A DNA stretch of 64,000 nt from Bacillus sp. es.036 (GTDB taxonomy: Bacteria; Bacillota; Bacilli; Bacillales; Guptibacillaceae), in the NCBI RefSeq assembly GCF_002563635.1, contig NZ_PDIZ01000001.1, forward strand, positions 1,550,001 through 1,614,000, read 5' to 3'. Made by a program: the position numbers and the translations under genes. Under the pieces are notes generated by a model. That model was not told where the DNA came from, did not search any database, and was given only the letters and a program-made list of their open reading frames with translations. Positions 1 to 64,000 of the stretch are shown piece by piece; position 1 is the first letter of the stretch; the number at the start of each line of letters is the position of its first letter.

Positions 1-269
1 CTGGCAAATACTCGGTCGCCTTCTTTGAATCCTTCAACCGATGAACCGACTTCTTTAATCACGCCAGCAATATCCCACCCAAGAATAATAGGAAAGTTAA
101 AAGGAAGCATCTCTTTTAAATAACCTTCTCTTAATTTCCAATCAATCGGGTTAATTGAAGTTGCATAGCTCGTTACCACGACCTGATTTTTGTCCGGCGT
201 TGGTGATGCCACCTCTTTTTCAACTAGCTCATCTTTACCGCCATATTGTTCGATTACAACTGCTTTCAT
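1..269 (-). CDS. NADP-dependent zinc/quinone-type alcohol dehydrogenase family oxidoreductase, N-terminal part (runs off left edge)
   Basis: The minus strand reads from an ATG at 269 with a GGAG-like site upstream and stays open to base 1, so only about 89 N-terminal residues are visible. They begin MKAVVIEQYGGKDELVEKE and contain NPIDWKLREGY and GWDIAGVIKEVGSSV. This is the GroES-like N-terminal domain of the medium-chain dehydrogenase/reductase superfamily, in the quinone oxidoreductase/zeta-crystallin style. The zinc-ligand cysteines of classical alcohol dehydrogenases are not seen here, which fits the zinc-independent NADP(H) branch. The catalytic and Rossmann parts lie outside the window, so the substrate cannot be assigned. 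Confidence 0.85.
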   Translation of the reverse strand, partial: MKAVVIEQYGGKDELVEKEVASPTPDKNQVVVTSYATSINPIDWKLREGYLKEMLPFNFPIILGWDIAGVIKEVGSSVEGFKEGDRVFA

Positions 270-327
270 AGTAGAAAACTCCTTTCAATCAATATCTCTC
301 TACTATGTTCCCTTTCTTTCCTCTTTT

Positions 328-1230
328 CTAAACAGACGAACTGTCGATACGATCAAATTTAGATAAAGTAATCAAGTTTTGGACAGTTAGTATTCCCTGC
401 CATTCTTTTTTAGCAATTTCCCAATGATTTTCAAATTGTCCCCATGTCCAGGTTGGTTCCCAGCTTCCATTCTCATGCTGATTTTCAATTAAATAATCTA
501 AATTCACATTCAACTCCTGATTGAGTTCTTTAGCAAAGGGCGATTGCACAGAGTCCACCAGGAAAAGAGGCTGAACTCCATATTGATCCCATTTTTCTGG
601 TCGATCCACAATGTATGATAATTTCTTTTCAATATTCTTGTGAATCTCTTGCTGGACTTCTGCGCCTGCTAGCCTTCCTAAGCGTAGATAACATTGCACC
701 TCATGAATTTCATATTCATTTAATTGACTAAGATGATCCAGTACCATATTTAACGCCTCTTTTGTGACATGATGTTGCACGTTATAGTGGAGGAGATATC
801 CAACGATCTCAGCGTCAGGATTAGCAGAATAGGAGGATTCCTTTTCAGATACATGCCACCACGGTGCATGCGGAACATCATTCACAAGATTAGGCACCGC
901 CTGCCAACCTTTCCTATCCTCTCGAAAAGTTTCAAGGAAATACTTGGTACCGCTAACAATAAACGGATGGTGAGCGTTTACTCCAAGATGGCTGAGATAT
1001 TGAAATGCTACCGTTGTGGCTAAGGGAGATGATTCTTGCAAACGAAAATCAGGCTCAATATGATTCCCAAAACCACCATCTTCATTTCGGAAAGCTTCAA
1101 GTTCGTGAAGAACTCTCTCTTTGTCTCCATTCCCTCTCCAGTATGCGAAAAACTCCCGGTCGAGCGGTCTTGCATGTAGCGCTATAAATTCACTTGCTTT
1201 TTCATACTGTCCCTCTGATAAGGTTTTCAT
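328..1230 (-). CDS. hypothetical protein with prenyltransferase/squalene oxidase-like repeats
   Basis: About 300 residues. Motifs of the type found in alpha/alpha-toroid terpenoid-cyclase and prenyltransferase proteins are visible: FRNEDGGFGNHIEPD near the N-terminus and NQHENGSWEPTWTWG near the C-terminus, with several aromatic-rich helices between. Function is not known. No catalytic DxDD motif of squalene cyclases was found, so it is not called a cyclase. I chose the ATG at 1230 (MKTLSEGQ), which lies 9 nt after an AAAGGA site. The longer reading from 1260 starts upstream of that ribosome binding site. It is transcribed away from the ketopantoate reductase-like gene at 1366, with a short shared intergenic region. 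Likely soluble: no signal peptide or membrane segment was seen. Confidence 0.7.
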   Translation of the reverse strand: MKTLSEGQYEKASEFIALHARPLDREFFAYWRGNGDKERVLHELEAFRNEDGGFGNHIEPDFRLQESSPLATTVAFQYLSHLGVNAHHPFIVSGTKYFLETFREDRKGWQAVPNLVNDVPHAPWWHVSEKESSYSANPDAEIVGYLLHYNVQHHVTKEALNMVLDHLSQLNEYEIHEVQCYLRLGRLAGAEVQQEIHKNIEKKLSYIVDRPEKWDQYGVQPLFLVDSVQSPFAKELNQELNVNLDYLIENQHENGSWEPTWTWGQFENHWEIAKKEWQGILTVQNLITLSKFDRIDSSSV

Positions 1231-1365
1231 ATTTATCATTCCTTTCAATCTTTTCCTCACTTAAGCTATTTCTCTACGATATTTTTATCTCCTGCCTTCT
1301 TGAAATTATGACACTAAATAAGTAGAGTAATAGAAAGAAAGCGATTTCGAAAAAGGAGGATGATT

Positions 1366-2286
1366 ATGAATATCATTATCATTGGAGCAGGTGCACTTGG
1401 TACATATTTTGGGTCCAGATGGATAGAAAGCGGTGCGAACGTGTCGTTTTTTGTACGTGAAGGAAGAAAAAAGCAAATAGAGCGTGAAGGATTACAGGTT
1501 ACAAGTGTCAAAGGTGACACAAGAATCTCATCTCCTCTACTTCTGACAAACCCTTCTCAAGCTTCTTCACCTGATTTAGTATTGTTGGGCGTAAAAGGAT
1601 ACCACCTTGGTGAAACGATTCCAGTACTTAAAGAGTTTGTAGCAAAAGGAGCAAAGGTACTACCCATTCTAAATGGTATTGAACATATTTCCATTCTAAA
1701 AGAAAAACTTGGGGAAGAAGCCGTTTTAGGTGGATTATCTTATATTATTGCAACACTTGATAACAGCGGGCATGTCCATCATACAAGCGAACTCCATGAA
1801 TTGATATTTGGTCCACTCCATCCATCACAAAAAGAAATTTGCGCAATATTAAAACAAATAAATGAACGTGCGAATTTCAACTCACAATTAACTTCTACCA
1901 TCGAAGAAGAGATGTGGAAAAAATATATGTTTATTTCAGCTATGTCTGGTATAACCACAGCTGGAGATATACATACAGGAACCATTCGAGCTATACCTGA
2001 AACGCTCAAACTTGTTGAGAATGTGATGATGGAAATCAAAACTCTTGCTTCCTACTACGATGTTCACATTAATCAGGAAGATATCGATCGTCGTATGAAA
2101 TCATTTCACTCCCTCCCGTACGAAGCAACATCGTCAATGCATCAAGATAAGAGGAAAAAAAATAACCTTGAAGTTGAACACCTTCAAGGTGGTGCGTTAC
2201 GTCTTGCGGAAAAGGTAGAGTTGAAACTTCCTTATACGGAAACGCTCTACGGATTAATAAAGCCTTACGAAACTCAAAACATTTAA
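1366..2286 (+). CDS. ketopantoate reductase (ApbA/PanE) family protein
   Basis: About 306 residues, the normal size for 2-dehydropantoate 2-reductase, which reduces ketopantoate to pantoate with NADPH in coenzyme A synthesis. The N-terminus has a Rossmann nucleotide-binding loop (IIGAGALGTYFGS). The middle has EEEMWKKYMF, matching the family's catalytic lysine region. The C-terminal part has SSMHQDKRKKNN followed by EVEHLQGG, the substrate-binding block. The ATG at 1366 is 6 nt after AAAGGAGG; an ATG at 1360 would sit directly on that site. It stands alone, without panB or panC, and this family has many members of other function, so a role in pantothenate synthesis is possible but not shown. 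It ends at a bidirectional terminator shared with the catabolic operon on the other strand. Confidence 0.85.
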   Translation: MNIIIIGAGALGTYFGSRWIESGANVSFFVREGRKKQIEREGLQVTSVKGDTRISSPLLLTNPSQASSPDLVLLGVKGYHLGETIPVLKEFVAKGAKVLPILNGIEHISILKEKLGEEAVLGGLSYIIATLDNSGHVHHTSELHELIFGPLHPSQKEICAILKQINERANFNSQLTSTIEEEMWKKYMFISAMSGITTAGDIHTGTIRAIPETLKLVENVMMEIKTLASYYDVHINQEDIDRRMKSFHSLPYEATSSMHQDKRKKNNLEVEHLQGGALRLAEKVELKLPYTETLYGLIKPYETQNI

Positions 2287-2290
2287 AGCA

Positions 2291-2320
2291 AAAAAGCGAG
2301 GGTTCTCCTCGCTTTTTTTT
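2291..2320. terminator. bidirectional intrinsic terminator between convergent genes
   Basis: AAAAAGCGAGG pairs with CCTCGCTTTTT around a short loop, flanked by A and T runs on both sides. It can end the ketopantoate reductase-like gene on the plus strand and the 15-gene catabolic operon on the minus strand. The stop codon of the phosphotriesterase-family gene lies in its T-run. Confidence 0.9.
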
Positions 2321-3317
2321 ACGCTTTCACACTAGATTTTGATAAAAATAGCTTTTTCGGATTTTCTTCAAATACAATAGTTATCGTTTCATCCGAAATA
2401 CCCGCTGCCTTCAATTTAGGAATTATCTCTTCAAAAAGATACACCGGCTGCCAGTTTGCCATGATTTTTTCGACTTGTTCCGGTAGAACAGGGGGGCGTC
2501 CCATCCAGTAGTTAACGGTATCATGTGAGAGCATAATTTGTTTTTCATATCCGCTATTCAGTAATCCAATTAACGTAATGAGACGCTCTTTATCGTAAGG
2601 CGCGCCAACGAGTCCCTGTATCCCAAAACGATCGAACCCGATGTTCACTCCCCATTCTAATGTTTTTAAATGGTATGCGGCATCTGTATTGCCACACATA
2701 TGACCGATGATAATGGACTGTGGATTTACGCCATCTTCCACAAGCAGCTTCGCCTGGTCAGGACCCATTGTCCCTTCCTGAGTATGGGTAAGTATTGAAA
2801 TGCCTGTTTCTTTATGAACTCGAGCAGCCGCTTTAAAAAACATCTTCTCATAACCAGTTATCTGATCTTTACTGGACGCTAACTTGATAATGCCTGGTTT
2901 AATTCCAGTCGTTCCAATGCCGTCTGTTATTTCTTTTATAAACATTTCGTAAATATCTTCTTCCGCCGTACCAAGACCTTGCCTAAACTTGAAATAAGGC
3001 GTTGCTCCTTCTCCTTCATAGTAGTAACCTGTCGCACAAATAATTTGAAGGCCAGTCTCTGTTGATATTTTCTGAAGAAGCTCTGGATTTCGCCCACATT
3101 CATTTGGTGTTGGATCTACAACGGTTTTCACACCGTGTGCCATAACACTTTCAGCCACTGAAATCCCAACTCGAAGCGCCTCCTGGAAATCAAAAGCACC
3201 AAGTGAAATATCGCCACTAAATCCAGGATAACCAAAAGCAAAATGTTCGTGAACTAGTGTTTTTCCCAACTGATCAATCGCGATTGGTCCAGTAACCGTT
3301 TCGACTGTTTTCCCCAC
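2319..3317 (-). CDS. phosphotriesterase family metallohydrolase (possible lactonase)
   Basis: 332 residues, the usual length of the phosphotriesterase (PTE/Php) family in the amidohydrolase superfamily. The full binuclear metal set can be placed: H23 and H25 (VHEHF), K145 as the carbamylated lysine (IIKLASS), H178 (LTHTQ), H206 (IGHMC) and D266 (LSHD). Members hydrolyse phosphotriesters, lactones or remain uncharacterised; several act as lactonases. Translation starts at a GTG 9 nt after GGGAG inside the end of the upstream acyl-CoA ligase gene, so the two are translationally linked. As the last gene of the acyl-CoA catabolic operon, a role in opening a lactone or ester substrate before CoA activation is a reasonable inference. 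The exact substrate is unknown. Confidence 0.85.
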   Translation of the reverse strand: MGKTVETVTGPIAIDQLGKTLVHEHFAFGYPGFSGDISLGAFDFQEALRVGISVAESVMAHGVKTVVDPTPNECGRNPELLQKISTETGLQIICATGYYYEGEGATPYFKFRQGLGTAEEDIYEMFIKEITDGIGTTGIKPGIIKLASSKDQITGYEKMFFKAAARVHKETGISILTHTQEGTMGPDQAKLLVEDGVNPQSIIIGHMCGNTDAAYHLKTLEWGVNIGFDRFGIQGLVGAPYDKERLITLIGLLNSGYEKQIMLSHDTVNYWMGRPPVLPEQVEKIMANWQPVYLFEEIIPKLKAAGISDETITIVFEENPKKLFLSKSSVKA

Positions 3318-3318
3318 C

Positions 3319-4986
3319 TTACTTCACTCCCTCTGCTTTTTGACGTTCGTTATCCTGGAGCTTTCTCCATAAAATCTTACCACTACTCGTTGTTGGAAAA
3401 GCGTCCATAAACTCAATCATTCTTGGGTATTTATAAGCAGCCATCTGCTCTTTAGACCATTCGATAATCTCTTCTTCTGTAACTTTTCCTTTATCATTTT
3501 CATTCAAAATGACGAAAGCTTTCACTGTTTCGCCGCGCCTTGGATCCGGTACACCAACGACACAAGCTTGTTGAACAGCTGGATGCTTATATAAAATTGA
3601 TTCTACTTCTGTTGGCCAAACTTTAAAGCCTGAAGCATTGACCATGCGTTTCACACGATCAATCATAAAGAAGTATCCCTCTTCATCATAGCGACCGATA
3701 TCTCCTGTTCGGAAAAAAGACTTTCCATCAAGTTCAATGAATGAATTCCGGTTTTCATCGTCACGATTGTAATAGCCATCAAACACCTGTGGACCGTTCA
3801 CAATGATTTCGCCAGGCTCACCAGGACCGAGCTCCTTCATTGTATTTGGATCGATGACACGTGCATCTACATCGAATGACGGTACACCAAGACACTGGAG
3901 TTTAGGAAAATCTGGTGGGTTGAAATGCGTATGAGAAATCGTTTCAGATAACCCGTATCCTTCAATAAATCGTAATCCAGTTAAGTTGTATAATTTCTCT
4001 CCAACCGCAGCTGGTAAGGGCGCGCCTCCCCCTGCAAGTACTTTCAATGATGAAATGGAGTAGTTTGGTAGATTTGGATTCGAAAGAAAATCGATTAACA
4101 TCGTACTAATATTCACCCAATTAGCAACTTCATATTGTTCAATGTATTTCGCTGCCAAATTGCGATCCCAACGTGTCATAATAACCATTGGTGCCCCGCT
4201 ATAAATCGGTGCATGCATACTATGAAGCATTCCGGTTACGTGAAACAATGGAAGCGTTACAAGATGCATGCCATCCGCGGTAATATTCATCCACTGAGAG
4301 GCGCCTACCGCATTCGCTTGTAACGTGCGATTCGGATGGATACACCCTTTTGGTAAACCTGTTGTACCAGAAGTATATGGCATAACCGCAACGTCATCGA
4401 TCGTACGTACATATTCTCCAGGTACATTCGAATGATGAATCGCATCTTCCCACGTATAGTGGTTCGGCTTATTTACTCTTTTTTCCAGTAAAGCCACTTC
4501 CGCAGGCATATCACTTTCATTACCAGCATAGTGAGAATAGGCTGCCGTAATCACATTAGTAAGAGTTGTTGTGTTCACTAAAGGCTCTACTTTCTCATAT
4601 AACTCCTGACCCACAATAGCAGTTTTAATTTCGCAATCTTTAATATAAAAAGATAGCTCTTCTGCTGTTAACATTGGGTTAATTGGAACAACGATGGCGT
4701 TAGCTCTTAAAATTGCATAGTAGCTAATTACGAACTGTGCTGAATTTTGCATAAAAAGAAGAACATTTTCTCCCTCTTTTACATGCAACTGTTCAAGAAA
4801 TGCTGCAGTCTGATTGACTTCATGAAGTAACTCTTTATACGTCATCTTTGCTCCATAATAAAGAATCGCTTCTTTATTTGGGTACCGTTTAGCAGATACT
4901 GTGAGGTTATCATAAATGGTTGTTTCAGGAATGGTTAGTGAATAGGGTACTCGTTTTGGCCAGAATTGAAAATGATTTGTTTGCAT
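3319..4986 (-). CDS. AMP-forming acyl-CoA synthetase (long-chain-fatty-acid--CoA ligase-like)
   Basis: 555 residues of the ANL superfamily; it activates a carboxylic acid to acyl-CoA through an acyl-AMP. The P-loop-like motif is YTSGTTGLPKG, followed by YGLSET, then TGDIGRYDEEGY with the hinge RVKRM, and the C-terminal lysine motif TSSGKILWRKL. It is one of three such ligases in this island (also 17747-19360 and 24984-26612), which differ clearly in sequence, so each may take a different chain or branched acid. The gene follows the ABC importer genes and overlaps the control region of the phosphotriesterase-like gene by adjacency. Acid specificity cannot be read from sequence. Confidence 0.92.
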   Translation of the reverse strand: MQTNHFQFWPKRVPYSLTIPETTIYDNLTVSAKRYPNKEAILYYGAKMTYKELLHEVNQTAAFLEQLHVKEGENVLLFMQNSAQFVISYYAILRANAIVVPINPMLTAEELSFYIKDCEIKTAIVGQELYEKVEPLVNTTTLTNVITAAYSHYAGNESDMPAEVALLEKRVNKPNHYTWEDAIHHSNVPGEYVRTIDDVAVMPYTSGTTGLPKGCIHPNRTLQANAVGASQWMNITADGMHLVTLPLFHVTGMLHSMHAPIYSGAPMVIMTRWDRNLAAKYIEQYEVANWVNISTMLIDFLSNPNLPNYSISSLKVLAGGGAPLPAAVGEKLYNLTGLRFIEGYGLSETISHTHFNPPDFPKLQCLGVPSFDVDARVIDPNTMKELGPGEPGEIIVNGPQVFDGYYNRDDENRNSFIELDGKSFFRTGDIGRYDEEGYFFMIDRVKRMVNASGFKVWPTEVESILYKHPAVQQACVVGVPDPRRGETVKAFVILNENDKGKVTEEEIIEWSKEQMAAYKYPRMIEFMDAFPTTSSGKILWRKLQDNERQKAEGVK

Positions 4987-5012
4987 CTTGTTAGATCCCC
5001 TTTCAATTTCTC

Positions 5013-6248
5013 TTAATTTTCCACTTTCACAACTTTCCCATCTTCAACTGCTCCAATAGCAGGTTTCCAGTCAAATGCACCGCCATTATAAATACCTGTT
5101 AAGTGCCAAACCATCTTTTCATCAGGTAGTGATTGGATAGCTGCATCCATGCTCTCCATAATCTTCGTTGGATCTTCGACTGAACCTGATTCAGACATGG
5201 CATTGACAATGACATGCATCGCTTGATAGTTAAATGCACCTTCAGCAGTTGGAATTCGATCAAAACGTTCTTTGTATTGGCTTATAAACTCTTCTGCACC
5301 TGGCGCATCGCTATCAATAATTGGTAGTGCTCCAATTGTCCCCTCTAACTGATCAAGTCCACCTAGTACCGGCTCAATTTCCTCAATTTTTGCTTGGTCC
5401 ATCAGCATAAAACCACCCTCAAAGCCTAATTCTCTAGCTTGTTTAATAACGAGGGCTGTTGGCTGTGATGGTCCCCCTACAAAAAGCACGTCAGGATTGT
5501 TGCTTAATGCTTTTGTGACAATTGAGAAAAAGTCAGTATCTTTACTAAAATCAATGGACCCTTCAAAAACGACTTCCCCACCATTCTCTTCCCAAACTGG
5601 TTTTAGTGCTTCTGTCCAGTCTTTGCCGTACTGAGATGAGGTTGGTAGCATTGCAATTTTCTTACCAAACCGTTCCATTTGATAGTTTGTAAAAGCTTCA
5701 GGATATGCGCTGTACGCAGGTGGAATTCCTAAAGTAAGTGAATTATCCTGTTCCATAATTTTGGGTTCACTTGTATAGGCTGCGATTAAAAATTCTTCTT
5801 GTTCATTAAATACTTGTGTTGCGAAAACACCACCGCTATGTGGAACAAAAACAATCGGCGTATCATTTTCTTGAACAAGCCTTCTCGCGTTCGTTCCTGT
5901 TTCATTAGGCAAATACTGATCATCAAGCGTTACGAGATTGACCCCGTATTTTTTGCCATCAACTTCAAAGCCTTCCTTGTTAATTTCATCTACAGCCATC
6001 TCTAAACCACTTAACGTATTCTCTCCGTAGTAAGCTGCTGGTCCACTTAAAGGACCACTAAATCCAATATTCAAAGTATTTTCGAATGTCGTATCTGCAC
6101 TTGTATCCTTGCTCGTATCTTTCGGTTCACTTGTATTTGAAGCCCCTTCATTACTAGAGTTACTAACAGAACCTGCCGCACATCCCGCCACTACGATCAT
6201 TCCGACCAACATCACAATGTAAACAAAAAGCTTTATCCCGATTCTCAT
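5013..6248 (-). CDS. Liv-type ABC transporter substrate-binding lipoprotein
   Basis: About 411 residues. The N-terminus MRIGIKLFVYIVM leads a hydrophobic stretch to the lipobox VVAGC, so this is an exported lipoprotein anchored outside the membrane. The mature part has NIGFSGPLSGPAAYYGENTLSG and VNLVTLDDQY, typical of periplasmic-binding-protein type I receptors of the branched-chain amino acid/amide (HAAT) uptake family. The ATG at 6248 follows AGGGGGA by 5 nt; a TTG at 6266 lies upstream of that site. It lies just downstream of the two ATPase and two permease genes. Placement among beta-oxidation genes suggests that it binds the acid or lactone that the island degrades and not leucine-type amino acids (inference). 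Confidence 0.9.
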   Translation of the reverse strand: MRIGIKLFVYIVMLVGMIVVAGCAAGSVSNSSNEGASNTSEPKDTSKDTSADTTFENTLNIGFSGPLSGPAAYYGENTLSGLEMAVDEINKEGFEVDGKKYGVNLVTLDDQYLPNETGTNARRLVQENDTPIVFVPHSGGVFATQVFNEQEEFLIAAYTSEPKIMEQDNSLTLGIPPAYSAYPEAFTNYQMERFGKKIAMLPTSSQYGKDWTEALKPVWEENGGEVVFEGSIDFSKDTDFFSIVTKALSNNPDVLFVGGPSQPTALVIKQARELGFEGGFMLMDQAKIEEIEPVLGGLDQLEGTIGALPIIDSDAPGAEEFISQYKERFDRIPTAEGAFNYQAMHVIVNAMSESGSVEDPTKIMESMDAAIQSLPDEKMVWHLTGIYNGGAFDWKPAIGAVEDGKVVKVEN

Positions 6249-6280
6249 TGTTTTCCCCCTATTCAAATCGATTCCGTTTT

Positions 6281-6988
6281 TTATGCCCCAATATAAGCTT
6301 TTCGAATTTGATCATTAGACAAAAGTTCCTCTTTACTTCCTTCAAGAACAATCTTGCCACTTTCAATCACATAGCCACGGTTAGAAATTTGTAGTGCAGC
6401 ATTGGCGTTTTGCTCAGCTAGAAGAATAGTTGTTCCCTGTTCATTGATATCCTCAATAATATGAAACATTTGCTCCACAATGAGGGGAGCAAGTCCTAAT
6501 GAAGGTTCATCTAGTAAAAGAACTTTCGGTTTGGCCATTAATGCTCGTCCAATCGCTAACATCTGCTGTTGACCACCACTTAGAGAACCTGCTGCCTCAT
6601 GTCGCTTATCATATAAAATAGGAAAAAGGGAATACACCTCCTTTAAGCTCTGTTCCACTTCTTTGCGACGTTTTCGATGAACAAAGCTGCCCATTTTCAA
6701 ATTTTCGTAAACGGACATTTGTGGAAACAACTTTCTACCTTCAGGACATTGCACGATCCCTTCTTTCACTAAAGAGTGTGGCGATTTTCCAGTTAACTTA
6801 CGATCCATAAAAACCACATCACCAGAAGCTGGTTTCATCAAACCACTGATCGTACGAAAGATTGTACTTTTTCCAGCTCCATTTGCACCAAGTAAGACCA
6901 CTGTTTCACCTTTTTTTACTTCGAGTGAAATATGATGAAGTACGGAAGAAGCGCCATAGTTCACATTAATATTGTTTAACTGGAGCAT
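6281..6988 (-). CDS. Liv-type ABC transporter ATP-binding protein (LivF-like)
   Basis: About 235 residues. Walker A is GANGAGKSTIF, the signature is LSGGQQQMLAIGRAL and Walker B is KVLLLDEPSLGLAP, followed by the LivF-typical LAEQNANAALQ. The ATG at 6988 lies 8 nt after GGAGG, inside the last codons of the LivG-like gene (23-nt overlap), which implies translational coupling. Readings that extend upstream to 7072 lie within the LivG frame region and are not needed. It works at the cytoplasmic face as one of two ATPases for the importer encoded by the neighbouring genes. Confidence 0.93.
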   Translation of the reverse strand: MLQLNNINVNYGASSVLHHISLEVKKGETVVLLGANGAGKSTIFRTISGLMKPASGDVVFMDRKLTGKSPHSLVKEGIVQCPEGRKLFPQMSVYENLKMGSFVHRKRRKEVEQSLKEVYSLFPILYDKRHEAAGSLSGGQQQMLAIGRALMAKPKVLLLDEPSLGLAPLIVEQMFHIIEDINEQGTTILLAEQNANAALQISNRGYVIESGKIVLEGSKEELLSNDQIRKAYIGA

Positions 6989-7745
6989 GCGCTTCACCTC
7001 CGAGATAGGCTTGAATAACCGCTTCATTTTGACGAATTTCATCAGGTCGCCCTTCTGCAATTTTCTTCCCATGATTTAAGACAACGATTTGATCAGCAAG
7101 GCTCATGATCATTGGCATCTTATGTTCGATTAAACAGACAGTAATACCGTGATCTGCCATTTTTCTCATTAAATATGCTAGCCCATCCGTCTCGTCAGGA
7201 TTAACTCCAGCGGCCGGTTCATCAAGAAGAACCAGTTCTGGATCGGTTGCTAATGCTAGAGCAAAGGCAAGTCTCTTCTTCTCTTCCTGCGTAATAAGTG
7301 AGACAGGATGCTCAACAACATGCATCATTTCAACAAATTCCAGCGCGTCGAGTGCTTTTTGATAAGACCTTTTTTCTTCCTCTTTTTCTCTTTTCGTTCG
7401 AAAAATCGCATCCCATATCCCTGATTTTGTGCGCAATCTATGTCCGATTAGAACATTATCTAGAACGGTCGATTGCTCAAACAAGTTAGTCGTTTGAAAC
7501 GTTCTGCCGATTCCAAGACGCGCAATTTGCTGTGGGGGCATTTTTGTAATATCACGATCTTTGAAAAGAATTTTCCCTGAAGAAAGCGGATGGATCCCAC
7601 TAATTAGATTAAAAAAGGTAGATTTCCCGGCACCATTTGGACCGATAATTGCCGTAATCGTACCTTTTTCAACCGATACACTTACATCTTCAACGGCTGC
7701 TAATCCCCCGAAACGTTTTGTAATCCCCTCTGTAGAAAAGAACAT
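6966..7745 (-). CDS. Liv-type ABC transporter ATP-binding protein (LivG-like)
   Basis: 259 residues. Walker A is GPNGAGKSTFF and Walker B is ELVLLDEPAAGVNPDET, the latter with the LivG-typical AAGxNPxE wording. The usual LSGGQ signature is changed: the segment before Walker B reads SLITQEEKKRLAFALALAT where LivG proteins have a GxQR-type signature, so the signature motif is divergent. The start at 7745 shares its base with the end of the permease gene upstream. Together with the LivF-like protein it forms the ATPase pair of the importer. The divergent signature may weaken or alter ATPase control at one site (inference). Confidence 0.9.
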   Translation of the reverse strand: MFFSTEGITKRFGGLAAVEDVSVSVEKGTITAIIGPNGAGKSTFFNLISGIHPLSSGKILFKDRDITKMPPQQIARLGIGRTFQTTNLFEQSTVLDNVLIGHRLRTKSGIWDAIFRTKREKEEEKRSYQKALDALEFVEMMHVVEHPVSLITQEEKKRLAFALALATDPELVLLDEPAAGVNPDETDGLAYLMRKMADHGITVCLIEHKMPMIMSLADQIVVLNHGKKIAEGRPDEIRQNEAVIQAYLGGEAHAPVKQY

Positions 7746-8752
7746 TACCCTGCCTCACCTACTTTCCTTTTCACATCATGTTCTTCATTCGCTATCTTTA
7801 CTCTTTGCTGTTTCTTTCTTTGCAAATAGCCGTTTATACTTCCAGTGATTCCACGCGGATAGTATAGAACTAATAGAACAACAACCGGACCAAAAATAAG
7901 CATCCGATATTCTTCAAGAAACTGTAATGATTGAGTAAGTGAAATGACAATAAGCGTTCCGACAAGAGGACCTGCAAGCGTTCCAATGCCACCCACTAGA
8001 AGATACATCAGCATTTCAAATGTTACGGTAATCGCTGATATTTGCGGACCGATAAAACGGATAAATGAAGCATATAACGCACCTGAAAGACCGGCAAATA
8101 AAGCTGATAAGGTAAAAGCTAACAGTTGGTTTTTCATAATGGAGATCCCAATTGTTTTGGCAAGTTCTTCACTGTTTCTTATCGCAATAAACGTTCGTCC
8201 TAGAAGAGAATGAACAATGCGGTAACAAAGGAAAATTGTAAAGGTTAGAAAGAACAAAGCAAGGTAATATTGAGAGGTTAATGTATCAAACGTAATGGGC
8301 CCTATGTTGCTTGGTGCTGGTATCCCAATTAATCCACGAACACCACCCGTTAAGCTATCCCACTTGTCTATTAAAAGATAGACAATGACACCTACACACA
8401 TGGTGTAAATAGCAAAAAAATGAGATTTTGTTCGAAGAGCAATCACTCCAACTAGAGCCCCGGCAATAGAAGTGATAAGAACTGCCAGAAGGAGAGATAG
8501 CCAATAAGACAAGCCTGCTTTGGTTGTTAATAGACCAAGTCCATATGCTCCAATTGCAAAAAAACCAGCATGTGCGAGAGACAAATACCCTACGTACCCT
8601 GAAATAATATTAAATCCGTAAACCGCGATCGACCAAATAAACACAAGCGTAAGTAATTGGAGAACATACATATTTGGAAAAACGAGGGGAAATAAAACAG
8701 CAGCAACGGCAACGATACCGATTAGCACTCGCTTCGATAAGACATTCAGCAT
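7745..8752 (-). CDS. Liv-type ABC transporter permease (LivM-like)
   Basis: 335 residues with many hydrophobic segments. The block FNIISGYVGYLSLAHAGFFAIGAY is the family hallmark, and EAA-loop-like sequence is seen around RNSEELAKTIGIS and KNQLLAFTLSALFAGLSGAL. It is one of two permease subunits of a HAAT-family importer in the cell membrane. Its start overlaps the stop of the LivH-like gene (TAATG), and its end touches the start of the LivG-like gene. This tight packing gives a co-translated transporter set. Confidence 0.92.
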   Translation of the reverse strand: MLNVLSKRVLIGIVAVAAVLFPLVFPNMYVLQLLTLVFIWSIAVYGFNIISGYVGYLSLAHAGFFAIGAYGLGLLTTKAGLSYWLSLLLAVLITSIAGALVGVIALRTKSHFFAIYTMCVGVIVYLLIDKWDSLTGGVRGLIGIPAPSNIGPITFDTLTSQYYLALFFLTFTIFLCYRIVHSLLGRTFIAIRNSEELAKTIGISIMKNQLLAFTLSALFAGLSGALYASFIRFIGPQISAITVTFEMLMYLLVGGIGTLAGPLVGTLIVISLTQSLQFLEEYRMLIFGPVVVLLVLYYPRGITGSINGYLQRKKQQRVKIANEEHDVKRKVGEAG

Positions 8753-9615
8753 TACTGAACCCCCTTCGTAAATAACCCAGTTGGCTTGGCTGTTAGAATG
8801 ACTACGAGTAGAAGAAACGCAATAACGTCTTTATAATCAGATGATATGTACGTTGCCCCAATGCTTTCGGTTAGGCCAAGCAAATAACCACCAAGAATCG
8901 CTCCGGGGATACTTCCCATTCCACCGATGATGATGATAACGAAAGCTTTCATAATGACCAGGTTTCCCATAGTCGGGAAGACAAGATTAATAGGGGATGC
9001 TAGTGATGCGGCTGCAGCTGCTAATCCACCGGCGATCGCAAAAGTAAGCCAAGCCACCTGATTTGCATTAATACCTACAAGGAACGCGCCCTCTCGATTT
9101 TGAGCCATTGCGACAATGGCTGCTCCTATCATTGTTTTCGTTAAGAAAAAATGTAGTGCAAGCATAAGGATTACAGCAGCAACTATAATTAAAAGACGTT
9201 GTAACGTTACAGTTAGACCAAATAAATTAACGACCGATCCATAAGGAGTGTCCATTCTGTGGTATTCCGTTCCCCACATAAATTGACCAAATGCTTCTAG
9301 AAAAAGGAGAATCCCGATGGCAGCAACCATCATCCTCATCCCATCTGCGCCTTCTAACTTTTTAAATATTAGCTGCTGTGTGACAACTCCAAGAAGAGCA
9401 ACAACAGCCACTGAAGCAATAATGGCGATCCAATAATGAAAACCAAAACCAACCATCATCATTAAAGTAATATAAGCACCAACCATATAAAAAGCACCGT
9501 GTGCAAAATTGGGAACATGTAAAATGCCAAAAACAAGTGTTAAACCAAGGGCGACAAGCGTGTAAACGCTTCCAATTGTAAGTCCGTTAAAAATCTGCTG
9601 GATAAGGAGCTCCAT
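8752..9615 (-). CDS. Liv-type ABC transporter permease (LivH-like)
   Basis: About 288 residues. The N-terminus ELLIQQIFNGLTIGSVYTLVALGLTLVFGIL and HVPNFAHGAFYMVGAY identify the LivH branch; GGMGSIPGAILGGYLLGLTES near the C-terminus is also typical. Two adjacent ATGs (9618 and 9615) follow AAGGAGG; I prefer 9615 on spacing. Longer readings to 9681 lie upstream of this site. It is the first transporter gene, separated from the isomerase gene upstream by 115 nt that contain a strong hairpin. Confidence 0.92.
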   Translation of the reverse strand: MELLIQQIFNGLTIGSVYTLVALGLTLVFGILHVPNFAHGAFYMVGAYITLMMMVGFGFHYWIAIIASVAVVALLGVVTQQLIFKKLEGADGMRMMVAAIGILLFLEAFGQFMWGTEYHRMDTPYGSVVNLFGLTVTLQRLLIIVAAVILMLALHFFLTKTMIGAAIVAMAQNREGAFLVGINANQVAWLTFAIAGGLAAAAASLASPINLVFPTMGNLVIMKAFVIIIIGGMGSIPGAILGGYLLGLTESIGATYISSDYKDVIAFLLLVVILTAKPTGLFTKGVQ

Positions 9616-9693
9616 CATCTTCCTCCTTCTATTAAATGAGATCCAGACTAGGGGGACGGCGGACTTATGAAGGGGATTCAAGATGTAGGAATA

Positions 9694-9723
9694 AATCTGG
9701 ATTGAAAAACTTCAATCCAGATT
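9694..9723 (-). other. 13-bp perfect hairpin inside the catabolic operon
   Basis: AATCTGGATTGAA and its exact complement TTCAATCCAGATT are separated by a 4-nt loop. It lies directly after the isomerase stop codon and before the LivH-like gene. There is no U-run after the stem on the transcribed (minus) strand, so a normal intrinsic terminator is unlikely. An RNA processing or stability element that sets enzyme versus transporter expression is possible. Confidence 0.7.
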
Positions 9724-9730
9724 CAGAAAA

Positions 9731-10522
9731 TTATTTACCTTTAAATTGTGGCGCGCGTTTTTCTTTAAATGCATTTGCTCCTTCTTTGTGGTCTTCTGTC
9801 GTTACCATTAGCGCCTGTGTAATGCGCTCTTGTTCAAGTACTTCAGACAAAGAAGAGGTTAGTGAAGCATCTGCAATTTTCTTAATGAAACCATAAGCTT
9901 TACCCGGACCTTTAGAAAGCTTCTCAGCATATGCCATCGCTTCTTCTTCGAGACTAGCAATCGGATAAGTTCGGTTTACAATATTCAACTCTTTCGCTTC
10001 TTTTGCTGAAATGGGTTGGGCTGAGAAGAACAGCTCTTTCGCCTTATAAGGACCAATTAAACGAGGAAGAAACGAAAGGCCCCCGCCATCTGAAATTAAT
10101 CCAACCTGAGAAAAGCTTAATACAAAACTACTATCTTCAGCTGCCAGAATAATGTCACTAGCAAGTGCTAGATTAAAGCCTGCACCAGCAGCAAAACCAT
10201 GAATCACTGAAATTATTGGTTTCTCAAGATCCTTCATAGCAAGGACGAGCTCATTTAACTTACCTATGTGTTCATAAACTTCAGTTGAGGTTGTATCCCC
10301 CATTGTTTTAACATCCCCACCTGCGCTAAAGGAACGGCCTGCACCTGAGAGCATAACTACTCGTATCTCATCGTTCTCCTTAGCATCTTGAATAGCTTTC
10401 GTCAGTCCTAAGATCATCTCGGGGCTAAACGCATTTAGTGCCTCAGGACGATTAAGCGTAAGATGAAGCACAGCACCATGTACATTTACTTTTAGATGTT
10501 CCGTTTTTACAGTCGTTTCCAT
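9731..10522 (-). CDS. crotonase-fold enoyl-CoA hydratase/isomerase, PaaG-like
   Basis: 263 residues of the crotonase superfamily, with the oxyanion-hole segments GRSFSAGGDVKTM and FAAGAGFNLALASD. The two glutamates used by enoyl-CoA hydratases are absent: the first position reads GFNLA and the second SFSQVGL. An Asp follows in GLISDGGGLSFLPRLIG, resembling PaaG, where an Asp in the same segment drives double-bond isomerisation. So it is more likely an enoyl-CoA isomerase than a hydratase (inference from residue pattern). The other crotonase of the operon (15362-16138) has both glutamates, which supports division of labour. An AAAGGAG site precedes the ATG at 10522. Confidence 0.88.
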   Translation of the reverse strand: METTVKTEHLKVNVHGAVLHLTLNRPEALNAFSPEMILGLTKAIQDAKENDEIRVVMLSGAGRSFSAGGDVKTMGDTTSTEVYEHIGKLNELVLAMKDLEKPIISVIHGFAAGAGFNLALASDIILAAEDSSFVLSFSQVGLISDGGGLSFLPRLIGPYKAKELFFSAQPISAKEAKELNIVNRTYPIASLEEEAMAYAEKLSKGPGKAYGFIKKIADASLTSSLSEVLEQERITQALMVTTEDHKEGANAFKEKRAPQFKGK

Positions 10523-10543
10523 TTTTAAACACTCTCCTTTTTT

Positions 10544-11311
10544 TTATACGATGAGCCATCCGCCGTCGACTAATAAATCTGAACCAGTCATATAACTCGC
10601 TTCAGATGAAGCCGTAAATGAAATCACGTTTGCAATTTCCTCAGCCTGACCCACTCGTTTTAATGCTGTATTCCGTTTAATGGACGCCTCGAACTTTTCA
10701 TTTTTTAAACCTTCTTCAGTTAATGGTGTTTCAATAAACCCTGGCGAGACTGAATTCACTCGAACGTAAGGTGATAGTTCAACTGCAAGTGCTCTTGTAA
10801 AATTGATGACCGCTGCTTTCGCTGCACTATAATGAGGAATTTTCGCCCCTGCTTTATGACCAGAGAGGGAAGCAACATTAACGATAGAAAAGTCCATTTG
10901 ATCTTCCTTCTTGGCACTTTCTAACATCAGTTTACCGAGAGCTTTCGAGACGAGAAAAACACTTTTTAAGTTTGCATTTTGCGCATGATCCCAATTTTCT
11001 TCAGTCATCTCAAGAATCGGCGATCCTTGAGATCCTCCAGCATTATTAATTAAGACATGAACGGTTCCTGTCTTTTCTTTAATAAAAGAGGACAATTGAT
11101 CGACCTGATCTTGACTCGTTACGTCTGCAACAAAAGTAAGAACATCACCTTCTAATTCTTTAAGCTCATCTTTCGTTTGCATTAACTTTGCTTCAGTCCG
11201 ACCAACAAGAATAACTGTTCCACCTTCCGATGCGATTCGTTTAGCTGTCATAGCACCGATACCACTTCCGCCACCAGTTATCACTGCTGTTTTTCCTGAA
11301 AATCTATTCAT
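10544..11311 (-). CDS. short-chain dehydrogenase/reductase (SDR) family oxidoreductase
   Basis: About 255 residues. The classical SDR pattern is complete: TGGGSGIG cofactor loop, NNAGG, a catalytic Ser in NVASLSG, and YSAAK (Tyr/Lys). The C-terminus PGFIETPL and DLLVDGGWLIV is usual. The start is uncertain: an ATG at 11311 is favoured by family alignment, but a GTG at 11320 is also open; GGTGGGGAG lies very close to the ATG. It is likely to oxidise a hydroxyl or reduce a keto group on an acyl-CoA or hydroxy acid in the pathway. It lies 15 nt after the FadE-type gene, in the same operon. Confidence 0.85.
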   Translation of the reverse strand: MNRFSGKTAVITGGGSGIGAMTAKRIASEGGTVILVGRTEAKLMQTKDELKELEGDVLTFVADVTSQDQVDQLSSFIKEKTGTVHVLINNAGGSQGSPILEMTEENWDHAQNANLKSVFLVSKALGKLMLESAKKEDQMDFSIVNVASLSGHKAGAKIPHYSAAKAAVINFTRALAVELSPYVRVNSVSPGFIETPLTEEGLKNEKFEASIKRNTALKRVGQAEEIANVISFTASSEASYMTGSDLLVDGGWLIV

Positions 11312-11326
11312 TCTCCCCACCGCTTT

Positions 11327-13075
11327 CTAAACTTCGTACTTTAATTTTCCATAGCTATGCATTGCGATCATTCGATTTCGTTCAAGTGAATTGCCAAAAT
11401 CATAACTTGAAAGTTCTCGAATAATTAGATTTATAACCTCGCTTTTTTCACGAGTAGGAAGTAAGCTCATGATTAATTTACGAGCTGACGCTTCCACTTG
11501 TAAAAGTGCTTCCTCAAGGAATGTTCTCGTTAATGCTTTTTTAATATGGTGATCTCTCTGTGCATGTTTTACGGCACGTAATACAGAAGATTCAGCTGCG
11601 TATAGCATGATGGCTATATTAGCAAGTTTTATCACTGATTCCTGGTGATTCATTAGTTCCTCACCATGCTTTTCAAACGCAACTCCGACACACAATAAAA
11701 ACACGTTTCGTATGCTTCTTATCGCATCTTCTTCGGTTAATGAATCTTTTTCTTTTGAAGATAACTCTCTTTTCGCTTTTTCAACAAGCCCCTCTAAAGC
11801 TAGCTCGCCTTTCAACGCTTTTTTGAGTAAATTACCTGGAATCAATAAGCGATTCACTTCATTTGTTCCTTCAAATATCCGATTAATGCGCGAATCACGG
11901 TACATTTGTTCAATTGGATATTCTTGAATAAAACCTGCACCACCATGTAACTGAAGTGATTCATCAACAACTTGATCCAGTGTTTCAGATCCAAAAACTT
12001 TACAAATCGCACATTCGACTGCATATTCCATCATTTGTTTCCCTACGATTCGATGGTCCTTTTCATCGTACAAATCTTTCATCGCCTCTTCTAGAAGGGA
12101 TGCTGTGCGATATTGGAGCGATTCTGAAGCGTAGATTCGAGCCATCATGACTGCTACCTTTTCTTGAGTAGCCGTAAAACTTGCAATGGTTTGGCCGAAT
12201 TGTTTGCGTTCATTTGTGTGTTGTAACGCTAAGTTTAGCGCGTGCTTTGCTCCTCCAGTACAAGCTGAGCCCAGGTTGAATCGTCCCAGATTCAGAACAT
12301 TAAGTGCAATAACGTGTCCTTTTCCTACCTCACCTAGAAGATGATCAATTGGAACATGACAATCTTCTAAAATGACCGATCGTGTGGAAGATCCTTTGAT
12401 TCCCATCTTTTTTTCCTCAGGTCCTAGAGATAACCCTGAAAAGTCCTTTTCTACAATAAACGCTGAAAAATGCTTTCCATCAATTTTGGCATAAACGATG
12501 AACGTATCAGAAAATACCGCATTCGTAATATACAACTTCGTACCGTTTAAAATATAATGAGTGCCTTCGCTATTTAATACAGCCGTTGTTTGAGATGCTA
12601 GCGCATCAGATCCTGCATTCGGCTCCGTTAAACAATAAGCGCCCAAATATTCACCCGAAGCAAGTTTAGGTAGGTATTTTTCTTTTTGTTCATTTGTTCC
12701 AAAGTGCGTGATTGGAAGCGTTGCGATACACGTATGATTGGATTGGGCAACGCCGTACCCACTCGTCCTCCCAACAACTTCTCCTACAATCCCTTTTGAT
12801 ATCTTATCTAGCCCAAGACCACCGTACTTTTCTGGAATACTGTGGCCAAGCAATCCAAGTTCTCCTGCTTTTTTTAATAAAGTCACAACCTGATCAAAAT
12901 CTTGATTTTCAATTGTTTCTCTATGAGCTTCAACTTCCTTTGTAACAAACTGATGAGCTGTTTTTGCGATCATCTTATGCTCATCCGTAAAATCTTCTGG
13001 TGTAAAAATATCTTCAGAACCAGAAGACTGATACAAGAAATCGGCTCCCGATCGACTAGATCTGGTTTGTGTCAT
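11327..13075 (-). CDS. fadE: acyl-CoA dehydrogenase, FadE type
   Basis: About 582 residues, a long acyl-CoA dehydrogenase like Bacillus FadE (YusJ), flavoprotein for the first beta-oxidation step. Visible blocks are DIFTPEDFTDEHKMIAKT at the N-terminus, YCLTEPNAGSDA (flavin/substrate segment), GIKGSSTRSVILEDCHVP, and LQLHGGAGFIQEYP with RINRIFEGTNEVNR, which holds the usual catalytic-base region (EGTNE). A C-terminal extension of about 180 residues is normal in this subfamily. The ATG at 13075 lies 6 nt after GAGGAGG; the reading from 13150 runs inside the ComB-family gene. The true start still overlaps that gene by 20 nt. The symbol follows family resemblance, not a search. Confidence 0.9.
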   Translation of the reverse strand: MTQTRSSRSGADFLYQSSGSEDIFTPEDFTDEHKMIAKTAHQFVTKEVEAHRETIENQDFDQVVTLLKKAGELGLLGHSIPEKYGGLGLDKISKGIVGEVVGRTSGYGVAQSNHTCIATLPITHFGTNEQKEKYLPKLASGEYLGAYCLTEPNAGSDALASQTTAVLNSEGTHYILNGTKLYITNAVFSDTFIVYAKIDGKHFSAFIVEKDFSGLSLGPEEKKMGIKGSSTRSVILEDCHVPIDHLLGEVGKGHVIALNVLNLGRFNLGSACTGGAKHALNLALQHTNERKQFGQTIASFTATQEKVAVMMARIYASESLQYRTASLLEEAMKDLYDEKDHRIVGKQMMEYAVECAICKVFGSETLDQVVDESLQLHGGAGFIQEYPIEQMYRDSRINRIFEGTNEVNRLLIPGNLLKKALKGELALEGLVEKAKRELSSKEKDSLTEEDAIRSIRNVFLLCVGVAFEKHGEELMNHQESVIKLANIAIMLYAAESSVLRAVKHAQRDHHIKKALTRTFLEEALLQVEASARKLIMSLLPTREKSEVINLIIRELSSYDFGNSLERNRMIAMHSYGKLKYEV

Positions 13076-13811
13076 GATGAACCTCCTCTCGAACGACTGT
13101 TTTTTGACCTTTAACGAAAGGAACAATCGAAAAAATTCCTTCTGAAGCAACGAAACTTACTTCATCCTGAAAACCATACTTTTTAATCATTTGACCGACA
13201 CGTGATGAAAGCAAAACTTCCTCCCCACCATTGACGCTACCTGAATAAAAAGAAAGAGCAGCACGTGACGAATCTGTTAACTCCCAATTAGGTTCGGAAG
13301 AAAGCATTTGATCAATGAGATATCCAGCTCCATAGAAATCCTCCAGCGCGAACTCACCAGAAGAGCCTGAACAAACAATTACGATCGTTTCGTCAAAGTG
13401 ATAATCATTAAGCTTTTTTGCAACTGCGTGACCATTAAGTAAAGAAGCAACATACACTTGTTTGGCTTCACTTGTTCGCTTAATCGCTACGGTTCCATTC
13501 GTTGTTGATAGAATGAGAGTTTTTCCTTTGACCGATTTTTTTAATTGTAAAGGATTGGGGTCAAGGAACCCTTCTATCGTCCGACCTTCATATTCTCCTG
13601 AAAGCAAATAACTTCCTTCAGGTAACGTTTTCGCTACATGCATAGCCTCATGTTGATCGAGGACAGGGATAACCTGTTCTGCACCAAACTCAAGTGCAGA
13701 CGTAATCGTTGACGTTGCTAGCAGAATATCAAGAACAACGGCAATTTTATCTTCACTTATTTTTGCCTGATCAATGTCTTCCTTTTTCAAAACTACATGT
13801 ATTTTCCCCAT
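13056..13811 (-). CDS. 2-phosphosulfolactate phosphatase (ComB) family protein
   Basis: 251 residues. The blocks VLDILLATSTITSALEFGA, LSTTNGTVAI, VASLLNG and VCSGSSGEFALEDFYGAGYLI match the ComB family, whose founding enzyme dephosphorylates 2-phosphosulfolactate in coenzyme M synthesis. A coenzyme M pathway is not expected in this organism and no sulfolactate genes are nearby. The gene lies between the APH-type kinase (9 nt) and the FadE-type gene (overlap). A phosphatase acting on a phosphorylated hydroxy-acid intermediate would fit the context, but that is inference. TAGGAG precedes the ATG at 13811. Confidence 0.85.
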   Translation of the reverse strand: MGKIHVVLKKEDIDQAKISEDKIAVVLDILLATSTITSALEFGAEQVIPVLDQHEAMHVAKTLPEGSYLLSGEYEGRTIEGFLDPNPLQLKKSVKGKTLILSTTNGTVAIKRTSEAKQVYVASLLNGHAVAKKLNDYHFDETIVIVCSGSSGEFALEDFYGAGYLIDQMLSSEPNWELTDSSRAALSFYSGSVNGGEEVLLSSRVGQMIKKYGFQDEVSFVASEGIFSIVPFVKGQKTVVREEVHHDTNQI

Positions 13812-13819
13812 ATAATCTC

Positions 13820-14884
13820 CTAACGCTTTACTCTGGCATTGTCACGCGCATGTGCAATTAAGCTAGCGACAAACTGATTAAGATGTCGGAACCGCTCGTC
13901 AGTTGTTTGGCCCATTTTCCATCGATAATAGATTTGCTGACAAATGACAGCTAGTTTAAAATAGGCAAACGTTAAATAGAAATTCATTTGAGATACGTCA
14001 CGCCCTGATTTATTTGCGTAAGACTGGATAAATTCATCCCTCGTTATAAAACCAGGCATCACTGTAACTGGTGCTATCCCCATTCCAACTTTTAAAATAT
14101 CTGGGTCATCTTGTTGTAACCAGTAGCCCATCGCTGCCCCTAAGTCTGCAAGCGGGTCACCTACCGTCGTCATTTCCCAATCAAATAATCCAACAATTTT
14201 ACTGTAATCATCATGAGCGAACATCGCATTGTTTAATTTGTAATCATAATGAATAACGGTAGGACTTTGAGATTTAGGTATATTTGACGCCATCCAGTTT
14301 GTAAGTTCATCAATACCTGGAAGATCGTCTGTTTTTGATCGATTGTATCGTTTAATCCAGCCGTGTACTTGACGTTCCATAAACCCATCTGGATGAGTAA
14401 CATCCGCTAAGTTCGTCTTTTTGTAATCAATGCTGTGCAGGTCAACTAACGTATCTACCATCGTTTCGGAAATGCTACGACACAAATCCTCAGTAGGTTG
14501 CAAGCCTTCAGGAAATGATGTATCAAGAACAATGCCTCTTCTTCTCTCCATAAGAAAGAATGGAGCATCAAGCAAAGTCTCATTGTAGAGATACGGTTTT
14601 GGTGCTAGTGGAAAAATAGGATTTAATTCTTTTAATATTGTAAACTCTCGCTGCATGTCATGAGCTTTCGGTGCCACTGGTCCAAGTGGTGGTCTACGTA
14701 GCACCGCTTCCCAATCGCCAATTGATAGCTGATAAGTTAAATTGGAGTGCCCAGTACCGAACTGTTCAACGAATAAAGGATCATCACTCAGGTCATTAAT
14801 GTTTTTCTTGATAAATTGCTCAAGTTTCTGTTTATCGAGCTCCTCTCCGTCTCGGACAGGGATCGTATCGTGTGAATAAGCCAT
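13820..14884 (-). CDS. APH-type phosphotransferase, ACAD10/ACAD11 kinase-domain-like
   Basis: About 354 residues of the aminoglycoside phosphotransferase/choline kinase fold. The glycine-rich segment FGTGHSNLTYQL is followed by VLRRPPLGPVAPKAHDM, the catalytic loop IHYDYKLNNAMF (HxDxxxxN) and the metal loop LFDWEMTTVGDPLADLG. The RRPP, KAHDM and DWEMxTxGDPLADL wording is that of the N-terminal kinase domain of ACAD10/ACAD11 and of bacterial kinases such as LvaA, which phosphorylate 4-hydroxyacyl-CoA. It is therefore unlikely to be an antibiotic-resistance gene. The ATG at 14884 lies 8 nt after CAGGAG; a GTG at 14893 overlaps that site. A matching ACAD11-like dehydrogenase is encoded at 22119-23327 under the same putative operator. 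Confidence 0.9.
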   Translation of the reverse strand: MAYSHDTIPVRDGEELDKQKLEQFIKKNINDLSDDPLFVEQFGTGHSNLTYQLSIGDWEAVLRRPPLGPVAPKAHDMQREFTILKELNPIFPLAPKPYLYNETLLDAPFFLMERRRGIVLDTSFPEGLQPTEDLCRSISETMVDTLVDLHSIDYKKTNLADVTHPDGFMERQVHGWIKRYNRSKTDDLPGIDELTNWMASNIPKSQSPTVIHYDYKLNNAMFAHDDYSKIVGLFDWEMTTVGDPLADLGAAMGYWLQQDDPDILKVGMGIAPVTVMPGFITRDEFIQSYANKSGRDVSQMNFYLTFAYFKLAVICQQIYYRWKMGQTTDERFRHLNQFVASLIAHARDNARVKR

Positions 14885-14938
14885 ATGCCACACTCCTGAT
14901 TACATAATATTCAGTCATCAACCCTTAAAAAAAACAAG

Positions 14939-15343
14939 TTAGAGGAGCTGATAAGATTCTTCAAGTTTTAATCGTAAGTCTTCTGGGATCACTTCACTCG
15001 CTTGTTTTTTGAAATCAAAATAAACGACTGTTGCTTCTCCCTCTGCTACAACGGTATCACTTGCCGTATCTTTTATATGATGCATAAGGGTAAAACTCTT
15101 CGTTCCAATACGTTTCACAGTCGTTTCAACATGTAAAGACTGTTTGAAATAGGCCTGTTTCAGAAAATCGCATTTTGTAGAAACGAGAATAAACGGCCAA
15201 TCGTCTGTTCCAGATCGTTTACCAAGATAATCAAAAAACTGGACTCGCGCTTCTTCTAAGTAAATAAAATAACTTGTATTATTCACATGTCCGAGCGCAT
15301 CCGTCTCACAAAATCGTACTCTTACACTTGTATGCACACTCAT
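14939..15343 (-). CDS. acyl-CoA thioesterase, 4HBT hot-dog fold
   Basis: 134 residues, normal for the 4-hydroxybenzoyl-CoA thioesterase/YbgC family. The N-terminus VRVRFCETDALGHVNNTSYFIYLEEARVQF holds the conserved Asp and GHVNN active-site segment. It would cleave an acyl-CoA to free acid and CoA, perhaps to relieve CoA trapping during catabolism. RBS AGAGGAAG precedes the ATG at 15343. It sits between the enoyl-CoA hydratase and kinase genes, in the same direction with short gaps. Confidence 0.9.
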   Translation of the reverse strand: MSVHTSVRVRFCETDALGHVNNTSYFIYLEEARVQFFDYLGKRSGTDDWPFILVSTKCDFLKQAYFKQSLHVETTVKRIGTKSFTLMHHIKDTASDTVVAEGEATVVYFDFKKQASEVIPEDLRLKLEESYQLL

Positions 15344-15361
15344 TAAACTTCCTCTTTTCTA

Positions 15362-16138
15362 TTACCTGTGAGTAAAGGCAGGCTTTCTTTTTTCCATAAA
15401 TGCTTGTACGCCTTCTTTAATATCTTCTGTTTGAAAAACTTCTTCAAACAATTCTGCTTCAAGTTCAACGGCAGATTCAATTGGAAGGTGCGCACCATTG
15501 TTCACTGCTTTTTTGATTCGTGATAAAGCCTGCAGTGATTGGCCAGTTATTTTTGAAGCGAGTCCCTGAGCATAAGCCATGCCTTGTCCGGATGGTACCA
15601 CGTGGTTTACAAGACCGTACCGATCTGCCTCTTCAGCTGAAATCGGTTCACCTGTGAACATCATTTCTTTTGCTTTGGCTTCTCCAATAAGTCTAGGAAG
15701 ACGCTGTGTGCCTCCACCACCTGGGAAAAGTCCTAACTTTATTTCAGGAAGTCCAAGCTGAGCATGTTCTTCTGCAATTCGCATATCACACGTCATTGCA
15801 AGTTCACAACCGCCACCGAATGTTAGTCCATTAAGCACAGCAATTGTTGGTTTTGGGAAATGATCTAAATAATTCAATACTTGGTGAGTTTCCATTACGA
15901 TATTTTTAAAACCAGACTGTCCAATCCAATCTGGAAACTCTTTAATATCTGCACCAGCCATAAAGGCTTTGTTTCCAGCACCCGTTAAAATAACTGCGAC
16001 AGCATCTTGATTCGCTTCTAACTCTGTAAAAACCTCAAAAAGTTCAGTTGATACTTGTTTGCTCATCACATTTAAAGGGGGATTATTAATCGTAACGATA
16101 GCCGTCTTTTCATGAATTTCATACGTCACCATTTTCAT
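15362..16138 (-). CDS. enoyl-CoA hydratase
   Basis: 258 residues, crotonase fold. FMAGADIKEF and GLTFGGGCELAMTCD give the oxyanion hole and first catalytic Glu; LGLPEIKLGLFPGGGGTQRLPRLIG gives the second Glu. Both glutamates are present, so hydration of trans-2-enoyl-CoA to 3-hydroxyacyl-CoA is expected. The start codon overlaps the stop of the hydroxyacyl-CoA dehydrogenase gene (TAATG), so successive beta-oxidation enzymes are translationally coupled. An internal ATG six bases later is also possible. Confidence 0.93.
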   Translation of the reverse strand: MKMVTYEIHEKTAIVTINNPPLNVMSKQVSTELFEVFTELEANQDAVAVILTGAGNKAFMAGADIKEFPDWIGQSGFKNIVMETHQVLNYLDHFPKPTIAVLNGLTFGGGCELAMTCDMRIAEEHAQLGLPEIKLGLFPGGGGTQRLPRLIGEAKAKEMMFTGEPISAEEADRYGLVNHVVPSGQGMAYAQGLASKITGQSLQALSRIKKAVNNGAHLPIESAVELEAELFEEVFQTEDIKEGVQAFMEKRKPAFTHR

Positions 16139-17022
16139 TAATTTTTCACTCCTTCTTTTGTATAGTCATACCAGCCTTTTCCTGTTTTTCTTCCAAGTGT
16201 TCCAGCTTTCACTTTATCCTCAATGGCTTTTGAGGGCTTGTCTTCTGGATTTCCAGTTTCGTTATAACGTTGCTGCATCACGAAATACCCAACATCTATT
16301 CCAGATAGATCCATTAATTCAAATGGCCCAATCGGGTGATTAAGAGCTTTGCGACAAATCAAGTCGATATCTTGGAAATCAGCAATTCCTTCTTCGTACA
16401 GATACATCGCTTCTTTTTGCAATGCACCTAAAATCCGATTCGCAACGAATCCTGAAATTTCTTTTTTTAGTAATACCCCTGTTCGATTAATACGCTCGCA
16501 AACCGCCATCGTAAGCTGGGCTGTTTCTTCAGAAGTTGCTTCACTCATTACCACTTCTACACAGTCCATAACTAGTGGTGGGAAGAAGAAGTGCATGTTC
16601 ACGACTTTCTCTTTACGATTCGTTGCGGATGCAATTAATGAGTTCACAATGGTAGAACTATTAGTTGCTAGAATCGTATTCGGATCTGCTAATTGATCGA
16701 GCTTTTCAAACACTTCACGCTTCACATCTAATTTCTCAACTATGGCTTCAATAATGAAGTCAGCTCTTACCGCTGCTTCTTCAAGATTTGTTGAAAATTG
16801 AAGTCTTCCAAATGCTTCTATCTTTTGATCCTCAGTAATTTTACCTTTCTTAACCCACTTTGACATTATTCCTTCAAGCTTTTCACCTGCATCTTTTAGA
16901 GCAGCTTCATTGATATCCTGAATCATGGTTTCATACCCACCAAGCGCACAAAGCATACCAATCTGATGGCCCATAGAGCCAGCTCCGAGTACTGTTATCG
17001 TTTTGATTTCTTCTACTTTCAT
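16138..17022 (-). CDS. 3-hydroxyacyl-CoA dehydrogenase
   Basis: 294 residues, the usual length of the monofunctional NAD-dependent enzyme (HBD type). The N-terminal Rossmann loop is VLGAGSMGHQIGML. Catalytic region NMHFFFPPLVMDCVEVV carries the family His, with the Ser in the NSSTIVNS segment upstream and EISGFVANRIL after it. The C-terminal domain HPIGPFELMDLSGIDVGYFV is typical. It is the first gene of the long unit; AAGGAGG precedes its ATG, and the palindromic operator lies 18 nt upstream of the start codon. It oxidises 3-hydroxyacyl-CoA to 3-ketoacyl-CoA. Confidence 0.94.
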   Translation of the reverse strand: MKVEEIKTITVLGAGSMGHQIGMLCALGGYETMIQDINEAALKDAGEKLEGIMSKWVKKGKITEDQKIEAFGRLQFSTNLEEAAVRADFIIEAIVEKLDVKREVFEKLDQLADPNTILATNSSTIVNSLIASATNRKEKVVNMHFFFPPLVMDCVEVVMSEATSEETAQLTMAVCERINRTGVLLKKEISGFVANRILGALQKEAMYLYEEGIADFQDIDLICRKALNHPIGPFELMDLSGIDVGYFVMQQRYNETGNPEDKPSKAIEDKVKAGTLGRKTGKGWYDYTKEGVKN

Positions 17023-17039
17023 TCTGTTTCCTCCTTAAA

Positions 17040-17059
17040 GTAACTAACCGGTTAGAATG
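17040..17059. promoter_or_regulatory. palindromic operator upstream of the 15-gene unit (putative TetR site)
   Basis: The core CTAACCGGTTAG (17044-17055) is a perfect 12-bp palindrome. The 20-bp window agrees at 16 positions with the consensus drawn from the three island sites, CATACTAACCGGTTAGTATG. It lies between the putative promoter and the ribosome binding site of the hydroxyacyl-CoA dehydrogenase gene, a position suited to repression. Confidence 0.75.
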
Positions 17060-17066
17060 TATAATT

Positions 17067-17081
17067 CGCAAGCGCTTTCAT
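17067..17081. promoter_or_regulatory. possible cre (CcpA) site
   Basis: On the minus strand the sequence ATGAAAGCGCTTGCG agrees with 14 of 15 positions of the cre consensus WTGNAANCGNWNNCW. It lies just upstream of the operator at 17040 and beside a TATACA -10-like element. Carbon catabolite repression of the catabolic unit is plausible. Confidence 0.45.
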
Positions 17082-17088
17082 ATGTTTT

Positions 17089-17114
17089 GGAAAAGGAAAG
17101 CTTATCTGCTTTCC
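17089..17114 (-). terminator. weak intrinsic terminator after the TetR gene
   Basis: GGAAAGC pairs with GCTTTCC around a 6-nt loop, followed on the minus strand by TTTTCC. The stem contains the TetR stop codon. The T-run is short, so some read-through into the 15-gene unit is likely. Confidence 0.55.
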
Positions 17115-17671
17115 TCAATCCCATTTAAAACCATATCAACAAAAATACTTGCTACTTCTTTATCTGACACTGGACCGTTCGGCTTGTACCATTGATAGGT
17201 CCAATTTGTAATACCTAGAATGGCAAACGTGACGATATCAATATTGAGATCTTTTCTAAACTCTCCATTTTTGACACCTTGTTTTAGTAAATCTTGAAAG
17301 TAATAGCGGATTTGATCACGCTTTGGAAGGATTTCAGCGAGATTTTCTTCTTTTAAATTCTTCATTTCTCGAAAGAAAACTCGCGCACTGTGCCCTTCTA
17401 ATTCAACGTTATGGATGAGCATATAAACCATATCATAGAGTTTTTCTTTACAACTCTTAGACACATCTTCTAAAATATCTTTCTGTTGCTTAATCATGCC
17501 ATCGATATAAGAAGAATGGATGTCCATTAACAATGCTTCTTTACTCTTAAAATAATAGTAGAACGTTCCTTTTGTAACACCGATTGCGTCCACAATATCT
17601 TGAATCGACGTTTCGCTAAATCCATTTTTTTCAAATAACTCAATACTTTTAACAGTTAGTTTGTGTTTCAT
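17102..17671 (-). CDS. TetR/AcrR family transcriptional regulator of the island
   Basis: 189 residues. The N-terminal helix-turn-helix is complete: SIQDIVDAIGVTKGTFYYYFKSKEALL. The C-terminal half (VFFREMKN, FAILGITNWTYQWYKPNGPVSDKEVA) resembles the ligand-binding domain of TetR proteins that sense acyl-CoA thioesters, such as KstR2-like regulators, and differs from Bacillus FadR. It lies 75 nt downstream of the acyl-CoA ligase gene, without a clear terminator between, so it may be co-transcribed from the operator-controlled promoter at 23386-23414 and autoregulated. Its own upstream region has a different dyad, ATCAATCTACATTGAT (one mismatch), at about 17691. It is the only regulator in the island and the obvious candidate to bind the three CTAACCGGTTAG-like palindromes. 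Confidence 0.9.
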   Translation of the reverse strand: MKHKLTVKSIELFEKNGFSETSIQDIVDAIGVTKGTFYYYFKSKEALLMDIHSSYIDGMIKQQKDILEDVSKSCKEKLYDMVYMLIHNVELEGHSARVFFREMKNLKEENLAEILPKRDQIRYYFQDLLKQGVKNGEFRKDLNIDIVTFAILGITNWTYQWYKPNGPVSDKEVASIFVDMVLNGIEESR

Positions 17672-17746
17672 GCTAGTACCCTCTCAATCTATCAATCTAC
17701 ATTGATTAAGATTATATCATATGGAGGTTACTTCAAAGCATCCAAC

Positions 17747-19360
17747 CTATACCTGACGTGCTTCATCACGGATGGAACGTCTTAATATTTTCCCTACACT
17801 CGTTTTAGGAAGCTCATTACGAAATTCTATAATTTTCGGAACCTTGTAAGGCGCCATTTCATCCTGACAGTAAGAAGTAACCTCTTCCTCCGTCAAAGTT
17901 GCTCCTGGTTTCTTCACAATTACTGCCTTCACAGTCTCACCGCGATAAGGATCTGGGACACCTACAATTACTGCCTCCATAATACTTGGATGTTCATAAA
18001 GAACCTCTTCAATATCGCGTGGGTAAATGTTATAGCCGCTAGCAATAATTAGATCTTTTTTTCGATCAATGATTGAAACATAACCATCCGCATCCATTTT
18101 TGCGATATCTCCTGTAAACAACCATCCGTCACGCAAGGTGTTTGCTGTTTCTTCTGGCAAATTCCAATACCCCTTCATCACCTGTGGCCCTTTAATAATA
18201 AGCTCTCCGGATTCACCAAACGGCACCTCTATTTTCCCTTCACCTAAATCCACAATTTTGTACTCTGTCGAAGGAAAGCCAATGCCGACACTCCCAGGCT
18301 TACGCTCACCAAAAGGGGGATTAACATGCGTCGTCGGAGAAGCTTCACTTAACCCGTATCCTTCAAGAATTTTAGCTCCAGTTTTTCGTTCAAACTCTTT
18401 CATTAATCCAACCGGCATCGGTGCGCTTCCACTATTACACGTTCGGATGCTTCCAAGATTATATTTTTCCGCATCTGGATGATTCGTTAAAGCGACATAC
18501 ATTGTTGGAACACCAGGAAACATGGTTGGTTTCTCTGTTTCTATTGTTTTTAAAACTTCATTAACATCGAACTTAGGCAAAATTACGCTCTCTGCCCCAA
18601 TTCGAATCGATAAATTCATACAGGAGGTCATTCCAAAAACGTGAAACAAAGGAATGACTGTTAAACATTTTTCTTCACCAAACGTGAATTCATCTTTAAA
18701 AAATTCGAGACATTGCTCAACATTTGCAATCAAATTACGGTGAGTTAGCATAGCTCCTTTCGATCTTCCAGTCGTTCCGCCAGTATACTGAAGAACGGCA
18801 ACGTCCTCTTTAGGATCAACCGAAACCTCTTTTAGTTGCTCCTGTGCACTTTGAACAAATTGGTCAAAAGTAAAATCAGGAGCGAAATTCGCTTCAGTAG
18901 GCTGAAGAGAAACAACAATTACATTCTTCACATTCGTTTCGTTCTGTATGGCTTTCAACCTTGGATAAAGAGCATCATAGATTACGATCGTTTCCGCTCC
19001 AGAATCAGCTAATATGTACTGAAGTTCACGTTCTACAAGCATCGGATTGATCTGGGTAATCGTACCTCCCGCTTTTAACACGCCATAATAACTAATCGCA
19101 AACTGAGGACAATTTGGTAACATAAGCGCAACGCGATCCTTTGGTTGCATTTCACAAGTATGCTGAAGGGCTGATCCGAAAAGAGATGAAAGATGTCCAA
19201 GTTCCCCGTACGTTATTTTTTTATGATAAAAAGAGAGTGCGACCTGATCTGGATAGTCTTTTACTGTTTTCGATAACATGTCTTGTAGCGATACATTTGG
19301 GATATCAATTGTACTAGAAATGGAGTCAGGGTAATGCTTTGTCCAACTTTTTTCGTTCAT
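17747..19360 (-). CDS. long-chain-fatty-acid--CoA ligase (AMP-forming)
   Basis: 537 residues of the ANL superfamily. Motifs in order: YTGGTTGRSKGAMLTH (AMP binding), EGYGLSEASPTTHVNPP, GWLFTGDIAKMDADGYVSIIDRKKDLI (hinge) and the C-terminal lysine motif KTSVGKILRRS. The sequence is close to Bacillus LcfA-type ligases, which activate fatty acids for beta-oxidation. It is the last enzyme gene of the 23327-17747 unit, 19 nt or less after the SDR gene, with the TetR gene next. Confidence 0.93.
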   Translation of the reverse strand: MNEKSWTKHYPDSISSTIDIPNVSLQDMLSKTVKDYPDQVALSFYHKKITYGELGHLSSLFGSALQHTCEMQPKDRVALMLPNCPQFAISYYGVLKAGGTITQINPMLVERELQYILADSGAETIVIYDALYPRLKAIQNETNVKNVIVVSLQPTEANFAPDFTFDQFVQSAQEQLKEVSVDPKEDVAVLQYTGGTTGRSKGAMLTHRNLIANVEQCLEFFKDEFTFGEEKCLTVIPLFHVFGMTSCMNLSIRIGAESVILPKFDVNEVLKTIETEKPTMFPGVPTMYVALTNHPDAEKYNLGSIRTCNSGSAPMPVGLMKEFERKTGAKILEGYGLSEASPTTHVNPPFGERKPGSVGIGFPSTEYKIVDLGEGKIEVPFGESGELIIKGPQVMKGYWNLPEETANTLRDGWLFTGDIAKMDADGYVSIIDRKKDLIIASGYNIYPRDIEEVLYEHPSIMEAVIVGVPDPYRGETVKAVIVKKPGATLTEEEVTSYCQDEMAPYKVPKIIEFRNELPKTSVGKILRRSIRDEARQV

Positions 19361-19378
19361 GCTTGCACCTCCGAGTAA

Positions 19379-20131
19379 TTAAAACGTTAATCCGCCTCCG
19401 TCAACAAGAAGACTTGTTCCTGTAACGTAAGAAGCTTCATCCGAGACTAGAAATAGCACGGCGTTTGCAATTTCCTCTGGTTGTCCTACCCTTTTAAGCG
19501 CGTTGGCTTTTGAAATAATGGGCCATTTACGTTCATCTTCTCTCCATGGTGTCACAATGTTTGTATCAATTACTCCAGGACAAACGGCATTCACTCGAAT
19601 GTTCTTGCTTCCGTATTCGAGAGCAGCATTTTTTGTTAATGTAATAACCCCACCTTTGGATGCATTATAAGGGGCCATATATTTTTTCCCTTTAAAACCC
19701 AATAGACTTGAAGTGTTAACGATGGAGCCACCATTTCTCTTTTCCATCAATGGAATACTAAATTTCATTCCAAGAAAAACACCCTTCAAATTTATCGACA
19801 CTACACGGTCCCATTCCTCAACAGAAACATCCGCTAATTTTACTTCTTCGTTACTAACACCTGCATTATTAAAAAGAATGTCGAGGCCACCATAGTGCTG
19901 TTCACACTCTTCTACAAGCGCTTTCATTTCTCCTTCATTTGCCGTGTCCGTTTTTACAAATATGGCATTTCCACCCATTTTACAAACTTGTTCGACAGTT
20001 TCTTCTCCAGATTCTGCGTGAATATCAGAGACGACTACCCTTGCTCCTTCATCAGCAAAGCGAATCGCGGTTGCTCGACCGATTCCTCCACCGCCTCCAG
20101 TGACAATTGCAACTTTATCCTGCAGCCTCAT
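19379..20131 (-). CDS. SDR family oxidoreductase (glucose 1-dehydrogenase-like / 3-ketoacyl reductase-like)
   Basis: About 250 residues. TGGGGGIGRATAIRFADEGA is the cofactor loop; DIHAESG points to NAD preference (Asp after the second strand); NNAGVSN, NTSSLLG and YNASK complete the catalytic set. The C-terminus GTSLLVDGGGLTF is typical. The ATG at 20131 lies after AAGGAGG; the reading from 20191 starts inside the thiolase gene. In this pathway it may act as a hydroxyacyl or alcohol dehydrogenase. Its exact substrate is not readable. Confidence 0.9.
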   Translation of the reverse strand: MRLQDKVAIVTGGGGGIGRATAIRFADEGARVVVSDIHAESGEETVEQVCKMGGNAIFVKTDTANEGEMKALVEECEQHYGGLDILFNNAGVSNEEVKLADVSVEEWDRVVSINLKGVFLGMKFSIPLMEKRNGGSIVNTSSLLGFKGKKYMAPYNASKGGVITLTKNAALEYGSKNIRVNAVCPGVIDTNIVTPWREDERKWPIISKANALKRVGQPEEIANAVLFLVSDEASYVTGTSLLVDGGGLTF

Positions 20132-20142
20132 TTCATCCCTCC

Positions 20143-21312
20143 TTATTCTCGCTCTAATACGGTTGCTATTCCTTGACCTCCACCAATACAAGCAGTGATT
20201 AGCGCATATCTTCCTTCTCGACGATCAAGCTCATAGATCGCTTTTGTTGCTAAAATAGCTCCAGTTGCACCTAATGGGTGACCATGTGCAATTGCGCCTC
20301 CGTTAACATTCACAACATTTTCATTCATTTTCAATTCACGATCACAAGCAAGTACCTGGGCGGCAAAAGCTTCATTAATCTCAATCAAATCCATTTCCTC
20401 AAGAGATAATCCGCTTTGCTTCATCAATTTTTGCGTAGCTGGAACTGGTCCGATTCCCATTATATTCGGATCGACTCCGCTAACCGCATATCCCCTCACT
20501 ACCGCGAGTGGTTTTAATCCAAGGCTTTCAGCTTTTTCGCGCGACATAACAATAAGGGCTGATGCTGCATCATTTAAACCAGAACTTGACCCCGCTGTGA
20601 CGCTTCCTCCTTTCTTAAATACGGGAGGTAATGTAGCAAGACGTTCAATCGTTGTTTCAGGTCTTGGATGTTCATCCTTTGTTACTTTAATCGGATCGCC
20701 TTTTCGGACAGGTACATGAACGGGAGCAATTTGGGAGTCAAAATAACCTTCAGCCATTGCTTTCCCCATTCGTTCTTGACTTCTTTGTGCAAAAGCATCT
20801 TGTTCTTCTCGCGTAATGTGATATTTTTCGGCCAAATTCTCCGCCGTAATCCCCATAGGAGGATCCCCAATTTCCTCAGGAGAAAGGCGTGATTTCATGA
20901 ATCGTGGTGGCATCGTACTAAATGGCTTAGATGGTTTTTCCATTAAGTATGGCGCCTGACTCATGCTTTCTGCTCCACCTACGACATAGACATCTCCATC
21001 TCCTGATTTAATCGCTTGTGCAGCCAGATTTATCGCATTCAATCCCGATCCACACTGGCGGTCAATCGTTAGTCCTGGAATTGTAAGAGGAAGACCGGCC
21101 TGCAACGCTGTTAGCCTCGCAATATTCCCTCCTCCACCAATAACGTTTCCAAAGATCACGTCATCGATTGATTCAACATCTAAATTGATACGTGCTACTG
21201 CTTCTCTAAGCGCGATTGCGCCAAGCTCATGTGCTTGAATTCCAGAAAACGCACCTCCCTGTCTTCCGATCGGTGTTCGGACGCTAGAGACAATAACTGG
21301 ATCACGATTCAT
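20143..21312 (-). CDS. thiolase (acetyl-CoA C-acyltransferase)
   Basis: About 389 residues. The N-terminal nucleophile is in RQCGSGLNAINL; INEAFAAQ, GGAIAHGHPLGATG (catalytic His) and CIGGGQG (second Cys) complete the thiolase set. It cleaves 3-ketoacyl-CoA with CoA in the last beta-oxidation step. The ATG at 21312 follows AAGGGGG; an ATG at 21330 overlaps the stop of the upstream SDR gene and lacks a site. It sits in the operator-controlled unit between two SDR genes. Confidence 0.94.
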   Translation of the reverse strand: MNRDPVIVSSVRTPIGRQGGAFSGIQAHELGAIALREAVARINLDVESIDDVIFGNVIGGGGNIARLTALQAGLPLTIPGLTIDRQCGSGLNAINLAAQAIKSGDGDVYVVGGAESMSQAPYLMEKPSKPFSTMPPRFMKSRLSPEEIGDPPMGITAENLAEKYHITREEQDAFAQRSQERMGKAMAEGYFDSQIAPVHVPVRKGDPIKVTKDEHPRPETTIERLATLPPVFKKGGSVTAGSSSGLNDAASALIVMSREKAESLGLKPLAVVRGYAVSGVDPNIMGIGPVPATQKLMKQSGLSLEEMDLIEINEAFAAQVLACDRELKMNENVVNVNGGAIAHGHPLGATGAILATKAIYELDRREGRYALITACIGGGQGIATVLERE

Positions 21313-21329
21313 ATAATTTTCCCCCTTCA

Positions 21330-22103
21330 TTACATTGCATGTTGTCCACCATCGACAATTAAGATATCTCCCGTTACGTAATTCGAAGCATTTGATGCAA
21401 GAAAAAGCGCCGCACCTTTCAGATCATCGTCAGTTCCAAATCGATTCAGTGGGGTCGTTTCTAGCATCCTTTCACCACCAGCGTCAATTAAACCTTTGGA
21501 CATTTTTGTAGGGAAAAAGCCCGGTGCTATCGCATTAACATTGATATTATAGCCCCCCCACTTTACAGCAAGGTCTTTCGTAAATGTAATCACTGCACCT
21601 TTACTCGTGTTATAACCGATTGCATCCATGTAGCGCGGGTCAGCGCCGCCAAGACCTGCTACAGAAGCAATGTTAATGATCTTTCCACTTTTTTGTTTAA
21701 TCATTTCTTTCCCAACTGCCTGGGCAAATAAGAACGTACCAGTGACGTTAACCTCCATTACTTTGTGCCAGGCTTGAAGGGGCATTTCCACTACAGGTGC
21801 CCCCCAGGAAGCGCCGCTGTTGTTAACGAGAATATCAATATGCCCAAATTCTTTCATTGTTTCATCAACGACATGTTGAACTTGTTCTTGGTTTGTTACA
21901 TCACATTCAAAAGCTAATGATTTTACTCCAGCTTCTTTTAATTCTTCGCTTACAGCTTCACAAGCTTCCCGCTTCCTTGAACAAATCACAACGTTTGCAC
22001 CTGCCTCTGCAAATCCTTCAGCGATTTGCTTGCCAAGCCCTCTTCCTCCTCCTGTTACAATGGCTGTCTTTCCTGTTAAGTCAAATAATTGCATCACGTT
22101 CAT
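21330..22103 (-). CDS. SDR family oxidoreductase
   Basis: 257 residues. TGGGRGLGKQIAEGFAEAGA cofactor loop followed by CSRKRE (Arg residues that usually favour NADPH), NNSGASWG, NIASVAGLGG and YNTSK catalytic residues, and GDILIVDGGQHAM at the end. AAGGGGGAT precedes the ATG at 22103. It resembles 3-oxoacyl-ACP reductase FabG-like SDRs and gluconate dehydrogenase-like enzymes. In ACAD11-type operons an SDR often follows the dehydrogenase, so it may handle a hydroxy or oxo intermediate (inference). Confidence 0.9.
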   Translation of the reverse strand: MNVMQLFDLTGKTAIVTGGGRGLGKQIAEGFAEAGANVVICSRKREACEAVSEELKEAGVKSLAFECDVTNQEQVQHVVDETMKEFGHIDILVNNSGASWGAPVVEMPLQAWHKVMEVNVTGTFLFAQAVGKEMIKQKSGKIINIASVAGLGGADPRYMDAIGYNTSKGAVITFTKDLAVKWGGYNINVNAIAPGFFPTKMSKGLIDAGGERMLETTPLNRFGTDDDLKGAALFLASNASNYVTGDILIVDGGQHAM

Positions 22104-22118
22104 ATCTTATCCCCCTTA

Positions 22119-23327
22119 TCAACGATATTTCTTTAATTCCTGTCTTGCGACTGCACTGCGATGTACTTCGTCAGGACCGTCAGCTAGTCGAAGCGTTCTA
22201 GCGTTAGCCCAGTGAGCTGCTAACGTATAATCATCGCTTACACCCGCACCTCCAAATGCTTGAATGGCTCGGTCAATCACGCGAAGAGCCATATTCGGTG
22301 CAACGACTTTAATCATGGCAATTTCTGCTTTAGCTTCTTTATTTCCAACCGTATCCATCATATAAGCTGCTTTTAATGTAAGCAGTCTAGCCTGTTCAAT
22401 TTCGATGCGAGAATCGGCAATCCATTCTCGAACGACGCCTTGCTCAGAGATTTTGTTTCCAAAAGCTTCGCGACTTTGTACGCGCTTACATAAATCTTCA
22501 AGCGCTCGTTCTGCCGTTCCGATTAACCTCATGCAATGGTGAATTCGTCCAGGACCAAGTCTCCCTTGAGCAATCGCAAAGCCTTTTCCTTCTTCCCAAA
22601 GCATATTTGAAGCTGGCACCCTGACATCTTTATATTCTATTTCTGCATGTCCGTGTGGAGCATGATCATAACCAAAAACGGGTAGCACTCGCTTGATCGT
22701 GACCCCTTTTGTATCAAGTGGTACGAGAATCATAGACTGCTGTTCATGTTTAGCTGCATTTGGATCATTTTTACCCATAACAATGGCAATCTTACATCTT
22801 GGATCTCCGGCACCAGAAGACCACCATTTTGTTCCATTGATAACGTATTCATCGCCTTCGCGTTCGATACGAGCTTGAATATTAGTAGCGTCAGAAGAAG
22901 CCACATCTGGTTCTGTCATTGAGAAACAGGAGCGTATTTCTCCAGAAAGGAGGGGTTCTAGCCATTGTTTCTTTTGTTCGTCTGTACCGTAACGTACTAA
23001 TACTTCCATATTTCCAGTATCAGGGGCGGCACAGTTAAATACTTCAGGTCCAATCATTGATCGTCCCATCACCTCGCAAAGAGGAGCATACTCCGCATTT
23101 GTTAATCCAGCGCCATATTCACTTTCAGGTAGAAAAAGATTCCATAATCCGGCATCTTTCGCTTTCTGTTTCAATTCTTCCATAACTGGTGGAATCCTTG
23201 ACCATCTACTGTCCTGTTCTGATAGCTGTTCTTCATACACTCTTTCATTTGGGTAAACATGTTCATCCATAAATGCAGTTAATTTTTCAAGATACGCTCG
23301 GCAACGCTCGGAATAGTCAAAATTCAT
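22119..23327 (-). CDS. acyl-CoA dehydrogenase, ACAD10/ACAD11-like
   Basis: 402 residues. [89 protein letters not shown] and [16 protein letters not shown] are strikingly like the C-terminal dehydrogenase domain of animal ACAD11 and its bacterial relatives. In that family the enzyme works with an APH-type kinase domain on 4-hydroxyacyl-CoA, through a 4-phosphoacyl-CoA. The kinase partner here is the separate gene at 13820-14884. The gene heads the second unit; AAAGGAG precedes the ATG and the operator lies 28 nt upstream of the start. It is a flavoprotein and would use an electron-transfer flavoprotein or similar acceptor not found here. Confidence 0.92.
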
Positions 23328-23354
23328 CTATTTTTCGCTCCTTTTAACCGATAT

Positions 23355-23374
23355 CTAACTAACCGGTTGGTATG
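23355..23374. promoter_or_regulatory. palindromic operator upstream of the ACAD11-like gene (putative TetR site)
   Basis: CTAACTAACCGGTTGGTATG agrees at 17 of 20 positions with CATACTAACCGGTTAGTATG. It begins 12 nt downstream of the -10 element at 23386-23391, overlapping the likely transcription start, a classic repressor position. Confidence 0.78.
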
Positions 23375-23385
23375 TTCTTACAAAC

Positions 23386-23414
23386 AGTATAAATTTATTA
23401 TTCTTAATATTCAA
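23386..23414 (-). promoter_or_regulatory. sigma-A promoter of the ACAD11-like unit
   Basis: On the minus strand, TTGAAT (23409-23414) is followed after exactly 17 nt by TATACT (23386-23391). The operator lies directly downstream. Confidence 0.75.
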
Positions 23415-23430
23415 TACATTTTAATAAAAA

Positions 23431-24969
23431 TTAAAATCCAGTCGGCCAATTTGCTAGCTTTCTTTCACTTATTGAGCCTTTTTTATAACATGCCAGTTCT
23501 AGCGTTTTAGCAAGAAACTGCCTCGTTTCTCCTGGCTCAATCACATCATCAATTAAATGTTTTGCAGCTGCTTTATAAGGTGAACTATCAAAACTCCATT
23601 TTTCTAAGAGCTTTTCTCGATCCTCTTTTGGATTTTCAGATAACATTAATTCTCTTCCATAGACGACATTGATCCCAACTTCTGGCCCTGTAAAATTGAT
23701 TTCGGCAGATGGCCAGGCAACGACAAAGTCGGCTCCCATCGTTGGACCACACATATTTCCGTAAGCCGCTCCTACGCTTTTCCTTATCACCACAGATACC
23801 TTAGGAACTGTGGATTGTGCAAGGGCTTGATTCCACATCATAATCTTAGTCGGAATTTTACTTTTCTCTGCTTCAGAACTTACTCGAAAACCCGGTATAT
23901 CGTGAAGAAAGATTAAGGGAATATGAAACGAATCGCACATACAAATAAAATCTGTCGCCTTTTCGCATTCTTGAACACCTGCAGCACCAGCATATTTCAT
24001 GGGTTGATTTGCAATAATCCCCACAGACCTCCCTTCGATTCTTGTTAACAAGGTTAGAAGTGCAGGTCCAAATTCTGGTTTTATCTCAAAAAAGTTCCCA
24101 TTGTCAACTAACGCTGCAATCACTTTTTTCATATTGTAGGCGCGATTTCGTTTTTCAGGAACAACAGATAGCAACTGATCAACCCTTCTTTCTACCGAAT
24201 CATCATTTAGAGAAAGTGGCGGTTCTTCTTCGCTATGAGATGGTAGAAAGCTTAAGAACATCTTTAATTGAGCAATACATTCTTCTTCGGTCTCAGCAGA
24301 TTGATCAATCTGTCCAGTATAGTGATGATGTACTTCAACGCCGCCTAGTTCTTCTTCTACTACTTTTTCTCCTGTAGCCATTTCAAGCATTCTAGGTCCA
24401 GCTACTCCCATACACGTTCCATTTAATTGGGTGACAAAATCAGAAGATACCGCAAGCCACGTCGGTCCCCCAAAGCTATCACCAAGAATGGCCGTCACCA
24501 TCGGAACTTCACGGTGATGCGTTAACATTTCTTGAGGAAAAAGCTTATCGCTAATGCCATCAGACCCCATTCCATCTGGCATTCGAAGACCTCCTCCTTC
24601 ACTTAAATTAACTAAGGGCAGACCTCTTTTTAACGCATAAGCATGCGCGGTTTTCGTTTTTCGAATATGAACGGTACCTTCAGTACCGGCAAACACCGTT
24701 TTATCGCCTGCCTGAACAACGACTGGACGACCATCTACACGACCTACCCCACAAATAACGCCATCACCTGAACTCTTTTCTTCATAACCAGTAATTTCAG
24801 AGGTATTCAATTTACCAAACTCAAGAAAAGATCCTTCATCGACGAGGAGCGCAATTCGTTCACGTGCCGTCTTTTTTCCTACCGCATGAAGCGCATCGAT
24901 TTTGTGTTGACCGCCCATTCGTTCCGCACGTAGTCTACGATTCTTCAAATCTTCTACATATGATTCCAT
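23431..24969 (-). CDS. acyl-CoA carboxylase carboxyltransferase beta subunit (propionyl/methylcrotonyl type)
   Basis: About 512 residues, the length of PccB/MccB/AccD5-type carboxyltransferases, which move CO2 from biotin to an acyl-CoA. Visible are RERIALLVDEGSFLEFG at the N-terminus, LVNLSEGGGLRMPDG, GDSFGGPTWLAVSSDF, the C-terminal crotonase-like half with GRSVGIIANQPMKYAGA, IIFLHDIPGF-like segment and AYGNMCGPTMGADFVVAWP. No biotin carboxylase or biotin carrier gene is found in the window, so the alpha subunit must be elsewhere. The start at 24969 is chosen from spacing to AAGGAG (24972 also possible). It follows an acyl-CoA ligase under the same operator type. Confidence 0.9.
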   Translation of the reverse strand: MESYVEDLKNRRLRAERMGGQHKIDALHAVGKKTARERIALLVDEGSFLEFGKLNTSEITGYEEKSSGDGVICGVGRVDGRPVVVQAGDKTVFAGTEGTVHIRKTKTAHAYALKRGLPLVNLSEGGGLRMPDGMGSDGISDKLFPQEMLTHHREVPMVTAILGDSFGGPTWLAVSSDFVTQLNGTCMGVAGPRMLEMATGEKVVEEELGGVEVHHHYTGQIDQSAETEEECIAQLKMFLSFLPSHSEEEPPLSLNDDSVERRVDQLLSVVPEKRNRAYNMKKVIAALVDNGNFFEIKPEFGPALLTLLTRIEGRSVGIIANQPMKYAGAAGVQECEKATDFICMCDSFHIPLIFLHDIPGFRVSSEAEKSKIPTKIMMWNQALAQSTVPKVSVVIRKSVGAAYGNMCGPTMGADFVVAWPSAEINFTGPEVGINVVYGRELMLSENPKEDREKLLEKWSFDSSPYKAAAKHLIDDVIEPGETRQFLAKTLELACYKKGSISERKLANWPTGF

Positions 24970-24983
24970 CATTCCACTCCTTT

Positions 24984-26612
24984 TCACTTCTTTAATAACC
25001 TTCTTAATACTTTACCTGAAGATGTAGCAGGTAGACTTTCACGAATTTCGATTATTTTGGGTGCTTTATAAGCAGCCATATGGTTTTTAGCCCATTTGGT
25101 TAGCTCCTCAACAGTTACGTTAGAGTGATTAGGATGTAAAACGACTACAGCTTTGATGATTTCTCCTTTTTGTTGATCAGGTATACCAATAACCGCTGTT
25201 TGCTTAACAGCTGGATGTTCATTCATTAATGCTTCAACGTCCTCTGGAAACACGCTATAACCTGAGCTTTTAACCATCTCTTTCAAACGGCCTCGAAAAT
25301 ATAAGTAGCCTTCTTCATCAAGATAGCCGATGTCACCCGTATATACCCACCCATTCTTTAGAGAAGCAGCTGTCTCATCAGGTCGATTGTAATATCCCTT
25401 AAAAACCCCTGGACTCTTTATTACGATTTCTCCCTCTTTAAGTGGACCAACTTCTTCGCTATCAGTATTTATAATTTTCAGATTTGTCTTATGAATAGGA
25501 ATGCCGCAGCTTCCAAACTTCACATGTTCAGTTGGCATAAACGTGTCACATGTATGCGTCTCACTTAAGCCATAGGAAGCTTCATATAGTAGACAGCCAT
25601 TCGTTGCTTTCTTCCATTGATCTGCGAGATTTCTCGTGACTTGCACGCCAAAGCTTGTCGCTAAATTAAGTCGAAGCGATGTTAAATCTCGTTCATTAAG
25701 ACCAGGCATTTGCAAGATAGCTCCGTTCATAGGGGCGATACTATACCACATTGAAATGCGATGATCTTCTATTGCTGATACGACCGTTTCTGCATCAAAC
25801 CGACTGAGCAGCACAGTTTCATTACCGCTATAAACAGGTAAATTAACCCCCATTACCATTCCAGCAATATGACATAATGGGGCGATCGCTAATAATTTGT
25901 CGTCCTGTTTAATTTGATTGCAGGTCACCGTAGCAGCCGTTTTAAATAAAGCGTTTTTATAAGTGAGCATTGCTGCTTTAGGTCTGCCCGTTGTTCCCGA
26001 TGTAAATACCATTAAACACACATCATCTAATTTGACAGGAGCAGGTTGAAATGAAACTTCTTCTGTATCATAGAGAGACTCTAAAGTCGTAAATCTTGAA
26101 GATTTCACAGGGGATTTTATTTCTGATGGCGCGCTTTGGATCTGTTCTGGTAATAGGAGTGACTGATAAGTAACCGTGACGATAAAGGAAAGAGCTTCCT
26201 CAATTTTTGCTAACATTGGTAAAAGTTCTATCCCACATATGATTCCTTTCATGTCTGCTTCTTTAATTAAGTAAGTAAGCTCAGAGGTTTTATACATGGG
26301 ATTTAACGGAACGACAACTGCCCCAAGCTTTTGAATGGCATAGTGAGCAATCAGATATTGTGGACAATTTTGCATAAACAAAGCGATATGATCACCTTGT
26401 TTGACACCAATCCGCTCCAAATAGTTTGCTAGTTGATTTGAGTGTTCATTCCATTTTCTCCATGTTAATTGATAACCATAGTAATGAATAGCAATTTCGT
26501 TTGGTTTTCGCACTGCTTGAATGGAAAGATATTCATGAAGGGGTCTTTCTCCATTTTGATAAATTAATGTAGAAGGAACTGATTCTGGCCAAAATGATGT
26601 AAGCTTTTCCAC
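24984..26612 (-). CDS. AMP-forming acyl-CoA ligase (class I adenylate-forming enzyme)
   Basis: 542 residues. FTSGTTGRPKAAMLTYKN (AMP binding), YEASYGLSETHTCD, NGWVYTGDIGYLDEEGYLYFRGRLKEMVKSSGY and the C-terminal TSSGKVLRRLL are all present. It is the first gene of the leftmost-reading unit and has the best-conserved operator 14 nt upstream of its start codon, so it may be the first committed enzyme, activating the free acid that induces the system (inference). It is clearly diverged from the other two ligases of the island. The acid it takes is unknown. Confidence 0.92.
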   Translation of the reverse strand: MEKLTSFWPESVPSTLIYQNGERPLHEYLSIQAVRKPNEIAIHYYGYQLTWRKWNEHSNQLANYLERIGVKQGDHIALFMQNCPQYLIAHYAIQKLGAVVVPLNPMYKTSELTYLIKEADMKGIICGIELLPMLAKIEEALSFIVTVTYQSLLLPEQIQSAPSEIKSPVKSSRFTTLESLYDTEEVSFQPAPVKLDDVCLMVFTSGTTGRPKAAMLTYKNALFKTAATVTCNQIKQDDKLLAIAPLCHIAGMVMGVNLPVYSGNETVLLSRFDAETVVSAIEDHRISMWYSIAPMNGAILQMPGLNERDLTSLRLNLATSFGVQVTRNLADQWKKATNGCLLYEASYGLSETHTCDTFMPTEHVKFGSCGIPIHKTNLKIINTDSEEVGPLKEGEIVIKSPGVFKGYYNRPDETAASLKNGWVYTGDIGYLDEEGYLYFRGRLKEMVKSSGYSVFPEDVEALMNEHPAVKQTAVIGIPDQQKGEIIKAVVVLHPNHSNVTVEELTKWAKNHMAAYKAPKIIEIRESLPATSSGKVLRRLLKK

Positions 26613-26625
26613 TTTACCACCCTTT

Positions 26626-26645
26626 CATACTAACCGTATAGTATG
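26626..26645. promoter_or_regulatory. palindromic operator upstream of the acyl-CoA ligase/carboxyltransferase unit (putative TetR site)
   Basis: CATACTAACCGTATAGTATG has perfectly complementary 7-bp arms CATACTA/TAGTATG and agrees at 18 of 20 positions with the consensus of the three island sites. It lies 10 nt downstream of the -10 element. Confidence 0.8.
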
Positions 26646-26655
26646 TTCTTCTTTT

Positions 26656-26685
26656 ATCATACAATTTCTGATTATCTTTTTTCAA
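26656..26685 (-). promoter_or_regulatory. sigma-A promoter of the ligase/carboxyltransferase unit
   Basis: On the minus strand TTGAAA (26680-26685), an 18-nt spacer and TATGAT (26656-26661) form a fair sigma-A promoter, with the operator just downstream. Confidence 0.65.
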
Positions 26686-26757
26686 CAGAAATTTCATGTT
26701 TTACCATATCAAAATTGGGAAATATAGTTTTTATTTATATTAGAGAGGATGAGCATC

Positions 26758-27204
26758 ATGAATCAAAACTTATACAACCTTACACGTGAATATGAAAAAT
26801 TCACTGATGAATGCGAAGGACAAAGCGTACCGGAATTTGTAGAAAATTTCATTTATGGATCGATGGACTATAACGAGGAAAACCTTCCTAAACTAACGGA
26901 AGAAATGGGGAAACAGGCTCAAGGACAGGATCCAGATAATTTCAAAAAAGCTTTTGATGAAATGCTTCTTTACCTTAGAGATCGCTTTGTTGCCCTCGAC
27001 CCTGACAAGGAGTATTGGCCGTTACATTACCGTGAAGGTGTTAGTGCTTTCGTTGCAATGATCGATGGGTTAATCGTACAATATTTCTCTGGACTCTATT
27101 CAGTTGAAGATTTAAAAGAAAGAACACCTCTATTTGCAGCAATAATTCTTAATGGATTTGTGGGTATTAATGAAAATGAATATGATACGTTATCCACTGA
27201 CTAA
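26758..27204 (+). CDS. hypothetical protein, divergent from the acyl-CoA island
   Basis: About 148 residues with no family I recognise. The protein is acidic and predicted mostly helical, with YKTR-free N-terminal NQNLYNLTREYEKFTDECEG and a more hydrophobic C-terminal part (VSAFVAMIDGLIVQYFSGLYS, FAAIILNGFVGINENEYD). No signal peptide is seen. The ATG at 26758 lies 9 nt after GAGAGG; an ATG at 26749 sits on that site. It is transcribed away from the ligase gene and ends at its own strong terminator, so it is a single-gene unit. Whether the operator at 26626 also affects it is unknown. Confidence 0.75.
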   Translation: MNQNLYNLTREYEKFTDECEGQSVPEFVENFIYGSMDYNEENLPKLTEEMGKQAQGQDPDNFKKAFDEMLLYLRDRFVALDPDKEYWPLHYREGVSAFVAMIDGLIVQYFSGLYSVEDLKERTPLFAAIILNGFVGINENEYDTLSTD

Positions 27205-27235
27205 AAAAAATCCTGCCCATGGGCAGGATTTTTGA
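27205..27235. terminator. bidirectional terminator between the hypothetical gene and the M32 carboxypeptidase gene
   Basis: AATCCTGCCC pairs with GGGCAGGATT around an AT loop, with an A-run on the left and a T-run on the right. It serves both convergent genes. Confidence 0.92.
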
Positions 27236-27236
27236 A

Positions 27237-28763
27237 TTAACTATTTTGAAGACGATATACACTTGAATACTTTTCTTCAAGATATTGAATCAAGTATTCA
27301 GCATTCAATCCTTCTCCAGTGATATCTTTTATAATTTCAATTGGCTGCTTTAGTTTACCATACTGATGAATGTTTTCTGTAAGCCACTCTTTAATAGGCA
27401 GTAAATTCCCTTGTTCTAAAAGTTCATCAAACTGAGGAAGATCTTTCAGCATAGCATTCTTTAATTGTGCTGCATAAATGTAACCTAACGCATACGAAGG
27501 GAAGTAACCAAATGAGCCACCTGACCAGTGCACATCCTGAAGAACGCCTACTGCGTCGTTATCTGGCGTGATCCCCAAATACTCCTCCATTTTCTCGTTC
27601 CAGATGGTTGGTAGGTCTTTCACTTCAATGTCTCCATTAATTAACCCTTTTTCAATTTCGTAACGGACCATAATATGAAGAGCATACGTCATTTCATCTG
27701 CTTCAATTCGAATTAACGAAGGACCCGCAACATTAATGGCACGATAGTAGTCTTCTAACGAAACATCATCAAATTGGCCAGTTGAATAGCTTTTAAGCTT
27801 TTCATAATTATTTACCCAAAATGACTGATGGCGCCCAACAAAGTTTTCCCAGAAAAGAGACTGGGATTCATGAATGCCCATTGACGTCCCGGTACATAAA
27901 GGCGTCCCAATTAATTTCGGTGATAAATTTTGTTCATAGAGGGCATGACCGCCTTCATGAATTGTACCGAACACCGCCGTGCGGAAATCTACTTCATCGT
28001 ACTTGGTAGTGACTCGAACATCACCTGGGTTTAGCCCTGTCGCAAATGGATGGACCGTCTTATCCAGACGACCCGCTTCAAAATCGTATCCCATTTTTTT
28101 TAATATATCCATGCTGAAGGCTTGTTGCTTATCTTCTGGAAAATGTTCAAATAAAAAGTCTGTTTTAGGATGATCACTTGCTTGAACAACTTGTTGCACA
28201 AGTGGAACAATATGCTCTCTGAGTTGATTGAAGACGCGATCAATCACCTTAACAGTGACCCCAGGTTCATACATATCAAGGAGCGTATCATATTTATTTT
28301 CTTCATAGCCCCAATATTCGACAAATTTTTGATTGAATGCCACTAATTTTTCAAGGTAAGGTCTGAACAACTCAAAGTCAGCTTTTTCTTTCGCTTCCTC
28401 CCAGATTGTTTCTGCTTTTGAACTTAAAATCACGTACTCCGAATATTCTTCTGCTGGAATCTTAATATTACGCTCATAATCTTTGCGACACTCTTCGACA
28501 GTTTTAAGCGTAATTTCACTTAAATCTTCTTGCACGTCTTCCCTTGTAAGCTGATCCAGGAATCCTTTCATTTCAGAGGAAACCGACATTTCAAAAACTT
28601 CAGAAGACATCATGCCAATAACTTCAGAACGCTGCTCAGCACCTTTTTTGGGTGCGCCAGTTCTTAGGTCCCAATACATGACACCAATTGCCTCATTAAA
28701 ACTCATCATTTTTTTAACGAATGTTAAAAATTGCTCTTCTACTTGCTTCAACTCTGTCGTCAT
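27237..28763 (-). CDS. ypwA: carboxypeptidase M32 (YpwA family)
   Basis: 508 residues, matching the thermostable carboxypeptidase 1 (M32) family. The zinc motif is HEGGH in FGTIHEGGHALYEQ, followed by the conserved GTSMGIHESQSLFWEN with the third-ligand region, and DRLYxEQ-like family blocks such as HPFATGLNPGDVRVTTKYD and HWSGGSFGYFPSYALGYIYAAQL. It is a cytoplasmic metallopeptidase removing C-terminal residues. In B. subtilis ypwA also lies in the ypp/yps neighbourhood, so synteny supports the symbol. It is a single-gene unit with a shared terminator at its end. Confidence 0.94.
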   Translation of the reverse strand: MTTELKQVEEQFLTFVKKMMSFNEAIGVMYWDLRTGAPKKGAEQRSEVIGMMSSEVFEMSVSSEMKGFLDQLTREDVQEDLSEITLKTVEECRKDYERNIKIPAEEYSEYVILSSKAETIWEEAKEKADFELFRPYLEKLVAFNQKFVEYWGYEENKYDTLLDMYEPGVTVKVIDRVFNQLREHIVPLVQQVVQASDHPKTDFLFEHFPEDKQQAFSMDILKKMGYDFEAGRLDKTVHPFATGLNPGDVRVTTKYDEVDFRTAVFGTIHEGGHALYEQNLSPKLIGTPLCTGTSMGIHESQSLFWENFVGRHQSFWVNNYEKLKSYSTGQFDDVSLEDYYRAINVAGPSLIRIEADEMTYALHIMVRYEIEKGLINGDIEVKDLPTIWNEKMEEYLGITPDNDAVGVLQDVHWSGGSFGYFPSYALGYIYAAQLKNAMLKDLPQFDELLEQGNLLPIKEWLTENIHQYGKLKQPIEIIKDITGEGLNAEYLIQYLEEKYSSVYRLQNS

Positions 28764-28925
28764 ATTTTAACCCCTTTTCAAAATGATATTGTTCTTCTCG
28801 TTAAATTCGACACATCTCGCTTCATTATGTAAGGATTTGTCGGAAGTTAAAAAATTCAAAAATAATCGATCTGAATATTCTCGTGTTATCCTTTTGATAA
28901 GCAAATAGTTCAAGGAGGGATTCAG

Positions 28926-29132
28926 ATGTCCATACAGAATCTGATACACACATTCGATCAGGTAAAAGGAAGAAAACCAGCTACCGCAGACGAATTACTA
29001 GACTTTATCCAGGTGAATTATTTACAAGGTTCGCTCTCGTTAAATGAGTATCAAGTCTACTTTAAAGAACTTCATGCTCAGGGTGCTAAGAAACCTGAAT
29101 ACTTCACGCATGAAGAGATGAAAGCCTTTTAA
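28926..29132 (+). CDS. yppF: YppF family small protein
   Basis: 68 residues: an N-terminal helix (MSIQNLIHTFDQVKGRKP) followed by ADELLDFIQVNYLQGSLSLNEYQVYFKELHAQGAKKP. This pattern, LLDF..xxYLQ...S..EY....ELxxxGA.KP, agrees with what I recall of B. subtilis YppF. Function is unknown. AAGGAGG lies 6 nt before the ATG. It faces away from ypwA and ends at an inverted-repeat terminator. Confidence 0.75.
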   Translation: MSIQNLIHTFDQVKGRKPATADELLDFIQVNYLQGSLSLNEYQVYFKELHAQGAKKPEYFTHEEMKAF

Positions 29133-29170
29133 TCCCTCTTGTTCTATCCTACCATAAGTTACAAATCATA

Positions 29171-29211
29171 CGTATAGGAAAAGACATGGTATGCCTTTTC
29201 CTATACGTTTT
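29171..29211. terminator. terminator after the YppF-like gene
   Basis: CGTATAGGAAAAG pairs perfectly with CTTTTCCTATACG around an 11-nt loop, followed by TTTTCC on the plus strand. It lies between convergent genes and may serve both. Confidence 0.8.
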
Positions 29212-29216
29212 CCATT

Positions 29217-29525
29217 TCATTCTACCTCTTTTATTTTTTCGATATTCTTCTTATTAATGTAGAAAGAATTAAACATCCCAATAGCTACTATTTCTTTATC
29301 ATCCCATAATGTTGTTCGATAAATTGAAAAAAAATATGCCTCCGTTCGTGATGTTTGATCTCTTACATAGGGAACAACTGCAAGATCTACGCCTAACTCA
29401 ATCAGAGCATTTTGATCTTTCTTTAACTGCTTCCCAACCCATCTACTGTAATCATCCTGACTTGGATTCGTAAGGAACATTATGACGGCTACTGAAATAA
29501 TTATACACAAAATCGCTTTATTCAT
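29217..29525 (-). CDS. small membrane-anchored hypothetical protein (possibly DUF4359)
   Basis: 102 residues. The N-terminus MNKAILCIIISVAVIMFLTNP is one hydrophobic segment, likely an uncleaved signal anchor, followed by SQDDYSRWVGKQL and a 70-residue extracellular part with YFFSIYRTTL and AIGMFNSFYINKK. The wording TNPSQDDY near the membrane resembles DUF4359 proteins, but I am not certain. AAGGGGTGC precedes the ATG. It lies between two short genes on the plus strand, as a single-gene unit. Confidence 0.7.
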   Translation of the reverse strand: MNKAILCIIISVAVIMFLTNPSQDDYSRWVGKQLKKDQNALIELGVDLAVVPYVRDQTSRTEAYFFSIYRTTLWDDKEIVAIGMFNSFYINKKNIEKIKEVE

Positions 29526-29682
29526 AAATGCACCCCTTCACCTTCAACTCTTCTTACTCTATGAAACAAACTTCCTTCAAATGATTTAAGCTCATGATGT
29601 TCTATCCACATTATTCCGTTTAAAAGCGATAGTCACGTGGTAACACAAAAGTAAATCATATTTTTGGAAAGGGGAATTCTTC

Positions 29683-29922
29683 GTGAAACAGCCTCGAATT
29701 AATACGTTAAAACCAGGTGAGCACTATAAAGCAAAAGAACTCGACAGCTTTGTATCGACAACCGATATTGTGCTGCTAGCAAGTAATGCTTCACAACTTT
29801 TTTCTGATCCAGACCGAGAATACAAAGTGGTTCATGAAGTTGAAGGGTTTTTTGAACACTCGGCTGACGACGGCGATAAACATTTCCGTGATAAGCGCGC
29901 GTATGTAGTTGAAAAAGTCTAA
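29683..29922 (+). CDS. hypothetical protein
   Basis: 79 residues, unrecognised. It starts at a GTG 7 nt after GGAAAGGGG. Content is charged (KPGEHYKAKELDSF, DREYKVVHEVEGFF, DDGDKHFRDKRAYVVEKV), with a short central hydrophobic stretch TDIVLLASNASQLF; soluble. A strong bidirectional palindrome follows 20 nt after the stop. The coding reading is supported by a good ribosome binding site and terminator, not by known homologues. Confidence 0.65.
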   Translation: MKQPRINTLKPGEHYKAKELDSFVSTTDIVLLASNASQLFSDPDREYKVVHEVEGFFEHSADDGDKHFRDKRAYVVEKV

Positions 29923-29941
29923 TTAGATGGTTGATAGAGGA

Positions 29942-29983
29942 AGACAAAAGCACCTCTCCATATATGGAGAGGTGCTTTTGTCT
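29942..29983. terminator. 42-bp perfect palindromic bidirectional terminator
   Basis: AGACAAAAGCACCTCTCCATA is followed directly by its exact complement, a 42-bp palindrome without mismatch. A-rich left and T-rich right arms give terminators in both directions, for the hypothetical gene on the left and ypsC on the right. Confidence 0.92.
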
Positions 29984-29987
29984 AAAC

Positions 29988-31127
29988 TTAATTTTTGGGC
30001 GGTCTTGGTCCAAAGAACTGATAGTAATGCGTTTTAATATCGCCATTGTAAAGCTTACGGTTTTTCGTTGATCGCTTTCCGTAAACTTCCTGGAAGCGAG
30101 GATGAGAAGTTAGAATGTACACAGACCAAGTATCAAGACGTTCACGGAACGATTTTCCCATCTTCCGATACATATCTTCTACTTCTTCACGTTCACCGAG
30201 TCGCTCGCCATATGGGGGATTACCAATGAGGGTACCATATTCAAACTTAGAACTAACGTCCGTCACTTGCATTTGCTTGAATTGAATCATATCTCCAAAT
30301 CCAGCTTCAAGAGCATTATTTTTAGAAAGATCAACCATTTTCGGATCAAGATCGCTACCAAAGATGTGAAGAGGCTGATCATATTTTGCAAGATCTTCCG
30401 CTTCAATCATAGCTTCTTCCCAGCGTTTCTTTCCAATCCATGCCCAATCTTCAGATGCAAATTCCCGATTAAATCCTGGTGCGATATTTTGACCAATCAT
30501 CGCTGCTTCGATCGGAAGTGTACCTGAGCCACAAAATGGATCCATGAAAGGTTTATCGGCATTCCAATTCGTTAGCATTACCATAGCAGCCGCCATGGTT
30601 TCTTTTAGCGGTGCAGCACTATGCAAGTAACGATACCCCCTACGATGCAGACCTTTACCGCTTGTGTCGATTGTAAGAATAGCTGTATCCTTATGAATGG
30701 CCACTTCTATCTTAAATAGTGGGCCATCCTCTTCAAACCAGGAAACATTGTATTTTTCTTTCAGGCTTTCTACAATCGCTTTCTTCACAATCGCCTGACA
30801 ATCCGGTACGCTGTATAACGTTGATTTAACAGAACGTCCACTAACAGGAAATTCTGCATTTTCAGGTAAAAGCTCTCCCCAAGGTAGTGCCTTCGTCGCT
30901 TCAAAAAGCTCGTCAAACGACGTAACTTTAAATTCGCCAACTTTTAGTTTTACACGATCTGCTGTTCTTAGCCAGTAGTTCGAACGACAAATCCCAATTT
31001 CATCACTCTCATAAGTAACCTTGCCATTTTCTACACGTACATTTTCAAAACCTAGATCCTTTACTTCACGAGCAACCAATGATTCGAGCCCCATGGTGGC
31101 CGTTGCAATTAATTCGTATTTCGCCAT
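29988..31127 (-). CDS. ypsC: class I SAM-dependent RNA methyltransferase (YpsC; RlmL/THUMP type)
   Basis: About 379 residues. An N-terminal THUMP-containing part (MAKYELIATATMGLESLVAREVKDLG ... VKSTLYSVPDCQAIVKKAI) is followed by a Rossmann methyltransferase domain with FMDPFCGSGTLPIEAAMIG (SAM-binding) and GTLIGNPPYGERLG, the NPPY motif of N-methyltransferases acting on rRNA guanine. In B. subtilis ypsC lies directly upstream of rnpB and gpsB, exactly as here, so the assignment is firm. The ATG at 31127 lies 8 nt after TTGGAG; a GTG at 31136 overlaps that site. Confidence 0.95.
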   Translation of the reverse strand: MAKYELIATATMGLESLVAREVKDLGFENVRVENGKVTYESDEIGICRSNYWLRTADRVKLKVGEFKVTSFDELFEATKALPWGELLPENAEFPVSGRSVKSTLYSVPDCQAIVKKAIVESLKEKYNVSWFEEDGPLFKIEVAIHKDTAILTIDTSGKGLHRRGYRYLHSAAPLKETMAAAMVMLTNWNADKPFMDPFCGSGTLPIEAAMIGQNIAPGFNREFASEDWAWIGKKRWEEAMIEAEDLAKYDQPLHIFGSDLDPKMVDLSKNNALEAGFGDMIQFKQMQVTDVSSKFEYGTLIGNPPYGERLGEREEVEDMYRKMGKSFRERLDTWSVYILTSHPRFQEVYGKRSTKNRKLYNGDIKTHYYQFFGPRPPKN

Positions 31128-31292
31128 CTTTTCCACTCCAATCCTTTTCGCTCTTCTATGTAATAGTCGTTGTCTAAGTAATCATACAAAAAATGAATAT
31201 GTTATGTTAGTCCTATTTGAATTTAATGAGTTATTGCTTATCACGAATTCCTCTTAGGTTTTCCATTCAAACACAATTTATAGCCTTAACGT

Positions 31293-31317
31293 ACAAAAAA
31301 GCCCCATAAGGGCTTTT
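31293..31317 (-). terminator. rnpB terminator
   Basis: On the minus strand AAAAGCCC, a 5-nt loop and GGGCTTTTTT lie just past the 3' end of the RNase P RNA. Confidence 0.9.
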
Positions 31318-31321
31318 CATC

Positions 31322-31740
31322 AAAGATGATAACGTTCTGTAAGCCATGTTCTGTTCTATCGTACTGCGAACGGGTCTCCCCTCGTACTCAAGTGGTAATC
31401 ATCTATCTCCAGACGCGTCCTCACCGCCTGGCTTTCTCTCCGTTTAATTCCTTCGAGAAAGCTCCCCTACCATAATTTGGGTTTCTCGCTCGTGGGGTTT
31501 ACCTCGTTCCACTCTTAATGTTTCCATTAAGACTTCGTCACTGTGGCACTTTCAGAGTATTCGGGCCGTATCCGCTAAGAACTTAGGCCGTTTCCCCGCC
31601 GTTAGCCCAAAATGGACTACCCTGACTTATTGTTTCATCAGGCACGAACACTACGATCATCTCAGACCGTGCGAGCATGGACTTTCCTCTATATGCTACT
31701 TAATGTGTAACATACAGCGATCACCCGAACGTTATCATTG
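31322..31740 (-). ncRNA. rnpB: RNase P RNA, type B (Bacillus type)
   Basis: About 419 nt, close to the B. subtilis length of 401. The 5' strand GATAACGTTC pairs with GAACGTTATC at the 3' end (P1). Conserved blocks on the minus strand are GAGGAAAGTCCATGCTCGC, GGAACGAGGTAAACCCC, GAGCGAGAAACCCAAAT, AGATAGATGATTACC and the 3' CAGAACATGGCTTACAGAACG. It is the catalytic RNA that matures tRNA 5' ends. Position between ypsC and gpsB is conserved with B. subtilis. Ends are estimated from the P1 pairing. Confidence 0.97.
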
Positions 31741-31757
31741 TTAGGACAGCAAAAGCA

Positions 31758-31786
31758 ATTATATCTTATATTCTGCTTAGATGCAA
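31758..31786 (-). promoter_or_regulatory. rnpB sigma-A promoter
   Basis: TTGCAT (31781-31786) and TATAAT (31758-31763) on the minus strand, with a 17-nt spacer; transcription would start about 10 nt before the mature 5' end. Confidence 0.85.
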
Positions 31787-31855
31787 GGTTTCTTAGTGAA
31801 ATGTTTTGTTTTGTTATTTATAGTATAGTACGGTAATTGAAATTTATCAAGCCCT

Positions 31856-31885
31856 AAAAAATAAACCACCAAGCGGTGGTTTATT
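31856..31885 (-). terminator. gpsB terminator
   Basis: On the minus strand AATAAACCACC, a 4-nt loop and GGTGGTTTATTTTTT. The gpsB stop codon lies in the left arm. Confidence 0.9.
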
Positions 31886-32201
31886 CATACAACTTACTTC
31901 CAAAAACATGTTTTTCTAAATTAGAAAGTCTTTTTAAAATATCATAGTTCGTATTTCCTGGTTGCGTCTGAGAGCGCGTCTGCTGTCGCTTTTGCTGCTC
32001 GGACAGTCGATCCATTTCTCTTCTTAAACGCGTGTTTTCTTGACGTAGTTGTTCGATATCGTTCTCGAAACGCTCATAATCTTTAATCACGACATCTAAA
32101 AACTTATCAACATCATCCTGGTCATATCCGCGAAAGCCGCTTTTAAAATCTTTTTCAAGAATATCCTTAGCTGTTAATTGAGTCGGTTGTTGCTCGGCCA
32201 T
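31881..32201 (-). CDS. gpsB: cell division regulator GpsB
   Basis: 106 residues with an N-terminal DivIVA-like domain: [37 protein letters not shown], followed by a coiled coil ([20 protein letters not shown]) and the C-terminal helix [18 protein letters not shown]. GpsB shuttles between septum and side wall and links penicillin-binding proteins such as PBP1 to the division and elongation machineries. The order ypsC-rnpB-gpsB-ypsA equals that of B. subtilis. AGAGGTG precedes the ATG. Confidence 0.97.
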
Positions 32202-32291
32202 TTTATCACCTCTGTATGTATGCGATTATTGTCTTTATTTTATTCTTCCAAAAGACTTCCCTCTTGTCAATTGGAATCTCTTAAATTCGCC

Positions 32292-32867
32292 TTATTGCTT
32301 GTAAAAATCTGGATCACTTTCACGTAAATCCTGCTCTAGTAAATCAAGATCAATCGGCGTGATTGTAAAAACTTCGTACCCTGCATCTTTTCTCTGTCTG
32401 TTCTTCGCTTCTTTTAAGTAATAATCTGGAGAACCTGGCGTTTCTTCGTCATATAAAACGAGCATTGCGTGACTTTTACGAACTAAAAATTCATTCTTCG
32501 CTTTTAACTGCCCTGGATTTTCATAGGGACGGCTTGTAATCGATTCAACAAAATCAGCTTCCGAGAGTATCATATTATAAAAATCTTGCGTCGGTTCTTT
32601 CCATTTGCTTTCTTGTTCCAAAAATGGCGTCAAGACAGCAAGCTTTAAATCAGGATAAAGCTCTCTCAAATCAAGGGCCACTTCACCCGCCCAGAGTTCC
32701 ACTCCAGTCTGTCCACTTATTAAAATCCATTCCACATCTTTTTCTTCAATTAGCTGCGACATTCTTCCTTGCAAAGCCGACTTTATAATTGGAAGACCTG
32801 GATGATCATCACTAAATATTCCTAGCTCGTGTGCCTTATAACCAGTAACAAGCAAAACGTTTGCCAC
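32292..32867 (-). CDS. ypsA: YpsA family protein (DUF1273, SLOG superfamily)
   Basis: 191 residues. N-terminal VLLVTGYKAHELGIF and WILISGQTGVELWAGEVALDL are typical of the SLOG/Rossmann-like DUF1273 fold, which in B. subtilis YpsA links to cell division and GpsB-related phenotypes. DEETPGSPDYYLKEA near the C-terminus is also conserved. It is upstream of gpsB on the same strand with a 90-nt gap. Good GGAGG site before the ATG at 32867. Confidence 0.93.
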   Translation of the reverse strand: MANVLLVTGYKAHELGIFSDDHPGLPIIKSALQGRMSQLIEEKDVEWILISGQTGVELWAGEVALDLRELYPDLKLAVLTPFLEQESKWKEPTQDFYNMILSEADFVESITSRPYENPGQLKAKNEFLVRKSHAMLVLYDEETPGSPDYYLKEAKNRQRKDAGYEVFTITPIDLDLLEQDLRESDPDFYKQ

Positions 32868-32884
32868 TTACACACCTCCTATGT

Positions 32885-32912
32885 AAAAACGAACTGGAAG
32901 CCCAGTTCGTTT
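32885..32912 (-). terminator. cotD terminator
   Basis: Minus-strand AAACGAACTGG, a 3-nt loop, CCAGTTCGTTTTT: a compact intrinsic terminator 11 nt after the cotD stop codon. Confidence 0.9.
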
Positions 32913-32922
32913 CATTATTTCA

Positions 32923-33447
32923 TTATTTTCTTCTCTTTTGAGCCGGACTTACTTGACCATACATACCATTTGGCCCCTGCATAGCTCCTGCCACTTGAGA
33001 TGGGCTTGTAGGTGCGTATCCTGCTGGCATAGCACCCGTTGGACGTGGTGGTGGATAGTTATTCATATGTGATGCTAACACTTCATCTGACTCCGTTAAA
33101 GGATAGCTATGATTGTGCTCATACATATGATGATGAACATTTTTAATATGGGTAGGATGAATGTGATCGACGTTGTGCTTATAGTAATGATTCTTCACAC
33201 AACATTTTGTCGGATATACTACAGGACTTGTTGGACATGGACCTCCTGGACCTTGCATGGCTGGACTTACCTGACCTGGCATTCCGCCTTTCATAGCAGG
33301 GCTTACTTGATTCGGCATATTCGCATTTGGTCCCTGCATAGCTGGACTCACTTGATTTGGCATATTCGCATTCGGTCCCTGCATAGCTGGACTCACCTGA
33401 TTCGGCATATTTCCATTTGGTCCCATGCGATGATGTCTATGAAACAT
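32923..33447 (-). CDS. cotD: CotD family spore coat protein with N-terminal tandem repeats
   Basis: 174 residues. The middle VVYPTKCCVKNHYYKHNVDHIHPTHIKNVHHHMYEHNHSYPLTESD is the His/Cys/Tyr-rich CotD core found in Bacillus inner spore coat proteins. The N-terminus carries three 15-residue repeats (GPNxNMPNQVSPAMQ) plus a partial fourth, and the C-terminus repeats QVAGAMQG and QVSPAQ-like units before a basic tail KRRK. B. subtilis CotD is about half this size, so the repeat region is an extension. A sigma-K-like promoter precedes it, and cotD lies in the same neighbourhood in B. subtilis. Probably made in the mother cell late in sporulation. Confidence 0.92.
   Translation of the reverse strand: MFHRHHRMGPNGNMPNQVSPAMQGPNANMPNQVSPAMQGPNANMPNQVSPAMKGGMPGQVSPAMQGPGGPCPTSPVVYPTKCCVKNHYYKHNVDHIHPTHIKNVHHHMYEHNHSYPLTESDEVLASHMNNYPPPRPTGAMPAGYAPTSPSQVAGAMQGPNGMYGQVSPAQKRRK
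33289..33423 (-). repeat. three tandem 45-bp units in cotD
   Basis: Three in-frame copies encode GPNxNMPNQVSPAMQ (the last ends in AMK), followed by a shortened copy GGMPGQVSPAMQ. The high similarity at DNA level suggests recent slippage or recombination, so the number may vary between strains. Confidence 0.9.
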
Positions 33448-33486
33448 AGTGTAGGTTCCCCCTTCTTAATTTGGTGATTTCCCTAC

Positions 33487-33514
33487 TAGCCTATGTTCAT
33501 TGCGATGTACATGT
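33487..33514 (-). promoter_or_regulatory. sigma-K-type promoter of cotD
   Basis: On the minus strand the -10 element CATAGGCTA matches CATANNNTA, and an AC dinucleotide lies 17 nt upstream, as in sigma-K promoters. Distance to the cotD start codon (40 nt) fits. Confidence 0.65.
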
Positions 33515-33561
33515 ACTGTGTATTCGTCCTTATTTCCCCAATCTTCCCCTGAAATTCACGC

Positions 33562-33681
33562 CTATTTTTGAACAATGACCTCATTGTCACTGTAATTCTG
33601 AGCTGAATCACTAATTTGACTCATTACAACGACTGTTAACGCAATTACTATAAAGAACATGACCATGATTACCTGCTTCAA
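33562..33681 (-). CDS. possible 39-residue single-pass membrane protein
   Basis: A short reading begins at TTG 33681, about 9 nt after GGAG, and runs to TAG at 33562. The peptide starts MKQVIMVMFFIVIALTVVVM, one clear transmembrane helix, followed by a polar tail of 19 residues (SQISDSAQNYSDNEVIVQK). It lies alone between the DnaQ-like exonuclease and cotD in the 418-nt gap and would otherwise be missed. The TTG start and absence of known homologues make it uncertain. Confidence 0.45.
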   Translation of the reverse strand: MKQVIMVMFFIVIALTVVVMSQISDSAQNYSDNEVIVQK

Positions 33682-33865
33682 TTTCCATCTCTCCATTACA
33701 TTCAATCTGAACTATTTCTAAAAAAACTCAGAAACTTCAATATACTACTCAAAGTTACAACAAGAGACGACAATTGTAAACGGTGTTTCAACAAGTTTTC
33801 TAAAAGAAATCGTCGAAAGAATGCCCTTTATGCGCTTGCCCGGGGAATAATGAAAAGAAATAAAG

Positions 33866-34588
33866 CTATTTCCTACCAAATACGAGATTATCCCTCGCAA
33901 TTCGCTGTCTTATTTCCTCATCATGACCGTCGTTCATGTCCAACTTGTGAAACATTACTAATAACAGTTCAGCAGTCATTTTGGCGTCATTTAGAGCATG
34001 ATGGCGTTCATGACGATCAATATTAAGTTTCCTTATTAACGAGTCAAGCTGAGGGTTACTTCGTGGAAATAATTCCTTAGCAAGTGCTTCAGAATCTAAA
34101 TAAGGCGGCAAGTAGTCTGGTAACCCCCATCTTTGGATAAGGTTTTGCAGAAAATAAACGTCAAATTTAACAGGATGAGCAACAAGAGTTGTTCCTTTAC
34201 TAAAGGATAGAAATTCTTCAAAAGCCTCGATAAACGTCCATCCTGCACGAATTTCATCAATTGACAAGCCTGTTAGTTGCCGAACAAATCTCGGAACTTT
34301 CTTAATGGGGCGGACAATGCGATAAAAAGACTCTTCAAGAATTCGACCTTCAATAAGATCAACTTTAACTGCTCCAATTGAGATCACTTCATCTCCAATC
34401 GCTGGATAAAAGCCCGTTGTTTCAAGATCAAAAACCGTAAAATAACGGCTACTTGATTCTTGATATAACAATAATGAATCATACAAGCGTTCATATACAG
34501 GTAATGTTTTGTCTGTTTTTATTTTTTTTTGCCATTTTAAGCGGTCATAAAGATAATAACGCAATAATTTAAAACCTATGGACGACAT
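33866..34588 (-). CDS. DnaQ-like 3'-5' exonuclease (DEDDh)
   Basis: 240 residues. Exo I is FTVFDLETTGFYPAIGDEVISIGAV (Asp/Glu), Exo II is TLVAHPVKFDVYFLQ (Asp), and Exo III is HHALNDAKMTAELL (His and Asp). These are the four acidic residues plus His of DEDDh exonucleases, as in the epsilon proofreading subunit. It is preceded by a 45-residue N-terminal region that lacks a clear motif. GGAG lies 9 nt before the ATG and only 2 nt separate it from the cNMP/CBS/DUF294 gene upstream, so the two are coupled. The pairing suggests a nuclease regulated through that sensor protein (inference). Confidence 0.92.
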   Translation of the reverse strand: MSSIGFKLLRYYLYDRLKWQKKIKTDKTLPVYERLYDSLLLYQESSSRYFTVFDLETTGFYPAIGDEVISIGAVKVDLIEGRILEESFYRIVRPIKKVPRFVRQLTGLSIDEIRAGWTFIEAFEEFLSFSKGTTLVAHPVKFDVYFLQNLIQRWGLPDYLPPYLDSEALAKELFPRSNPQLDSLIRKLNIDRHERHHALNDAKMTAELLLVMFHKLDMNDGHDEEIRQRIARDNLVFGRK

Positions 34589-34590
34589 TG

Positions 34591-36495
34591 TTAAATACTC
34601 CGATTCCTTCGGAAGCTTAATTCACTTACCTGTTGCATTCTTTTCGCAACAAGTAACGCTTCCCTCATTTTCCTTCTTTCTTCTTTCTCCCACTCAATAG
34701 GCCTAACTAAATTGGAAATTTCCGACCCTTTCTCCAATTGGTAAAGATTCTGTCTTACTCGAAAGGTATACAAATAATGAAGAGAGGTTTCAATATTAAT
34801 CACATCACGATGATGAAAAATTTCTTTTTTCTTTAACTCGTGTAGACGTTTAATTGTATTTACTTCTTCAACGCCATATTTCATTGCGAAAATCCGAATT
34901 CCATTCACGATTTGCATAATTGCAGCCTTTTTTAAATCAAGCGTTTTTTCTTTTCCACGAAGCTGTAATTTTCCAAGTGGATTAAGCGGAACACGAAATC
35001 TAATTGTATCTTTCATTAACAGCATTTGTAGCGTATGTGCTTTTCGAATTCGTTCTGTTATACGACTTCTGAGGGCTCGTGCTAAATCAAAGTCGCCATA
35101 CACAGGGCGAAAGTCCATAAAGATTGTAAAGTTACGAATTTCTTCAGCATCTGTTTCCGTAATCCACCGATTCACTTCTGTTTGCCAATTTGAGAGAGAC
35201 CTTCTCCACTTCTCATTTTTGGCCATAATTCCGCCATCACATTCTGGCAAACCGCATGTTGTAAGCATTGCATTGATTTTTTCTGCAAACACTTTGAAAA
35301 ACGTTTCGATTTCTGTTTTATGTTCAAGATGTTCATAATCATCGATAATTAGACCATTATCCTGATCTGTGCTGAAAGCCTGTTCTTTTCTTCCTTCACT
35401 TCCCATCACAATAAAACAGTAGTTCACAGGTGCTCTTCCGTATCCTTCTCTTATCATTTCCTTTTCAGCCAGTAAAATAATGCGACGGTGCATTTCATCA
35501 TTATAATTGGACATCATTTCACATATCTCATACCCCAATGTATTGGCATCAAGTAATTCTTGAATAAAGGCACGAAATTCTTCATGAATAGGAGGAGAAA
35601 GATTCATTATTTCATCAAGTTCTTTTGCTCTTGATAAGCGATAAGATAAATCAAGATAAGCAGATTCTTGAATTCCAAGAAATGATTTAGCTGACACCAT
35701 TCCAACCATACGATCTCGTTTCATCACGGGAAGTAGCGAGACTTTATGGAATTTCAAATAAGCAAGCGCTTCATAACTGAACGCATCTTCTTCCACTAGA
35801 TTTGGCTGTTGATACATCCATTTGTGAATCGGGTCTTGAAACTGTCCCATCGTAAGGGCATTTATGATTTCAAGAGGAGTGACCGTTCCTAATACACTCT
35901 CACGGTCTTCACTCACGATTACACCATCATAATTTTTCATTCGAAACAGATCCGCTGTTTCCAGTACCGTATAAGTAGGAGGAATTGTTACCTTGGAATC
36001 CATAATGGCACTGACTCTCGTTCGATAAAGAGCGATGTTTTCTCCATCTGATTCGCGATCTCGCTCCTGCTTAATTTCATCATAAAGACTACGCATCCGT
36101 TCCCCAATTGTATCAAGAACATTATGCGAAAAAGTAGGATTTTCCGTCATTATCTTTAACATGACTTCTTTTTTGATTTGAATGACCTGACAATCTTCAT
36201 TTGCTTGAACTGAAAAAGTCATCGACTCATCCGTTAACATAATCATTAACCCGACCAGGTCGCCCGGGTAGTAAAATCGCATCGTAGCCTGCTGGCCATT
36301 TGCTTTATGAACGATGTTTTTTGCAATACCAGTAACAAGGAGATAAAGGGTATTTGCATCTTCATCTTCATGATACAAAAATTCACCTTTCTGATAAGTA
36401 GAGAACTTGGCAGATGCCATTAATTTCTCAATCTCTTCATCGCTCAGTGAATGGAAAGGTTCCTTTTTCTTAAGTACATCATAGAAATCCTGCAT
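34591..36495 (-). CDS. cNMP-binding/CBS/DUF294 nucleotidyltransferase-like protein
   Basis: About 634 residues. Residues near 20-115 form a cyclic nucleotide-binding fold (GEFLYHEDEDANTLYLLVTGIAKNI ... YYPGDLVGLMIML). Two CBS motifs follow (about 150-270: VETADLFRMKNYDGVIVSEDRESVLGTVTPLEI and VSLLPVMKRDRMVGMVSAKSFLG). The GlnD-like nucleotidyltransferase segment is FIVMGSEGRKEQAFSTDQDNGLIIDDYE (GSxGR ... TDQDN), and a C-terminal DUF294 helical domain completes it. This architecture senses a small ligand and may modify a partner. The ATG at 36495 follows GGAGG; a TTG at 36507 overlaps it. It sits between mrfB (15 nt) and the DnaQ-like gene (2 nt). Confidence 0.9.
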   Translation of the reverse strand: MQDFYDVLKKKEPFHSLSDEEIEKLMASAKFSTYQKGEFLYHEDEDANTLYLLVTGIAKNIVHKANGQQATMRFYYPGDLVGLMIMLTDESMTFSVQANEDCQVIQIKKEVMLKIMTENPTFSHNVLDTIGERMRSLYDEIKQERDRESDGENIALYRTRVSAIMDSKVTIPPTYTVLETADLFRMKNYDGVIVSEDRESVLGTVTPLEIINALTMGQFQDPIHKWMYQQPNLVEEDAFSYEALAYLKFHKVSLLPVMKRDRMVGMVSAKSFLGIQESAYLDLSYRLSRAKELDEIMNLSPPIHEEFRAFIQELLDANTLGYEICEMMSNYNDEMHRRIILLAEKEMIREGYGRAPVNYCFIVMGSEGRKEQAFSTDQDNGLIIDDYEHLEHKTEIETFFKVFAEKINAMLTTCGLPECDGGIMAKNEKWRRSLSNWQTEVNRWITETDAEEIRNFTIFMDFRPVYGDFDLARALRSRITERIRKAHTLQMLLMKDTIRFRVPLNPLGKLQLRGKEKTLDLKKAAIMQIVNGIRIFAMKYGVEEVNTIKRLHELKKKEIFHHRDVINIETSLHYLYTFRVRQNLYQLEKGSEISNLVRPIEWEKEERRKMREALLVAKRMQQVSELSFRRNRSI

Positions 36496-36510
36496 AACAA
36501 CCTCCAATCG

Positions 36511-37752
36511 TTAACGGGCTTCCTTTTGCTCAAGCCGTTCAATTCTCTTCATATACAACAACCGCTCATTCTCTTCTTTATCTTTTAAAATCCGTTTCTT
36601 CTCTTTCCACTTTTGATACGCGGATAAAGCATAATATAGTGCTTTTTCATAGTCTTTCACTTTATGCTCGTAATATTTAGCAAGTTCAATGTCACAGTCT
36701 TCATCATTTGTATTCTGTGATAATGCAAGCCAAATGTCGATAGATTTATGAATTTGATCTTGTTTTTTGTAAATTAGAGCAAGCGCTTTTTTCGCTTCTT
36801 TCTCATAACGTCCAATTGTTTTTGCATAAAGTACCGCAGCGTGATCTTCTTCTCCTACCGCTTCCCACCAACGAGCAGATTGATACTGCTCCTCAGCGGT
36901 TAACGACTTCCCTTCCACGTCGAGCAGAAGATGTGAGATTCGAATATAAAGCGTAATTAACGACAAAATATCTTCTTCGTTGTGCTTTAATACCCCTTCA
37001 ATGAGCTCTGGATCAGGATCTTTCACAAATTCAAAATAAAGCATAGGGGCTAAATAGCCTGGAATGTCTTCCTTACGCTCAAAACCTAACTGCTGTTCTT
37101 CTACATTGGCGAGTCTAACAGATTCCATTTCATTTTTCCAAAAACGTCTTGCCCCGTGCAAAAGATCAAAGTGGCCAAATTGAGGTAACTTCGGTACTTG
37201 CTCGCGTATTAACGTATGACGTGTTTTCACCTGCGGCCAATCAAACGCTTTGCCATTGTACGTCACAAGGTTCTTCAGTTCGTTCACATCGTCGAGAAAA
37301 GCCTTGTACATAGGCACCTCCGCCCCTGGTCCAGGCAAAAAATACTGATTAATAGATATTCCATTTTCTGTATACTGGCTATATCCGAGTAAAAAGATCG
37401 TATTGCCAACTCCACCACCTAGACCTGTTGTTTCTGTATCAAAAAACAGCAAATCAGAAGGGGTAAGATGCTTAGACGAAAGCGGATGAGCACGGTGGTG
37501 ATTATTCCAGCGTTCCACCACGTTTTCAAGCTCTTGAAACACATAACGACCATGCTGATAGCTAGTCGGATATTGCTTTTTTCTTATAAGTGCATAGTCT
37601 CCGTCAAGAAAATAGGGATGCGCATGAAGCTCTTTCCATTTTTGAAGGTGAGGCACGTCCACAGTAGGCTGCTCCACTTTCGCTTCAACGTCATCCGCTT
37701 CGCTCAGGTTCATATGCTTTTTCATTCGATTTAATTTAGCTTTCAGTGACAT
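36511..37752 (-). CDS. mrfB: MrfB/YprB-type 3'-5' exonuclease with TPR tail
   Basis: 413 residues. The exonuclease core begins with DLLFFDTETTGLGGGVGNTIFLLGY (DEDD first site), VTYNGKAFDWPQVKTR and HNEEDILSLITLYIRIS carry further acidic residues. The last 120 residues are tetratricopeptide-like helices (YAKTIGRYEKEAKKALALIYKK and KYYEHKVKDYEKALYYALSAYQKWKEKKR). In B. subtilis MrfB works with the helicase MrfA in nucleotide excision-independent repair of mitomycin C damage. The start overlaps the end of mrfA by 17 nt, as expected for a co-translated pair. Confidence 0.94.
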   Translation of the reverse strand: MSLKAKLNRMKKHMNLSEADDVEAKVEQPTVDVPHLQKWKELHAHPYFLDGDYALIRKKQYPTSYQHGRYVFQELENVVERWNNHHRAHPLSSKHLTPSDLLFFDTETTGLGGGVGNTIFLLGYSQYTENGISINQYFLPGPGAEVPMYKAFLDDVNELKNLVTYNGKAFDWPQVKTRHTLIREQVPKLPQFGHFDLLHGARRFWKNEMESVRLANVEEQQLGFERKEDIPGYLAPMLYFEFVKDPDPELIEGVLKHNEEDILSLITLYIRISHLLLDVEGKSLTAEEQYQSARWWEAVGEEDHAAVLYAKTIGRYEKEAKKALALIYKKQDQIHKSIDIWLALSQNTNDEDCDIELAKYYEHKVKDYEKALYYALSAYQKWKEKKRILKDKEENERLLYMKRIERLEQKEAR

Positions 37753-40033
37753 GAGAATGTTCCCCTCTTAAATATTCAAGTAAATAGATAGCGGTTTGCT
37801 TGCTATTTTCTCCCGTTTCACCTGATACTCCAACACAGGACGGGCAGCCACTTTCACATTCGCAATTCACGACAATCGATTCCGCTTCCTTTAGAATGAA
37901 GCCTAATTCTTTGTATACTCTTTCGGATAATCCGATTCCTCCTGGATAACGATCATAAAAGAATACGGTCGGCTTGTTAGAATGCACAGCTTTAATTTGA
38001 GGTGTAACATGCAGGTCAGACACATCGCACATGACGAAGAGAGGAGCAACGTTTCGAAGGACATTCCCAAGACCGAGTAATCCTTCCTCCAACCGATTTT
38101 CTCCCATTGTTTGGACAAAGCTTTCCGGGAAATCAAACCAGCATGCATTCGTATGAAGCTCTTCTTCAGGAAGATGAATCGGACCAGACCCGATGTTTTC
38201 ATGCGTCTCAAATTTAATTTTCTTAAAAATTGTTGCCATTGCGTTGACCATTACTTCTCCATAAGTGGCTGTCGTATGCGGCAGTGGTTCATGCTTGTCT
38301 TCTTCCAAAACCTTCAGCTGCACAGCAAGATTTGCATCCGTATAGTAATCAACATCCACTTCTCGGACCCACGCCTTTTTTTCATCATAGTCAAGCAGTT
38401 CCACTTGATATTGTACACCCTGATGAAGATAAATCGCTTCTTCATGAAGCAATGTCATAGCACTAAACCGATCCATTTCTCCAATCACTTTCACATTCGA
38501 AGCTGTCGTTTGATCAATAATCACAACATTTTCCTGAGACGCAGAGCGCAGACTCACATTGTGAGCTGGGAAAGCATCGTTCATCCAGAACCACCGATTT
38601 GCCCGATGGTGAAGGAGTTGTTCATCCGTTAAAAACTCCAACACGTCTTCAATGTTTTCTCCACCAAACGTATCTCCTTGTTGAAATGGAAGCTCATATG
38701 CGGCACATTTTACGTGATCAACAAGAATAATTAAATTATTAGGATTTACTCGAGCTTCTTCCGGGTTTCGTTCAAAAAAGTAATCCGGATGAGTGATCAT
38801 ATATTGATCAAGGGGACTTGAGCTCGCAACAACAAACACGACAGATTCATCCTGGCGACGCCCTGCACGACCGGCTTGCTGCCAGGTGCTTGCAATGGTG
38901 CCTGGATATCCTGTTAGAACACAAGCCTGAAGTTGACCAATATCAACACCTAGCTCGAGAGCATTCGTACTAACGACCCCTTTAATATCTCCATTCCGGA
39001 GACCTCTTTCAATCTCTCTTCTTTGTTTAGGTAAATACCCTCCTCGATATCCCATGATGGAGCGTGGCCCTAACTCTCGCTGTTCCAACTGCTGCAAGTA
39101 GGTGAGAAGGATCTCAACACGAACACGACTCCGCGCAAAAACGATTGTTTGAATGTTGTTTTTCAGCAGTTCTACTGCTAAATTTCTTGCTTCAAGCGTA
39201 GCGGAACGTCTGATATTAAGTGCCTGATTGACAACGGGGGGATTATAAAGAACAAAGTGTTTCCGGCCGGTAGGCGCGCCATTGTTATTAATCAATGTAA
39301 TTTGTTCTCCGGTTAGCTCTTCGGCAAGCTCTTTCGGATTTGCAATCGTTGCTGATGTACAAATAAAAATAGGGTTACTTCCATAAAATTGGCAAATGCG
39401 CTTCAATCTTCGAATCACGTTAGCGACATGGCTTCCAAATACACCACGATACGTATGAAGCTCATCAATCACAATTACTTTAAGATTTTCAAATAGTGAG
39501 ACCCACTTTGTATGGTGAGGAAGAATAGCAGAATGCAACATGTCTGGATTCGTCATAACGATGTGTCCTGCTTTACGAACTATTTGTCTAATCGTTGGAG
39601 ACGTATCTCCATCGTACGTATACCCTTTTAAATCAACTTCCATCTCATCAATTAACTCATTGATCTCACTCTTTTGATCCTGCGCAAGTGCTTTTGTTGG
39701 GAACAAATAAAGAGCCCGACTAGAAGGATCTTTCAATATCGTATCTAGAACAGGCAAATTATAGCACAAGGTTTTTCCTGAAGCGGTTGGTGTAACAGCT
39801 ACGAAGCTGTTTCCTTTTGAAGCCTCATCATATGCTGTTGCTTGATGGGTGTATAATTGTTGCACTCTTCTTTCTTCAAGAGCTTTCTGAAGCTCCGGCT
39901 GAAGCCCTTGTGGAAAAGGCGCTGTTTTCCCTTCCTTCGGTTCAATCGTTTTCCAGGTTACGATATTAGACCGATACTTTTCCTCCTGCTGAAACATCTC
40001 CAGAAGCTGGGGCAGTTTCTTTTTTCTTTCCAT
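37736..40033 (-). CDS. mrfA: MrfA/YprA DEAD/DEAH-box helicase with DUF1998
   Basis: 765 residues. Walker A is TPTASGKTLCYN, Walker B VIDELHTYRGVFGSH, motif III TSATIANP, motif V VVSTNALELGVDIGQL and motif VI QQAGRAGRRQ. The C-terminal DUF1998 domain carries a four-cysteine zinc site CECESGCPSC. In B. subtilis MrfA is a 3'-5' helicase of mitomycin damage repair that acts with MrfB. It is the first gene of an operon that continues through mrfB into two genes (sensor-type protein and DnaQ-like exonuclease). ATG has a GAGGTGA site. Confidence 0.95.
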   Translation of the reverse strand: MERKKKLPQLLEMFQQEEKYRSNIVTWKTIEPKEGKTAPFPQGLQPELQKALEERRVQQLYTHQATAYDEASKGNSFVAVTPTASGKTLCYNLPVLDTILKDPSSRALYLFPTKALAQDQKSEINELIDEMEVDLKGYTYDGDTSPTIRQIVRKAGHIVMTNPDMLHSAILPHHTKWVSLFENLKVIVIDELHTYRGVFGSHVANVIRRLKRICQFYGSNPIFICTSATIANPKELAEELTGEQITLINNNGAPTGRKHFVLYNPPVVNQALNIRRSATLEARNLAVELLKNNIQTIVFARSRVRVEILLTYLQQLEQRELGPRSIMGYRGGYLPKQRREIERGLRNGDIKGVVSTNALELGVDIGQLQACVLTGYPGTIASTWQQAGRAGRRQDESVVFVVASSSPLDQYMITHPDYFFERNPEEARVNPNNLIILVDHVKCAAYELPFQQGDTFGGENIEDVLEFLTDEQLLHHRANRWFWMNDAFPAHNVSLRSASQENVVIIDQTTASNVKVIGEMDRFSAMTLLHEEAIYLHQGVQYQVELLDYDEKKAWVREVDVDYYTDANLAVQLKVLEEDKHEPLPHTTATYGEVMVNAMATIFKKIKFETHENIGSGPIHLPEEELHTNACWFDFPESFVQTMGENRLEEGLLGLGNVLRNVAPLFVMCDVSDLHVTPQIKAVHSNKPTVFFYDRYPGGIGLSERVYKELGFILKEAESIVVNCECESGCPSCVGVSGETGENSKQTAIYLLEYLRGEHSHVTES

Positions 40034-40120
40034 CCGATCACCTCAAAAATTATTCTATGTCTATTGTAGCGAATACGCGTTCGAATGGATACCGTTTTGA
40101 TTGGAAAGTCCCCTTTTCCA

Positions 40121-40846
40121 TTACCTTCTAACGATCGATCGAAATACGCAATCAATTCTATTTTGATCCATAACACGCCTTTCTTTTAAGAGCCGAGCTT
40201 TTTTCTCTAATTGATTTAACTCTTCTTCAAGATTGCCTATTAAGTGTTCTGGCTTACGAAGCGTTTCTCTTCTGAATAACGTCTTTCCCTGTATTTTTAT
40301 ATGATCATGAACCGATGAATCTTGGAGAAGTTGAGGGAGAGTTAACCGAGGAAGGCTTTCATTCTCCAAAATCCACCTTCCAAAAAGAATCGATTTTAAA
40401 GCATAAAGCATCCCTTTTTGATCGGATCGTTCTTCCTGTGCTTTTAAATTTGTTATTCCCATCTTAATATAATGAAACAATAATGGTTTTACTGAAAAAC
40501 AATCCGTGCTTAATTCCCTAAGCATTTTCACTTCTTCCGTTTCCTTGTATATAGTCGGTGAAATGAACCACTCCAGAATGGAAGGATTCGATTTACCTAT
40601 TAAAAAGAGCGTCTTTCGTATATCCCACCCGTGGAATTCAACTTTTCCGATGTTCACTTCTAAAACATCAGTCTGAGGAAATACCGTTAAATACCACTCT
40701 AAATCGTGTTTGTAAATAAACCGTATATCATGATCACTGTTCTCATTCTCATAACCGAAAGCGCGACTCCCCGCTTCACATGCAAATAAAATCGTAATCT
40801 TATTCTTTTCTTCTAACTCCTTAAGCGTTGTTGTGATCGTGCTCAT
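40121..40846 (-). CDS. predicted nucleotidyltransferase (YcgL/COG3541 type)
   Basis: 241 residues. The N-terminal CEAGSRAFGYENENSDHDIRFIY contains the GSR...SDxD nucleotidyltransferase signature, with the acidic pair that binds metal; VDLEVN-like strand LEVNIGKVEFHGWDIRK follows. The C-terminal half is helical (SVKPLLFHYIKMGITNLKAQEERSDQKGMLYALKSILFGRWILEN). Members of this family are of unknown substrate. It is read towards mrfA, with 87 nt between, and downstream of the yyaL-like gene, but a terminator lies between those two. Confidence 0.88.
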   Translation of the reverse strand: MSTITTTLKELEEKNKITILFACEAGSRAFGYENENSDHDIRFIYKHDLEWYLTVFPQTDVLEVNIGKVEFHGWDIRKTLFLIGKSNPSILEWFISPTIYKETEEVKMLRELSTDCFSVKPLLFHYIKMGITNLKAQEERSDQKGMLYALKSILFGRWILENESLPRLTLPQLLQDSSVHDHIKIQGKTLFRRETLRKPEHLIGNLEEELNQLEKKARLLKERRVMDQNRIDCVFRSIVRR

Positions 40847-40865
40847 GACATAACCTCTTTATCGA

Positions 40866-40901
40866 CAAAAAGCTACCAGGTTTAGCCCGGTAGCTTTTTC
40901 G
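40866..40901 (-). terminator. terminator after the YyaL-like gene
   Basis: Minus-strand AAAAAGCTACCGGG, a 5-nt loop, CCTGGTAGCTTTTT (one mismatch in the stem). Confidence 0.88.
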
Positions 40902-40902
40902 T

Positions 40903-42963
40903 TTATTTTTCTAATTCTTTCATGACTTTATCCACGTCGGTCTCAGGAAGTGAACAGCTAAAATTTTCACAAATGTAGATGGTCGTTTCGTTTGTTTTCT
41001 CAAAGTTAGCAACGAATGGGGCTGCTTCTGTTAGTTCCGTCGGATCTTCGACGCTCATTACGGTTAGTTCAGGTAAAAAGTTTTGCTGTAGAAACTGTAT
41101 CAATCTTTCTTTATTGCGATCTTGGTTTGAACCGACGATGACCACTTCTTTAGAAGAAGATCGTGCATAGAGCTTACTCATTAAGAAATAAGCATGACCA
41201 CTTGAATACGATGATACATCACCTGAAAAAGCGGTAAACATCCGATTCGCCCACTTATCATATTTCATTTCGCCGGTTAACTTCGATAAACGTAGCAACT
41301 GAAGAACAGCAACGCTATTTCCAGATGGGAGAGCGCCATCGTGAACATCTTTCGGTCTTGCGATCAATCGATCAGCATCATGGCCATATAAGTAGAATCC
41401 TCCAGAACTCTCATCCCAAAACAATTGGTGCATATCATCAGAGATTTTTTTTGCTTTAACAAGATATTGGGAGTCATACGTTGCTTCATACAATTCATTT
41501 AACGCCCAGAGTCCATACGCATAATCGTCATGATACGCTTTGGATTTCACTTCTCCATCGCGATAACGAGCCATTAAACGTCCATCGATCACCATGTTTT
41601 CTTCAATAAATCGATACGACTTTTCAGCTAATTGAGTGTATTCAATTTGTTGAAACGCCCTTCCAGCTTTCGCAAATGCCGCAATCATTAACATGTTCCA
41701 ACTCGTTAAAATTTTATCATCTTTATACGGATGAACTCGTTTTTCTCTCTCGGCATAAAGTTTCTTTCTTGCTGTCTCCAGTTGTGTTTGGACGTCTTCT
41801 TCTGTCAGGTTGAATGATTTAGCAATCTTTGAAAGATCCGTTTTGATTAAGTTAGGAATGTTTTTCCCTTCGAAATTTCCTCTCGCTGTGATGTCATACA
41901 CTTCAGAGTACAGAGAGCCAAGTTCTTCACCTAAGATTGTGTGAACTTCTTCTTTTGTCCACACATAAAACTTGCCTTCTTCCCCTTCAGAATCAGCATC
42001 TTCTGCGGAATAAAAACCTCCATCATTCCCTGTCATGTCACGTTGTACGTATTCGAGTATCTCACAAGCAACTCGTTTGTAGCGTTCATTCCCAGTGACT
42101 TGAAATGCTTCGGTATAGGTAAGCGCAAGCATGGCGTTATCATACAGCATTTTTTCAAAATGGGGCACAAGCCATTCCTGATCGACAGCGTACCTCGCAA
42201 AACCAAACCCTACGTGATCATAAATGCCACCATTCGCCATAGCATCTAGCGTTCTCGTCACCATCGTTAAGCATAGATCCTGATTATATTGACGATAATA
42301 CCGTAGCAAATACATCAACATATGAGGGGATGGAAATTTCGGGGACTGACCGAAACCACCAAATATCGTATCAAAGGAATTTTGCATTTGACCAAATGCT
42401 TTATGTAACGGCTCTTCTGTTAGTTCTCCACCTTCCGCATTCATTCGTTCTTGCAATGACGCGGTTATTTTATCTCCAATTCCTGTAATTCGCTCAGGAT
42501 TTTCCTTGTATTGCTGATAAAGCTGCATGATCGCATCTTTAAATCCCGGTAGATTGTATCGACTTTCTTTCGGAAAATAAGTTCCCGCATAAAATGGCTT
42601 TTGATCTGGTGTAATAAATACATTCAACGGCCACCCGCCCTGACCGGTTAATCCCTGACAAACCTTCATATAAATGGAATCAATATCAGGACGTTCTTCC
42701 CGATCAACCTTAATCGCTACAAAGCGGTCATTTAGAAGTTTTGCCGTCTCCTCATCCTCAAAGCTCTCTCTTTCCATCACATGACACCAATGACAAGTCG
42801 AATATCCAATCGAAACAAGCACAGGCTTGTTTTCTCTTTTCGCTTTCTCAAACGCTTCTTCTCCCCACGGATACCAGTTAACTGGATTGTGGGCATGTTG
42901 AAGCAAATAGGGGGATTTTTCATGAATTAATTTATTTTCATACGGCTGATTGCTGTTTTTCAT
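40903..42963 (-). CDS. yyaL: thioredoxin-fold DUF255 protein (YyaL family)
   Basis: 686 residues, the YyaL/spermatogenesis-associated protein 20 length. The N-terminal thioredoxin-like domain has [13 protein letters not shown], the CHWC motif in [18 protein letters not shown] and [12 protein letters not shown]; the rest is a six-hairpin glycosidase-like toroid ([61 protein letters not shown]). Role is not settled. It has a clear ATG with GGAGGGTGA upstream and its own terminator. Symbol by similarity to B. subtilis YyaL. Confidence 0.93.
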
Positions 42964-43024
42964 TTTGTCACCCTCCGTTTCTTCGCATCATTTTCTTTTC
43001 AGTGTATCAAAATGTTGTGCGTTA

Positions 43025-43053
43025 AAACAAAAATAAGCGGGATCACCGCTTAT
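43025..43053 (-). terminator. terminator after the DUF6241 gene
   Basis: Minus-strand GATAAGCGG, loop TGATC, CCGCTTATTTTTGTTTT. The stop codon of the gene lies in the left arm. Confidence 0.85.
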
Positions 43054-43582
43054 CGTATGTTTTTTCGATATAGGCTTGTTCTTCTTCTGTTGTCATTAAT
43101 CTTTCCGCTTTCCCTATCGTTCCTCCATTTAAATTCCAAATGTAGTTATGTACATCAACTGCATTATTAAAGTTTCCTTTATCCCATTTTGTTAAAGCTT
43201 CCGTATAAAAATCCTGGTACTTATACTCTTCTGGCGTCCCTTTTACTTTATCTAGCACCTCGAGCATATTATCAATCCGCTCCTCAGAAATTTGATAGAT
43301 CCCCCACTTATCTTCTGCTATAACTTTTTGATGGGTCATTCCATGTATATAATCCTGAAATTTACTTTCACTTGGAATACCATCTGACGTAATGGATTCT
43401 TCACCATCATCCACGTAACGCTCTGGATCAACAGATGAACCCTTTTCATCACTTATAGCTTCAGCTTCTTGTGTTTTTTCTTTTAAACTCCAATCTAAAT
43501 CTGAAATAAACCAGTACGTAAGTCCAAGGATAAGGACTACCATTGATGTAATTGAAATAACTAACGTTTTTGTTGAAGCCAT
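43043..43582 (-). CDS. membrane-anchored DUF6241 family protein
   Basis: 179 residues. The N-terminus MASTKTLVISITSMVVLILGLTYWF is a signal anchor, followed by an acidic linker and the conserved domain FQDYIHGMTHQKVIAEDKWGIYQI, AVDVHNYIWNLNGGTIGKAERLMTTEEEQAYI. This wording is that of DUF6241 proteins of Bacillus. Function is unknown; the domain would be outside the cell. A 12-bp palindrome GGTATTAATACC lies about 80 nt upstream (43664-43675), possibly an operator. Confidence 0.82.
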   Translation of the reverse strand: MASTKTLVISITSMVVLILGLTYWFISDLDWSLKEKTQEAEAISDEKGSSVDPERYVDDGEESITSDGIPSESKFQDYIHGMTHQKVIAEDKWGIYQISEERIDNMLEVLDKVKGTPEEYKYQDFYTEALTKWDKGNFNNAVDVHNYIWNLNGGTIGKAERLMTTEEEQAYIEKTYDKR

Positions 43583-43828
43583 TAAATGCGACAGCTCCTT
43601 ACCTCTGATTCCGCCTGTGTGACGTACAGCTTTTGAAATTGTAACTCTCTCAATCTAATAAAGGGTATTAATACCTATTTTTGCATACATTTCTATAAAA
43701 ACAAGGGAAATAACCTTATTTTCTGAATATTTATCAAAAAAATGAAGAACTTCAGGCTACAACTAGGCGAATGGATTAGCATGTCCGATACCTTCTACAT
43801 AAAGTATTGATAGATAGGAGGTGGTAAT

Positions 43829-44083
43829 ATGGGAAGTCGTCGAAGTGCTAGTAACCGAAGAGCTAACATTAAGCGAAACCGAACTGAAGGTGAAACAAGG
43901 GGTCGTTGTGGCTGTAAAGATAATGATACAGCGGGTCGCGAAACCGCTCCTAGCTGTTCTCGATACTGCTCCAACGTTTGTCGCCGTTTATTTCCTTTAG
44001 ACTTTACACGTTGTTTTAACGACTGTGTGTCGTGCCAAAAAGATGTGGTTTTTGAAACAGATCACGAATTTTACGAAGATTAA
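43829..44083 (+). CDS. small Cys-rich basic protein (possible spore coat or metal-binding protein)
   Basis: 84 residues with eight cysteines in three groups (RCGCK; SCSRYCSNVC; RCFNDCVSC) and an N-terminal basic part (GSRRSASNRRANIKRNR). I do not recognise the family. A GGAGGTGG site lies 5 nt before the ATG. A CATAAAGTA element (43798-43806) upstream matches the sigma-K -10 CATANNNTA, but no good AC -35 is at the right distance, so a sporulation role is only suggested. It ends in a strong terminator. Confidence 0.75.
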   Translation: MGSRRSASNRRANIKRNRTEGETRGRCGCKDNDTAGRETAPSCSRYCSNVCRRLFPLDFTRCFNDCVSCQKDVVFETDHEFYED

Positions 44084-44094
44084 TGGCTAATCAG

Positions 44095-44130
44095 AAAGGA
44101 CAATCCCTTTTTACAGGAATTGTCCTTTTT
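44095..44130. terminator. terminator between the Cys-rich gene and hutH
   Basis: AAAGGACAAT pairs with ATTGTCCTTT around a 14-nt loop, ending in TTTTT on the plus strand. It may also help terminate hutH from the other side. Confidence 0.85.
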
Positions 44131-44145
44131 CCTTCCCCAAACGTA

Positions 44146-45663
44146 TTACCCTAGTATAAATTGACCATGAATATTCCATTGAAATTGATCTGCACGTAAC
44201 CACATTGTAAGAGCTTCAATGTCATCTGAAAAGACGCGATCTTCCTCAATCGAGGATACGATTGTTCGTCCTTTCTCATATAACTTCTGAGCAGATGTAG
44301 AGGCTAATGAAATGCCCCGGATTTCTAATGCTTGCATCGCACATATCATTTCAATCGCAACCACTTTCTGGGTATTTCCTATAATTTGATAAGCATGACG
44401 AGCACCAATTGTTCCCATACTTACGTGATCTTCCTGGTTTGCGGACGAAGGGATACTATCCACACTCGCTGGATGGGCGAACGTTTTGTTTTCTGATACG
44501 AGGGAAGCAGCCGCATATTGCATAATCATGGCACCAGACTGGAGACCGGGATCCGGGCTTAAAAATGCCGGCAAATCATTTAACTGCGGATTAACGAGCC
44601 GTTCCACTCTCCGTTCTGAAATATTAGCCATTTCGGCTACGGCGATTTTGAGAAAGTCCATCGCAATGGCAATAGGTTGACCGTGAAAATTCCCACCAGA
44701 GACGACCGTTTGGCCGTTTTCTAAAATAAGAGGATTATCTGTGGCAGCGTTCATTTCAATCTCAAGCTTTTCTTTTACATAACCTAGACTCTGTCTTGAG
44801 GCCCCGTGAACTTGCGGCATGCATCGTAAGGAGTAGGCGTCTTGCACCCGTTTTTGTCCTTGATGTGTCACGAGCTTGCTATCACTCGTTAACTTTCTTA
44901 TTCGTTCGGCAACCTCCATTTGCTCAGGGTACCCTCGTGCTTCATGTATCGCTGAATGAAAGGCGTCAATAATCCCTTCCAGTGCTTCAAGGGTCATCGC
45001 GCCGATCCAATCACACTGATCCATTAAACGCTCTGCTTCAATATAGTTGATCACTCCCATCGCCGTCATTGCTTGTGTCCCATTAATAAGGGCAAGACCT
45101 TCTTTTGCCTTTAAGGTAAGTGGGGAAATACCTCGTTCATCGTAAACACCTTTTGTTGGTACAATTCTCCCTTGGTAATGAACTTTTCCTTCTCCTACAA
45201 GAACTAACGCAAGGTGAGAGAGCGGCGCTAGATCCCCGGAGGCTCCAAGAGATCCTTGACTTGGAATAACGGGAATAATTTCTTCATTTGCTAGATCACA
45301 AAGACGTTCGACAACACATGGGCGAACGCCGGAATACCCTTTTAATAACGCATTAAGTCGTAATACGACCATGGCTTTACTGACTGGTTCAGGAAAGTAT
45401 TCCCCTACCCCACAGGCATGGGAACGTATAAGATGAAGTTGAAGAGTATCGACATCTTTATCTTGAATCCGAACGTCGCTGAATTTACCGAAACCTGTAT
45501 TAATTCCATACACAGTCTCCCCACTTGCTACGATCTTCTCAACTGCTAACCTGCTTTTCATAACCTTTTCCATACTGATCGGGTCAATCGCAATTCCTTC
45601 TCCTTCGTATATGACACGTTTCATTTCCATTAAAGTTAACGTAGAGCCATTTAAATGAACCAT
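44146..45663 (-). CDS. hutH: histidine ammonia-lyase
   Basis: 505 residues, standard length. The MIO cofactor forms from A141-S142-G143 in [45 protein letters not shown] and [18 protein letters not shown] are further active-site blocks. It removes ammonia from histidine to give urocanate, the first step to glutamate. Here hutH is the last gene and follows hutP across a HutP-type terminator, instead of leading the operon as in B. subtilis (hutP-hutH-hutU-hutI-hutG). Confidence 0.97.
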
Positions 45664-45699
45664 ACCTATCGCCTTCTCTCATTCAAATTGATCTTCTCA

Positions 45700-45745
45700 A
45701 AACAAAAAGAGGCGGCAATGGAACATACCGTTCCATTGCCGCCTC
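45700..45745 (-). terminator. hutP-hutH intrinsic terminator (attenuator)
   Basis: On the minus strand the 16-bp perfect stem GAGGCGGCAATGGAAC / GTTCCATTGCCGCCTC with a 5-nt loop is followed by TTTTTGTTTT. It stands between the hutP stop and the hutH start, so transcription of hutH needs anti-termination. Confidence 0.93.
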
Positions 45746-45762
45746 CTCATCACTCATTACTT
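45743..45762 (-). promoter_or_regulatory. HutP-binding NAG triplet cluster
   Basis: The transcript reads AAG-TAAT-GAG-TGAT-GAG-GAG just before the terminator stem. Three NAG triplets are spaced by exactly 4 nt, which is the spacing known for B. subtilis HutP sites (there UAG N4 UAG N4 UAG). The last GAG is the start of the terminator stem, so HutP binding would compete with hairpin formation. Confidence 0.75.
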
Positions 45763-45772
45763 TAGGCAGCAT

Positions 45773-46213
45773 TTATCCTATATGATTAATTCCAAGACCA
45801 AACGTTTCATGTTCAAGCCCTTTTACTGGAGCGCCAATTGTTCCATAAAAAGCGACAGCAATCCATTCTCCTTCATCAAAATGCTCATAAGGTGAGCCAC
45901 GGACAATCGCAAAACGTAAGCCCACGGTTCGCATCATGTCTCCTGCACCTATCTGGCCACGCATAACCCCTTCTAATGCCTCTAATATGGCATGATATAA
46001 GGCATGCGTCTCTCGATAAAGCTCTTCTGAAATAATCTTATTCCTTTTAGCAGATGTTTCAACAGCTGAAATGACTTTCTGCATACTCATTGATCCAGAC
46101 TTTCCCTGACAATAATCCACATCTTTCAGCTGATGAGAAAATGGTTCTAGCTCATCAGGAGTTAATGACGCTACGAGCATCGCTAATTTACCAATCAATA
46201 TCTTTTGTGTCAT
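45773..46213 (-). CDS. hutP: hut operon anti-terminator HutP
   Basis: About 146 residues, close to B. subtilis Hut[45 protein letters not shown], and [14 protein letters not shown] and [29 protein letters not shown] are family-typical. HutP hexamers bind NAG triplets in mRNA when L-histidine and Mg2+ are present. The ATG at 46213 is 5 nt after AGGTGA; a GTG at 46222 is an alternative. It has its own promoter overlapping the end of hutG. Confidence 0.95.
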
Positions 46214-46239
46214 TTCTCTCACCTGTCCACGTTTCTACT

Positions 46240-46253
46240 AGTTACTAGTAACT
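46240..46253. repeat. 14-bp perfect palindrome at the hutP transcription start
   Basis: AGTTACTAGTAACT is its own complement and lies at the predicted +1 of hutP, 7 nt or so after the -10. It could be an operator of an unidentified regulator. Confidence 0.5.
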
Positions 46254-46259
46254 CCTTTT

Positions 46260-46289
46260 ATTGTAAGCGTTATCAATGCTGGTGGTCAA
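46260..46289 (-). promoter_or_regulatory. hutP promoter with overlapping cre site
   Basis: Minus strand: TTGACC (46284-46289), 18-nt spacer, TACAAT (46260-46265). The cre TGTAAGCGTTATCA (46262-46275 on plus) matches all 14 positions of TGWNANCGNTNWCA and covers the -10, so CcpA should block this promoter on preferred sugars. The -35 overlaps the hutG stop codon. Confidence 0.82.
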
Positions 46290-47296
46290 GATGATTCCCT
46301 TCCTATAACCTTTCGTTTACAAACTCCCGTTATAAAAGAAAGCATTGTATGAACGGCACTTTTCACCCCGATCTCCCCTACATCTTTTCGAGGATCGAGG
46401 CAAACGATGTCCATCGCCTTCACTTTCGGATGCTCACCCGCTAACTGAACAGCGTCAAACAACTCTTCCGTTCTCATACCTCCAGGAGTTGCTGCGGGCG
46501 CTGCTGGATTACAAGAAATATCAAGGACGTCCATGTCGACCGTTAAGTAAATCGTGTCAACGGTCTTTTCAAGTTGAGCTAAGGCATCTTGAAGGACATG
46601 ATGGATACCCTTTTTTCTTACTGTTTTCATCGTCGTGTAATGAACCCCATGTTCATCAGCATATTTTTTTAGCTCTAAACTATTAAAAAAACCGTGAAGT
46701 CCGATATTATGCACGTGCTTTCCTTCCACCGTATGGCTTTCTATGACCTGCCTTATTGGCGTACCATTTGCGGGCCCTAAATCCTCTAAGTTTCGTAAAT
46801 CAAAATGTGTATCTAATTGCAAGATACCAATCGTCTCATTTTGATGCACCTGCTTCCAGCCTTTAATCAACATGGCCGTTATCGAATGATCCCCGCCCAT
46901 CGTTAAAGGTATTGTATGGGGGTGCTGTTCTCTCATCGCTACCATAGCCTGTTGAATTTGATCATGGGTATACCGTATATCTGTCACATGCTGTTTAACA
47001 TCACCAAGATCGATTGCTTTTAAATGAGCTAGATCAACGTCCTCGTCAAGATTATAGGTACGAAATGAACGCCATGCTCTTCGCATCGCATCAGGATTCT
47101 CACTTGCTGCGGATGTACTAATCGATGACTTTGATAAGGGAACACCGAGAATGGTAATGTCGTAGTCTTCCCAATTTGGCGTTGATTCTCCTATCGTTTC
47201 AATCCATTCATTCACCGTAAGATCAAATTGTTCATCCGTTTGCTTTGACCAAATCATGGTTGGGCGATTTAACATTGGGTATGGATATCCCCTCAT
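46286..47296 (-). CDS. hutG: formimidoylglutamase (arginase family)
   Basis: 336 residues. Manganese ligands are seen in MGGDHSIT, LQLDTHFDLR (DxHxD) and TVDMDVLDIS. It hydrolyses N-formimino-L-glutamate to glutamate and formamide, the last hut step. The ATG at 47296 overlaps the hutI stop (TGA) by 4 nt and lies 9 nt after AGGAGG. Its N-terminus MRGYPYPMLNRPTMIWSKQ is longer than usual but in line with the ribosome binding site. Confidence 0.95.
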   Translation of the reverse strand: MRGYPYPMLNRPTMIWSKQTDEQFDLTVNEWIETIGESTPNWEDYDITILGVPLSKSSISTSAASENPDAMRRAWRSFRTYNLDEDVDLAHLKAIDLGDVKQHVTDIRYTHDQIQQAMVAMREQHPHTIPLTMGGDHSITAMLIKGWKQVHQNETIGILQLDTHFDLRNLEDLGPANGTPIRQVIESHTVEGKHVHNIGLHGFFNSLELKKYADEHGVHYTTMKTVRKKGIHHVLQDALAQLEKTVDTIYLTVDMDVLDISCNPAAPAATPGGMRTEELFDAVQLAGEHPKVKAMDIVCLDPRKDVGEIGVKSAVHTMLSFITGVCKRKVIGRESS

Positions 47297-48567
47297 AAAA
47301 GGTGTCCTCCTACGACCAGCGCCACGCCTCCTTTAATCACAGTATCGACATGATTCATTCCATACTGATAGGAAAGAGTAAGGTAATTAGGTACATCAAA
47401 TATTGTGATGTCCGCTTTTTTACCAGCTTCAAGACTCCCTGTAGTATCCGCACACCCAACCGCATGTGCAGCATTAATGGTTGTCGCAGTTAATACCTCT
47501 TCAGGTGTCATCCCCATTTTCAAGCATCCAAGATTCATGATAAAAGGAAGAGAGAGTGTAGGAGATGAACCAGGATTTGCATCCGTAGATAGTGCTATAC
47601 CTACTCCAGCATCTATCATCTTTCTTGCTTGAGCAAAATCAGCCATTAGGAAAAACGCCGTACCCGGAAGTAGTACTCCCATCACGCCTGCTTCAGCCAT
47701 ATCCTTTATTCCCTGATCTGATGCTCTTAGAAGATGATCAGCCGAAATAGCCCCAACAGAAGCCGCTAACTCCGCTCCTGCATAAGGTTCAATCTCATCA
47801 GCGTGAATTTTAGGAATAAGTCCGTAATCTTTACCAGCTTCTAGTATGCGCTTTGATTGATCAGGGGTGAAAACGCCACGTTCACAGAAAACGTCATTAA
47901 ACGTTGCCAGCTTCCGATTGGCTACTTCTGGAATCATTTCGGAAATCACTTTCGATACAAACGTTTCGGGGTTACTCTTTTCTGATAAAGGAATTGCGTG
48001 CGCACCCATAAACGTGGAAATCACATCGATCGGATGAGATTCATGTAGTTGTTTCGCAACTTCTAATTGTTTTATTTCATGTTCTAATGACAGACCGTAA
48101 CCGCTTTTCGCTTCAACTGTTGTCACTCCGTGTAATAAAAATTGATTCAAACGTTTTCTAGACTGTTCGAACAATTCTTCATAACTTGCTTTTTGTGTCG
48201 CACGCGTAGTGGCATGAATGCCTCCACCAGCTTCCATAATTTCCATATATGTCTTCCCTTGTAACCGCATCGCGTATTCATTTTCTCTCGTACCAGCATG
48301 AACAAGGTGCGTATGGGGATCGATTAACCCTGGAGTTACCACTTTTCCCGCCGCATCAATTTGCTCTGAAAGTGCCACTGAATCTTTGTATTTCGCTACC
48401 ATTTCGTGCGATGATCCAACTTCCACAATGATTCCATCTTCTATATAGACAGCGCCATTTTCAATCAGTCCTATTTGCGACATTTTCTCTTTTATTGCTG
48501 GACGGTCAGAGTACCCTGACATTGTGATCAGCTGTGCAGCATTTTTTATTAATAGTCGTGCAGTCAT
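47293..48567 (-). CDS. hutI: imidazolonepropionase
   Basis: 424 residues of the amidohydrolase superfamily. The metal site is GLIDPHTHLVHAGTRENEYAMRLQGKTYMEI, then EAKSGYGLSLEHE, FMGAHAIP, IHADEIEPYAGAELAA and LSTDANPGSSPT. It opens imidazolonepropionate to N-formimino-glutamate. AGGAGGTAGAG precedes the ATG at 48567. It lies 14 nt after hutU and overlaps hutG, so the three are one unit. Confidence 0.97.
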   Translation of the reverse strand: MTARLLIKNAAQLITMSGYSDRPAIKEKMSQIGLIENGAVYIEDGIIVEVGSSHEMVAKYKDSVALSEQIDAAGKVVTPGLIDPHTHLVHAGTRENEYAMRLQGKTYMEIMEAGGGIHATTRATQKASYEELFEQSRKRLNQFLLHGVTTVEAKSGYGLSLEHEIKQLEVAKQLHESHPIDVISTFMGAHAIPLSEKSNPETFVSKVISEMIPEVANRKLATFNDVFCERGVFTPDQSKRILEAGKDYGLIPKIHADEIEPYAGAELAASVGAISADHLLRASDQGIKDMAEAGVMGVLLPGTAFFLMADFAQARKMIDAGVGIALSTDANPGSSPTLSLPFIMNLGCLKMGMTPEEVLTATTINAAHAVGCADTTGSLEAGKKADITIFDVPNYLTLSYQYGMNHVDTVIKGGVALVVGGHLL

Positions 48568-48580
48568 ATCGCTCTACCTC

Positions 48581-50248
48581 CTATTTCTTTCGTAGCATCG
48601 GAACATGAATGCCTTTCTCCTCTGCCGTTTTCTTCGCTAAATCATAGCCTGCGTCAACATGACGAACAACACCCATTCCAGGATCTGTTGTTAAAACACG
48701 TTCAATTCGCTGCTCTGCCTCTTTCGTCCCGTCTGCCACAATAACCATACCTGCGTGGAGCGAATAGCCCATACCAACACCACCGCCATGGTGGACGCTA
48801 ACCCAACTTGCCCCACCAACACTATTAATCATCGCATTTAAAATCGGCCAGTCAGCAACTGCATCGCTTCCATCTTTCATTGCTTCGGTCTCTCGATTCG
48901 GCGAAGCGACGGAGCCAGAGTCAAGGTGATCACGGCCAATCACAATCGGAGCACTTAATTCCCCGTTCGCCACCATGTTATTAATGATCTTCCCAAACTT
49001 TGCTCGTTCCCCATACCCAAGCCAACAAATACGAGAAGGAAGTCCTTGAAAACTAATTTTCTCTCGCGCCATACGAATCCAATGACAAAGGTGCTCGTTG
49101 TCACTAAACTCGTTTAAAATCACTTCATCTGTTTTATAAATATCTTTTGGGTCTCCAGACAGAGCTACCCAACGAAAAGGGCCCTTCCCTTCGCAAAACT
49201 GCGGTCGGATATAAGCTGGTACAAATCCAGGAAAATCGAATGCACGTTGAACGCCTTCATCTTTAGCAACTTGGCGAATATTATTCCCGTAATCGAATGT
49301 TACGGCTCCTTGCTTTTGCATCTCAAGCATTGCTTCTACGTGTATGGCGATACTTTGTTTTGCTAGTTTACTATATTGATTTGGACTCTCTTTACGAAGT
49401 TTCCCTGCTGCTTTTATATTTAAGTTAATAGGGTAATAGCCGTTTAAAGGGTCATGAGCAGAAGTTTGATCAGTTAAAACGTCAGGAATAAATTTATGAT
49501 CGATCATCTTTGGTAACATTTCTGCTACATTACCAAGCAAACCAATGGAAAGAGCTTCACCTTTATTTCGGGCTTTCTTAGCCATTTCAATCGCTTCCTC
49601 AAGATTAGCGGTTGACGTATCAAGATAGTTAGTATCGATTCGTCGCTGAATCCGTTTTTCATCCATTTCGATTGCAATACAAACGCCTCCGTTAAGAGTG
49701 ACGGCAAGTGGTTGCGCCCCGCCCATCCCTCCTAAGCCTGCTGTTAACGTAATCGTATTCCTTAAACTACCATTAAAATGCTGCTTCCCACATTCAGCAA
49801 ATGTCTCATACGTTCCCTGTACAATCCCTTGACTGCCAATGTAAATCCAGCTCCCAGCTGTCATTTGTCCATACATCATCAACCCTTTTCGATCGAGTTC
49901 ATGAAAGTGGTCCCAATTTGCCCAGGCAGGCACCAAATTTGAATTAGCCATCAGCACTTTAGGCGCATCCTTGTGAGTCTTAAAAACAGCTACTGGCTTC
50001 CCAGATTGGATCAAAAGTGTTTCATCATTCTCCAGTTCCTTCAATGAACGAACAATCGCTTCATAGCACTCCCAATTCCGCGCCGCTTTCCCGATTCCAC
50101 CGTAGACTACGAGATCCTCTGGATTCTCAGCGACATCAGGATGTAAATTATTACTGAGCATTCGTAAAGCAGCTTCCTGAATCCATCCTTTGGTATGGAG
50201 AACTGTGCCTCGATACTGCTCTACTTTGGTTGCTTTTGTATCCGCCAT
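48581..50248 (-). CDS. hutU: urocanate hydratase
   Basis: About 555 residues. NAD-binding blocks [22 protein letters not shown] and [19 protein letters not shown] are visible, and the active-site Cys is in [13 protein letters not shown]. It converts urocanate to imidazolonepropionate. It leads the hutU-hutI-hutG unit, with its own promoter, and no HutP-type terminator in its leader. The ATG at 50248 lies 8 nt after AAAGGG; a GTG at 50257 sits within that spacing. Confidence 0.97.
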
Positions 50249-50380
50249 CTTCGTCACCCTTTCAGAATCATTTCCTAATAAAATCGTAGCATCTGATACA
50301 GAAACGATATAGATAACCAGATTTTGATTAATAGGAAATACTTTATAAACAAGAAGACCATTTCGATAAACAACAAATAA

Positions 50381-50408
50381 TTTATAGTATTTTTTTTAGA
50401 AAAGTCAA
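50381..50408 (-). promoter_or_regulatory. hutU promoter in the 397-nt hutU-fda intergenic region
   Basis: Minus strand TTGACT (50403-50408), 16-nt A-rich spacer, TATAAA (50381-50386). The leader to hutU is about 125 nt and contains no terminator. In the rest of the gap to 50645 only AT-rich sequence and a short dyad AAAATCCGATGATTTT (50513-50528) were seen; the plus-strand aldolase promoter could not be placed with confidence. Confidence 0.7.
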
Positions 50409-50645
50409 TTAAACTATTTATCTCTTATGATTTAAGATAGCGAATTATGGGTAATGTCAATAAGTGATCTTTAAAGGAAAAATCACACTCTATGTAAACT
50501 CATGCCCTGATTAAAATCCGATGATTTTCTTAAACAGCGATCCTTGGATAAATCCATAGAAAATTTGGTGTTAATTATGATGGAAAAATGGGAAGAGTAT
50601 AGATGGTTGCATGATGAAGTTTAGAATTAAAAGGAGTGGAAAAAC

Positions 50646-51536
50646 ATGAACAACAGTCAATTTGACAAAATCAAGAACGGAACAGGATTTATTGCAGCGC
50701 TTGATCAGAGTGGTGGAAGTACACCTAAGGCTCTTGCAGAATACGGTGTTCCTGAAGATTCCTACTCTAATGAAGAGGAAATGTTTGATCGTGTCCATCA
50801 GATGAGAACAAGAATCATTACTTCACCTGCTTTTAGTGGAGAGAAAATTCTTGGCGCTATCCTATTTGAACAAACGATGGATCGTGAAATTGAAGGCAAG
50901 TATACAGCTGACTATCTTGCAGATAAGGGGATTGTCCCTTTCCTAAAAGTAGATAAAGGACTAGCCGATCAAGAAAATGGCGTTCAGCTTATGAAACCAA
51001 TTCATGATTTAGATGAAACGCTTGGTCGTGCAAGTGAACGTAAAATTTTCGGTACAAAAATGCGCTCGGTCATTCATGAGCCAAATGAAAGTAGTATCAA
51101 GGCTGTTGTAGAGCAGCAATTTGATATCGGTAAGCGAATACTTGGTGCTGATCTTATGCCAATTATTGAACCAGAAGTAAACATTCACAGTGAAGACAAA
51201 GAGAAATCAGAAGAAATTTTACGCGAGGAAATCCTAAAACAGCTTAATGATTTGTCAGAAGATCAAAATGTGATGCTTAAACTTTCGATTCCTACAAGAG
51301 CGAATGCGTATAAACAATTAATTGAGCACCCTCGTGTATTGCGCGTTGTTGCGCTATCAGGTGGGTATTCACGTGAGGAAGCGAACGAAAAGTTAAAAGA
51401 AAACGATGGTCTTATTGCAAGCTTCTCTAGAGCGCTTGCTGCTGATTTAAATGCTAATCAGTCTGATCAAGAATTTAACGATGCTTTACAGAGCGCAGTG
51501 GACTCTATTTACGACGCTTCCGTAAATAAAAAATAA
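50646..51536 (+). CDS. fda: fructose-bisphosphate aldolase, class I
   Basis: 296 residues, same length as staphylococcal FdaB-type class I enzymes. The N-terminus [43 protein letters not shown] and [11 protein letters not shown] (Schiff-base Lys region) are typical. It cleaves fructose-1,6-bisphosphate without metal in glycolysis and gluconeogenesis. AAGGAG lies 8 nt before the ATG. It forms a single-gene unit with its own terminator. Confidence 0.95.
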
Positions 51537-51550
51537 TAAGCTCTAAATGG

Positions 51551-51590
51551 AAGGGGTGAGGATACAACATGGTATCCTCACCCCTTCTTC
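51551..51590. terminator. terminator between fda and the AraC-type regulator gene
   Basis: AAGGGGTGAGGATAC and GTATCCTCACCCCTT form a 15-bp stem with a 6-nt loop; a pyrimidine-rich CTTC tract follows on the plus strand. Confidence 0.85.
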
Positions 51591-51594
51591 ATAT

Positions 51595-53058
51595 TCACAT
51601 GCCCTCTTTTCGATATTCGCCAGGTGTTTTACCAGTGGATTCTTTAAAAACCCGGCTAAAGTAATTCGGGCTTTTAAAACCTACATGACTTGCAATGGAC
51701 TGAATGGATTCTTTTGTTGAGGTGAGAAGCTCTTTCGCTTTGTAGATACGTGTCGAACTTAGTATTTCACGAAACGATTGACCGTAATTTTGAGTTAATG
51801 TGTGACTTAAGTAAGCTGGATTACGAAGCACATGATCCGCTACTTCATTCAATGTAAGAGCGGGATTATGATAATGATCATCAATGTATGTTAAGGTTTC
51901 TTCGATGACATTTCTTTTTAAAGCAGGACGAGAGTCAACTGAATCATGTAGAAGATTCGTAAGAAATAAGATCAAATCTTGAACGATGCGATAAAGAATA
52001 GGACTGTATAAAATCGATTCAAATACCTCTTTATATAAGGCTTCACTTCGATTATCGGTCATTCCTTTACGAATCATAAATCGTCTTATTTGAGCAAGGA
52101 TACTCGTTAAACGCGTTCGCAAAAGACCTGGCTCTGGATAAGGAGATTCCATGCCATAAAAGTGCTCGTACATCCAATTTTTCAATTCTTCGATTCGACT
52201 TTCCTCAAGCATATAAACCCAATGACGCTGTTCTGTTAACGTTAGAAAAGGGTCGATATCATGCCACTCCTCGTCTTGATTGGAATGAAGAACTTGTTGA
52301 TAGCCAGTAAAAAAAGATATTTCCATCACCTTTCGTAATTTCATATAAATTTGATGCAAGGAATGGTCGGTCATTCCTTGATGCACTGCAATGACAATAG
52401 ACTCTCCATTCATCTGTTCCCATTCACGTAAAAACCGCTGCGCCTGATGAATAGGTTCATGTATCAGTTGGTCAAAAACAAGGACAATTCGATCCGTTGT
52501 TGAGAACACAAGTGGCGTAGATGAAAAGTTAAACTGATCAATAAATTGGCGTAACTCACTGAGAAAGCTTCTTTCCTCCGTTTTCATTAAGTAAACCGGA
52601 GCGCGATAGGTCAATTGATCATCAATAAATAAGGATTTATACCAAAGTGTTTGGTGTGACTTTTCCCCTTTCTCTCTCCTTTTAAAATCCGCAACATTCC
52701 GAAAGGCTTTCTGTAAAGAGGTTTTTATTTCCAAAGGCGATAGCGGTTTCACGATCAAGTCTAATGCGCCGATTTCAATCGCTTCTGTGGCTTTTTCAAA
52801 AGTTGGCTCGGCTGTTACTGCAATCACTTCTGTAGTATAGCGATCAATAAACGTTTTCATTAGATTCCATTTATCCCGAGGGATCATGTCCAATTCAATA
52901 AAAAGGATGTCGGGTAATTCTTTTTCTAAAACCATCATAACCTCTGTCAACTGATTAACCGTTTCCACTGATGTAATAGGAAATGAATACTTTGAGATTA
53001 ACCATTTCAATCCGATTAACTCCTGGGAATCACGATCTCCAACCACTAGTTTGTACAT
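51595..53058 (-). CDS. AraC-family response regulator with degenerate receiver domain
   Basis: 487 residues. Residues 1-120 form a CheY-like receiver: VVGDRDSQEL at the N-terminus and LDLIVKPLSPLEI with the conserved Lys. At the usual phospho-Asp position, ILFIELDM shows Glu55. A central region of about 230 residues follows, and the C-terminus has two HTH motifs (LNEVADHVLRNPAYLSHTLTQNYGQSFREIL and IQSIASHVGFKSPNYFSRVFKESTGKTPGEYRK) as in YesN-type regulators. No sensor kinase is adjacent. The protein may be always active or controlled without phosphorylation (inference). Its target is unknown. Confidence 0.9.
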   Translation of the reverse strand: MYKLVVGDRDSQELIGLKWLISKYSFPITSVETVNQLTEVMMVLEKELPDILFIELDMIPRDKWNLMKTFIDRYTTEVIAVTAEPTFEKATEAIEIGALDLIVKPLSPLEIKTSLQKAFRNVADFKRREKGEKSHQTLWYKSLFIDDQLTYRAPVYLMKTEERSFLSELRQFIDQFNFSSTPLVFSTTDRIVLVFDQLIHEPIHQAQRFLREWEQMNGESIVIAVHQGMTDHSLHQIYMKLRKVMEISFFTGYQQVLHSNQDEEWHDIDPFLTLTEQRHWVYMLEESRIEELKNWMYEHFYGMESPYPEPGLLRTRLTSILAQIRRFMIRKGMTDNRSEALYKEVFESILYSPILYRIVQDLILFLTNLLHDSVDSRPALKRNVIEETLTYIDDHYHNPALTLNEVADHVLRNPAYLSHTLTQNYGQSFREILSSTRIYKAKELLTSTKESIQSIASHVGFKSPNYFSRVFKESTGKTPGEYRKEGM

Positions 53059-53199
53059 AAGTCATTTGCCCCTGCTTCCTTATTCCATTTTCGTTCACAC
53101 AGAAGAGATTCTTTAGATGCCTCCTCTATCCACTTTTATTTTGTCAAAACAGATAAGAAACCTCAACATTTTTTCTTCCGTTCATTTACGTACCTAAAC

Positions 53200-53233
53200 A
53201 AAAAAAGGACTTGCTATGCAGCAATGATCCTTA
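53200..53233 (-). terminator. imperfect terminator after the 53239 gene
   Basis: Minus-strand AAGGA..TTGCT and AGCAA..TCCTTTTTTT form a bulged hairpin with a T-run. Confidence 0.6.
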
Positions 53234-53238
53234 TCTCG

Positions 53239-53787
53239 TTAGCGAGCCTTCTCTCCATTACCAAGTACAGCTGTAACGCCCCAAACCTTATCGTATGCCC
53301 CATATCCATTTAACCCAATATCGAGGTCATGGAAATAACGATGAAGTTTTTGAACATCTCCTGTTGTGCCATGTTCAATATAGTGTAAGGCAATGAATTT
53401 AATGTCCTGTAGGTCCTGATTGAGCTTTCCATCTTCCTCTTTGGAATAAGTATTAACGACTGACACTATTTCAATCGCTTTATCAGTTTGATCCGTATGA
53501 TCGAGCTTTGATATTTCACCAAATCCAGTCGTTTGATTGTAAAACGCATGTGTCGAAGCAACAAAAGCATTCACATTATCATATGTGAGATCATTCGAAA
53601 GTGCTGACGCAATTTTTTCAATATCCTCATCCCCGTAATCTGGTCGATCCTCTATCGGAGGCGCAATCCATTCTTTACTCACAGAGAGAGCGCGTTCGTT
53701 AATTGAAAAGAGGATATAGATTGTAATGGCAAGACTCGCTATCGTCGCTAGACCAAGCAAAACGAATTTTGCTTTGGTAGTAATCAA
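53239..53787 (-). CDS. membrane-anchored hypothetical protein A of a paralogous pair
   Basis: About 182 residues from TTG 53787, 7 nt after GGGAGG. A terminator stem for the upstream gene covers the alternative GTG at 53835, which argues for the shorter form. The N-terminus TTKAKFVLLGLATIASLAITIYILFSI is a signal anchor. The outer domain has VNAFVASTHAFYNQTTGFGEI and QKLHRYFHDLDIGLNGYGAYDKVWGVTAV. Sequence with the neighbour at 53902-54390 is clearly related. Function unknown. Confidence 0.75.
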   Translation of the reverse strand: MITTKAKFVLLGLATIASLAITIYILFSINERALSVSKEWIAPPIEDRPDYGDEDIEKIASALSNDLTYDNVNAFVASTHAFYNQTTGFGEISKLDHTDQTDKAIEIVSVVNTYSKEEDGKLNQDLQDIKFIALHYIEHGTTGDVQKLHRYFHDLDIGLNGYGAYDKVWGVTAVLGNGEKAR

Positions 53788-53833
53788 AACATCGCCTCCC
53801 TTCTTATATTGAAAGAAACGTTGTCTTAACGCC

Positions 53834-53873
53834 ACAAAAGCGATATCTCATCTCTGATTGATATCGCTTTTGT
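53834..53873 (-). terminator. terminator after the 53902 gene
   Basis: ACAAAAGCGATATC pairs with GATATCGCTTTTGT, a 14-bp stem with a 12-nt loop, between the two paralogous genes. Confidence 0.8.
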
Positions 53874-53901
53874 TTATACGGAATCAAAGAATCTCCTCAC
53901 C

Positions 53902-54390
53902 TTAATGATCCCCAAAGGTTTCGGTTAACCCAAACGTATCCTCATGATCATAGTTGTTCAGAGCTTTGTCGAGATCATGAAAGTACCGATGTAGTGCTCG
54001 AACCTCAGTTGTTGTAAGGGTTTGGCTAGAAAGTTCCTTTATGGACAATAAGTCTTTTTTTAGATCTTCATGAGCTACCCCGTTTTCTAAAAATACATCA
54101 ATATAGGCTACGGAAGCAGTGGCTTGACGCTCCTGTGCTTCTAGATCCATAGGTCGGTCAATCATTCCGTAGCCCGTTGTTCGATTGTAAAAAGCATGAA
54201 AATCCGCAACGAATTCTTCTACTTGCTCGTATTCTGCTGGGAAAGAAGCAGCAGATACTTGATACTCATTCTCCTTAATCTTTGTCCCATTTACCTCGGT
54301 GTGAAGTGAGAAAATATAAATATAGAGAGCCGCGAATGTTGCAGCAACGAGGAGACTGATTATGGAAAACATCACTTTCGCTTGATCCAT
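53902..54390 (-). CDS. membrane-anchored hypothetical protein B of a paralogous pair
   Basis: About 162 residues from ATG 54390, 7 nt after GGGGGA. The N-terminus VMFSIISLLVAATFAALYIYIF is a membrane anchor. The outer domain has VEEFVADFHAFYNRTTGYGMI and RALHRYFHDLDKALNNYDHEDTFGLTETFG, shared with protein A in the same order. HAFYN-TTG and LHRYFHDLD are the common motifs. I do not recognise the family. Confidence 0.77.
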   Translation of the reverse strand: MDQAKVMFSIISLLVAATFAALYIYIFSLHTEVNGTKIKENEYQVSAASFPAEYEQVEEFVADFHAFYNRTTGYGMIDRPMDLEAQERQATASVAYIDVFLENGVAHEDLKKDLLSIKELSSQTLTTTEVRALHRYFHDLDKALNNYDHEDTFGLTETFGDH

Positions 54391-54430
54391 TTCATCTTCC
54401 CCCATTCGAATTTCTCTCTACTCTAATTCT

Positions 54431-55117
54431 TTATTTAGCAAAACCGAAAATATTTTTGATTTTCGTAACGCCCCACTTCGGATCATGTGCTCTACTTTCG
54501 TCCCGGAAACGATCCTGCACAACCGCCATTAGTCTTTCTTCTCGCGCGGACATCTGTTCATCAGCAATTTGTCTTTCTTTTGTTACTTCAAATTGATAGA
54601 ATTCACGTTCATCGACTGAGACATCAGCTAAGTGATCGATTTTCTTACCAATCGCATTTAATTCCATTTGGTTAATGGATGCGTGCGCGTCTGAAGCAGT
54701 GGCGATTTCTTCATGAACAATTTCATGAACTTGATGAACGATATCTTTTTCCAAGCGCTTAACGGTTTCATCCATACTAAGAAGTTTTTTTACTTCTTCC
54801 GATTCAACAAAAGAAACAATTTTGGATAAGGAAGTCTGAATATCTACCTGCTCAATAGGCTCGCTAGGCGGCGTTTTTTCTGCTTCCTTACCTTGTAGTT
54901 CTAACGTATTGATAATGACTTCATCAGCAGCATGACTTTCTTTCATGTTTTTAATTAATTGAAGGACTTCAATATCGCCAATTGTATACGTACGGGCATT
55001 GTTTTCATCACGTGGAATCGTTAGAAATGGCGCAAACTGTTCTTCCCATAATTTCAATGTATGACGAGACACATTCAACATGGAAGCCACCCTGGAAATC
55101 ATCATTGTATTATTCAT
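54431..55117 (-). CDS. MerR-family helix-turn-helix protein with coiled coil
   Basis: About 228 residues. ISRVASMLNVSRHTLKLWEEQFAPFL...ARTYTIGDIEVLQLIKNMKE is a MerR-like DNA-binding domain; a coiled-coil-rich C-terminal half (VKRLEKDIVHQVHEIVHEE, FYQFEVTKERQIADEQMSAREERLMAVVQDRF) follows. The layout resembles chromosome-anchoring RacA-like or other MerR-domain structural proteins of Bacillus, but a drug-type effector domain is absent. GGGGAGG lies before three ATGs (55126, 55123, 55117); I chose 55117 on spacing. It lies upstream of the two paralogous anchor proteins. Confidence 0.8.
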   Translation of the reverse strand: MNNTMMISRVASMLNVSRHTLKLWEEQFAPFLTIPRDENNARTYTIGDIEVLQLIKNMKESHAADEVIINTLELQGKEAEKTPPSEPIEQVDIQTSLSKIVSFVESEEVKKLLSMDETVKRLEKDIVHQVHEIVHEEIATASDAHASINQMELNAIGKKIDHLADVSVDEREFYQFEVTKERQIADEQMSAREERLMAVVQDRFRDESRAHDPKWGVTKIKNIFGFAK

Positions 55118-55353
55118 CTTCATCATTCCTCCCCGTTGATTTAATAAAGGTATTCCATGCCCATCTAACTATTTTCCTGCAAGATGACAAAGGTTCTTAA
55201 AATCAGTCAGAGATTCTCAGGAAATAGCGTTAATCTACAAAAGCGCTCGTTTGTTGTAATGTTTTGAAATGGATTATTCGCTTTTCTCGAATGATGACGT
55301 GATCTCATCTAGCAGGCTACTTTTGTCTGTTTTGATTCATTTCCAAGCACGAA

Positions 55354-55367
55354 AGAAAGCGTTATCA
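55354..55367. promoter_or_regulatory. possible cre site before the penicillin acylase gene
   Basis: AGAAAGCGTTATCA agrees with 13 of 14 positions of TGWNANCGNTNWCA, about 50 nt upstream of the start codon. Confidence 0.5.
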
Positions 55368-55415
55368 TTATGAGGTATTATGGTAATATATAGTTAAAAA
55401 GAAATGGGGGAAGTT

Positions 55416-57800
55416 ATGAATACGGTTGTTACACCTGTAAAACAGCCTAAGTTACAGAAGAGGAAGTGGCCGTATTACCTTACTGGAAGTATCTTATTAC
55501 TAATGATTCTCGCTTTAGCCATCAGTTTTTGGTTTGTCCAGAGAACAGCTCCTGAAACGAATGGGGAAATCACTTTATCAGGCTTAAAAGGTTCTGTTTC
55601 CATTTATCGAGATCGTTCAGGTGTTCCTCATATTGAAGCCTCATCAACAAAGGATTTATTTATGGCTCAAGGATTTGTGACAGCTCAGGACCGCATGTTT
55701 CAAATGGACCTAAGTCGTCGTCAAGCTTCTGGAACACTAAGTGAAGTCATTGGTGAGTCAACGATCGACAATGACAAGTTTTTTCGTACGCTAGGCTTAA
55801 GAAGGGCTGCAGAAGATTCTTATACCGCCTACTCTGATGAGGCAAAGCAAATACTCAAGTGGTATGCAGATGGTGTCAACGCCTATATGACACAAGCAAA
55901 AGCGGAGAATTCACTCCCAATTGAATTTACACTTGCGGGATATGAACCAAATGCATGGACACCACTTGACTCTCTTACAATTGGAAAGTATATGGCGTTT
56001 GACTTAGGTGGCCATTGGGAAGGTCAAGCATTTCGCTACTACCTTCTTCAGAATTTCTCAGAAGAAGAAGCAATGGATTTGTTTCCGAGTTATCCTGATG
56101 AAGGGTCTACTGTTATTCAAGAAATTAAAGAAAGTCAGTTAGATATCTCAAAAAGTTTTGCTAAAGCGGTTATCCCAGATCCGTTTAACGGAAGTAATAA
56201 TTGGGTCGTATCAGGCGAAAAAACCGCTTCAGGAAAGCCCCTACTAGCCAACGACCCGCATCTTGGCCTTGGTACGCCTCCTATCTGGTATGAAACACAT
56301 TTAAATTCTCCAGATTATCAGGTTAGTGGCGTTATTTTTGCAGGCGTTCCTGGAATTATCGTGGGACGAAACGACTCGATCGCCTGGGGAGTTACAAATG
56401 TAGGACCAGATGTTCAGGATCTCTATATTGAAAAAAGAAACCCTGCTAATCCCAATGAATTTCAATATAACGATTCATGGGAGGAAGCAGAAGTTCTTGA
56501 TGAAAGCATACCTGTAAAAGACAGTGAACCGATTCCCTACGAGGTTGTGATTACACGCCACGGTCCAATTCTTTCTGAATTTGCTTATGACGATCAACCA
56601 GATACAGCTTTATCCCTCAGGTGGACTGCACTAGATCCTTCAACCGAATTGGAAGCTGTTCTTAAGATCGATCAAGCGTCTAACTGGGAAGAATTTAAGG
56701 AAGCGCTCACTTCTTTTCATACGCCAGCTCAAAATTTTGTGTTTGCTTCCACTGACGGAACAATTGCTTACCGAGCAAATGGACTCATTCCAATTCGTAA
56801 AAATGGCGATAGCATGCTGCCAGTCCCCGGTTGGAACGCTGACTATGAATGGGAAGGTTATATTCCCTGGGAAGAACTTCCCACAATCGTAAATCCGGAT
56901 GAAGGGTTCATTTCTACCGCAAATAATAAAATTACAACAGATGACTACCCCTATCACATCACCCATACGTGGGCTCAACCTTATCGTCAGGATCGTATTC
57001 GAGAAGTATTAATTGACGGAAATAACCTTGAGGCTCAAGATATGATGAACCTTCAAAATGATTACGTGAATTTACAGGGAAAGGAGCTCACTCCCCTATT
57101 AACAAAGGAACTTCACAGAGAAAACTTGACCTCAGTTGAAAAAGAAGCTCTCTCGCTCCTTCAAGAGTGGAACTATATCGATGGTAGAGATGAAGCCGCT
57201 CCCCTTCTCTTTCATCTATGGTTAGTGGAGATGGAAAAGGTGCTATTTGATGGAAAGATTGACAAAGAAATGATGCCCCTTTTTGATGGGAAGAGTCAAG
57301 TCATTGACCAGCTCATTAGACGTGCAGTGAATGGTGAAGCTGGACCTTGGATGGAGAAGTCTGGGGGATTTCAATCCGTAGTAACGAAATCCTATAAAGC
57401 TGCGGTTGACCGTGCCGTTTCATTACAAGGACAAACACCTAAAAAATGGGCTTGGGGGACGTTCCATTCCGTACCATTTGAACATCCTCTTGGTGCAATA
57501 AAACCTTTACATCTTCTCTTCAATCCAGAAGTGAACGCGATGGGCGGTAGCCGCGTAACAGTTGGTGCTGCAGGTTGGAATTCATCAACCGGTACGGTTA
57601 ACCACGGAGCCCCCTGGCGAGGCGTCACGGATTTAGCCAATATGGAAACAAGCTATAACGTCATATCCCCTGGTCAATCTGGTTACGTATTTAGTGAATG
57701 GTACGACAATCAAATTGATTATTGGGTAAATGGACGTTACCACGAAACGAAGATGAGCGGCTATGAAGAAAATGCGAAGCATCTTATTCTGAAACCGTAA
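55416..57800 (+). CDS. penicillin acylase family protein (Ntn hydrolase)
   Basis: About 794 residues. A membrane anchor (about 19-41: YYLTGSILLLMILALAISFWF) precedes the alpha part, GVPHIEASSTKDLFMAQGFVTAQDRMFQMDL. The self-cleavage point is GSNNW, with Ser260 as N-terminal nucleophile, followed by ASGKPLLANDPHLGLGTPPIWYE, and QNFVFASTDGTIAYRANGLIPIRK near the middle. In the family the enzyme splits amides of penicillin, homoserine lactones or related N-acyl compounds. Here the natural substrate is unknown. ATG 55416 follows GGGGGAAGTT; 55404 lies in that site. Confidence 0.92.
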   Translation: MNTVVTPVKQPKLQKRKWPYYLTGSILLLMILALAISFWFVQRTAPETNGEITLSGLKGSVSIYRDRSGVPHIEASSTKDLFMAQGFVTAQDRMFQMDLSRRQASGTLSEVIGESTIDNDKFFRTLGLRRAAEDSYTAYSDEAKQILKWYADGVNAYMTQAKAENSLPIEFTLAGYEPNAWTPLDSLTIGKYMAFDLGGHWEGQAFRYYLLQNFSEEEAMDLFPSYPDEGSTVIQEIKESQLDISKSFAKAVIPDPFNGSNNWVVSGEKTASGKPLLANDPHLGLGTPPIWYETHLNSPDYQVSGVIFAGVPGIIVGRNDSIAWGVTNVGPDVQDLYIEKRNPANPNEFQYNDSWEEAEVLDESIPVKDSEPIPYEVVITRHGPILSEFAYDDQPDTALSLRWTALDPSTELEAVLKIDQASNWEEFKEALTSFHTPAQNFVFASTDGTIAYRANGLIPIRKNGDSMLPVPGWNADYEWEGYIPWEELPTIVNPDEGFISTANNKITTDDYPYHITHTWAQPYRQDRIREVLIDGNNLEAQDMMNLQNDYVNLQGKELTPLLTKELHRENLTSVEKEALSLLQEWNYIDGRDEAAPLLFHLWLVEMEKVLFDGKIDKEMMPLFDGKSQVIDQLIRRAVNGEAGPWMEKSGGFQSVVTKSYKAAVDRAVSLQGQTPKKWAWGTFHSVPFEHPLGAIKPLHLLFNPEVNAMGGSRVTVGAAGWNSSTGTVNHGAPWRGVTDLANMETSYNVISPGQSGYVFSEWYDNQIDYWVNGRYHETKMSGYEENAKHLILKP

Positions 57801-57801
57801 C

Positions 57802-57835
57802 AAAAGGCTCTCTCAAACGAATGAGAGAGCCTTTT
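57802..57835. terminator. bidirectional terminator between the acylase and aminotransferase genes
   Basis: AAAGGCTCTCTCA and TGAGAGAGCCTTT pair around a short loop, with A- and T-runs on the two sides. Confidence 0.9.
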
Positions 57836-57840
57836 ACTTG

Positions 57841-58908
57841 CTATTTTACGGATACTGTCCAATTTTGTGTATCTTCTAACTTCCCTGTTTGGATACCTGT
57901 AATGGTGTTATACAATTTCTGAGAAAGCTCTCCAATTTCATGATGATTAATAACCATTTTCTTACCTTGCCAGTTGAGTTCTCCTACTGGTGAAATGACG
58001 GCAGCCGTTCCAGTACCAAACGCTTCTTCAAGTTCACCTTTTTGCGACAGCTCATACAGTTCTTCAATAGATACCTTTCTTTCAGTGACTCTAATATCCC
58101 ATTTCTTTAACAATTCAATAACGGACATTCTTGTAATGCCGTGGAGAATGCTACCGTTTAATTCTGGCGTAACAACTTCTCCATTAATCTTAAAGAAGAT
58201 ATTCATGCTCCCCACTTCTTCAATATAACGCTTTTCAACTCCGTCAAGCCAAAGAACATCTGCATTTCCGTCTTTATAGGCTTTTGCCTGCGCTTGATAA
58301 GCGGATGAATAGTTTCCGGCAGTTTTTGCCATTCCTGTTCCGCCTTTAACAGCTCTAGTGAATTTATCTTCTACGCTAATTTTCACTGGTGTTAAGCCAC
58401 CAGAAAAATAGGAGCCAACAGGTGAAAGAATGATCATTAGTTTGTACGTATTTGAAGGAGCAACAGATAAATTTGGCTCCGTTGCAATAATATACGGGCG
58501 TACATAAAGCGATGTTCCCGGCGTCGATGGTACCCAATCTTGCTCAATGTGAATCAATTCTTTTAAGTAACCCATTACACGTTCTTCATCAATTGGAGGA
58601 ATGCTCAATCGGTCGCTTGAAAGATTCAAGCGCTGCAGATTTTTCTCCGGTCTAAATAAAAGGATACGATCGTTAGAACGGTAGGCTTTTAAGCCTTCAA
58701 AAACCGTTTGACCGTAGTGAAAAATCATCGCAGCAGGATCAAGAGTAATAGGCTCATAAGGAATGATGCGTGGCTCAAACCACCCTTTATCGGTTTCATA
58801 ATCCATTACAAACATATGGTCGGTAAACGTTCTTCCAAAAGGGATCTGATCCTTTTCAGGCTTCGCTTTTAAATTCGTACTTTTAACAATTTCTAAATCT
58901 GTACTCAT
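57841..58908 (-). CDS. ilvE: branched-chain amino acid aminotransferase
   Basis: 355 residues. GRTFTDHMFVMDYETDKGWF, IFHYGQTVFEGLKAYRSND, VRPYIIATEPNLSV, GGTGMAKTAGNYSSAYQAQA and VEKRYIEEVGSMNIFF (PLP-Lys-strand and EVG) are classic BCAT blocks. The enzyme joins Val, Leu and Ile to 2-oxo acids. The ATG at 58908 lies 8 nt after AAGGAG; the TTG at 58914 sits at that site. No T-box leader was found upstream. Confidence 0.95.
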   Translation of the reverse strand: MSTDLEIVKSTNLKAKPEKDQIPFGRTFTDHMFVMDYETDKGWFEPRIIPYEPITLDPAAMIFHYGQTVFEGLKAYRSNDRILLFRPEKNLQRLNLSSDRLSIPPIDEERVMGYLKELIHIEQDWVPSTPGTSLYVRPYIIATEPNLSVAPSNTYKLMIILSPVGSYFSGGLTPVKISVEDKFTRAVKGGTGMAKTAGNYSSAYQAQAKAYKDGNADVLWLDGVEKRYIEEVGSMNIFFKINGEVVTPELNGSILHGITRMSVIELLKKWDIRVTERKVSIEELYELSQKGELEEAFGTGTAAVISPVGELNWQGKKMVINHHEIGELSQKLYNTITGIQTGKLEDTQNWTVSVK

Positions 58909-59283
58909 GGCCAAGACTCCTTACTCATTTAAAATAATATTCATAACTTGTGCTCCTTCCACTTGAAGGCAGCTTACTATTTATCTATTGTACTGCCAAA
59001 CTCTATTGAATTAAAGCTTTATAGTACAGAAAGATGAAAAAATTCAGTAAAAGATGTTTTTCTTCATTACTTTTTTATCTTTCATCGCATTTAGTAAATT
59101 CGACTGCTTCTCACAAAAAAAGATATTCTTTAATCTACTTTTTTGTAAACGATACCAAACAAACAATAGCACCATTTTAGTTTTCAAGACTTTGTCTTCT
59201 CGATTACGATTAGTGAATTTACTATTGCAACTGATGTCTTTTTCACGTAAATTAGTCAAGTATGTTTATTAGGAGGTCTCATC
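58909..59283. other. 375-nt AT-rich intergenic region between ilvE and the acetate transporter gene
   Basis: It holds the satP-type promoter on the plus strand (below) and a weaker TACAAT -10 for ilvE on the minus strand near 58990. No T-box, hairpin or convincing gene was found. A 72-codon plus-strand reading (59054-59272) lacks a good start site and is taken as chance. Confidence 0.6.
59225..59253 (+). promoter_or_regulatory. sigma-A promoter of the acetate uptake transporter gene
   Basis: TTGCAA (59225-59230), 17-nt spacer, TAAATT (59248-59253), about 30 nt before the start codon. Confidence 0.6.
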
Positions 59284-59907
59284 ATGAATCAAACACAAAA
59301 CACGCAGCGCGTACAAATGGTAACAGCAGATCCATCGGCTATTGGACTGTTTGGTCTTGCAATGGTTACGCTTGTGGCATCATCAGCTAAACTAGGTTGG
59401 ACAGACGGCGTATCCTTCGTCCTACCATGGGCGATTTTTCTAGGAGGCATTGCTCAGCTTATTGCTAGTTTTCTCGATGCCAAACACAATAACACGTTTG
59501 GAACGACTGCCTTCGCAGCTTTTGGTCTATTTTGGCTAGGTGTCGGAACATCCTGGTTAATTCAATTCGGTGTTTTCGGCGATGCAGCAGCGGCAGCTGT
59601 TGATCCAAAACAATTAGGCATAGCATATGTCGGATATTTAATCTTCAGTGTCTTTATGACAGTGGGTGCGATGGAAACACATAAAGTTCTTTTCTTTATT
59701 TTTGTATTTATTGACTTCTTATTTATCGGACTTACATTTTCTACCTTAGGAATTTTCCCTGAAGGCATGCACTTCTTAGCCGCAATTGCTGAGTTCTGTA
59801 TTGCAATCTTGAGTTTCTACGGTTCAGCTGCTAGCGTATTAAATACCCATTTCGGCAAGGTGACACTACCTGTCGGAAAGCCTTTTGGTATTTTCAAGCA
59901 GGCTTAA
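59284..59907 (+). CDS. acetate uptake transporter, GPR1/FUN34/YaaH (SatP) family
   Basis: 207 residues with six hydrophobic helices. The N-terminus ADPSAIGLFGLAMVTLVASSAKLG corresponds to the family NPAPLGL motif, and GVGTSWLIQFGVF, ETHKVLFFIFVFIDFLFIGL follow. Such proteins move acetate or succinate with protons. AGGAGG lies 8 nt before the ATG. It could take up acetate made by carbon overflow, which fits the region's metabolic content. Single-gene unit. Confidence 0.92.
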   Translation: MNQTQNTQRVQMVTADPSAIGLFGLAMVTLVASSAKLGWTDGVSFVLPWAIFLGGIAQLIASFLDAKHNNTFGTTAFAAFGLFWLGVGTSWLIQFGVFGDAAAAAVDPKQLGIAYVGYLIFSVFMTVGAMETHKVLFFIFVFIDFLFIGLTFSTLGIFPEGMHFLAAIAEFCIAILSFYGSAASVLNTHFGKVTLPVGKPFGIFKQA

Positions 59908-59909
59908 TA

Positions 59910-59947
59910 AAGACAGATGAAAGTTAATTCTTTCATCTGTCTTTTTT
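59910..59947 (+). terminator. terminator of the acetate transporter gene
   Basis: AGACAGATGAAAG and CTTTCATCTGTCT, a 13-bp stem with a 6-nt loop and TTTTTT. Confidence 0.92.
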
Positions 59948-59982
59948 GTATCACTATTTGCTTTTTGAACGAGCTTATTTTG

Positions 59983-60126
59983 CTAAAACCCATCTTTCAA
60001 ACGCTTTCCAAGTAAATGAACATTCTCTTTGCCCTCTAATCATAAATCGTAATTCTTTCATCCCTGCAAACAATTTTCTTTGTTCCATTCTGCTTCACCA
60101 TGACGAGTAAGATAAATTTTCAACAT
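59983..60126 (-). pseudogene. remnant of a histidine phosphatase (phosphoglycerate mutase family) gene
   Basis: From ATG 60126, 6 nt after GTGGAG, the minus strand reads MLKIYLTRHGEAEWNKENCL followed by QG, TGA (60058-60060, where relatives have Trp), then KNYDL, TGA (60040-60042), then LEGKENVHLLGKRLKDGF and TAG. RHGEAEWN and the GxxxLxxxL..LL.KRL pattern are those of the PhoE/GpmB-type histidine phosphatases. Only about the first 45 of roughly 200 codons remain, with two in-frame stops. The rest of the 59948-60265 gap shows no further gene. Confidence 0.75.
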
Positions 60127-60220
60127 ACTCCACTTTTAGTTTACAATAATATAATTATGTAAAAAATATTCTTTCTTGAAAATTATTTAGCGCATTTAGA
60201 AGTTTTTGTATTCGACGAAT

Positions 60221-60254
60221 AAAAAAGAGGCAAAGGATCCAAGTCCCATGCCTC
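60221..60254 (-). terminator. terminator of the DUF6376 lipoprotein gene
   Basis: Minus-strand GAGGCA and TGCCTC (outer) with an inner GGGACTTGGATCC-type stem, then TTTTTT. Confidence 0.75.
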
Positions 60255-60265
60255 ACCAGCTGTTC

Positions 60266-60709
60266 TTATTCATTTAACTGATTAATCTGATCAATGACAT
60301 CATTAATCTCTGTTAAGGTTTGGAATGCATCCGTATTTTCAACCATCGAAGGATCCAAATTTCCATCTTCTATATTCTTTAAAAATTGATCAATTGTATT
60401 CATAGCTTTTTCATTTCGATCAACAATGTTTTGATGGAGTTCCGCTCCAACTTTCGGCGCTTCTAACTCGTTAAATTCCTGTATATCTTTCTTCATCTCT
60501 TCAAGTCGACTTTCAAATTCATTCAATGCCTGTTCATCATTAATCGCCTGTTTGGCTAAAGTAGGAGCTTCATTCGCAAAATCACTCGCCTCACTAGCGT
60601 ATTCACGTGCCTCATCGACATAGTTTAGCGTACTGTTCACATCCTCGAGAAAAGAACAGCCTCCGAGAAATAAGATTGTCGTAACAAAAACGATCGCTAT
60701 TTTCTTCAT
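60266..60709 (-). CDS. DUF6376 family lipoprotein
   Basis: 147 residues. MKKIAIVFVTTILFLGGCSF has a clear lipobox (LGGC). The mature part, FLEDVNSTLNYVDEAREYASEASDFANEAPTLAKQAINDEQALNEFESRLEEMKKDIQEFNELEAPKVGAELH, is the acidic helical DUF6376 sequence common in Bacillus. Function is unknown. The ATG at 60709 follows AAGGGAGG; a TTG at 60751 lies far upstream. Confidence 0.88.
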   Translation of the reverse strand: MKKIAIVFVTTILFLGGCSFLEDVNSTLNYVDEAREYASEASDFANEAPTLAKQAINDEQALNEFESRLEEMKKDIQEFNELEAPKVGAELHQNIVDRNEKAMNTIDQFLKNIEDGNLDPSMVENTDAFQTLTEINDVIDQINQLNE

Positions 60710-60873
60710 TTGTATTCCTCCCTTAATTTCCCGAACATATAATAGGCTCAAAACACATCTTTCATGCTTAGCTTTTATACGAATCAGAAAAAATTAGGTT
60801 TCATTAACAGTGAAAATCATCTCATCTAGTCAATAGGAAGTATTTCATTTACTCCGGATGACTTATTGGTGAT

Positions 60874-61227
60874 TCATGACTTAGCTAATGTTCCCTGGTG
60901 AAAGAACAGTTGCCATTGATCCTCATTTTTTCTCCATATCGAACTTCGAAGCGTTTGTTGATTTCTCGTTTTATCATGAACCCGATATGTAGCAAGCATC
61001 ACATCTTTTGCTAAAGGGTGAATGTCAAAATCAGATAATGTCATTTCTCTTAGCGAAAGCCCTCCTTCTACTGCATCCTTTTTACTCCAAATCGTTCCCG
61101 AACTTCCAAACTCAAAAAAATCAGTAGCGAGTATAGAATTTAACTTCAATGAGTCCTCCCTCAATTGAGGCGTAAGTAGCTCCTTTTCCAGATGGAATAT
61201 CTGTGTTTTGATTTCATCGATTCTCAT
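60874..61227 (-). CDS. SnoaL/NTF2-like protein (DUF4440)
   Basis: 117 residues. IKTQIFHLEKELLTPQLREDSLKLNSILATDFFEFGSSGTIWSKKDAV and MLATYRVHDKTRNQQTLRSSIWRKNEDQWQLFFHQGTL match the nuclear transport factor 2-like fold of DUF4440 proteins. No catalytic residues can be fixed. ATG 61227 follows AGAGGTG. Confidence 0.85.
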   Translation of the reverse strand: MRIDEIKTQIFHLEKELLTPQLREDSLKLNSILATDFFEFGSSGTIWSKKDAVEGGLSLREMTLSDFDIHPLAKDVMLATYRVHDKTRNQQTLRSSIWRKNEDQWQLFFHQGTLAKS

Positions 61228-61560
61228 GTTTTCACCTCTCATTTTTTACCATTACCTCCATTTTACTCCTTCAAAAAACCAGTAGCAGCAGTAATTTTAA
61301 CGAAATTATTGATGTAAGCGGTTAAGTGAACGGCTATGCATTGAAATTCACTCAAGGATAATTTAACCTATTAGGGTAGGTATAAAAGATAACTGGATGA
61401 TGGACACTTTAAAAGAAAAATACAATGAGTTACGTCCCATTTTTCTTCTGTCGCTTGATTAGTGCCTTTTACATATAATCAGGCTTTTGAATACCTTAAC
61501 ATGGTTTTGCCTTACGATAGAACAAACAAGCGTAATTGCTTAAAAGAAGGAGAAGTGACT
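61228..61560. other. 333-nt region before yjlC
   Basis: A TATAAT -10 (61474-61479) lies 82 nt before the yjlC start, but its -35 is poor (TCGCTT at 17 nt). A possible weak cre TGTAAGCGGTTAAG (12 of 14) is at about 61313-61326. The ATTGAAATTCACTCAA stretch (61340-61355) is only faintly like a Rex box. No further gene was found; a longer plus-strand reading from 61462 lacks a ribosome binding site. Confidence 0.5.
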
Positions 61561-61992
61561 ATGTCAGAATCAATCACAACCGAAACAAGCGAAAAACGCG
61601 TTCCTACTCAAGACGAGCGCGAACTGCTTGATCAGCTTTTAGATCCTAAAGTTCAGGAGTCACTAAGCGTACTTGTAAAGGAACTACCTAAAGTAACAGA
61701 ACTTGTCAATATGATGTCTAAATCATATGATACCGTACAAGCTCTCGCAACAGATGATGTATTAAAAAATGATACTGTCGAATTCATGTCTGAAATTCTT
61801 CACCCTGTCAAAAATTCAGTAAAAGACGTTGCTGCTAATGCTATTGAAGCAAAGGATGAAGCAGAAAAAAGCTCTGAAGTTATTGGCCTTTTCGGACTTT
61901 TGAAAATGCTCAAAGATCCACAAGCTCAAAAACTTTTCAGATTTGTAAATGCCTATCTTAAAGTTTCAGGCGAAAAAAGCAACCAAAAATAA
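61561..61992 (+). CDS. yjlC: DUF1641 family protein (YjlC-like)
   Basis: 143 residues. LDQLLDPKVQESLSVLVKELPKVTELVNMMSKSYDTVQALATDDVLKND and VIGLFGLLKMLKDPQAQKLFRFVNAYLKV are DUF1641 motifs. In B. subtilis YjlC precedes Ndh in a Rex-controlled pair, and here the same order is kept, 30 nt before ndh. AAGGAG lies 8 nt before the ATG at 61561. It may support or regulate the NADH dehydrogenase at the membrane. Confidence 0.88.
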   Translation: MSESITTETSEKRVPTQDERELLDQLLDPKVQESLSVLVKELPKVTELVNMMSKSYDTVQALATDDVLKNDTVEFMSEILHPVKNSVKDVAANAIEAKDEAEKSSEVIGLFGLLKMLKDPQAQKLFRFVNAYLKVSGEKSNQK

Positions 61993-62022
61993 TACTGATC
62001 TGCTAGAAATGGAGGAACAATC

Positions 62023-63204
62023 ATGTCAAAACAAATAGTCATTTTGGGCGCAGGTTATGGTGGGCTTCTTTCTGCTTTATCCGTACGTCAATACTTAAAC
62101 GAATCAGAAGCAACTGTTACATTAATCAACAAAACACCAACACACCAAATCATTACTGAATTGCACCGGTTAGCTGCTGGTAATATCTCTACTGAGGCTG
62201 CGGCACTTCCACTCGACAAGTTATTAAAAGGAAATGACATTAACCTTAAAGTTGCAACGGTTGATTCTTTCTCTGTTGATAACAAGGAAGTGAAGCTTTC
62301 AGATGGCTCTACACTTTCTTACGATGCACTAGTCGTTGCACTTGGTAGTAAAACTGCTTACTTCGGCATTCCAGGACTTGAAGAAAACAGCATGGTTTTG
62401 AAGTCTGCTGAAGATGCAAACCGTATCCACGCTCATGTGGAAGAACGCATTAAGAGCTTTGCAGCGTCAGGTGACGAAGCGGACGCTACGATCCTTATTG
62501 GCGGTGGCGGTCTTACAGGAACTGAGCTCGTAGGCGAACTAGCTGATGAAACACCTAAGCTTGCTCGTAAGTACGGCGTAGATCCAGCTAAAATCAAATT
62601 GAAGCTTGTTGAAGCGATGCCTAAGATTCTTCCAATGCTTCCGGACGAATTGATTAATCGTGCAATGACTAGTCTTGAAAAGCGCGGCGTTGAATTCCTA
62701 ACAAACCTTCCTGTTACAAATGTTGAAGGTAACGTCGTTGAACTAAAAGACGGTCAAAAGATTGTAACAAACACATTCGTTTGGACAGGTGGCGTTCAAG
62801 GTAACCCGCTCGTTGGCGAATGCGGTATTGAAGTAAATCGTGGCCGTGCAACGGTGAACAATTACCTGCAATCCACTTCACACGAGAATGTGTTCGTAGC
62901 TGGAGACAGTGCTGTTTACTTCAAACCAGGAGATGAGCGTCCTCAACCACCTACAGCTCAAATCGCATGGCAGATGGGTGACCTAATCGGGTATAACTTA
63001 TATGCTTACCTTTATGACAAAGACTACAAAGAATTTGAACCCGTTAACTCAGGTACATTAGCAAGTCTTGGTCGTAAGGATGCAGTTGCTCAAATCGGCG
63101 GTAACTCAACCTCTCTCAAAGGACTTCCTGCATCTGTGATGAAAGAAGCAAGTAACGTTCGTTACCTTTCACACATTAAAGGTTTGTTTGCATTAGCATA
63201 CTAA
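62023..63204 (+). CDS. ndh: type II NADH dehydrogenase
   Basis: 393 residues, within one residue of B. subtilis Ndh (YjlD). The FAD loop is IVILGAGYGGLLSALSVRQYL, the NADH loop TILIGGGGLTGTELVGELA, followed by TFVWTGGVQGNP and FVAGDSAVYF (FAD). The C-terminal helix NVRYLSHIKGLFALAY binds the membrane. It passes electrons from NADH to menaquinone without pumping protons. Regulation by Rex is known in B. subtilis; a clear Rex box was not found here. Confidence 0.95.
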   Translation: MSKQIVILGAGYGGLLSALSVRQYLNESEATVTLINKTPTHQIITELHRLAAGNISTEAAALPLDKLLKGNDINLKVATVDSFSVDNKEVKLSDGSTLSYDALVVALGSKTAYFGIPGLEENSMVLKSAEDANRIHAHVEERIKSFAASGDEADATILIGGGGLTGTELVGELADETPKLARKYGVDPAKIKLKLVEAMPKILPMLPDELINRAMTSLEKRGVEFLTNLPVTNVEGNVVELKDGQKIVTNTFVWTGGVQGNPLVGECGIEVNRGRATVNNYLQSTSHENVFVAGDSAVYFKPGDERPQPPTAQIAWQMGDLIGYNLYAYLYDKDYKEFEPVNSGTLASLGRKDAVAQIGGNSTSLKGLPASVMKEASNVRYLSHIKGLFALAY

Positions 63205-63230
63205 ATGACGAATCACTTTCTATAAAGATA

Positions 63231-63265
63231 AAAAAAGTGCTGGGAATTGTCCCAGCACTTTTTTT
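63231..63265. terminator. bidirectional terminator between ndh and the sucrose hydrolase gene
   Basis: AAAAAAGTGCTGGGA and TCCCAGCACTTTTTT pair around a 4-nt loop. Confidence 0.92.
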
Positions 63266-64000
63266 CATATAATAAAATCTGGTTTTGTACCTTTTACAAT
63301 TTGATTTAAAGGATATAAGTCACCTGTAACTCCGTGGCAACATACGACATTCATGCCTTCTAAAAACATTCGACTCGTAAACACAGTTTCGCCATGATCA
63401 CAAAAGATTTCAATGCTTGAGGAATCTATAAAAAGACGAATTTGATGCTTCTCTTTTTGTTTTCTTAAGGCATATCTTTTTGTACCAAATTCTTCAGCAT
63501 AAACTTGGGTCATATTTGATCGATCAAGACAATACTCTTCTCCATTTGAAGAGAAAACCACGGTTTCATTACCTTCATTTCTAAAAATAACTTCAAATTC
63601 TTGGTCGACTTCAATGACCATTTCAAATGAACGGGAAGTTAATTGGTGATTCGTTTGCAGATCCTGCCCCTTTTCCCTCAGCTCTCTTAGCTCTTGAAGA
63701 GGCTGTTGTAATAAACGATTCCCCTCAACCTTAACTTCTCTCGGCAACGTTAACATGTGAGCCCACATATTTTGGTCTGTCGGATAGATGCTCTTTGAAT
63801 TGCCTAACCAGCCAATTAGAATCCTTCTTCCATATGCATCCTCATAAGTTTGTGGAGCATAGAAATCAAACCCTTTGTCTAGTTCGAAATATTCGTGGGC
63901 ATTCAGTTTACCCGTAGCAACATCTAATACATCACTAATACAATACACCACCGAAAATACATTGTTATACTGATACTTATTTGTACTCAGCTCACCCTGA
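63265..64000 (-). CDS. sucrose-6-phosphate hydrolase (GH32), C-terminal part, runs off right edge
   Basis: The frame is open from the stop at 63265 to the right edge, so the start is outside. Visible parts are FELDKGFDFYAPQTYED (with the acid/base-region blade) and RRILIGWLGNSKSIYP, followed by MLTLPREVKVEGNRLLQQP, and the beta-sandwich LFIDSSSIEIFCDHGETVFTSRMF. These are typical of SacA/ScrB invertases that cleave sucrose-6-phosphate inside the cell. The catalytic N-terminal Asp (NDPNG) is not in the window. No transporter or regulator for sucrose is visible here. Confidence 0.9.
   Translation of the reverse strand, partial: QGELSTNKYQYNNVFSVVYCISDVLDVATGKLNAHEYFELDKGFDFYAPQTYEDAYGRRILIGWLGNSKSIYPTDQNMWAHMLTLPREVKVEGNRLLQQPLQELRELREKGQDLQTNHQLTSRSFEMVIEVDQEFEVIFRNEGNETVVFSSNGEEYCLDRSNMTQVYAEEFGTKRYALRKQKEKHQIRLFIDSSSIEIFCDHGETVFTSRMFLEGMNVVCCHGVTGDLYPLNQIVKGTKPDFII

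Follow-up and report, generated by a model that had tools for sequence, protein, structure and literature searches.

A putative TetR-controlled island for the degradation of 4-hydroxy fatty acids and gamma-lactones in Bacillus sp. es.036, with a distinct phosphatase gene next to its kinase

The island examined here is, with a probability that we put at roughly two in three, a TetR-controlled regulon for the degradation of 4-hydroxy fatty acids, with gamma-lactones as their ring form. It lies in a stretch of 64,000 nucleotides from Bacillus sp. es.036 (contig NZ_PDIZ01000001.1, positions 1,550,001 to 1,614,000), analyzed as a whole and referred to below as the window. Lactones or 4-hydroxy fatty acids probably enter the cell through its products, and a phosphate would be added to them and then removed before they are burned; a distinct phosphatase encoded next to the kinase may rescue stranded intermediates. 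The pathway itself is already known; the new elements are the dedicated phosphatase and the lactonase front end.

The features of the island are listed in Table 1, in which the start of FadE was set near 13054 (the longest reading frame extends to 13150). The Liv-type importer and the beta-oxidation enzymes of the original prediction were recovered by profile matches, those listed for the importer genes including no NCBIfam match above cut-off. Three acyl-CoA ligases were also found as predicted, but the third lies beyond the island as it had first been drawn. The core gene content was conserved in 14 of 14 family relatives, one of them represented by a stretch that stopped short of the dehydrogenase. 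The block formed by the lactonase, its ligase and the importer was present in 12 of the 14 genomes from the genus and missing in the other two, which retain the kinase and the dehydrogenase; it must therefore be regarded as an add-on.

Table 1. Positions in the window, strand and supporting evidence for the features of the island.
Feature	Position	Strand	Evidence
Phosphotriesterase-like lactonase (GKL/DR0930 type)	2319..3317	-	489 bits to 3f4c; PF02126 186 bits
Acyl-CoA ligase 1, adjoins lactonase	3319..4986	-	NF006181 850 bits, above cut-off
Liv-type ABC importer (LivJ, F, G, M, H)	5013..9681	-	NCBIfam and Pfam matches
Enoyl-CoA hydratase 1	9731..10522	-	
Short-chain dehydrogenase 1	10544..11320	-	
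Ordinary acyl-CoA dehydrogenase FadE	11327..13054	-	NF058590 782 bits, above cut-off
Kinase-linked PF04029 (ComB-type) phosphatase	13056..13811	-	219.7 bits; clade, residues, linkage
Predicted 4-hydroxyacyl-CoA kinase (LvaA/ACAD10-11 kinase type)	13820..14893	-	Sequence matches and residues
4HBT-type acyl-CoA thioesterase	14939..15343	-	
Enoyl-CoA hydratase 2	15362..16138	-	
3-Hydroxyacyl-CoA dehydrogenase	16138..17022	-	
Repressor-type box, 1 mismatch	17043..17056	.	Upstream of genes 17022-2319
TetR-family regulator	17102..17671	-	PF17932 C-terminal domain
Acyl-CoA ligase 2	17747..19360	-	
Short-chain dehydrogenase 2	19379..20191	-	
3-Ketoacyl-CoA thiolase	20143..21330	-	TIGR01930 479 bits, above cut-off
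PRK08213-type short-chain dehydrogenase, LvaD-like role proposed	21330..22103	-	NF006070 404 bits, above cut-off
Predicted 4-phosphoacyl-CoA processing acyl-CoA dehydrogenase (LvaC/ACAD11 type)	22119..23327	-	By sequence
Repressor-type box, 0 mismatches	23358..23371	.	Upstream of ACAD11-type gene
Carboxyltransferase subunit	23431..24987	-	PF01039 388 bits
Acyl-CoA ligase 3	24984..26612	-	PF00501 274 bits
Repressor-type box, 2 mismatches	26629..26642	.	Upstream of ligase 3

The dehydrogenase is of the LvaC/ACAD11 kind, as judged by sequence comparison with ACAD11. Its best PDB match was 4hr3 (483 bits), three ACAD11 chains scored 474–477 bits and the next best 159, and this difference (477 against 159), together with the ACAD11 residues, ruled out an ordinary medium-chain dehydrogenase. 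The phosphate clamp R626, H634 and R637 and the catalytic D753 of mouse ACAD11 correspond to R256, H264, R267 and D383, and H597 is also kept in the printed alignment; the likeness to ACAD11 that had been proposed for this protein was thereby borne out. R626, R631, H634, R637 and D753 were retained in all 95 dehydrogenases scoring at least 250 bits against the window protein (near-copies among them), and the full ACAD11 residue set in none of the 13 scoring 150–250 bits. In a survey of 299 Bacilli genomes, the kinase was present in 77 of the 77 that bear the dehydrogenase.

The kinase was assigned in the same way, by comparison with ACAD11, to the LvaA/ACAD10-11 kind. It matched PF01636 with 141 bits, and its best PDB matches were 9o56 (502 bits, named 'aminoglycoside phosphotransferase'), mouse ACAD11 (161 and 157) and 3dxp (151). 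The APH-type reading frame and its ACAD10/11 likeness stand as originally predicted, but its start was moved to a GTG at 14893, the 14884 given before being an in-frame ATG. An aminoglycoside kinase was ruled out (22.9 bits to the APH(3') model, cut-off 205), as was a thiamine kinase (27 bits, cut-off 299); a choline kinase was ruled out by scores, with no such model among the three NCBIfam hits. At the level of sequence, the pair resembles neither true aminoglycoside or choline kinases nor ordinary medium-chain dehydrogenases, the groupings that would have spoken against the original prediction. The catalytic D220 and N225 of mouse ACAD11 are D217 and N222 here, and the 8v3u chain, with alanine in place of D220, aligns at the D217 column. 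The arginines proposed to hold CoA (R86, beside the alpha-C Glu, and R176) correspond to R82 and R174, R86 being matched by description only because the arginine before the alpha-C Glu counts as chain residue 83 (84 with a +1 shift). D220, N225 and the two arginines were conserved in 134 of 134 kinases, near-copies included. A kinase tree set against the genome's own APH paralogs adds little: of the seven paralog loci used, from 14 other places, only two gave a hit, both on very long branches (88/91). We infer that the kinase phosphorylates 4-hydroxyacyl-CoA and that the two proteins, as an LvaA/LvaC or ACAD10/11 kind of pair, would turn it into enoyl-CoA.

Among the closest known systems is lvaABCDE of Pseudomonas putida, whose kinase, acyl-CoA dehydrogenase, short-chain dehydrogenase and ligase are all present together in the window and its relatives. 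In comparison with the lva operon, the island adds the beta-oxidation set, the Liv-type importer and the lactonase, and has a TetR-family regulator in place of LvaR. Mammalian ACAD10 and ACAD11 share the same kinds of kinase and dehydrogenase and the same named residues, whereas in the island these are two separate genes. One alternative is that the main job is a P. putida-like catabolism of levulinate-type 4-keto acids (ligase, reduction to 4-hydroxyacyl-CoA by the short-chain dehydrogenase, kinase, dehydrogenase), with the lactonase as a side entry. A minimal operon with the order ligase-phosphatase-kinase-short-chain dehydrogenase-dehydrogenase and no lactonase, found elsewhere, would fit it, an order that parallels the lvaEDABC set as given in the relevant part of PMC6692424, and a PRK08213-kind dehydrogenase was found near 27 of 38 kinase loci against 4 of 38 for the lactonase. 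However, the retention of the lactonase-ligase-importer block in most of the genus counts against it, and chain length is not revealed by the sequence. We consider levulinate as the main substrate rather unlikely.

The kinase gene is flanked by the thioesterase at 45 bp and the phosphatase at 8 bp. The phosphatase gene was absent from the original prediction. Its product scored 219.7 bits against PF04029 (cut-off 26.4), and in Bacilli 39 of 95 kinase places have a gene of this family as direct neighbor. With a threshold of 137 bits against the window protein, placed at a gap observed in the scores, 33 window-type places were found in 29 genomes; every one of the 33 belongs to a genome with the kinase and lies no more than 1.8 kb from the kinase gene, except for one that adjoins the dehydrogenase. 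In the tree, 67 kinase-linked rows split from 20 unlinked ones and two solved ComB proteins (support 100/96). The linked clade retains the catalytic-type residues common to ComB, but the Arg, Arg and Asn typical of ComB at columns 31, 74 and 85, which may serve substrate binding, are L, Y and P in the window protein; the ComB residues occur in 0, 1 and 0 of the 67 linked rows, compared with 20, 22 and 22 of the 22 others. Among the 150 places listed, no linked PF04029 gene was found for 36 of the 83 genomes with the kinase, and two of the 14 genus genomes lack the gene; the phosphatase is therefore not obligatory. Outside Bacilli, where high-GC loci were examined by six-frame search, a histidine phosphatase occupied the slot at 9 of 32 kinase loci, with scores that are partly circular because the profile was made from first-round hits near the kinase.

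These observations bear on whether the phosphatase is a repair enzyme or, instead, a regulator or needed partner of the kinase. In the portion of PMC6692424 concerned, LvaB of P. putida binds LvaA and is required, and the description of the P. citronellolis LA18 cluster places a phosphatase gene beside the lvaA homologue, as in the island, with no lvaB in that region; that protein is a histidine phosphatase and the island's is of PF04029 type. Moreover, the HAD domain of ACAD10, the nearest mammalian precedent, reduces kinase output and has negligible phosphatase activity; the island's phosphatase-like partner is, by contrast, a separate protein of another family. On the other hand, the catalytic-type residues are kept and so many kinase genomes have no linked copy among the places listed that the role of partner seems doubtful to us, and rescue of stranded intermediates remains the preferred reading.

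The hydrolase is, by sequence, a lactonase of the Geobacillus/Deinococcus (GKL) type, with GkaP/GKL and DR0930 as its closest solved relatives (489 bits to 3f4c, 408 to DR0930, 3fdk; 172 for the next group). DR0930 has lactonase activity, and the GKL-type phosphotriesterase-like lactonases are usually treated as quorum quenchers or detoxifiers. By raw genome counts, which ignore kinship, the kinase occurs in 21 of the 21 lactonase-bearing genomes of the survey, but in 11 of 33 whose PF02126 (phosphotriesterase-family) genes are all of other types. In 10 of the 21, no more than 20 kb separates the lactonase from the kinase or dehydrogenase, and in three it adjoins the dehydrogenase gene (49–109 bp apart); of the remaining 11 genes, eight are on another contig and three are distant on the same one. 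Since a GKL-type lactonase is missing from 62 of the 83 genomes with the kinase, a lactone is not the general substrate. Hydrolysis of lactones is likely from the assayed relatives and the genome association. The proposal that the hydrolase opens a lactone for the pathway gains from the lactonase type and the association with the kinase across genera, but GkaP, the nearest assayed relative, favors delta- over gamma-lactones: in the data drawn on here, which come from the isolated enzyme and not, as here, from a gene within a catabolic island, delta-decanolactone was hydrolyzed about 14 times better than the sole gamma-lactone tested. Likewise, 5-hydroxyhexanoate was not phosphorylated in a cell test of ACAD10, which also counts against our reading of the island.

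The lactonase and ligase 1 are neighbors in the manner of QsdA and QsdC of Rhodococcus, which share an operon controlled by a TetR-like repressor (PMC6476934, in the part used). The block could accordingly serve quorum quenching, opening N-acyl homoserine lactones and activating the freed acyl chain, with the kinase linked through shared fatty-acid control only. Nevertheless, the same part of that source describes the qsd operon as induced by gamma-caprolactone and required for its assimilation, with no kinase/ACAD11 pair mentioned there, and the kinase accompanies the lactonase in all 21 genomes of the survey that have it; this explanation is improbable. Weakest of all, an ordinary ComB making sulfolactate and lying beside the kinase by chance would account for the PF04029 match above cut-off, but its separate clade, its replaced arginines and asparagine and its constant neighborhood make it very improbable indeed.

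Palindromic boxes were found upstream of three transcription units, and ahead of the dehydrogenase gene in 32 of 48 and in 21 of 39 regions. They match the published Thermus repressor site TACCGACCGNTNGGTN of TTHB023-TTHB014 (PMC7022988), a cluster that shares a TetR-family repressor, acyl-CoA dehydrogenases, a 'gluconate 5-dehydrogenase', a ligase and a phosphotransferase with the island. Neither a lactonase nor a ComB-type protein is named in that source's table of the operon, which includes two hypothetical proteins, and the sections concerned describe no role for a phosphorylated intermediate. A FadR box of the B. subtilis type was dropped, as nine matches were obtained at up to three mismatches and 12 of 100 shuffles gave as many.

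Under the degradation of 4-hydroxy fatty acids and lactones, the importer would take in the acid or lactone, the lactonase would open the latter to the hydroxy acid and a neighboring ligase would form the CoA ester. A short-chain dehydrogenase would interconvert 4-keto and 4-hydroxy forms, the kinase would phosphorylate the 4-hydroxyl and the ACAD11-type dehydrogenase would strip the phosphate to leave 2-enoyl-CoA, to be completed by the hydratases, the hydroxyacyl dehydrogenase, the thiolase and FadE. Stalled 4-phospho acids or 4-phosphoacyl-CoA would be dephosphorylated by the ComB-type phosphatase, and, together with the thioesterase encoded on the opposite flank of the kinase, phosphate and acid would be recycled. 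The putative TetR-type repressor would free the three promoters carrying the boxes as an intermediate accumulates.

More tentatively, and leaning slightly against it ourselves, we note that the 4-hydroxyacyl-CoA kinase may have gained a dedicated phosphatase more than once, from folds that are not related: Bacilli and Rubrobacter would use a new subfamily of PF04029, Deinococcus, Acidobacteria and lines of proteobacteria a histidine phosphatase, and ACAD10 a fused HAD domain. The phosphatase would act on 4-phospho acids or 4-phosphoacyl-CoA for proofreading or overflow, and GKL-type lactonases would be natural suppliers of the pathway. A gene pair that is common in Bacilli and easily misnamed gains a testable role, and a natural role is suggested for the GKL-type phosphotriesterase-like lactonases. 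The phosphatase subfamily, labelled by Pfam as a sulfolactate enzyme, probably acts on a 4-phospho acid, as predicted here, and bears on the reason for the phosphatase-like domain of ACAD10.

The original prediction, of a split ACAD10/11-like kinase and dehydrogenase in an island for 4-hydroxy acid or lactone catabolism, was borne out for the identity of both proteins. The top solved relatives of the kinase were 9o56 (502 bits), which the PDB names as an aminoglycoside phosphotransferase, together with mouse ACAD11 and 3dxp. Identity as an aminoglycoside or thiamine kinase was rejected, both models scoring far under cut-off on this protein. The dehydrogenase reached 483 bits with 4hr3 and 474–477 bits with ACAD11 chains, against at most 159 with other ACADs. 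In mouse ACAD11 the 4-phosphate is modelled as held by R626, H634 and R637, with D753 catalytic, and changing these three clamp residues to Ala or Leu hits the second step hardest (PMC12440821). Two segments of the window dehydrogenase (14 and 10 residues) align at the R626/H634/R637 and D753 columns, the printed-chain count being one below the numbering of that paper. Among the gathered loci, R626, R631, H634, R637 and D753 were all kept in 74/74 dehydrogenases of at least 450 bits and 21/21 at 250–450 bits, the full set occurred in 0/13 at 150–250 bits, and the D, N, R, R set was kept in 134/134 kinases of at least 200 bits; these rows are not independent, since they contain near-copies as well as loci chosen for holding the kinase. 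The pair is of a known kind, with chemical steps proposed from sequence. Additionally, a second, more distant dehydrogenase class near the kinase (287–361 bits; fetched loci L076, L077, L086, L129, L134, L138, L149 and others) keeps the phosphate-clamp residues and may have a role for different substrates or chain lengths.

Features of the island and its surroundings, with genes in order from the promoter side; every mapped gene from 2319 to 26612 is on the minus strand
Feature	Position	Strand
Acyl-CoA ligase 3, carboxyltransferase subunit	26612-23431	-
ACAD11-type dehydrogenase, PRK08213-type short-chain dehydrogenase (SDR), thiolase, SDR, ligase 2	23327-17747	-
TetR-family regulator	17671-17102	-
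3-Hydroxyacyl-CoA dehydrogenase, hydratase, thioesterase, kinase, PF04029 phosphatase, FadE, SDR, hydratase, Liv importer, ligase 1, lactonase	17022-2319	-
310-residue ORF without any Pfam match	328-1260	-
Palindrome matches, island	23358-23371; 17043-17056; 26629-26642	
Fourth palindrome match, outside island	42639-42652	
Presumed CcpA cre-like site	17070-17085	-

The locus was compared with 14 relatives, 13 of the same genus and one of another (G001). Hydratase 1 (a 38% match only in G001), FadE, the kinase, the hydroxyacyl dehydrogenase, TetR and the PRK08213-type SDR were at the locus in 14/14, and the ACAD11-type dehydrogenase in 13/14, the stretch of G007 having ended before reaching it. 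The kinase was present in 15/15 family genomes. The block of lactonase, ligase 1 and importer was found in 12 of the 14 genus genomes, window included, and was missing from the locus in G002, G013 and G001; the PF04029 phosphatase adjoined the kinase in the 12 block-bearing genomes and G001, and was not found in G002 and G013. In a class-wide sample of 299 Bacilli genomes, the kinase (E ≤1e-60) was detected in 83 and the dehydrogenase (≤1e-120) in 77, all inside those 83. At 38 kinase loci from this class (40 stretches fetched, two without the kinase), a dehydrogenase match lay nearby in 31, a ligase in 28, the PRK08213-type SDR in 27 and a PF04029 gene in 25, whereas the Liv importer was near seven and the lactonase near four.

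The PF04029 family is that of 2-phosphosulfolactate phosphatase (ComB). When the 150 strongest PF04029 matches listed were set against 95 kinase places, 39 of the latter had such a gene within 200 bp on the same strand, and 51 had one within 10 kb. A search with the window phosphatase gave 33 places, spread over 29 genomes, that scored at least 137 bits, a threshold set at a gap in the score list; the kinase was present in 29/29 of these genomes (1e-18; by genus, 17 genera, 2e-8), and all 33 places were at most 1.8 kb from the kinase or, in G206, adjoined the dehydrogenase. The next six places scored 121–107 bits, three being unlinked, and the window's own genome holds a single PF04029 match, this phosphatase. 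In an 89-row tree, one branch (100/96) separated 67 linked rows, which include near-copies and two identical pairs, from 20 unlinked rows and two solved ComB; it appeared in 100% of 200 bootstrap trees, and 0/500 shuffles were as low. The unlinked rows are 20 of 98 such places listed, mostly high-scoring, and therefore the new clade may still hold unlinked members. Both sides share D28, G72, E73, T104-N105-G106-T107, N126, G149, E157, D158 and D180. Of the 22 rows that are unlinked or solved, 20, 22 and 22 carry the ComB residues R31, R74 and N85, compared with 0, 1 and 0 of the 67 linked rows; these instead show L at the first column, often Y or E at the second and P at the third. These residues suggest that the linked phosphatases have kept the chemistry and changed an anion-binding part of the pocket.

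The phosphatase slot was also surveyed at 80 loci from a contig scan, the best 80 of at least 572 relatives, sorted by record title. Within 5 kb and on the same strand, PF04029 was found at 25/48 Bacilli loci versus 2/32 others (both Rubrobacter), and a histidine phosphatase at 0/48 versus 9/32, counts that include short contigs; no locus among these 80 held both. With at least 2.5 kb on both sides, the values were 22/44 and 0/44 in Bacilli and 2/17 and 7/17 in others. Plasmids recorded for Deinococcus gobiensis, D. grandis and Pseudoalteromonas carry a histidine phosphatase gene directly 3' of the kinase, a similar gene followed the kinase in an Acinetobacter record, and neither kind was annotated at a Cytobacillus plasmid locus. 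One record (L095, NZ_CP104448.1), deposited under the label of an Acinetobacter baumannii plasmid, has the size of a chromosome (4.09 Mb) and lists only 37 features. In the P. citronellolis region described in PMC6692424, which is without lvaB, a histidine phosphatase gene adjoins the lvaA homologue and is suggested to dephosphorylate 4-phosphovaleryl-CoA; the phosphatase idea is therefore already theirs for one case. According to PMC11342911, the HAD domain of ACAD10 restrains the kinase with negligible phosphatase activity, and free 4-phosphohexanoate accumulates in cells. Searches of an open-licence library yielded no published link of the 2-phosphosulfolactate phosphatase family to the pathway, and no description of a variant in Bacilli in which the pair is joined by its own PF04029 phosphatase and fed by a lactonase.

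Regarding expression, a palindrome (CATACYRACYRGTYRGTATG) was taken from the site 5' of the window dehydrogenase gene and tested at other loci, where it lies upstream of this gene, mostly at about 30–60 bp. Its 14-base core was matched with up to two mismatches at 32/48 dehydrogenase loci versus 0.04 expected per region (12 from the window's genus; two, at 200–300 bp, may be chance), and with up to one mismatch at 21/39 loci of another set, sharing a few species with the first, versus 0.01 expected. A search of the window for the bare pattern, allowing up to three mismatches, showed no excess (10 matches versus 10.8 expected), which leaves position and conservation as the basis of the case. 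What we take to be a CcpA cre-like site (TGAAAGCGCTTGCG) lies just upstream of the 17043-17056 box, a place that would suit control of the lower transcription unit by catabolite repression. The carboxyltransferase subunit and its acyl-CoA ligase have their own box upstream, and could handle propionyl-CoA from odd-chain products. The palindrome fits the TTHB023/PfmR box of Thermus, whose operon is listed in PMC7022988 with ACADs, gluconate 5-dehydrogenase, a ligase and a phosphotransferase.

The lactonase was closest to GkaP/GKL, then DR0930. It was detected (≤1e-60) in 21/299 genomes, all with the kinase (hypergeometric 3e-13), and 13/13 lactonase genera had the kinase versus 47/119 in the background (2e-6); in genomes with only other PF02126 members, the kinase occurred in 11/33 (Fisher 3e-7 versus 21/21), kinship being ignored in all three tests. 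In 10 of the 21 genomes (seven genera) the lactonase was within 20 kb of the kinase or dehydrogenase, with 49–109 bp between lactonase and dehydrogenase in three (G066, G236, G245); of the remaining 11, eight were on other contigs and three distant on the same contig. A second phosphotriesterase-family gene, elsewhere in the window's own genome (C1:3078968-3079840), fell under the cut-off in the search with the window lactonase. The adjacency of lactonase and ligase 1 resembles the Rhodococcus operon of lactonase and CoA ligase, reported in PMC6476934 as required for gamma-caprolactone assimilation. Rates for hydrolysis by GkaP are given in PMC4338136 as 7.3e4 per M per s for gamma-hexyl-gamma-butyrolactone and 9.9e5 for delta-decanolactone. 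Since ACAD10-bearing cells did not phosphorylate 5- or 6-hydroxyhexanoate in the experiments of PMC11342911, the products of delta-lactones would presumably need to exit by plain beta-oxidation.
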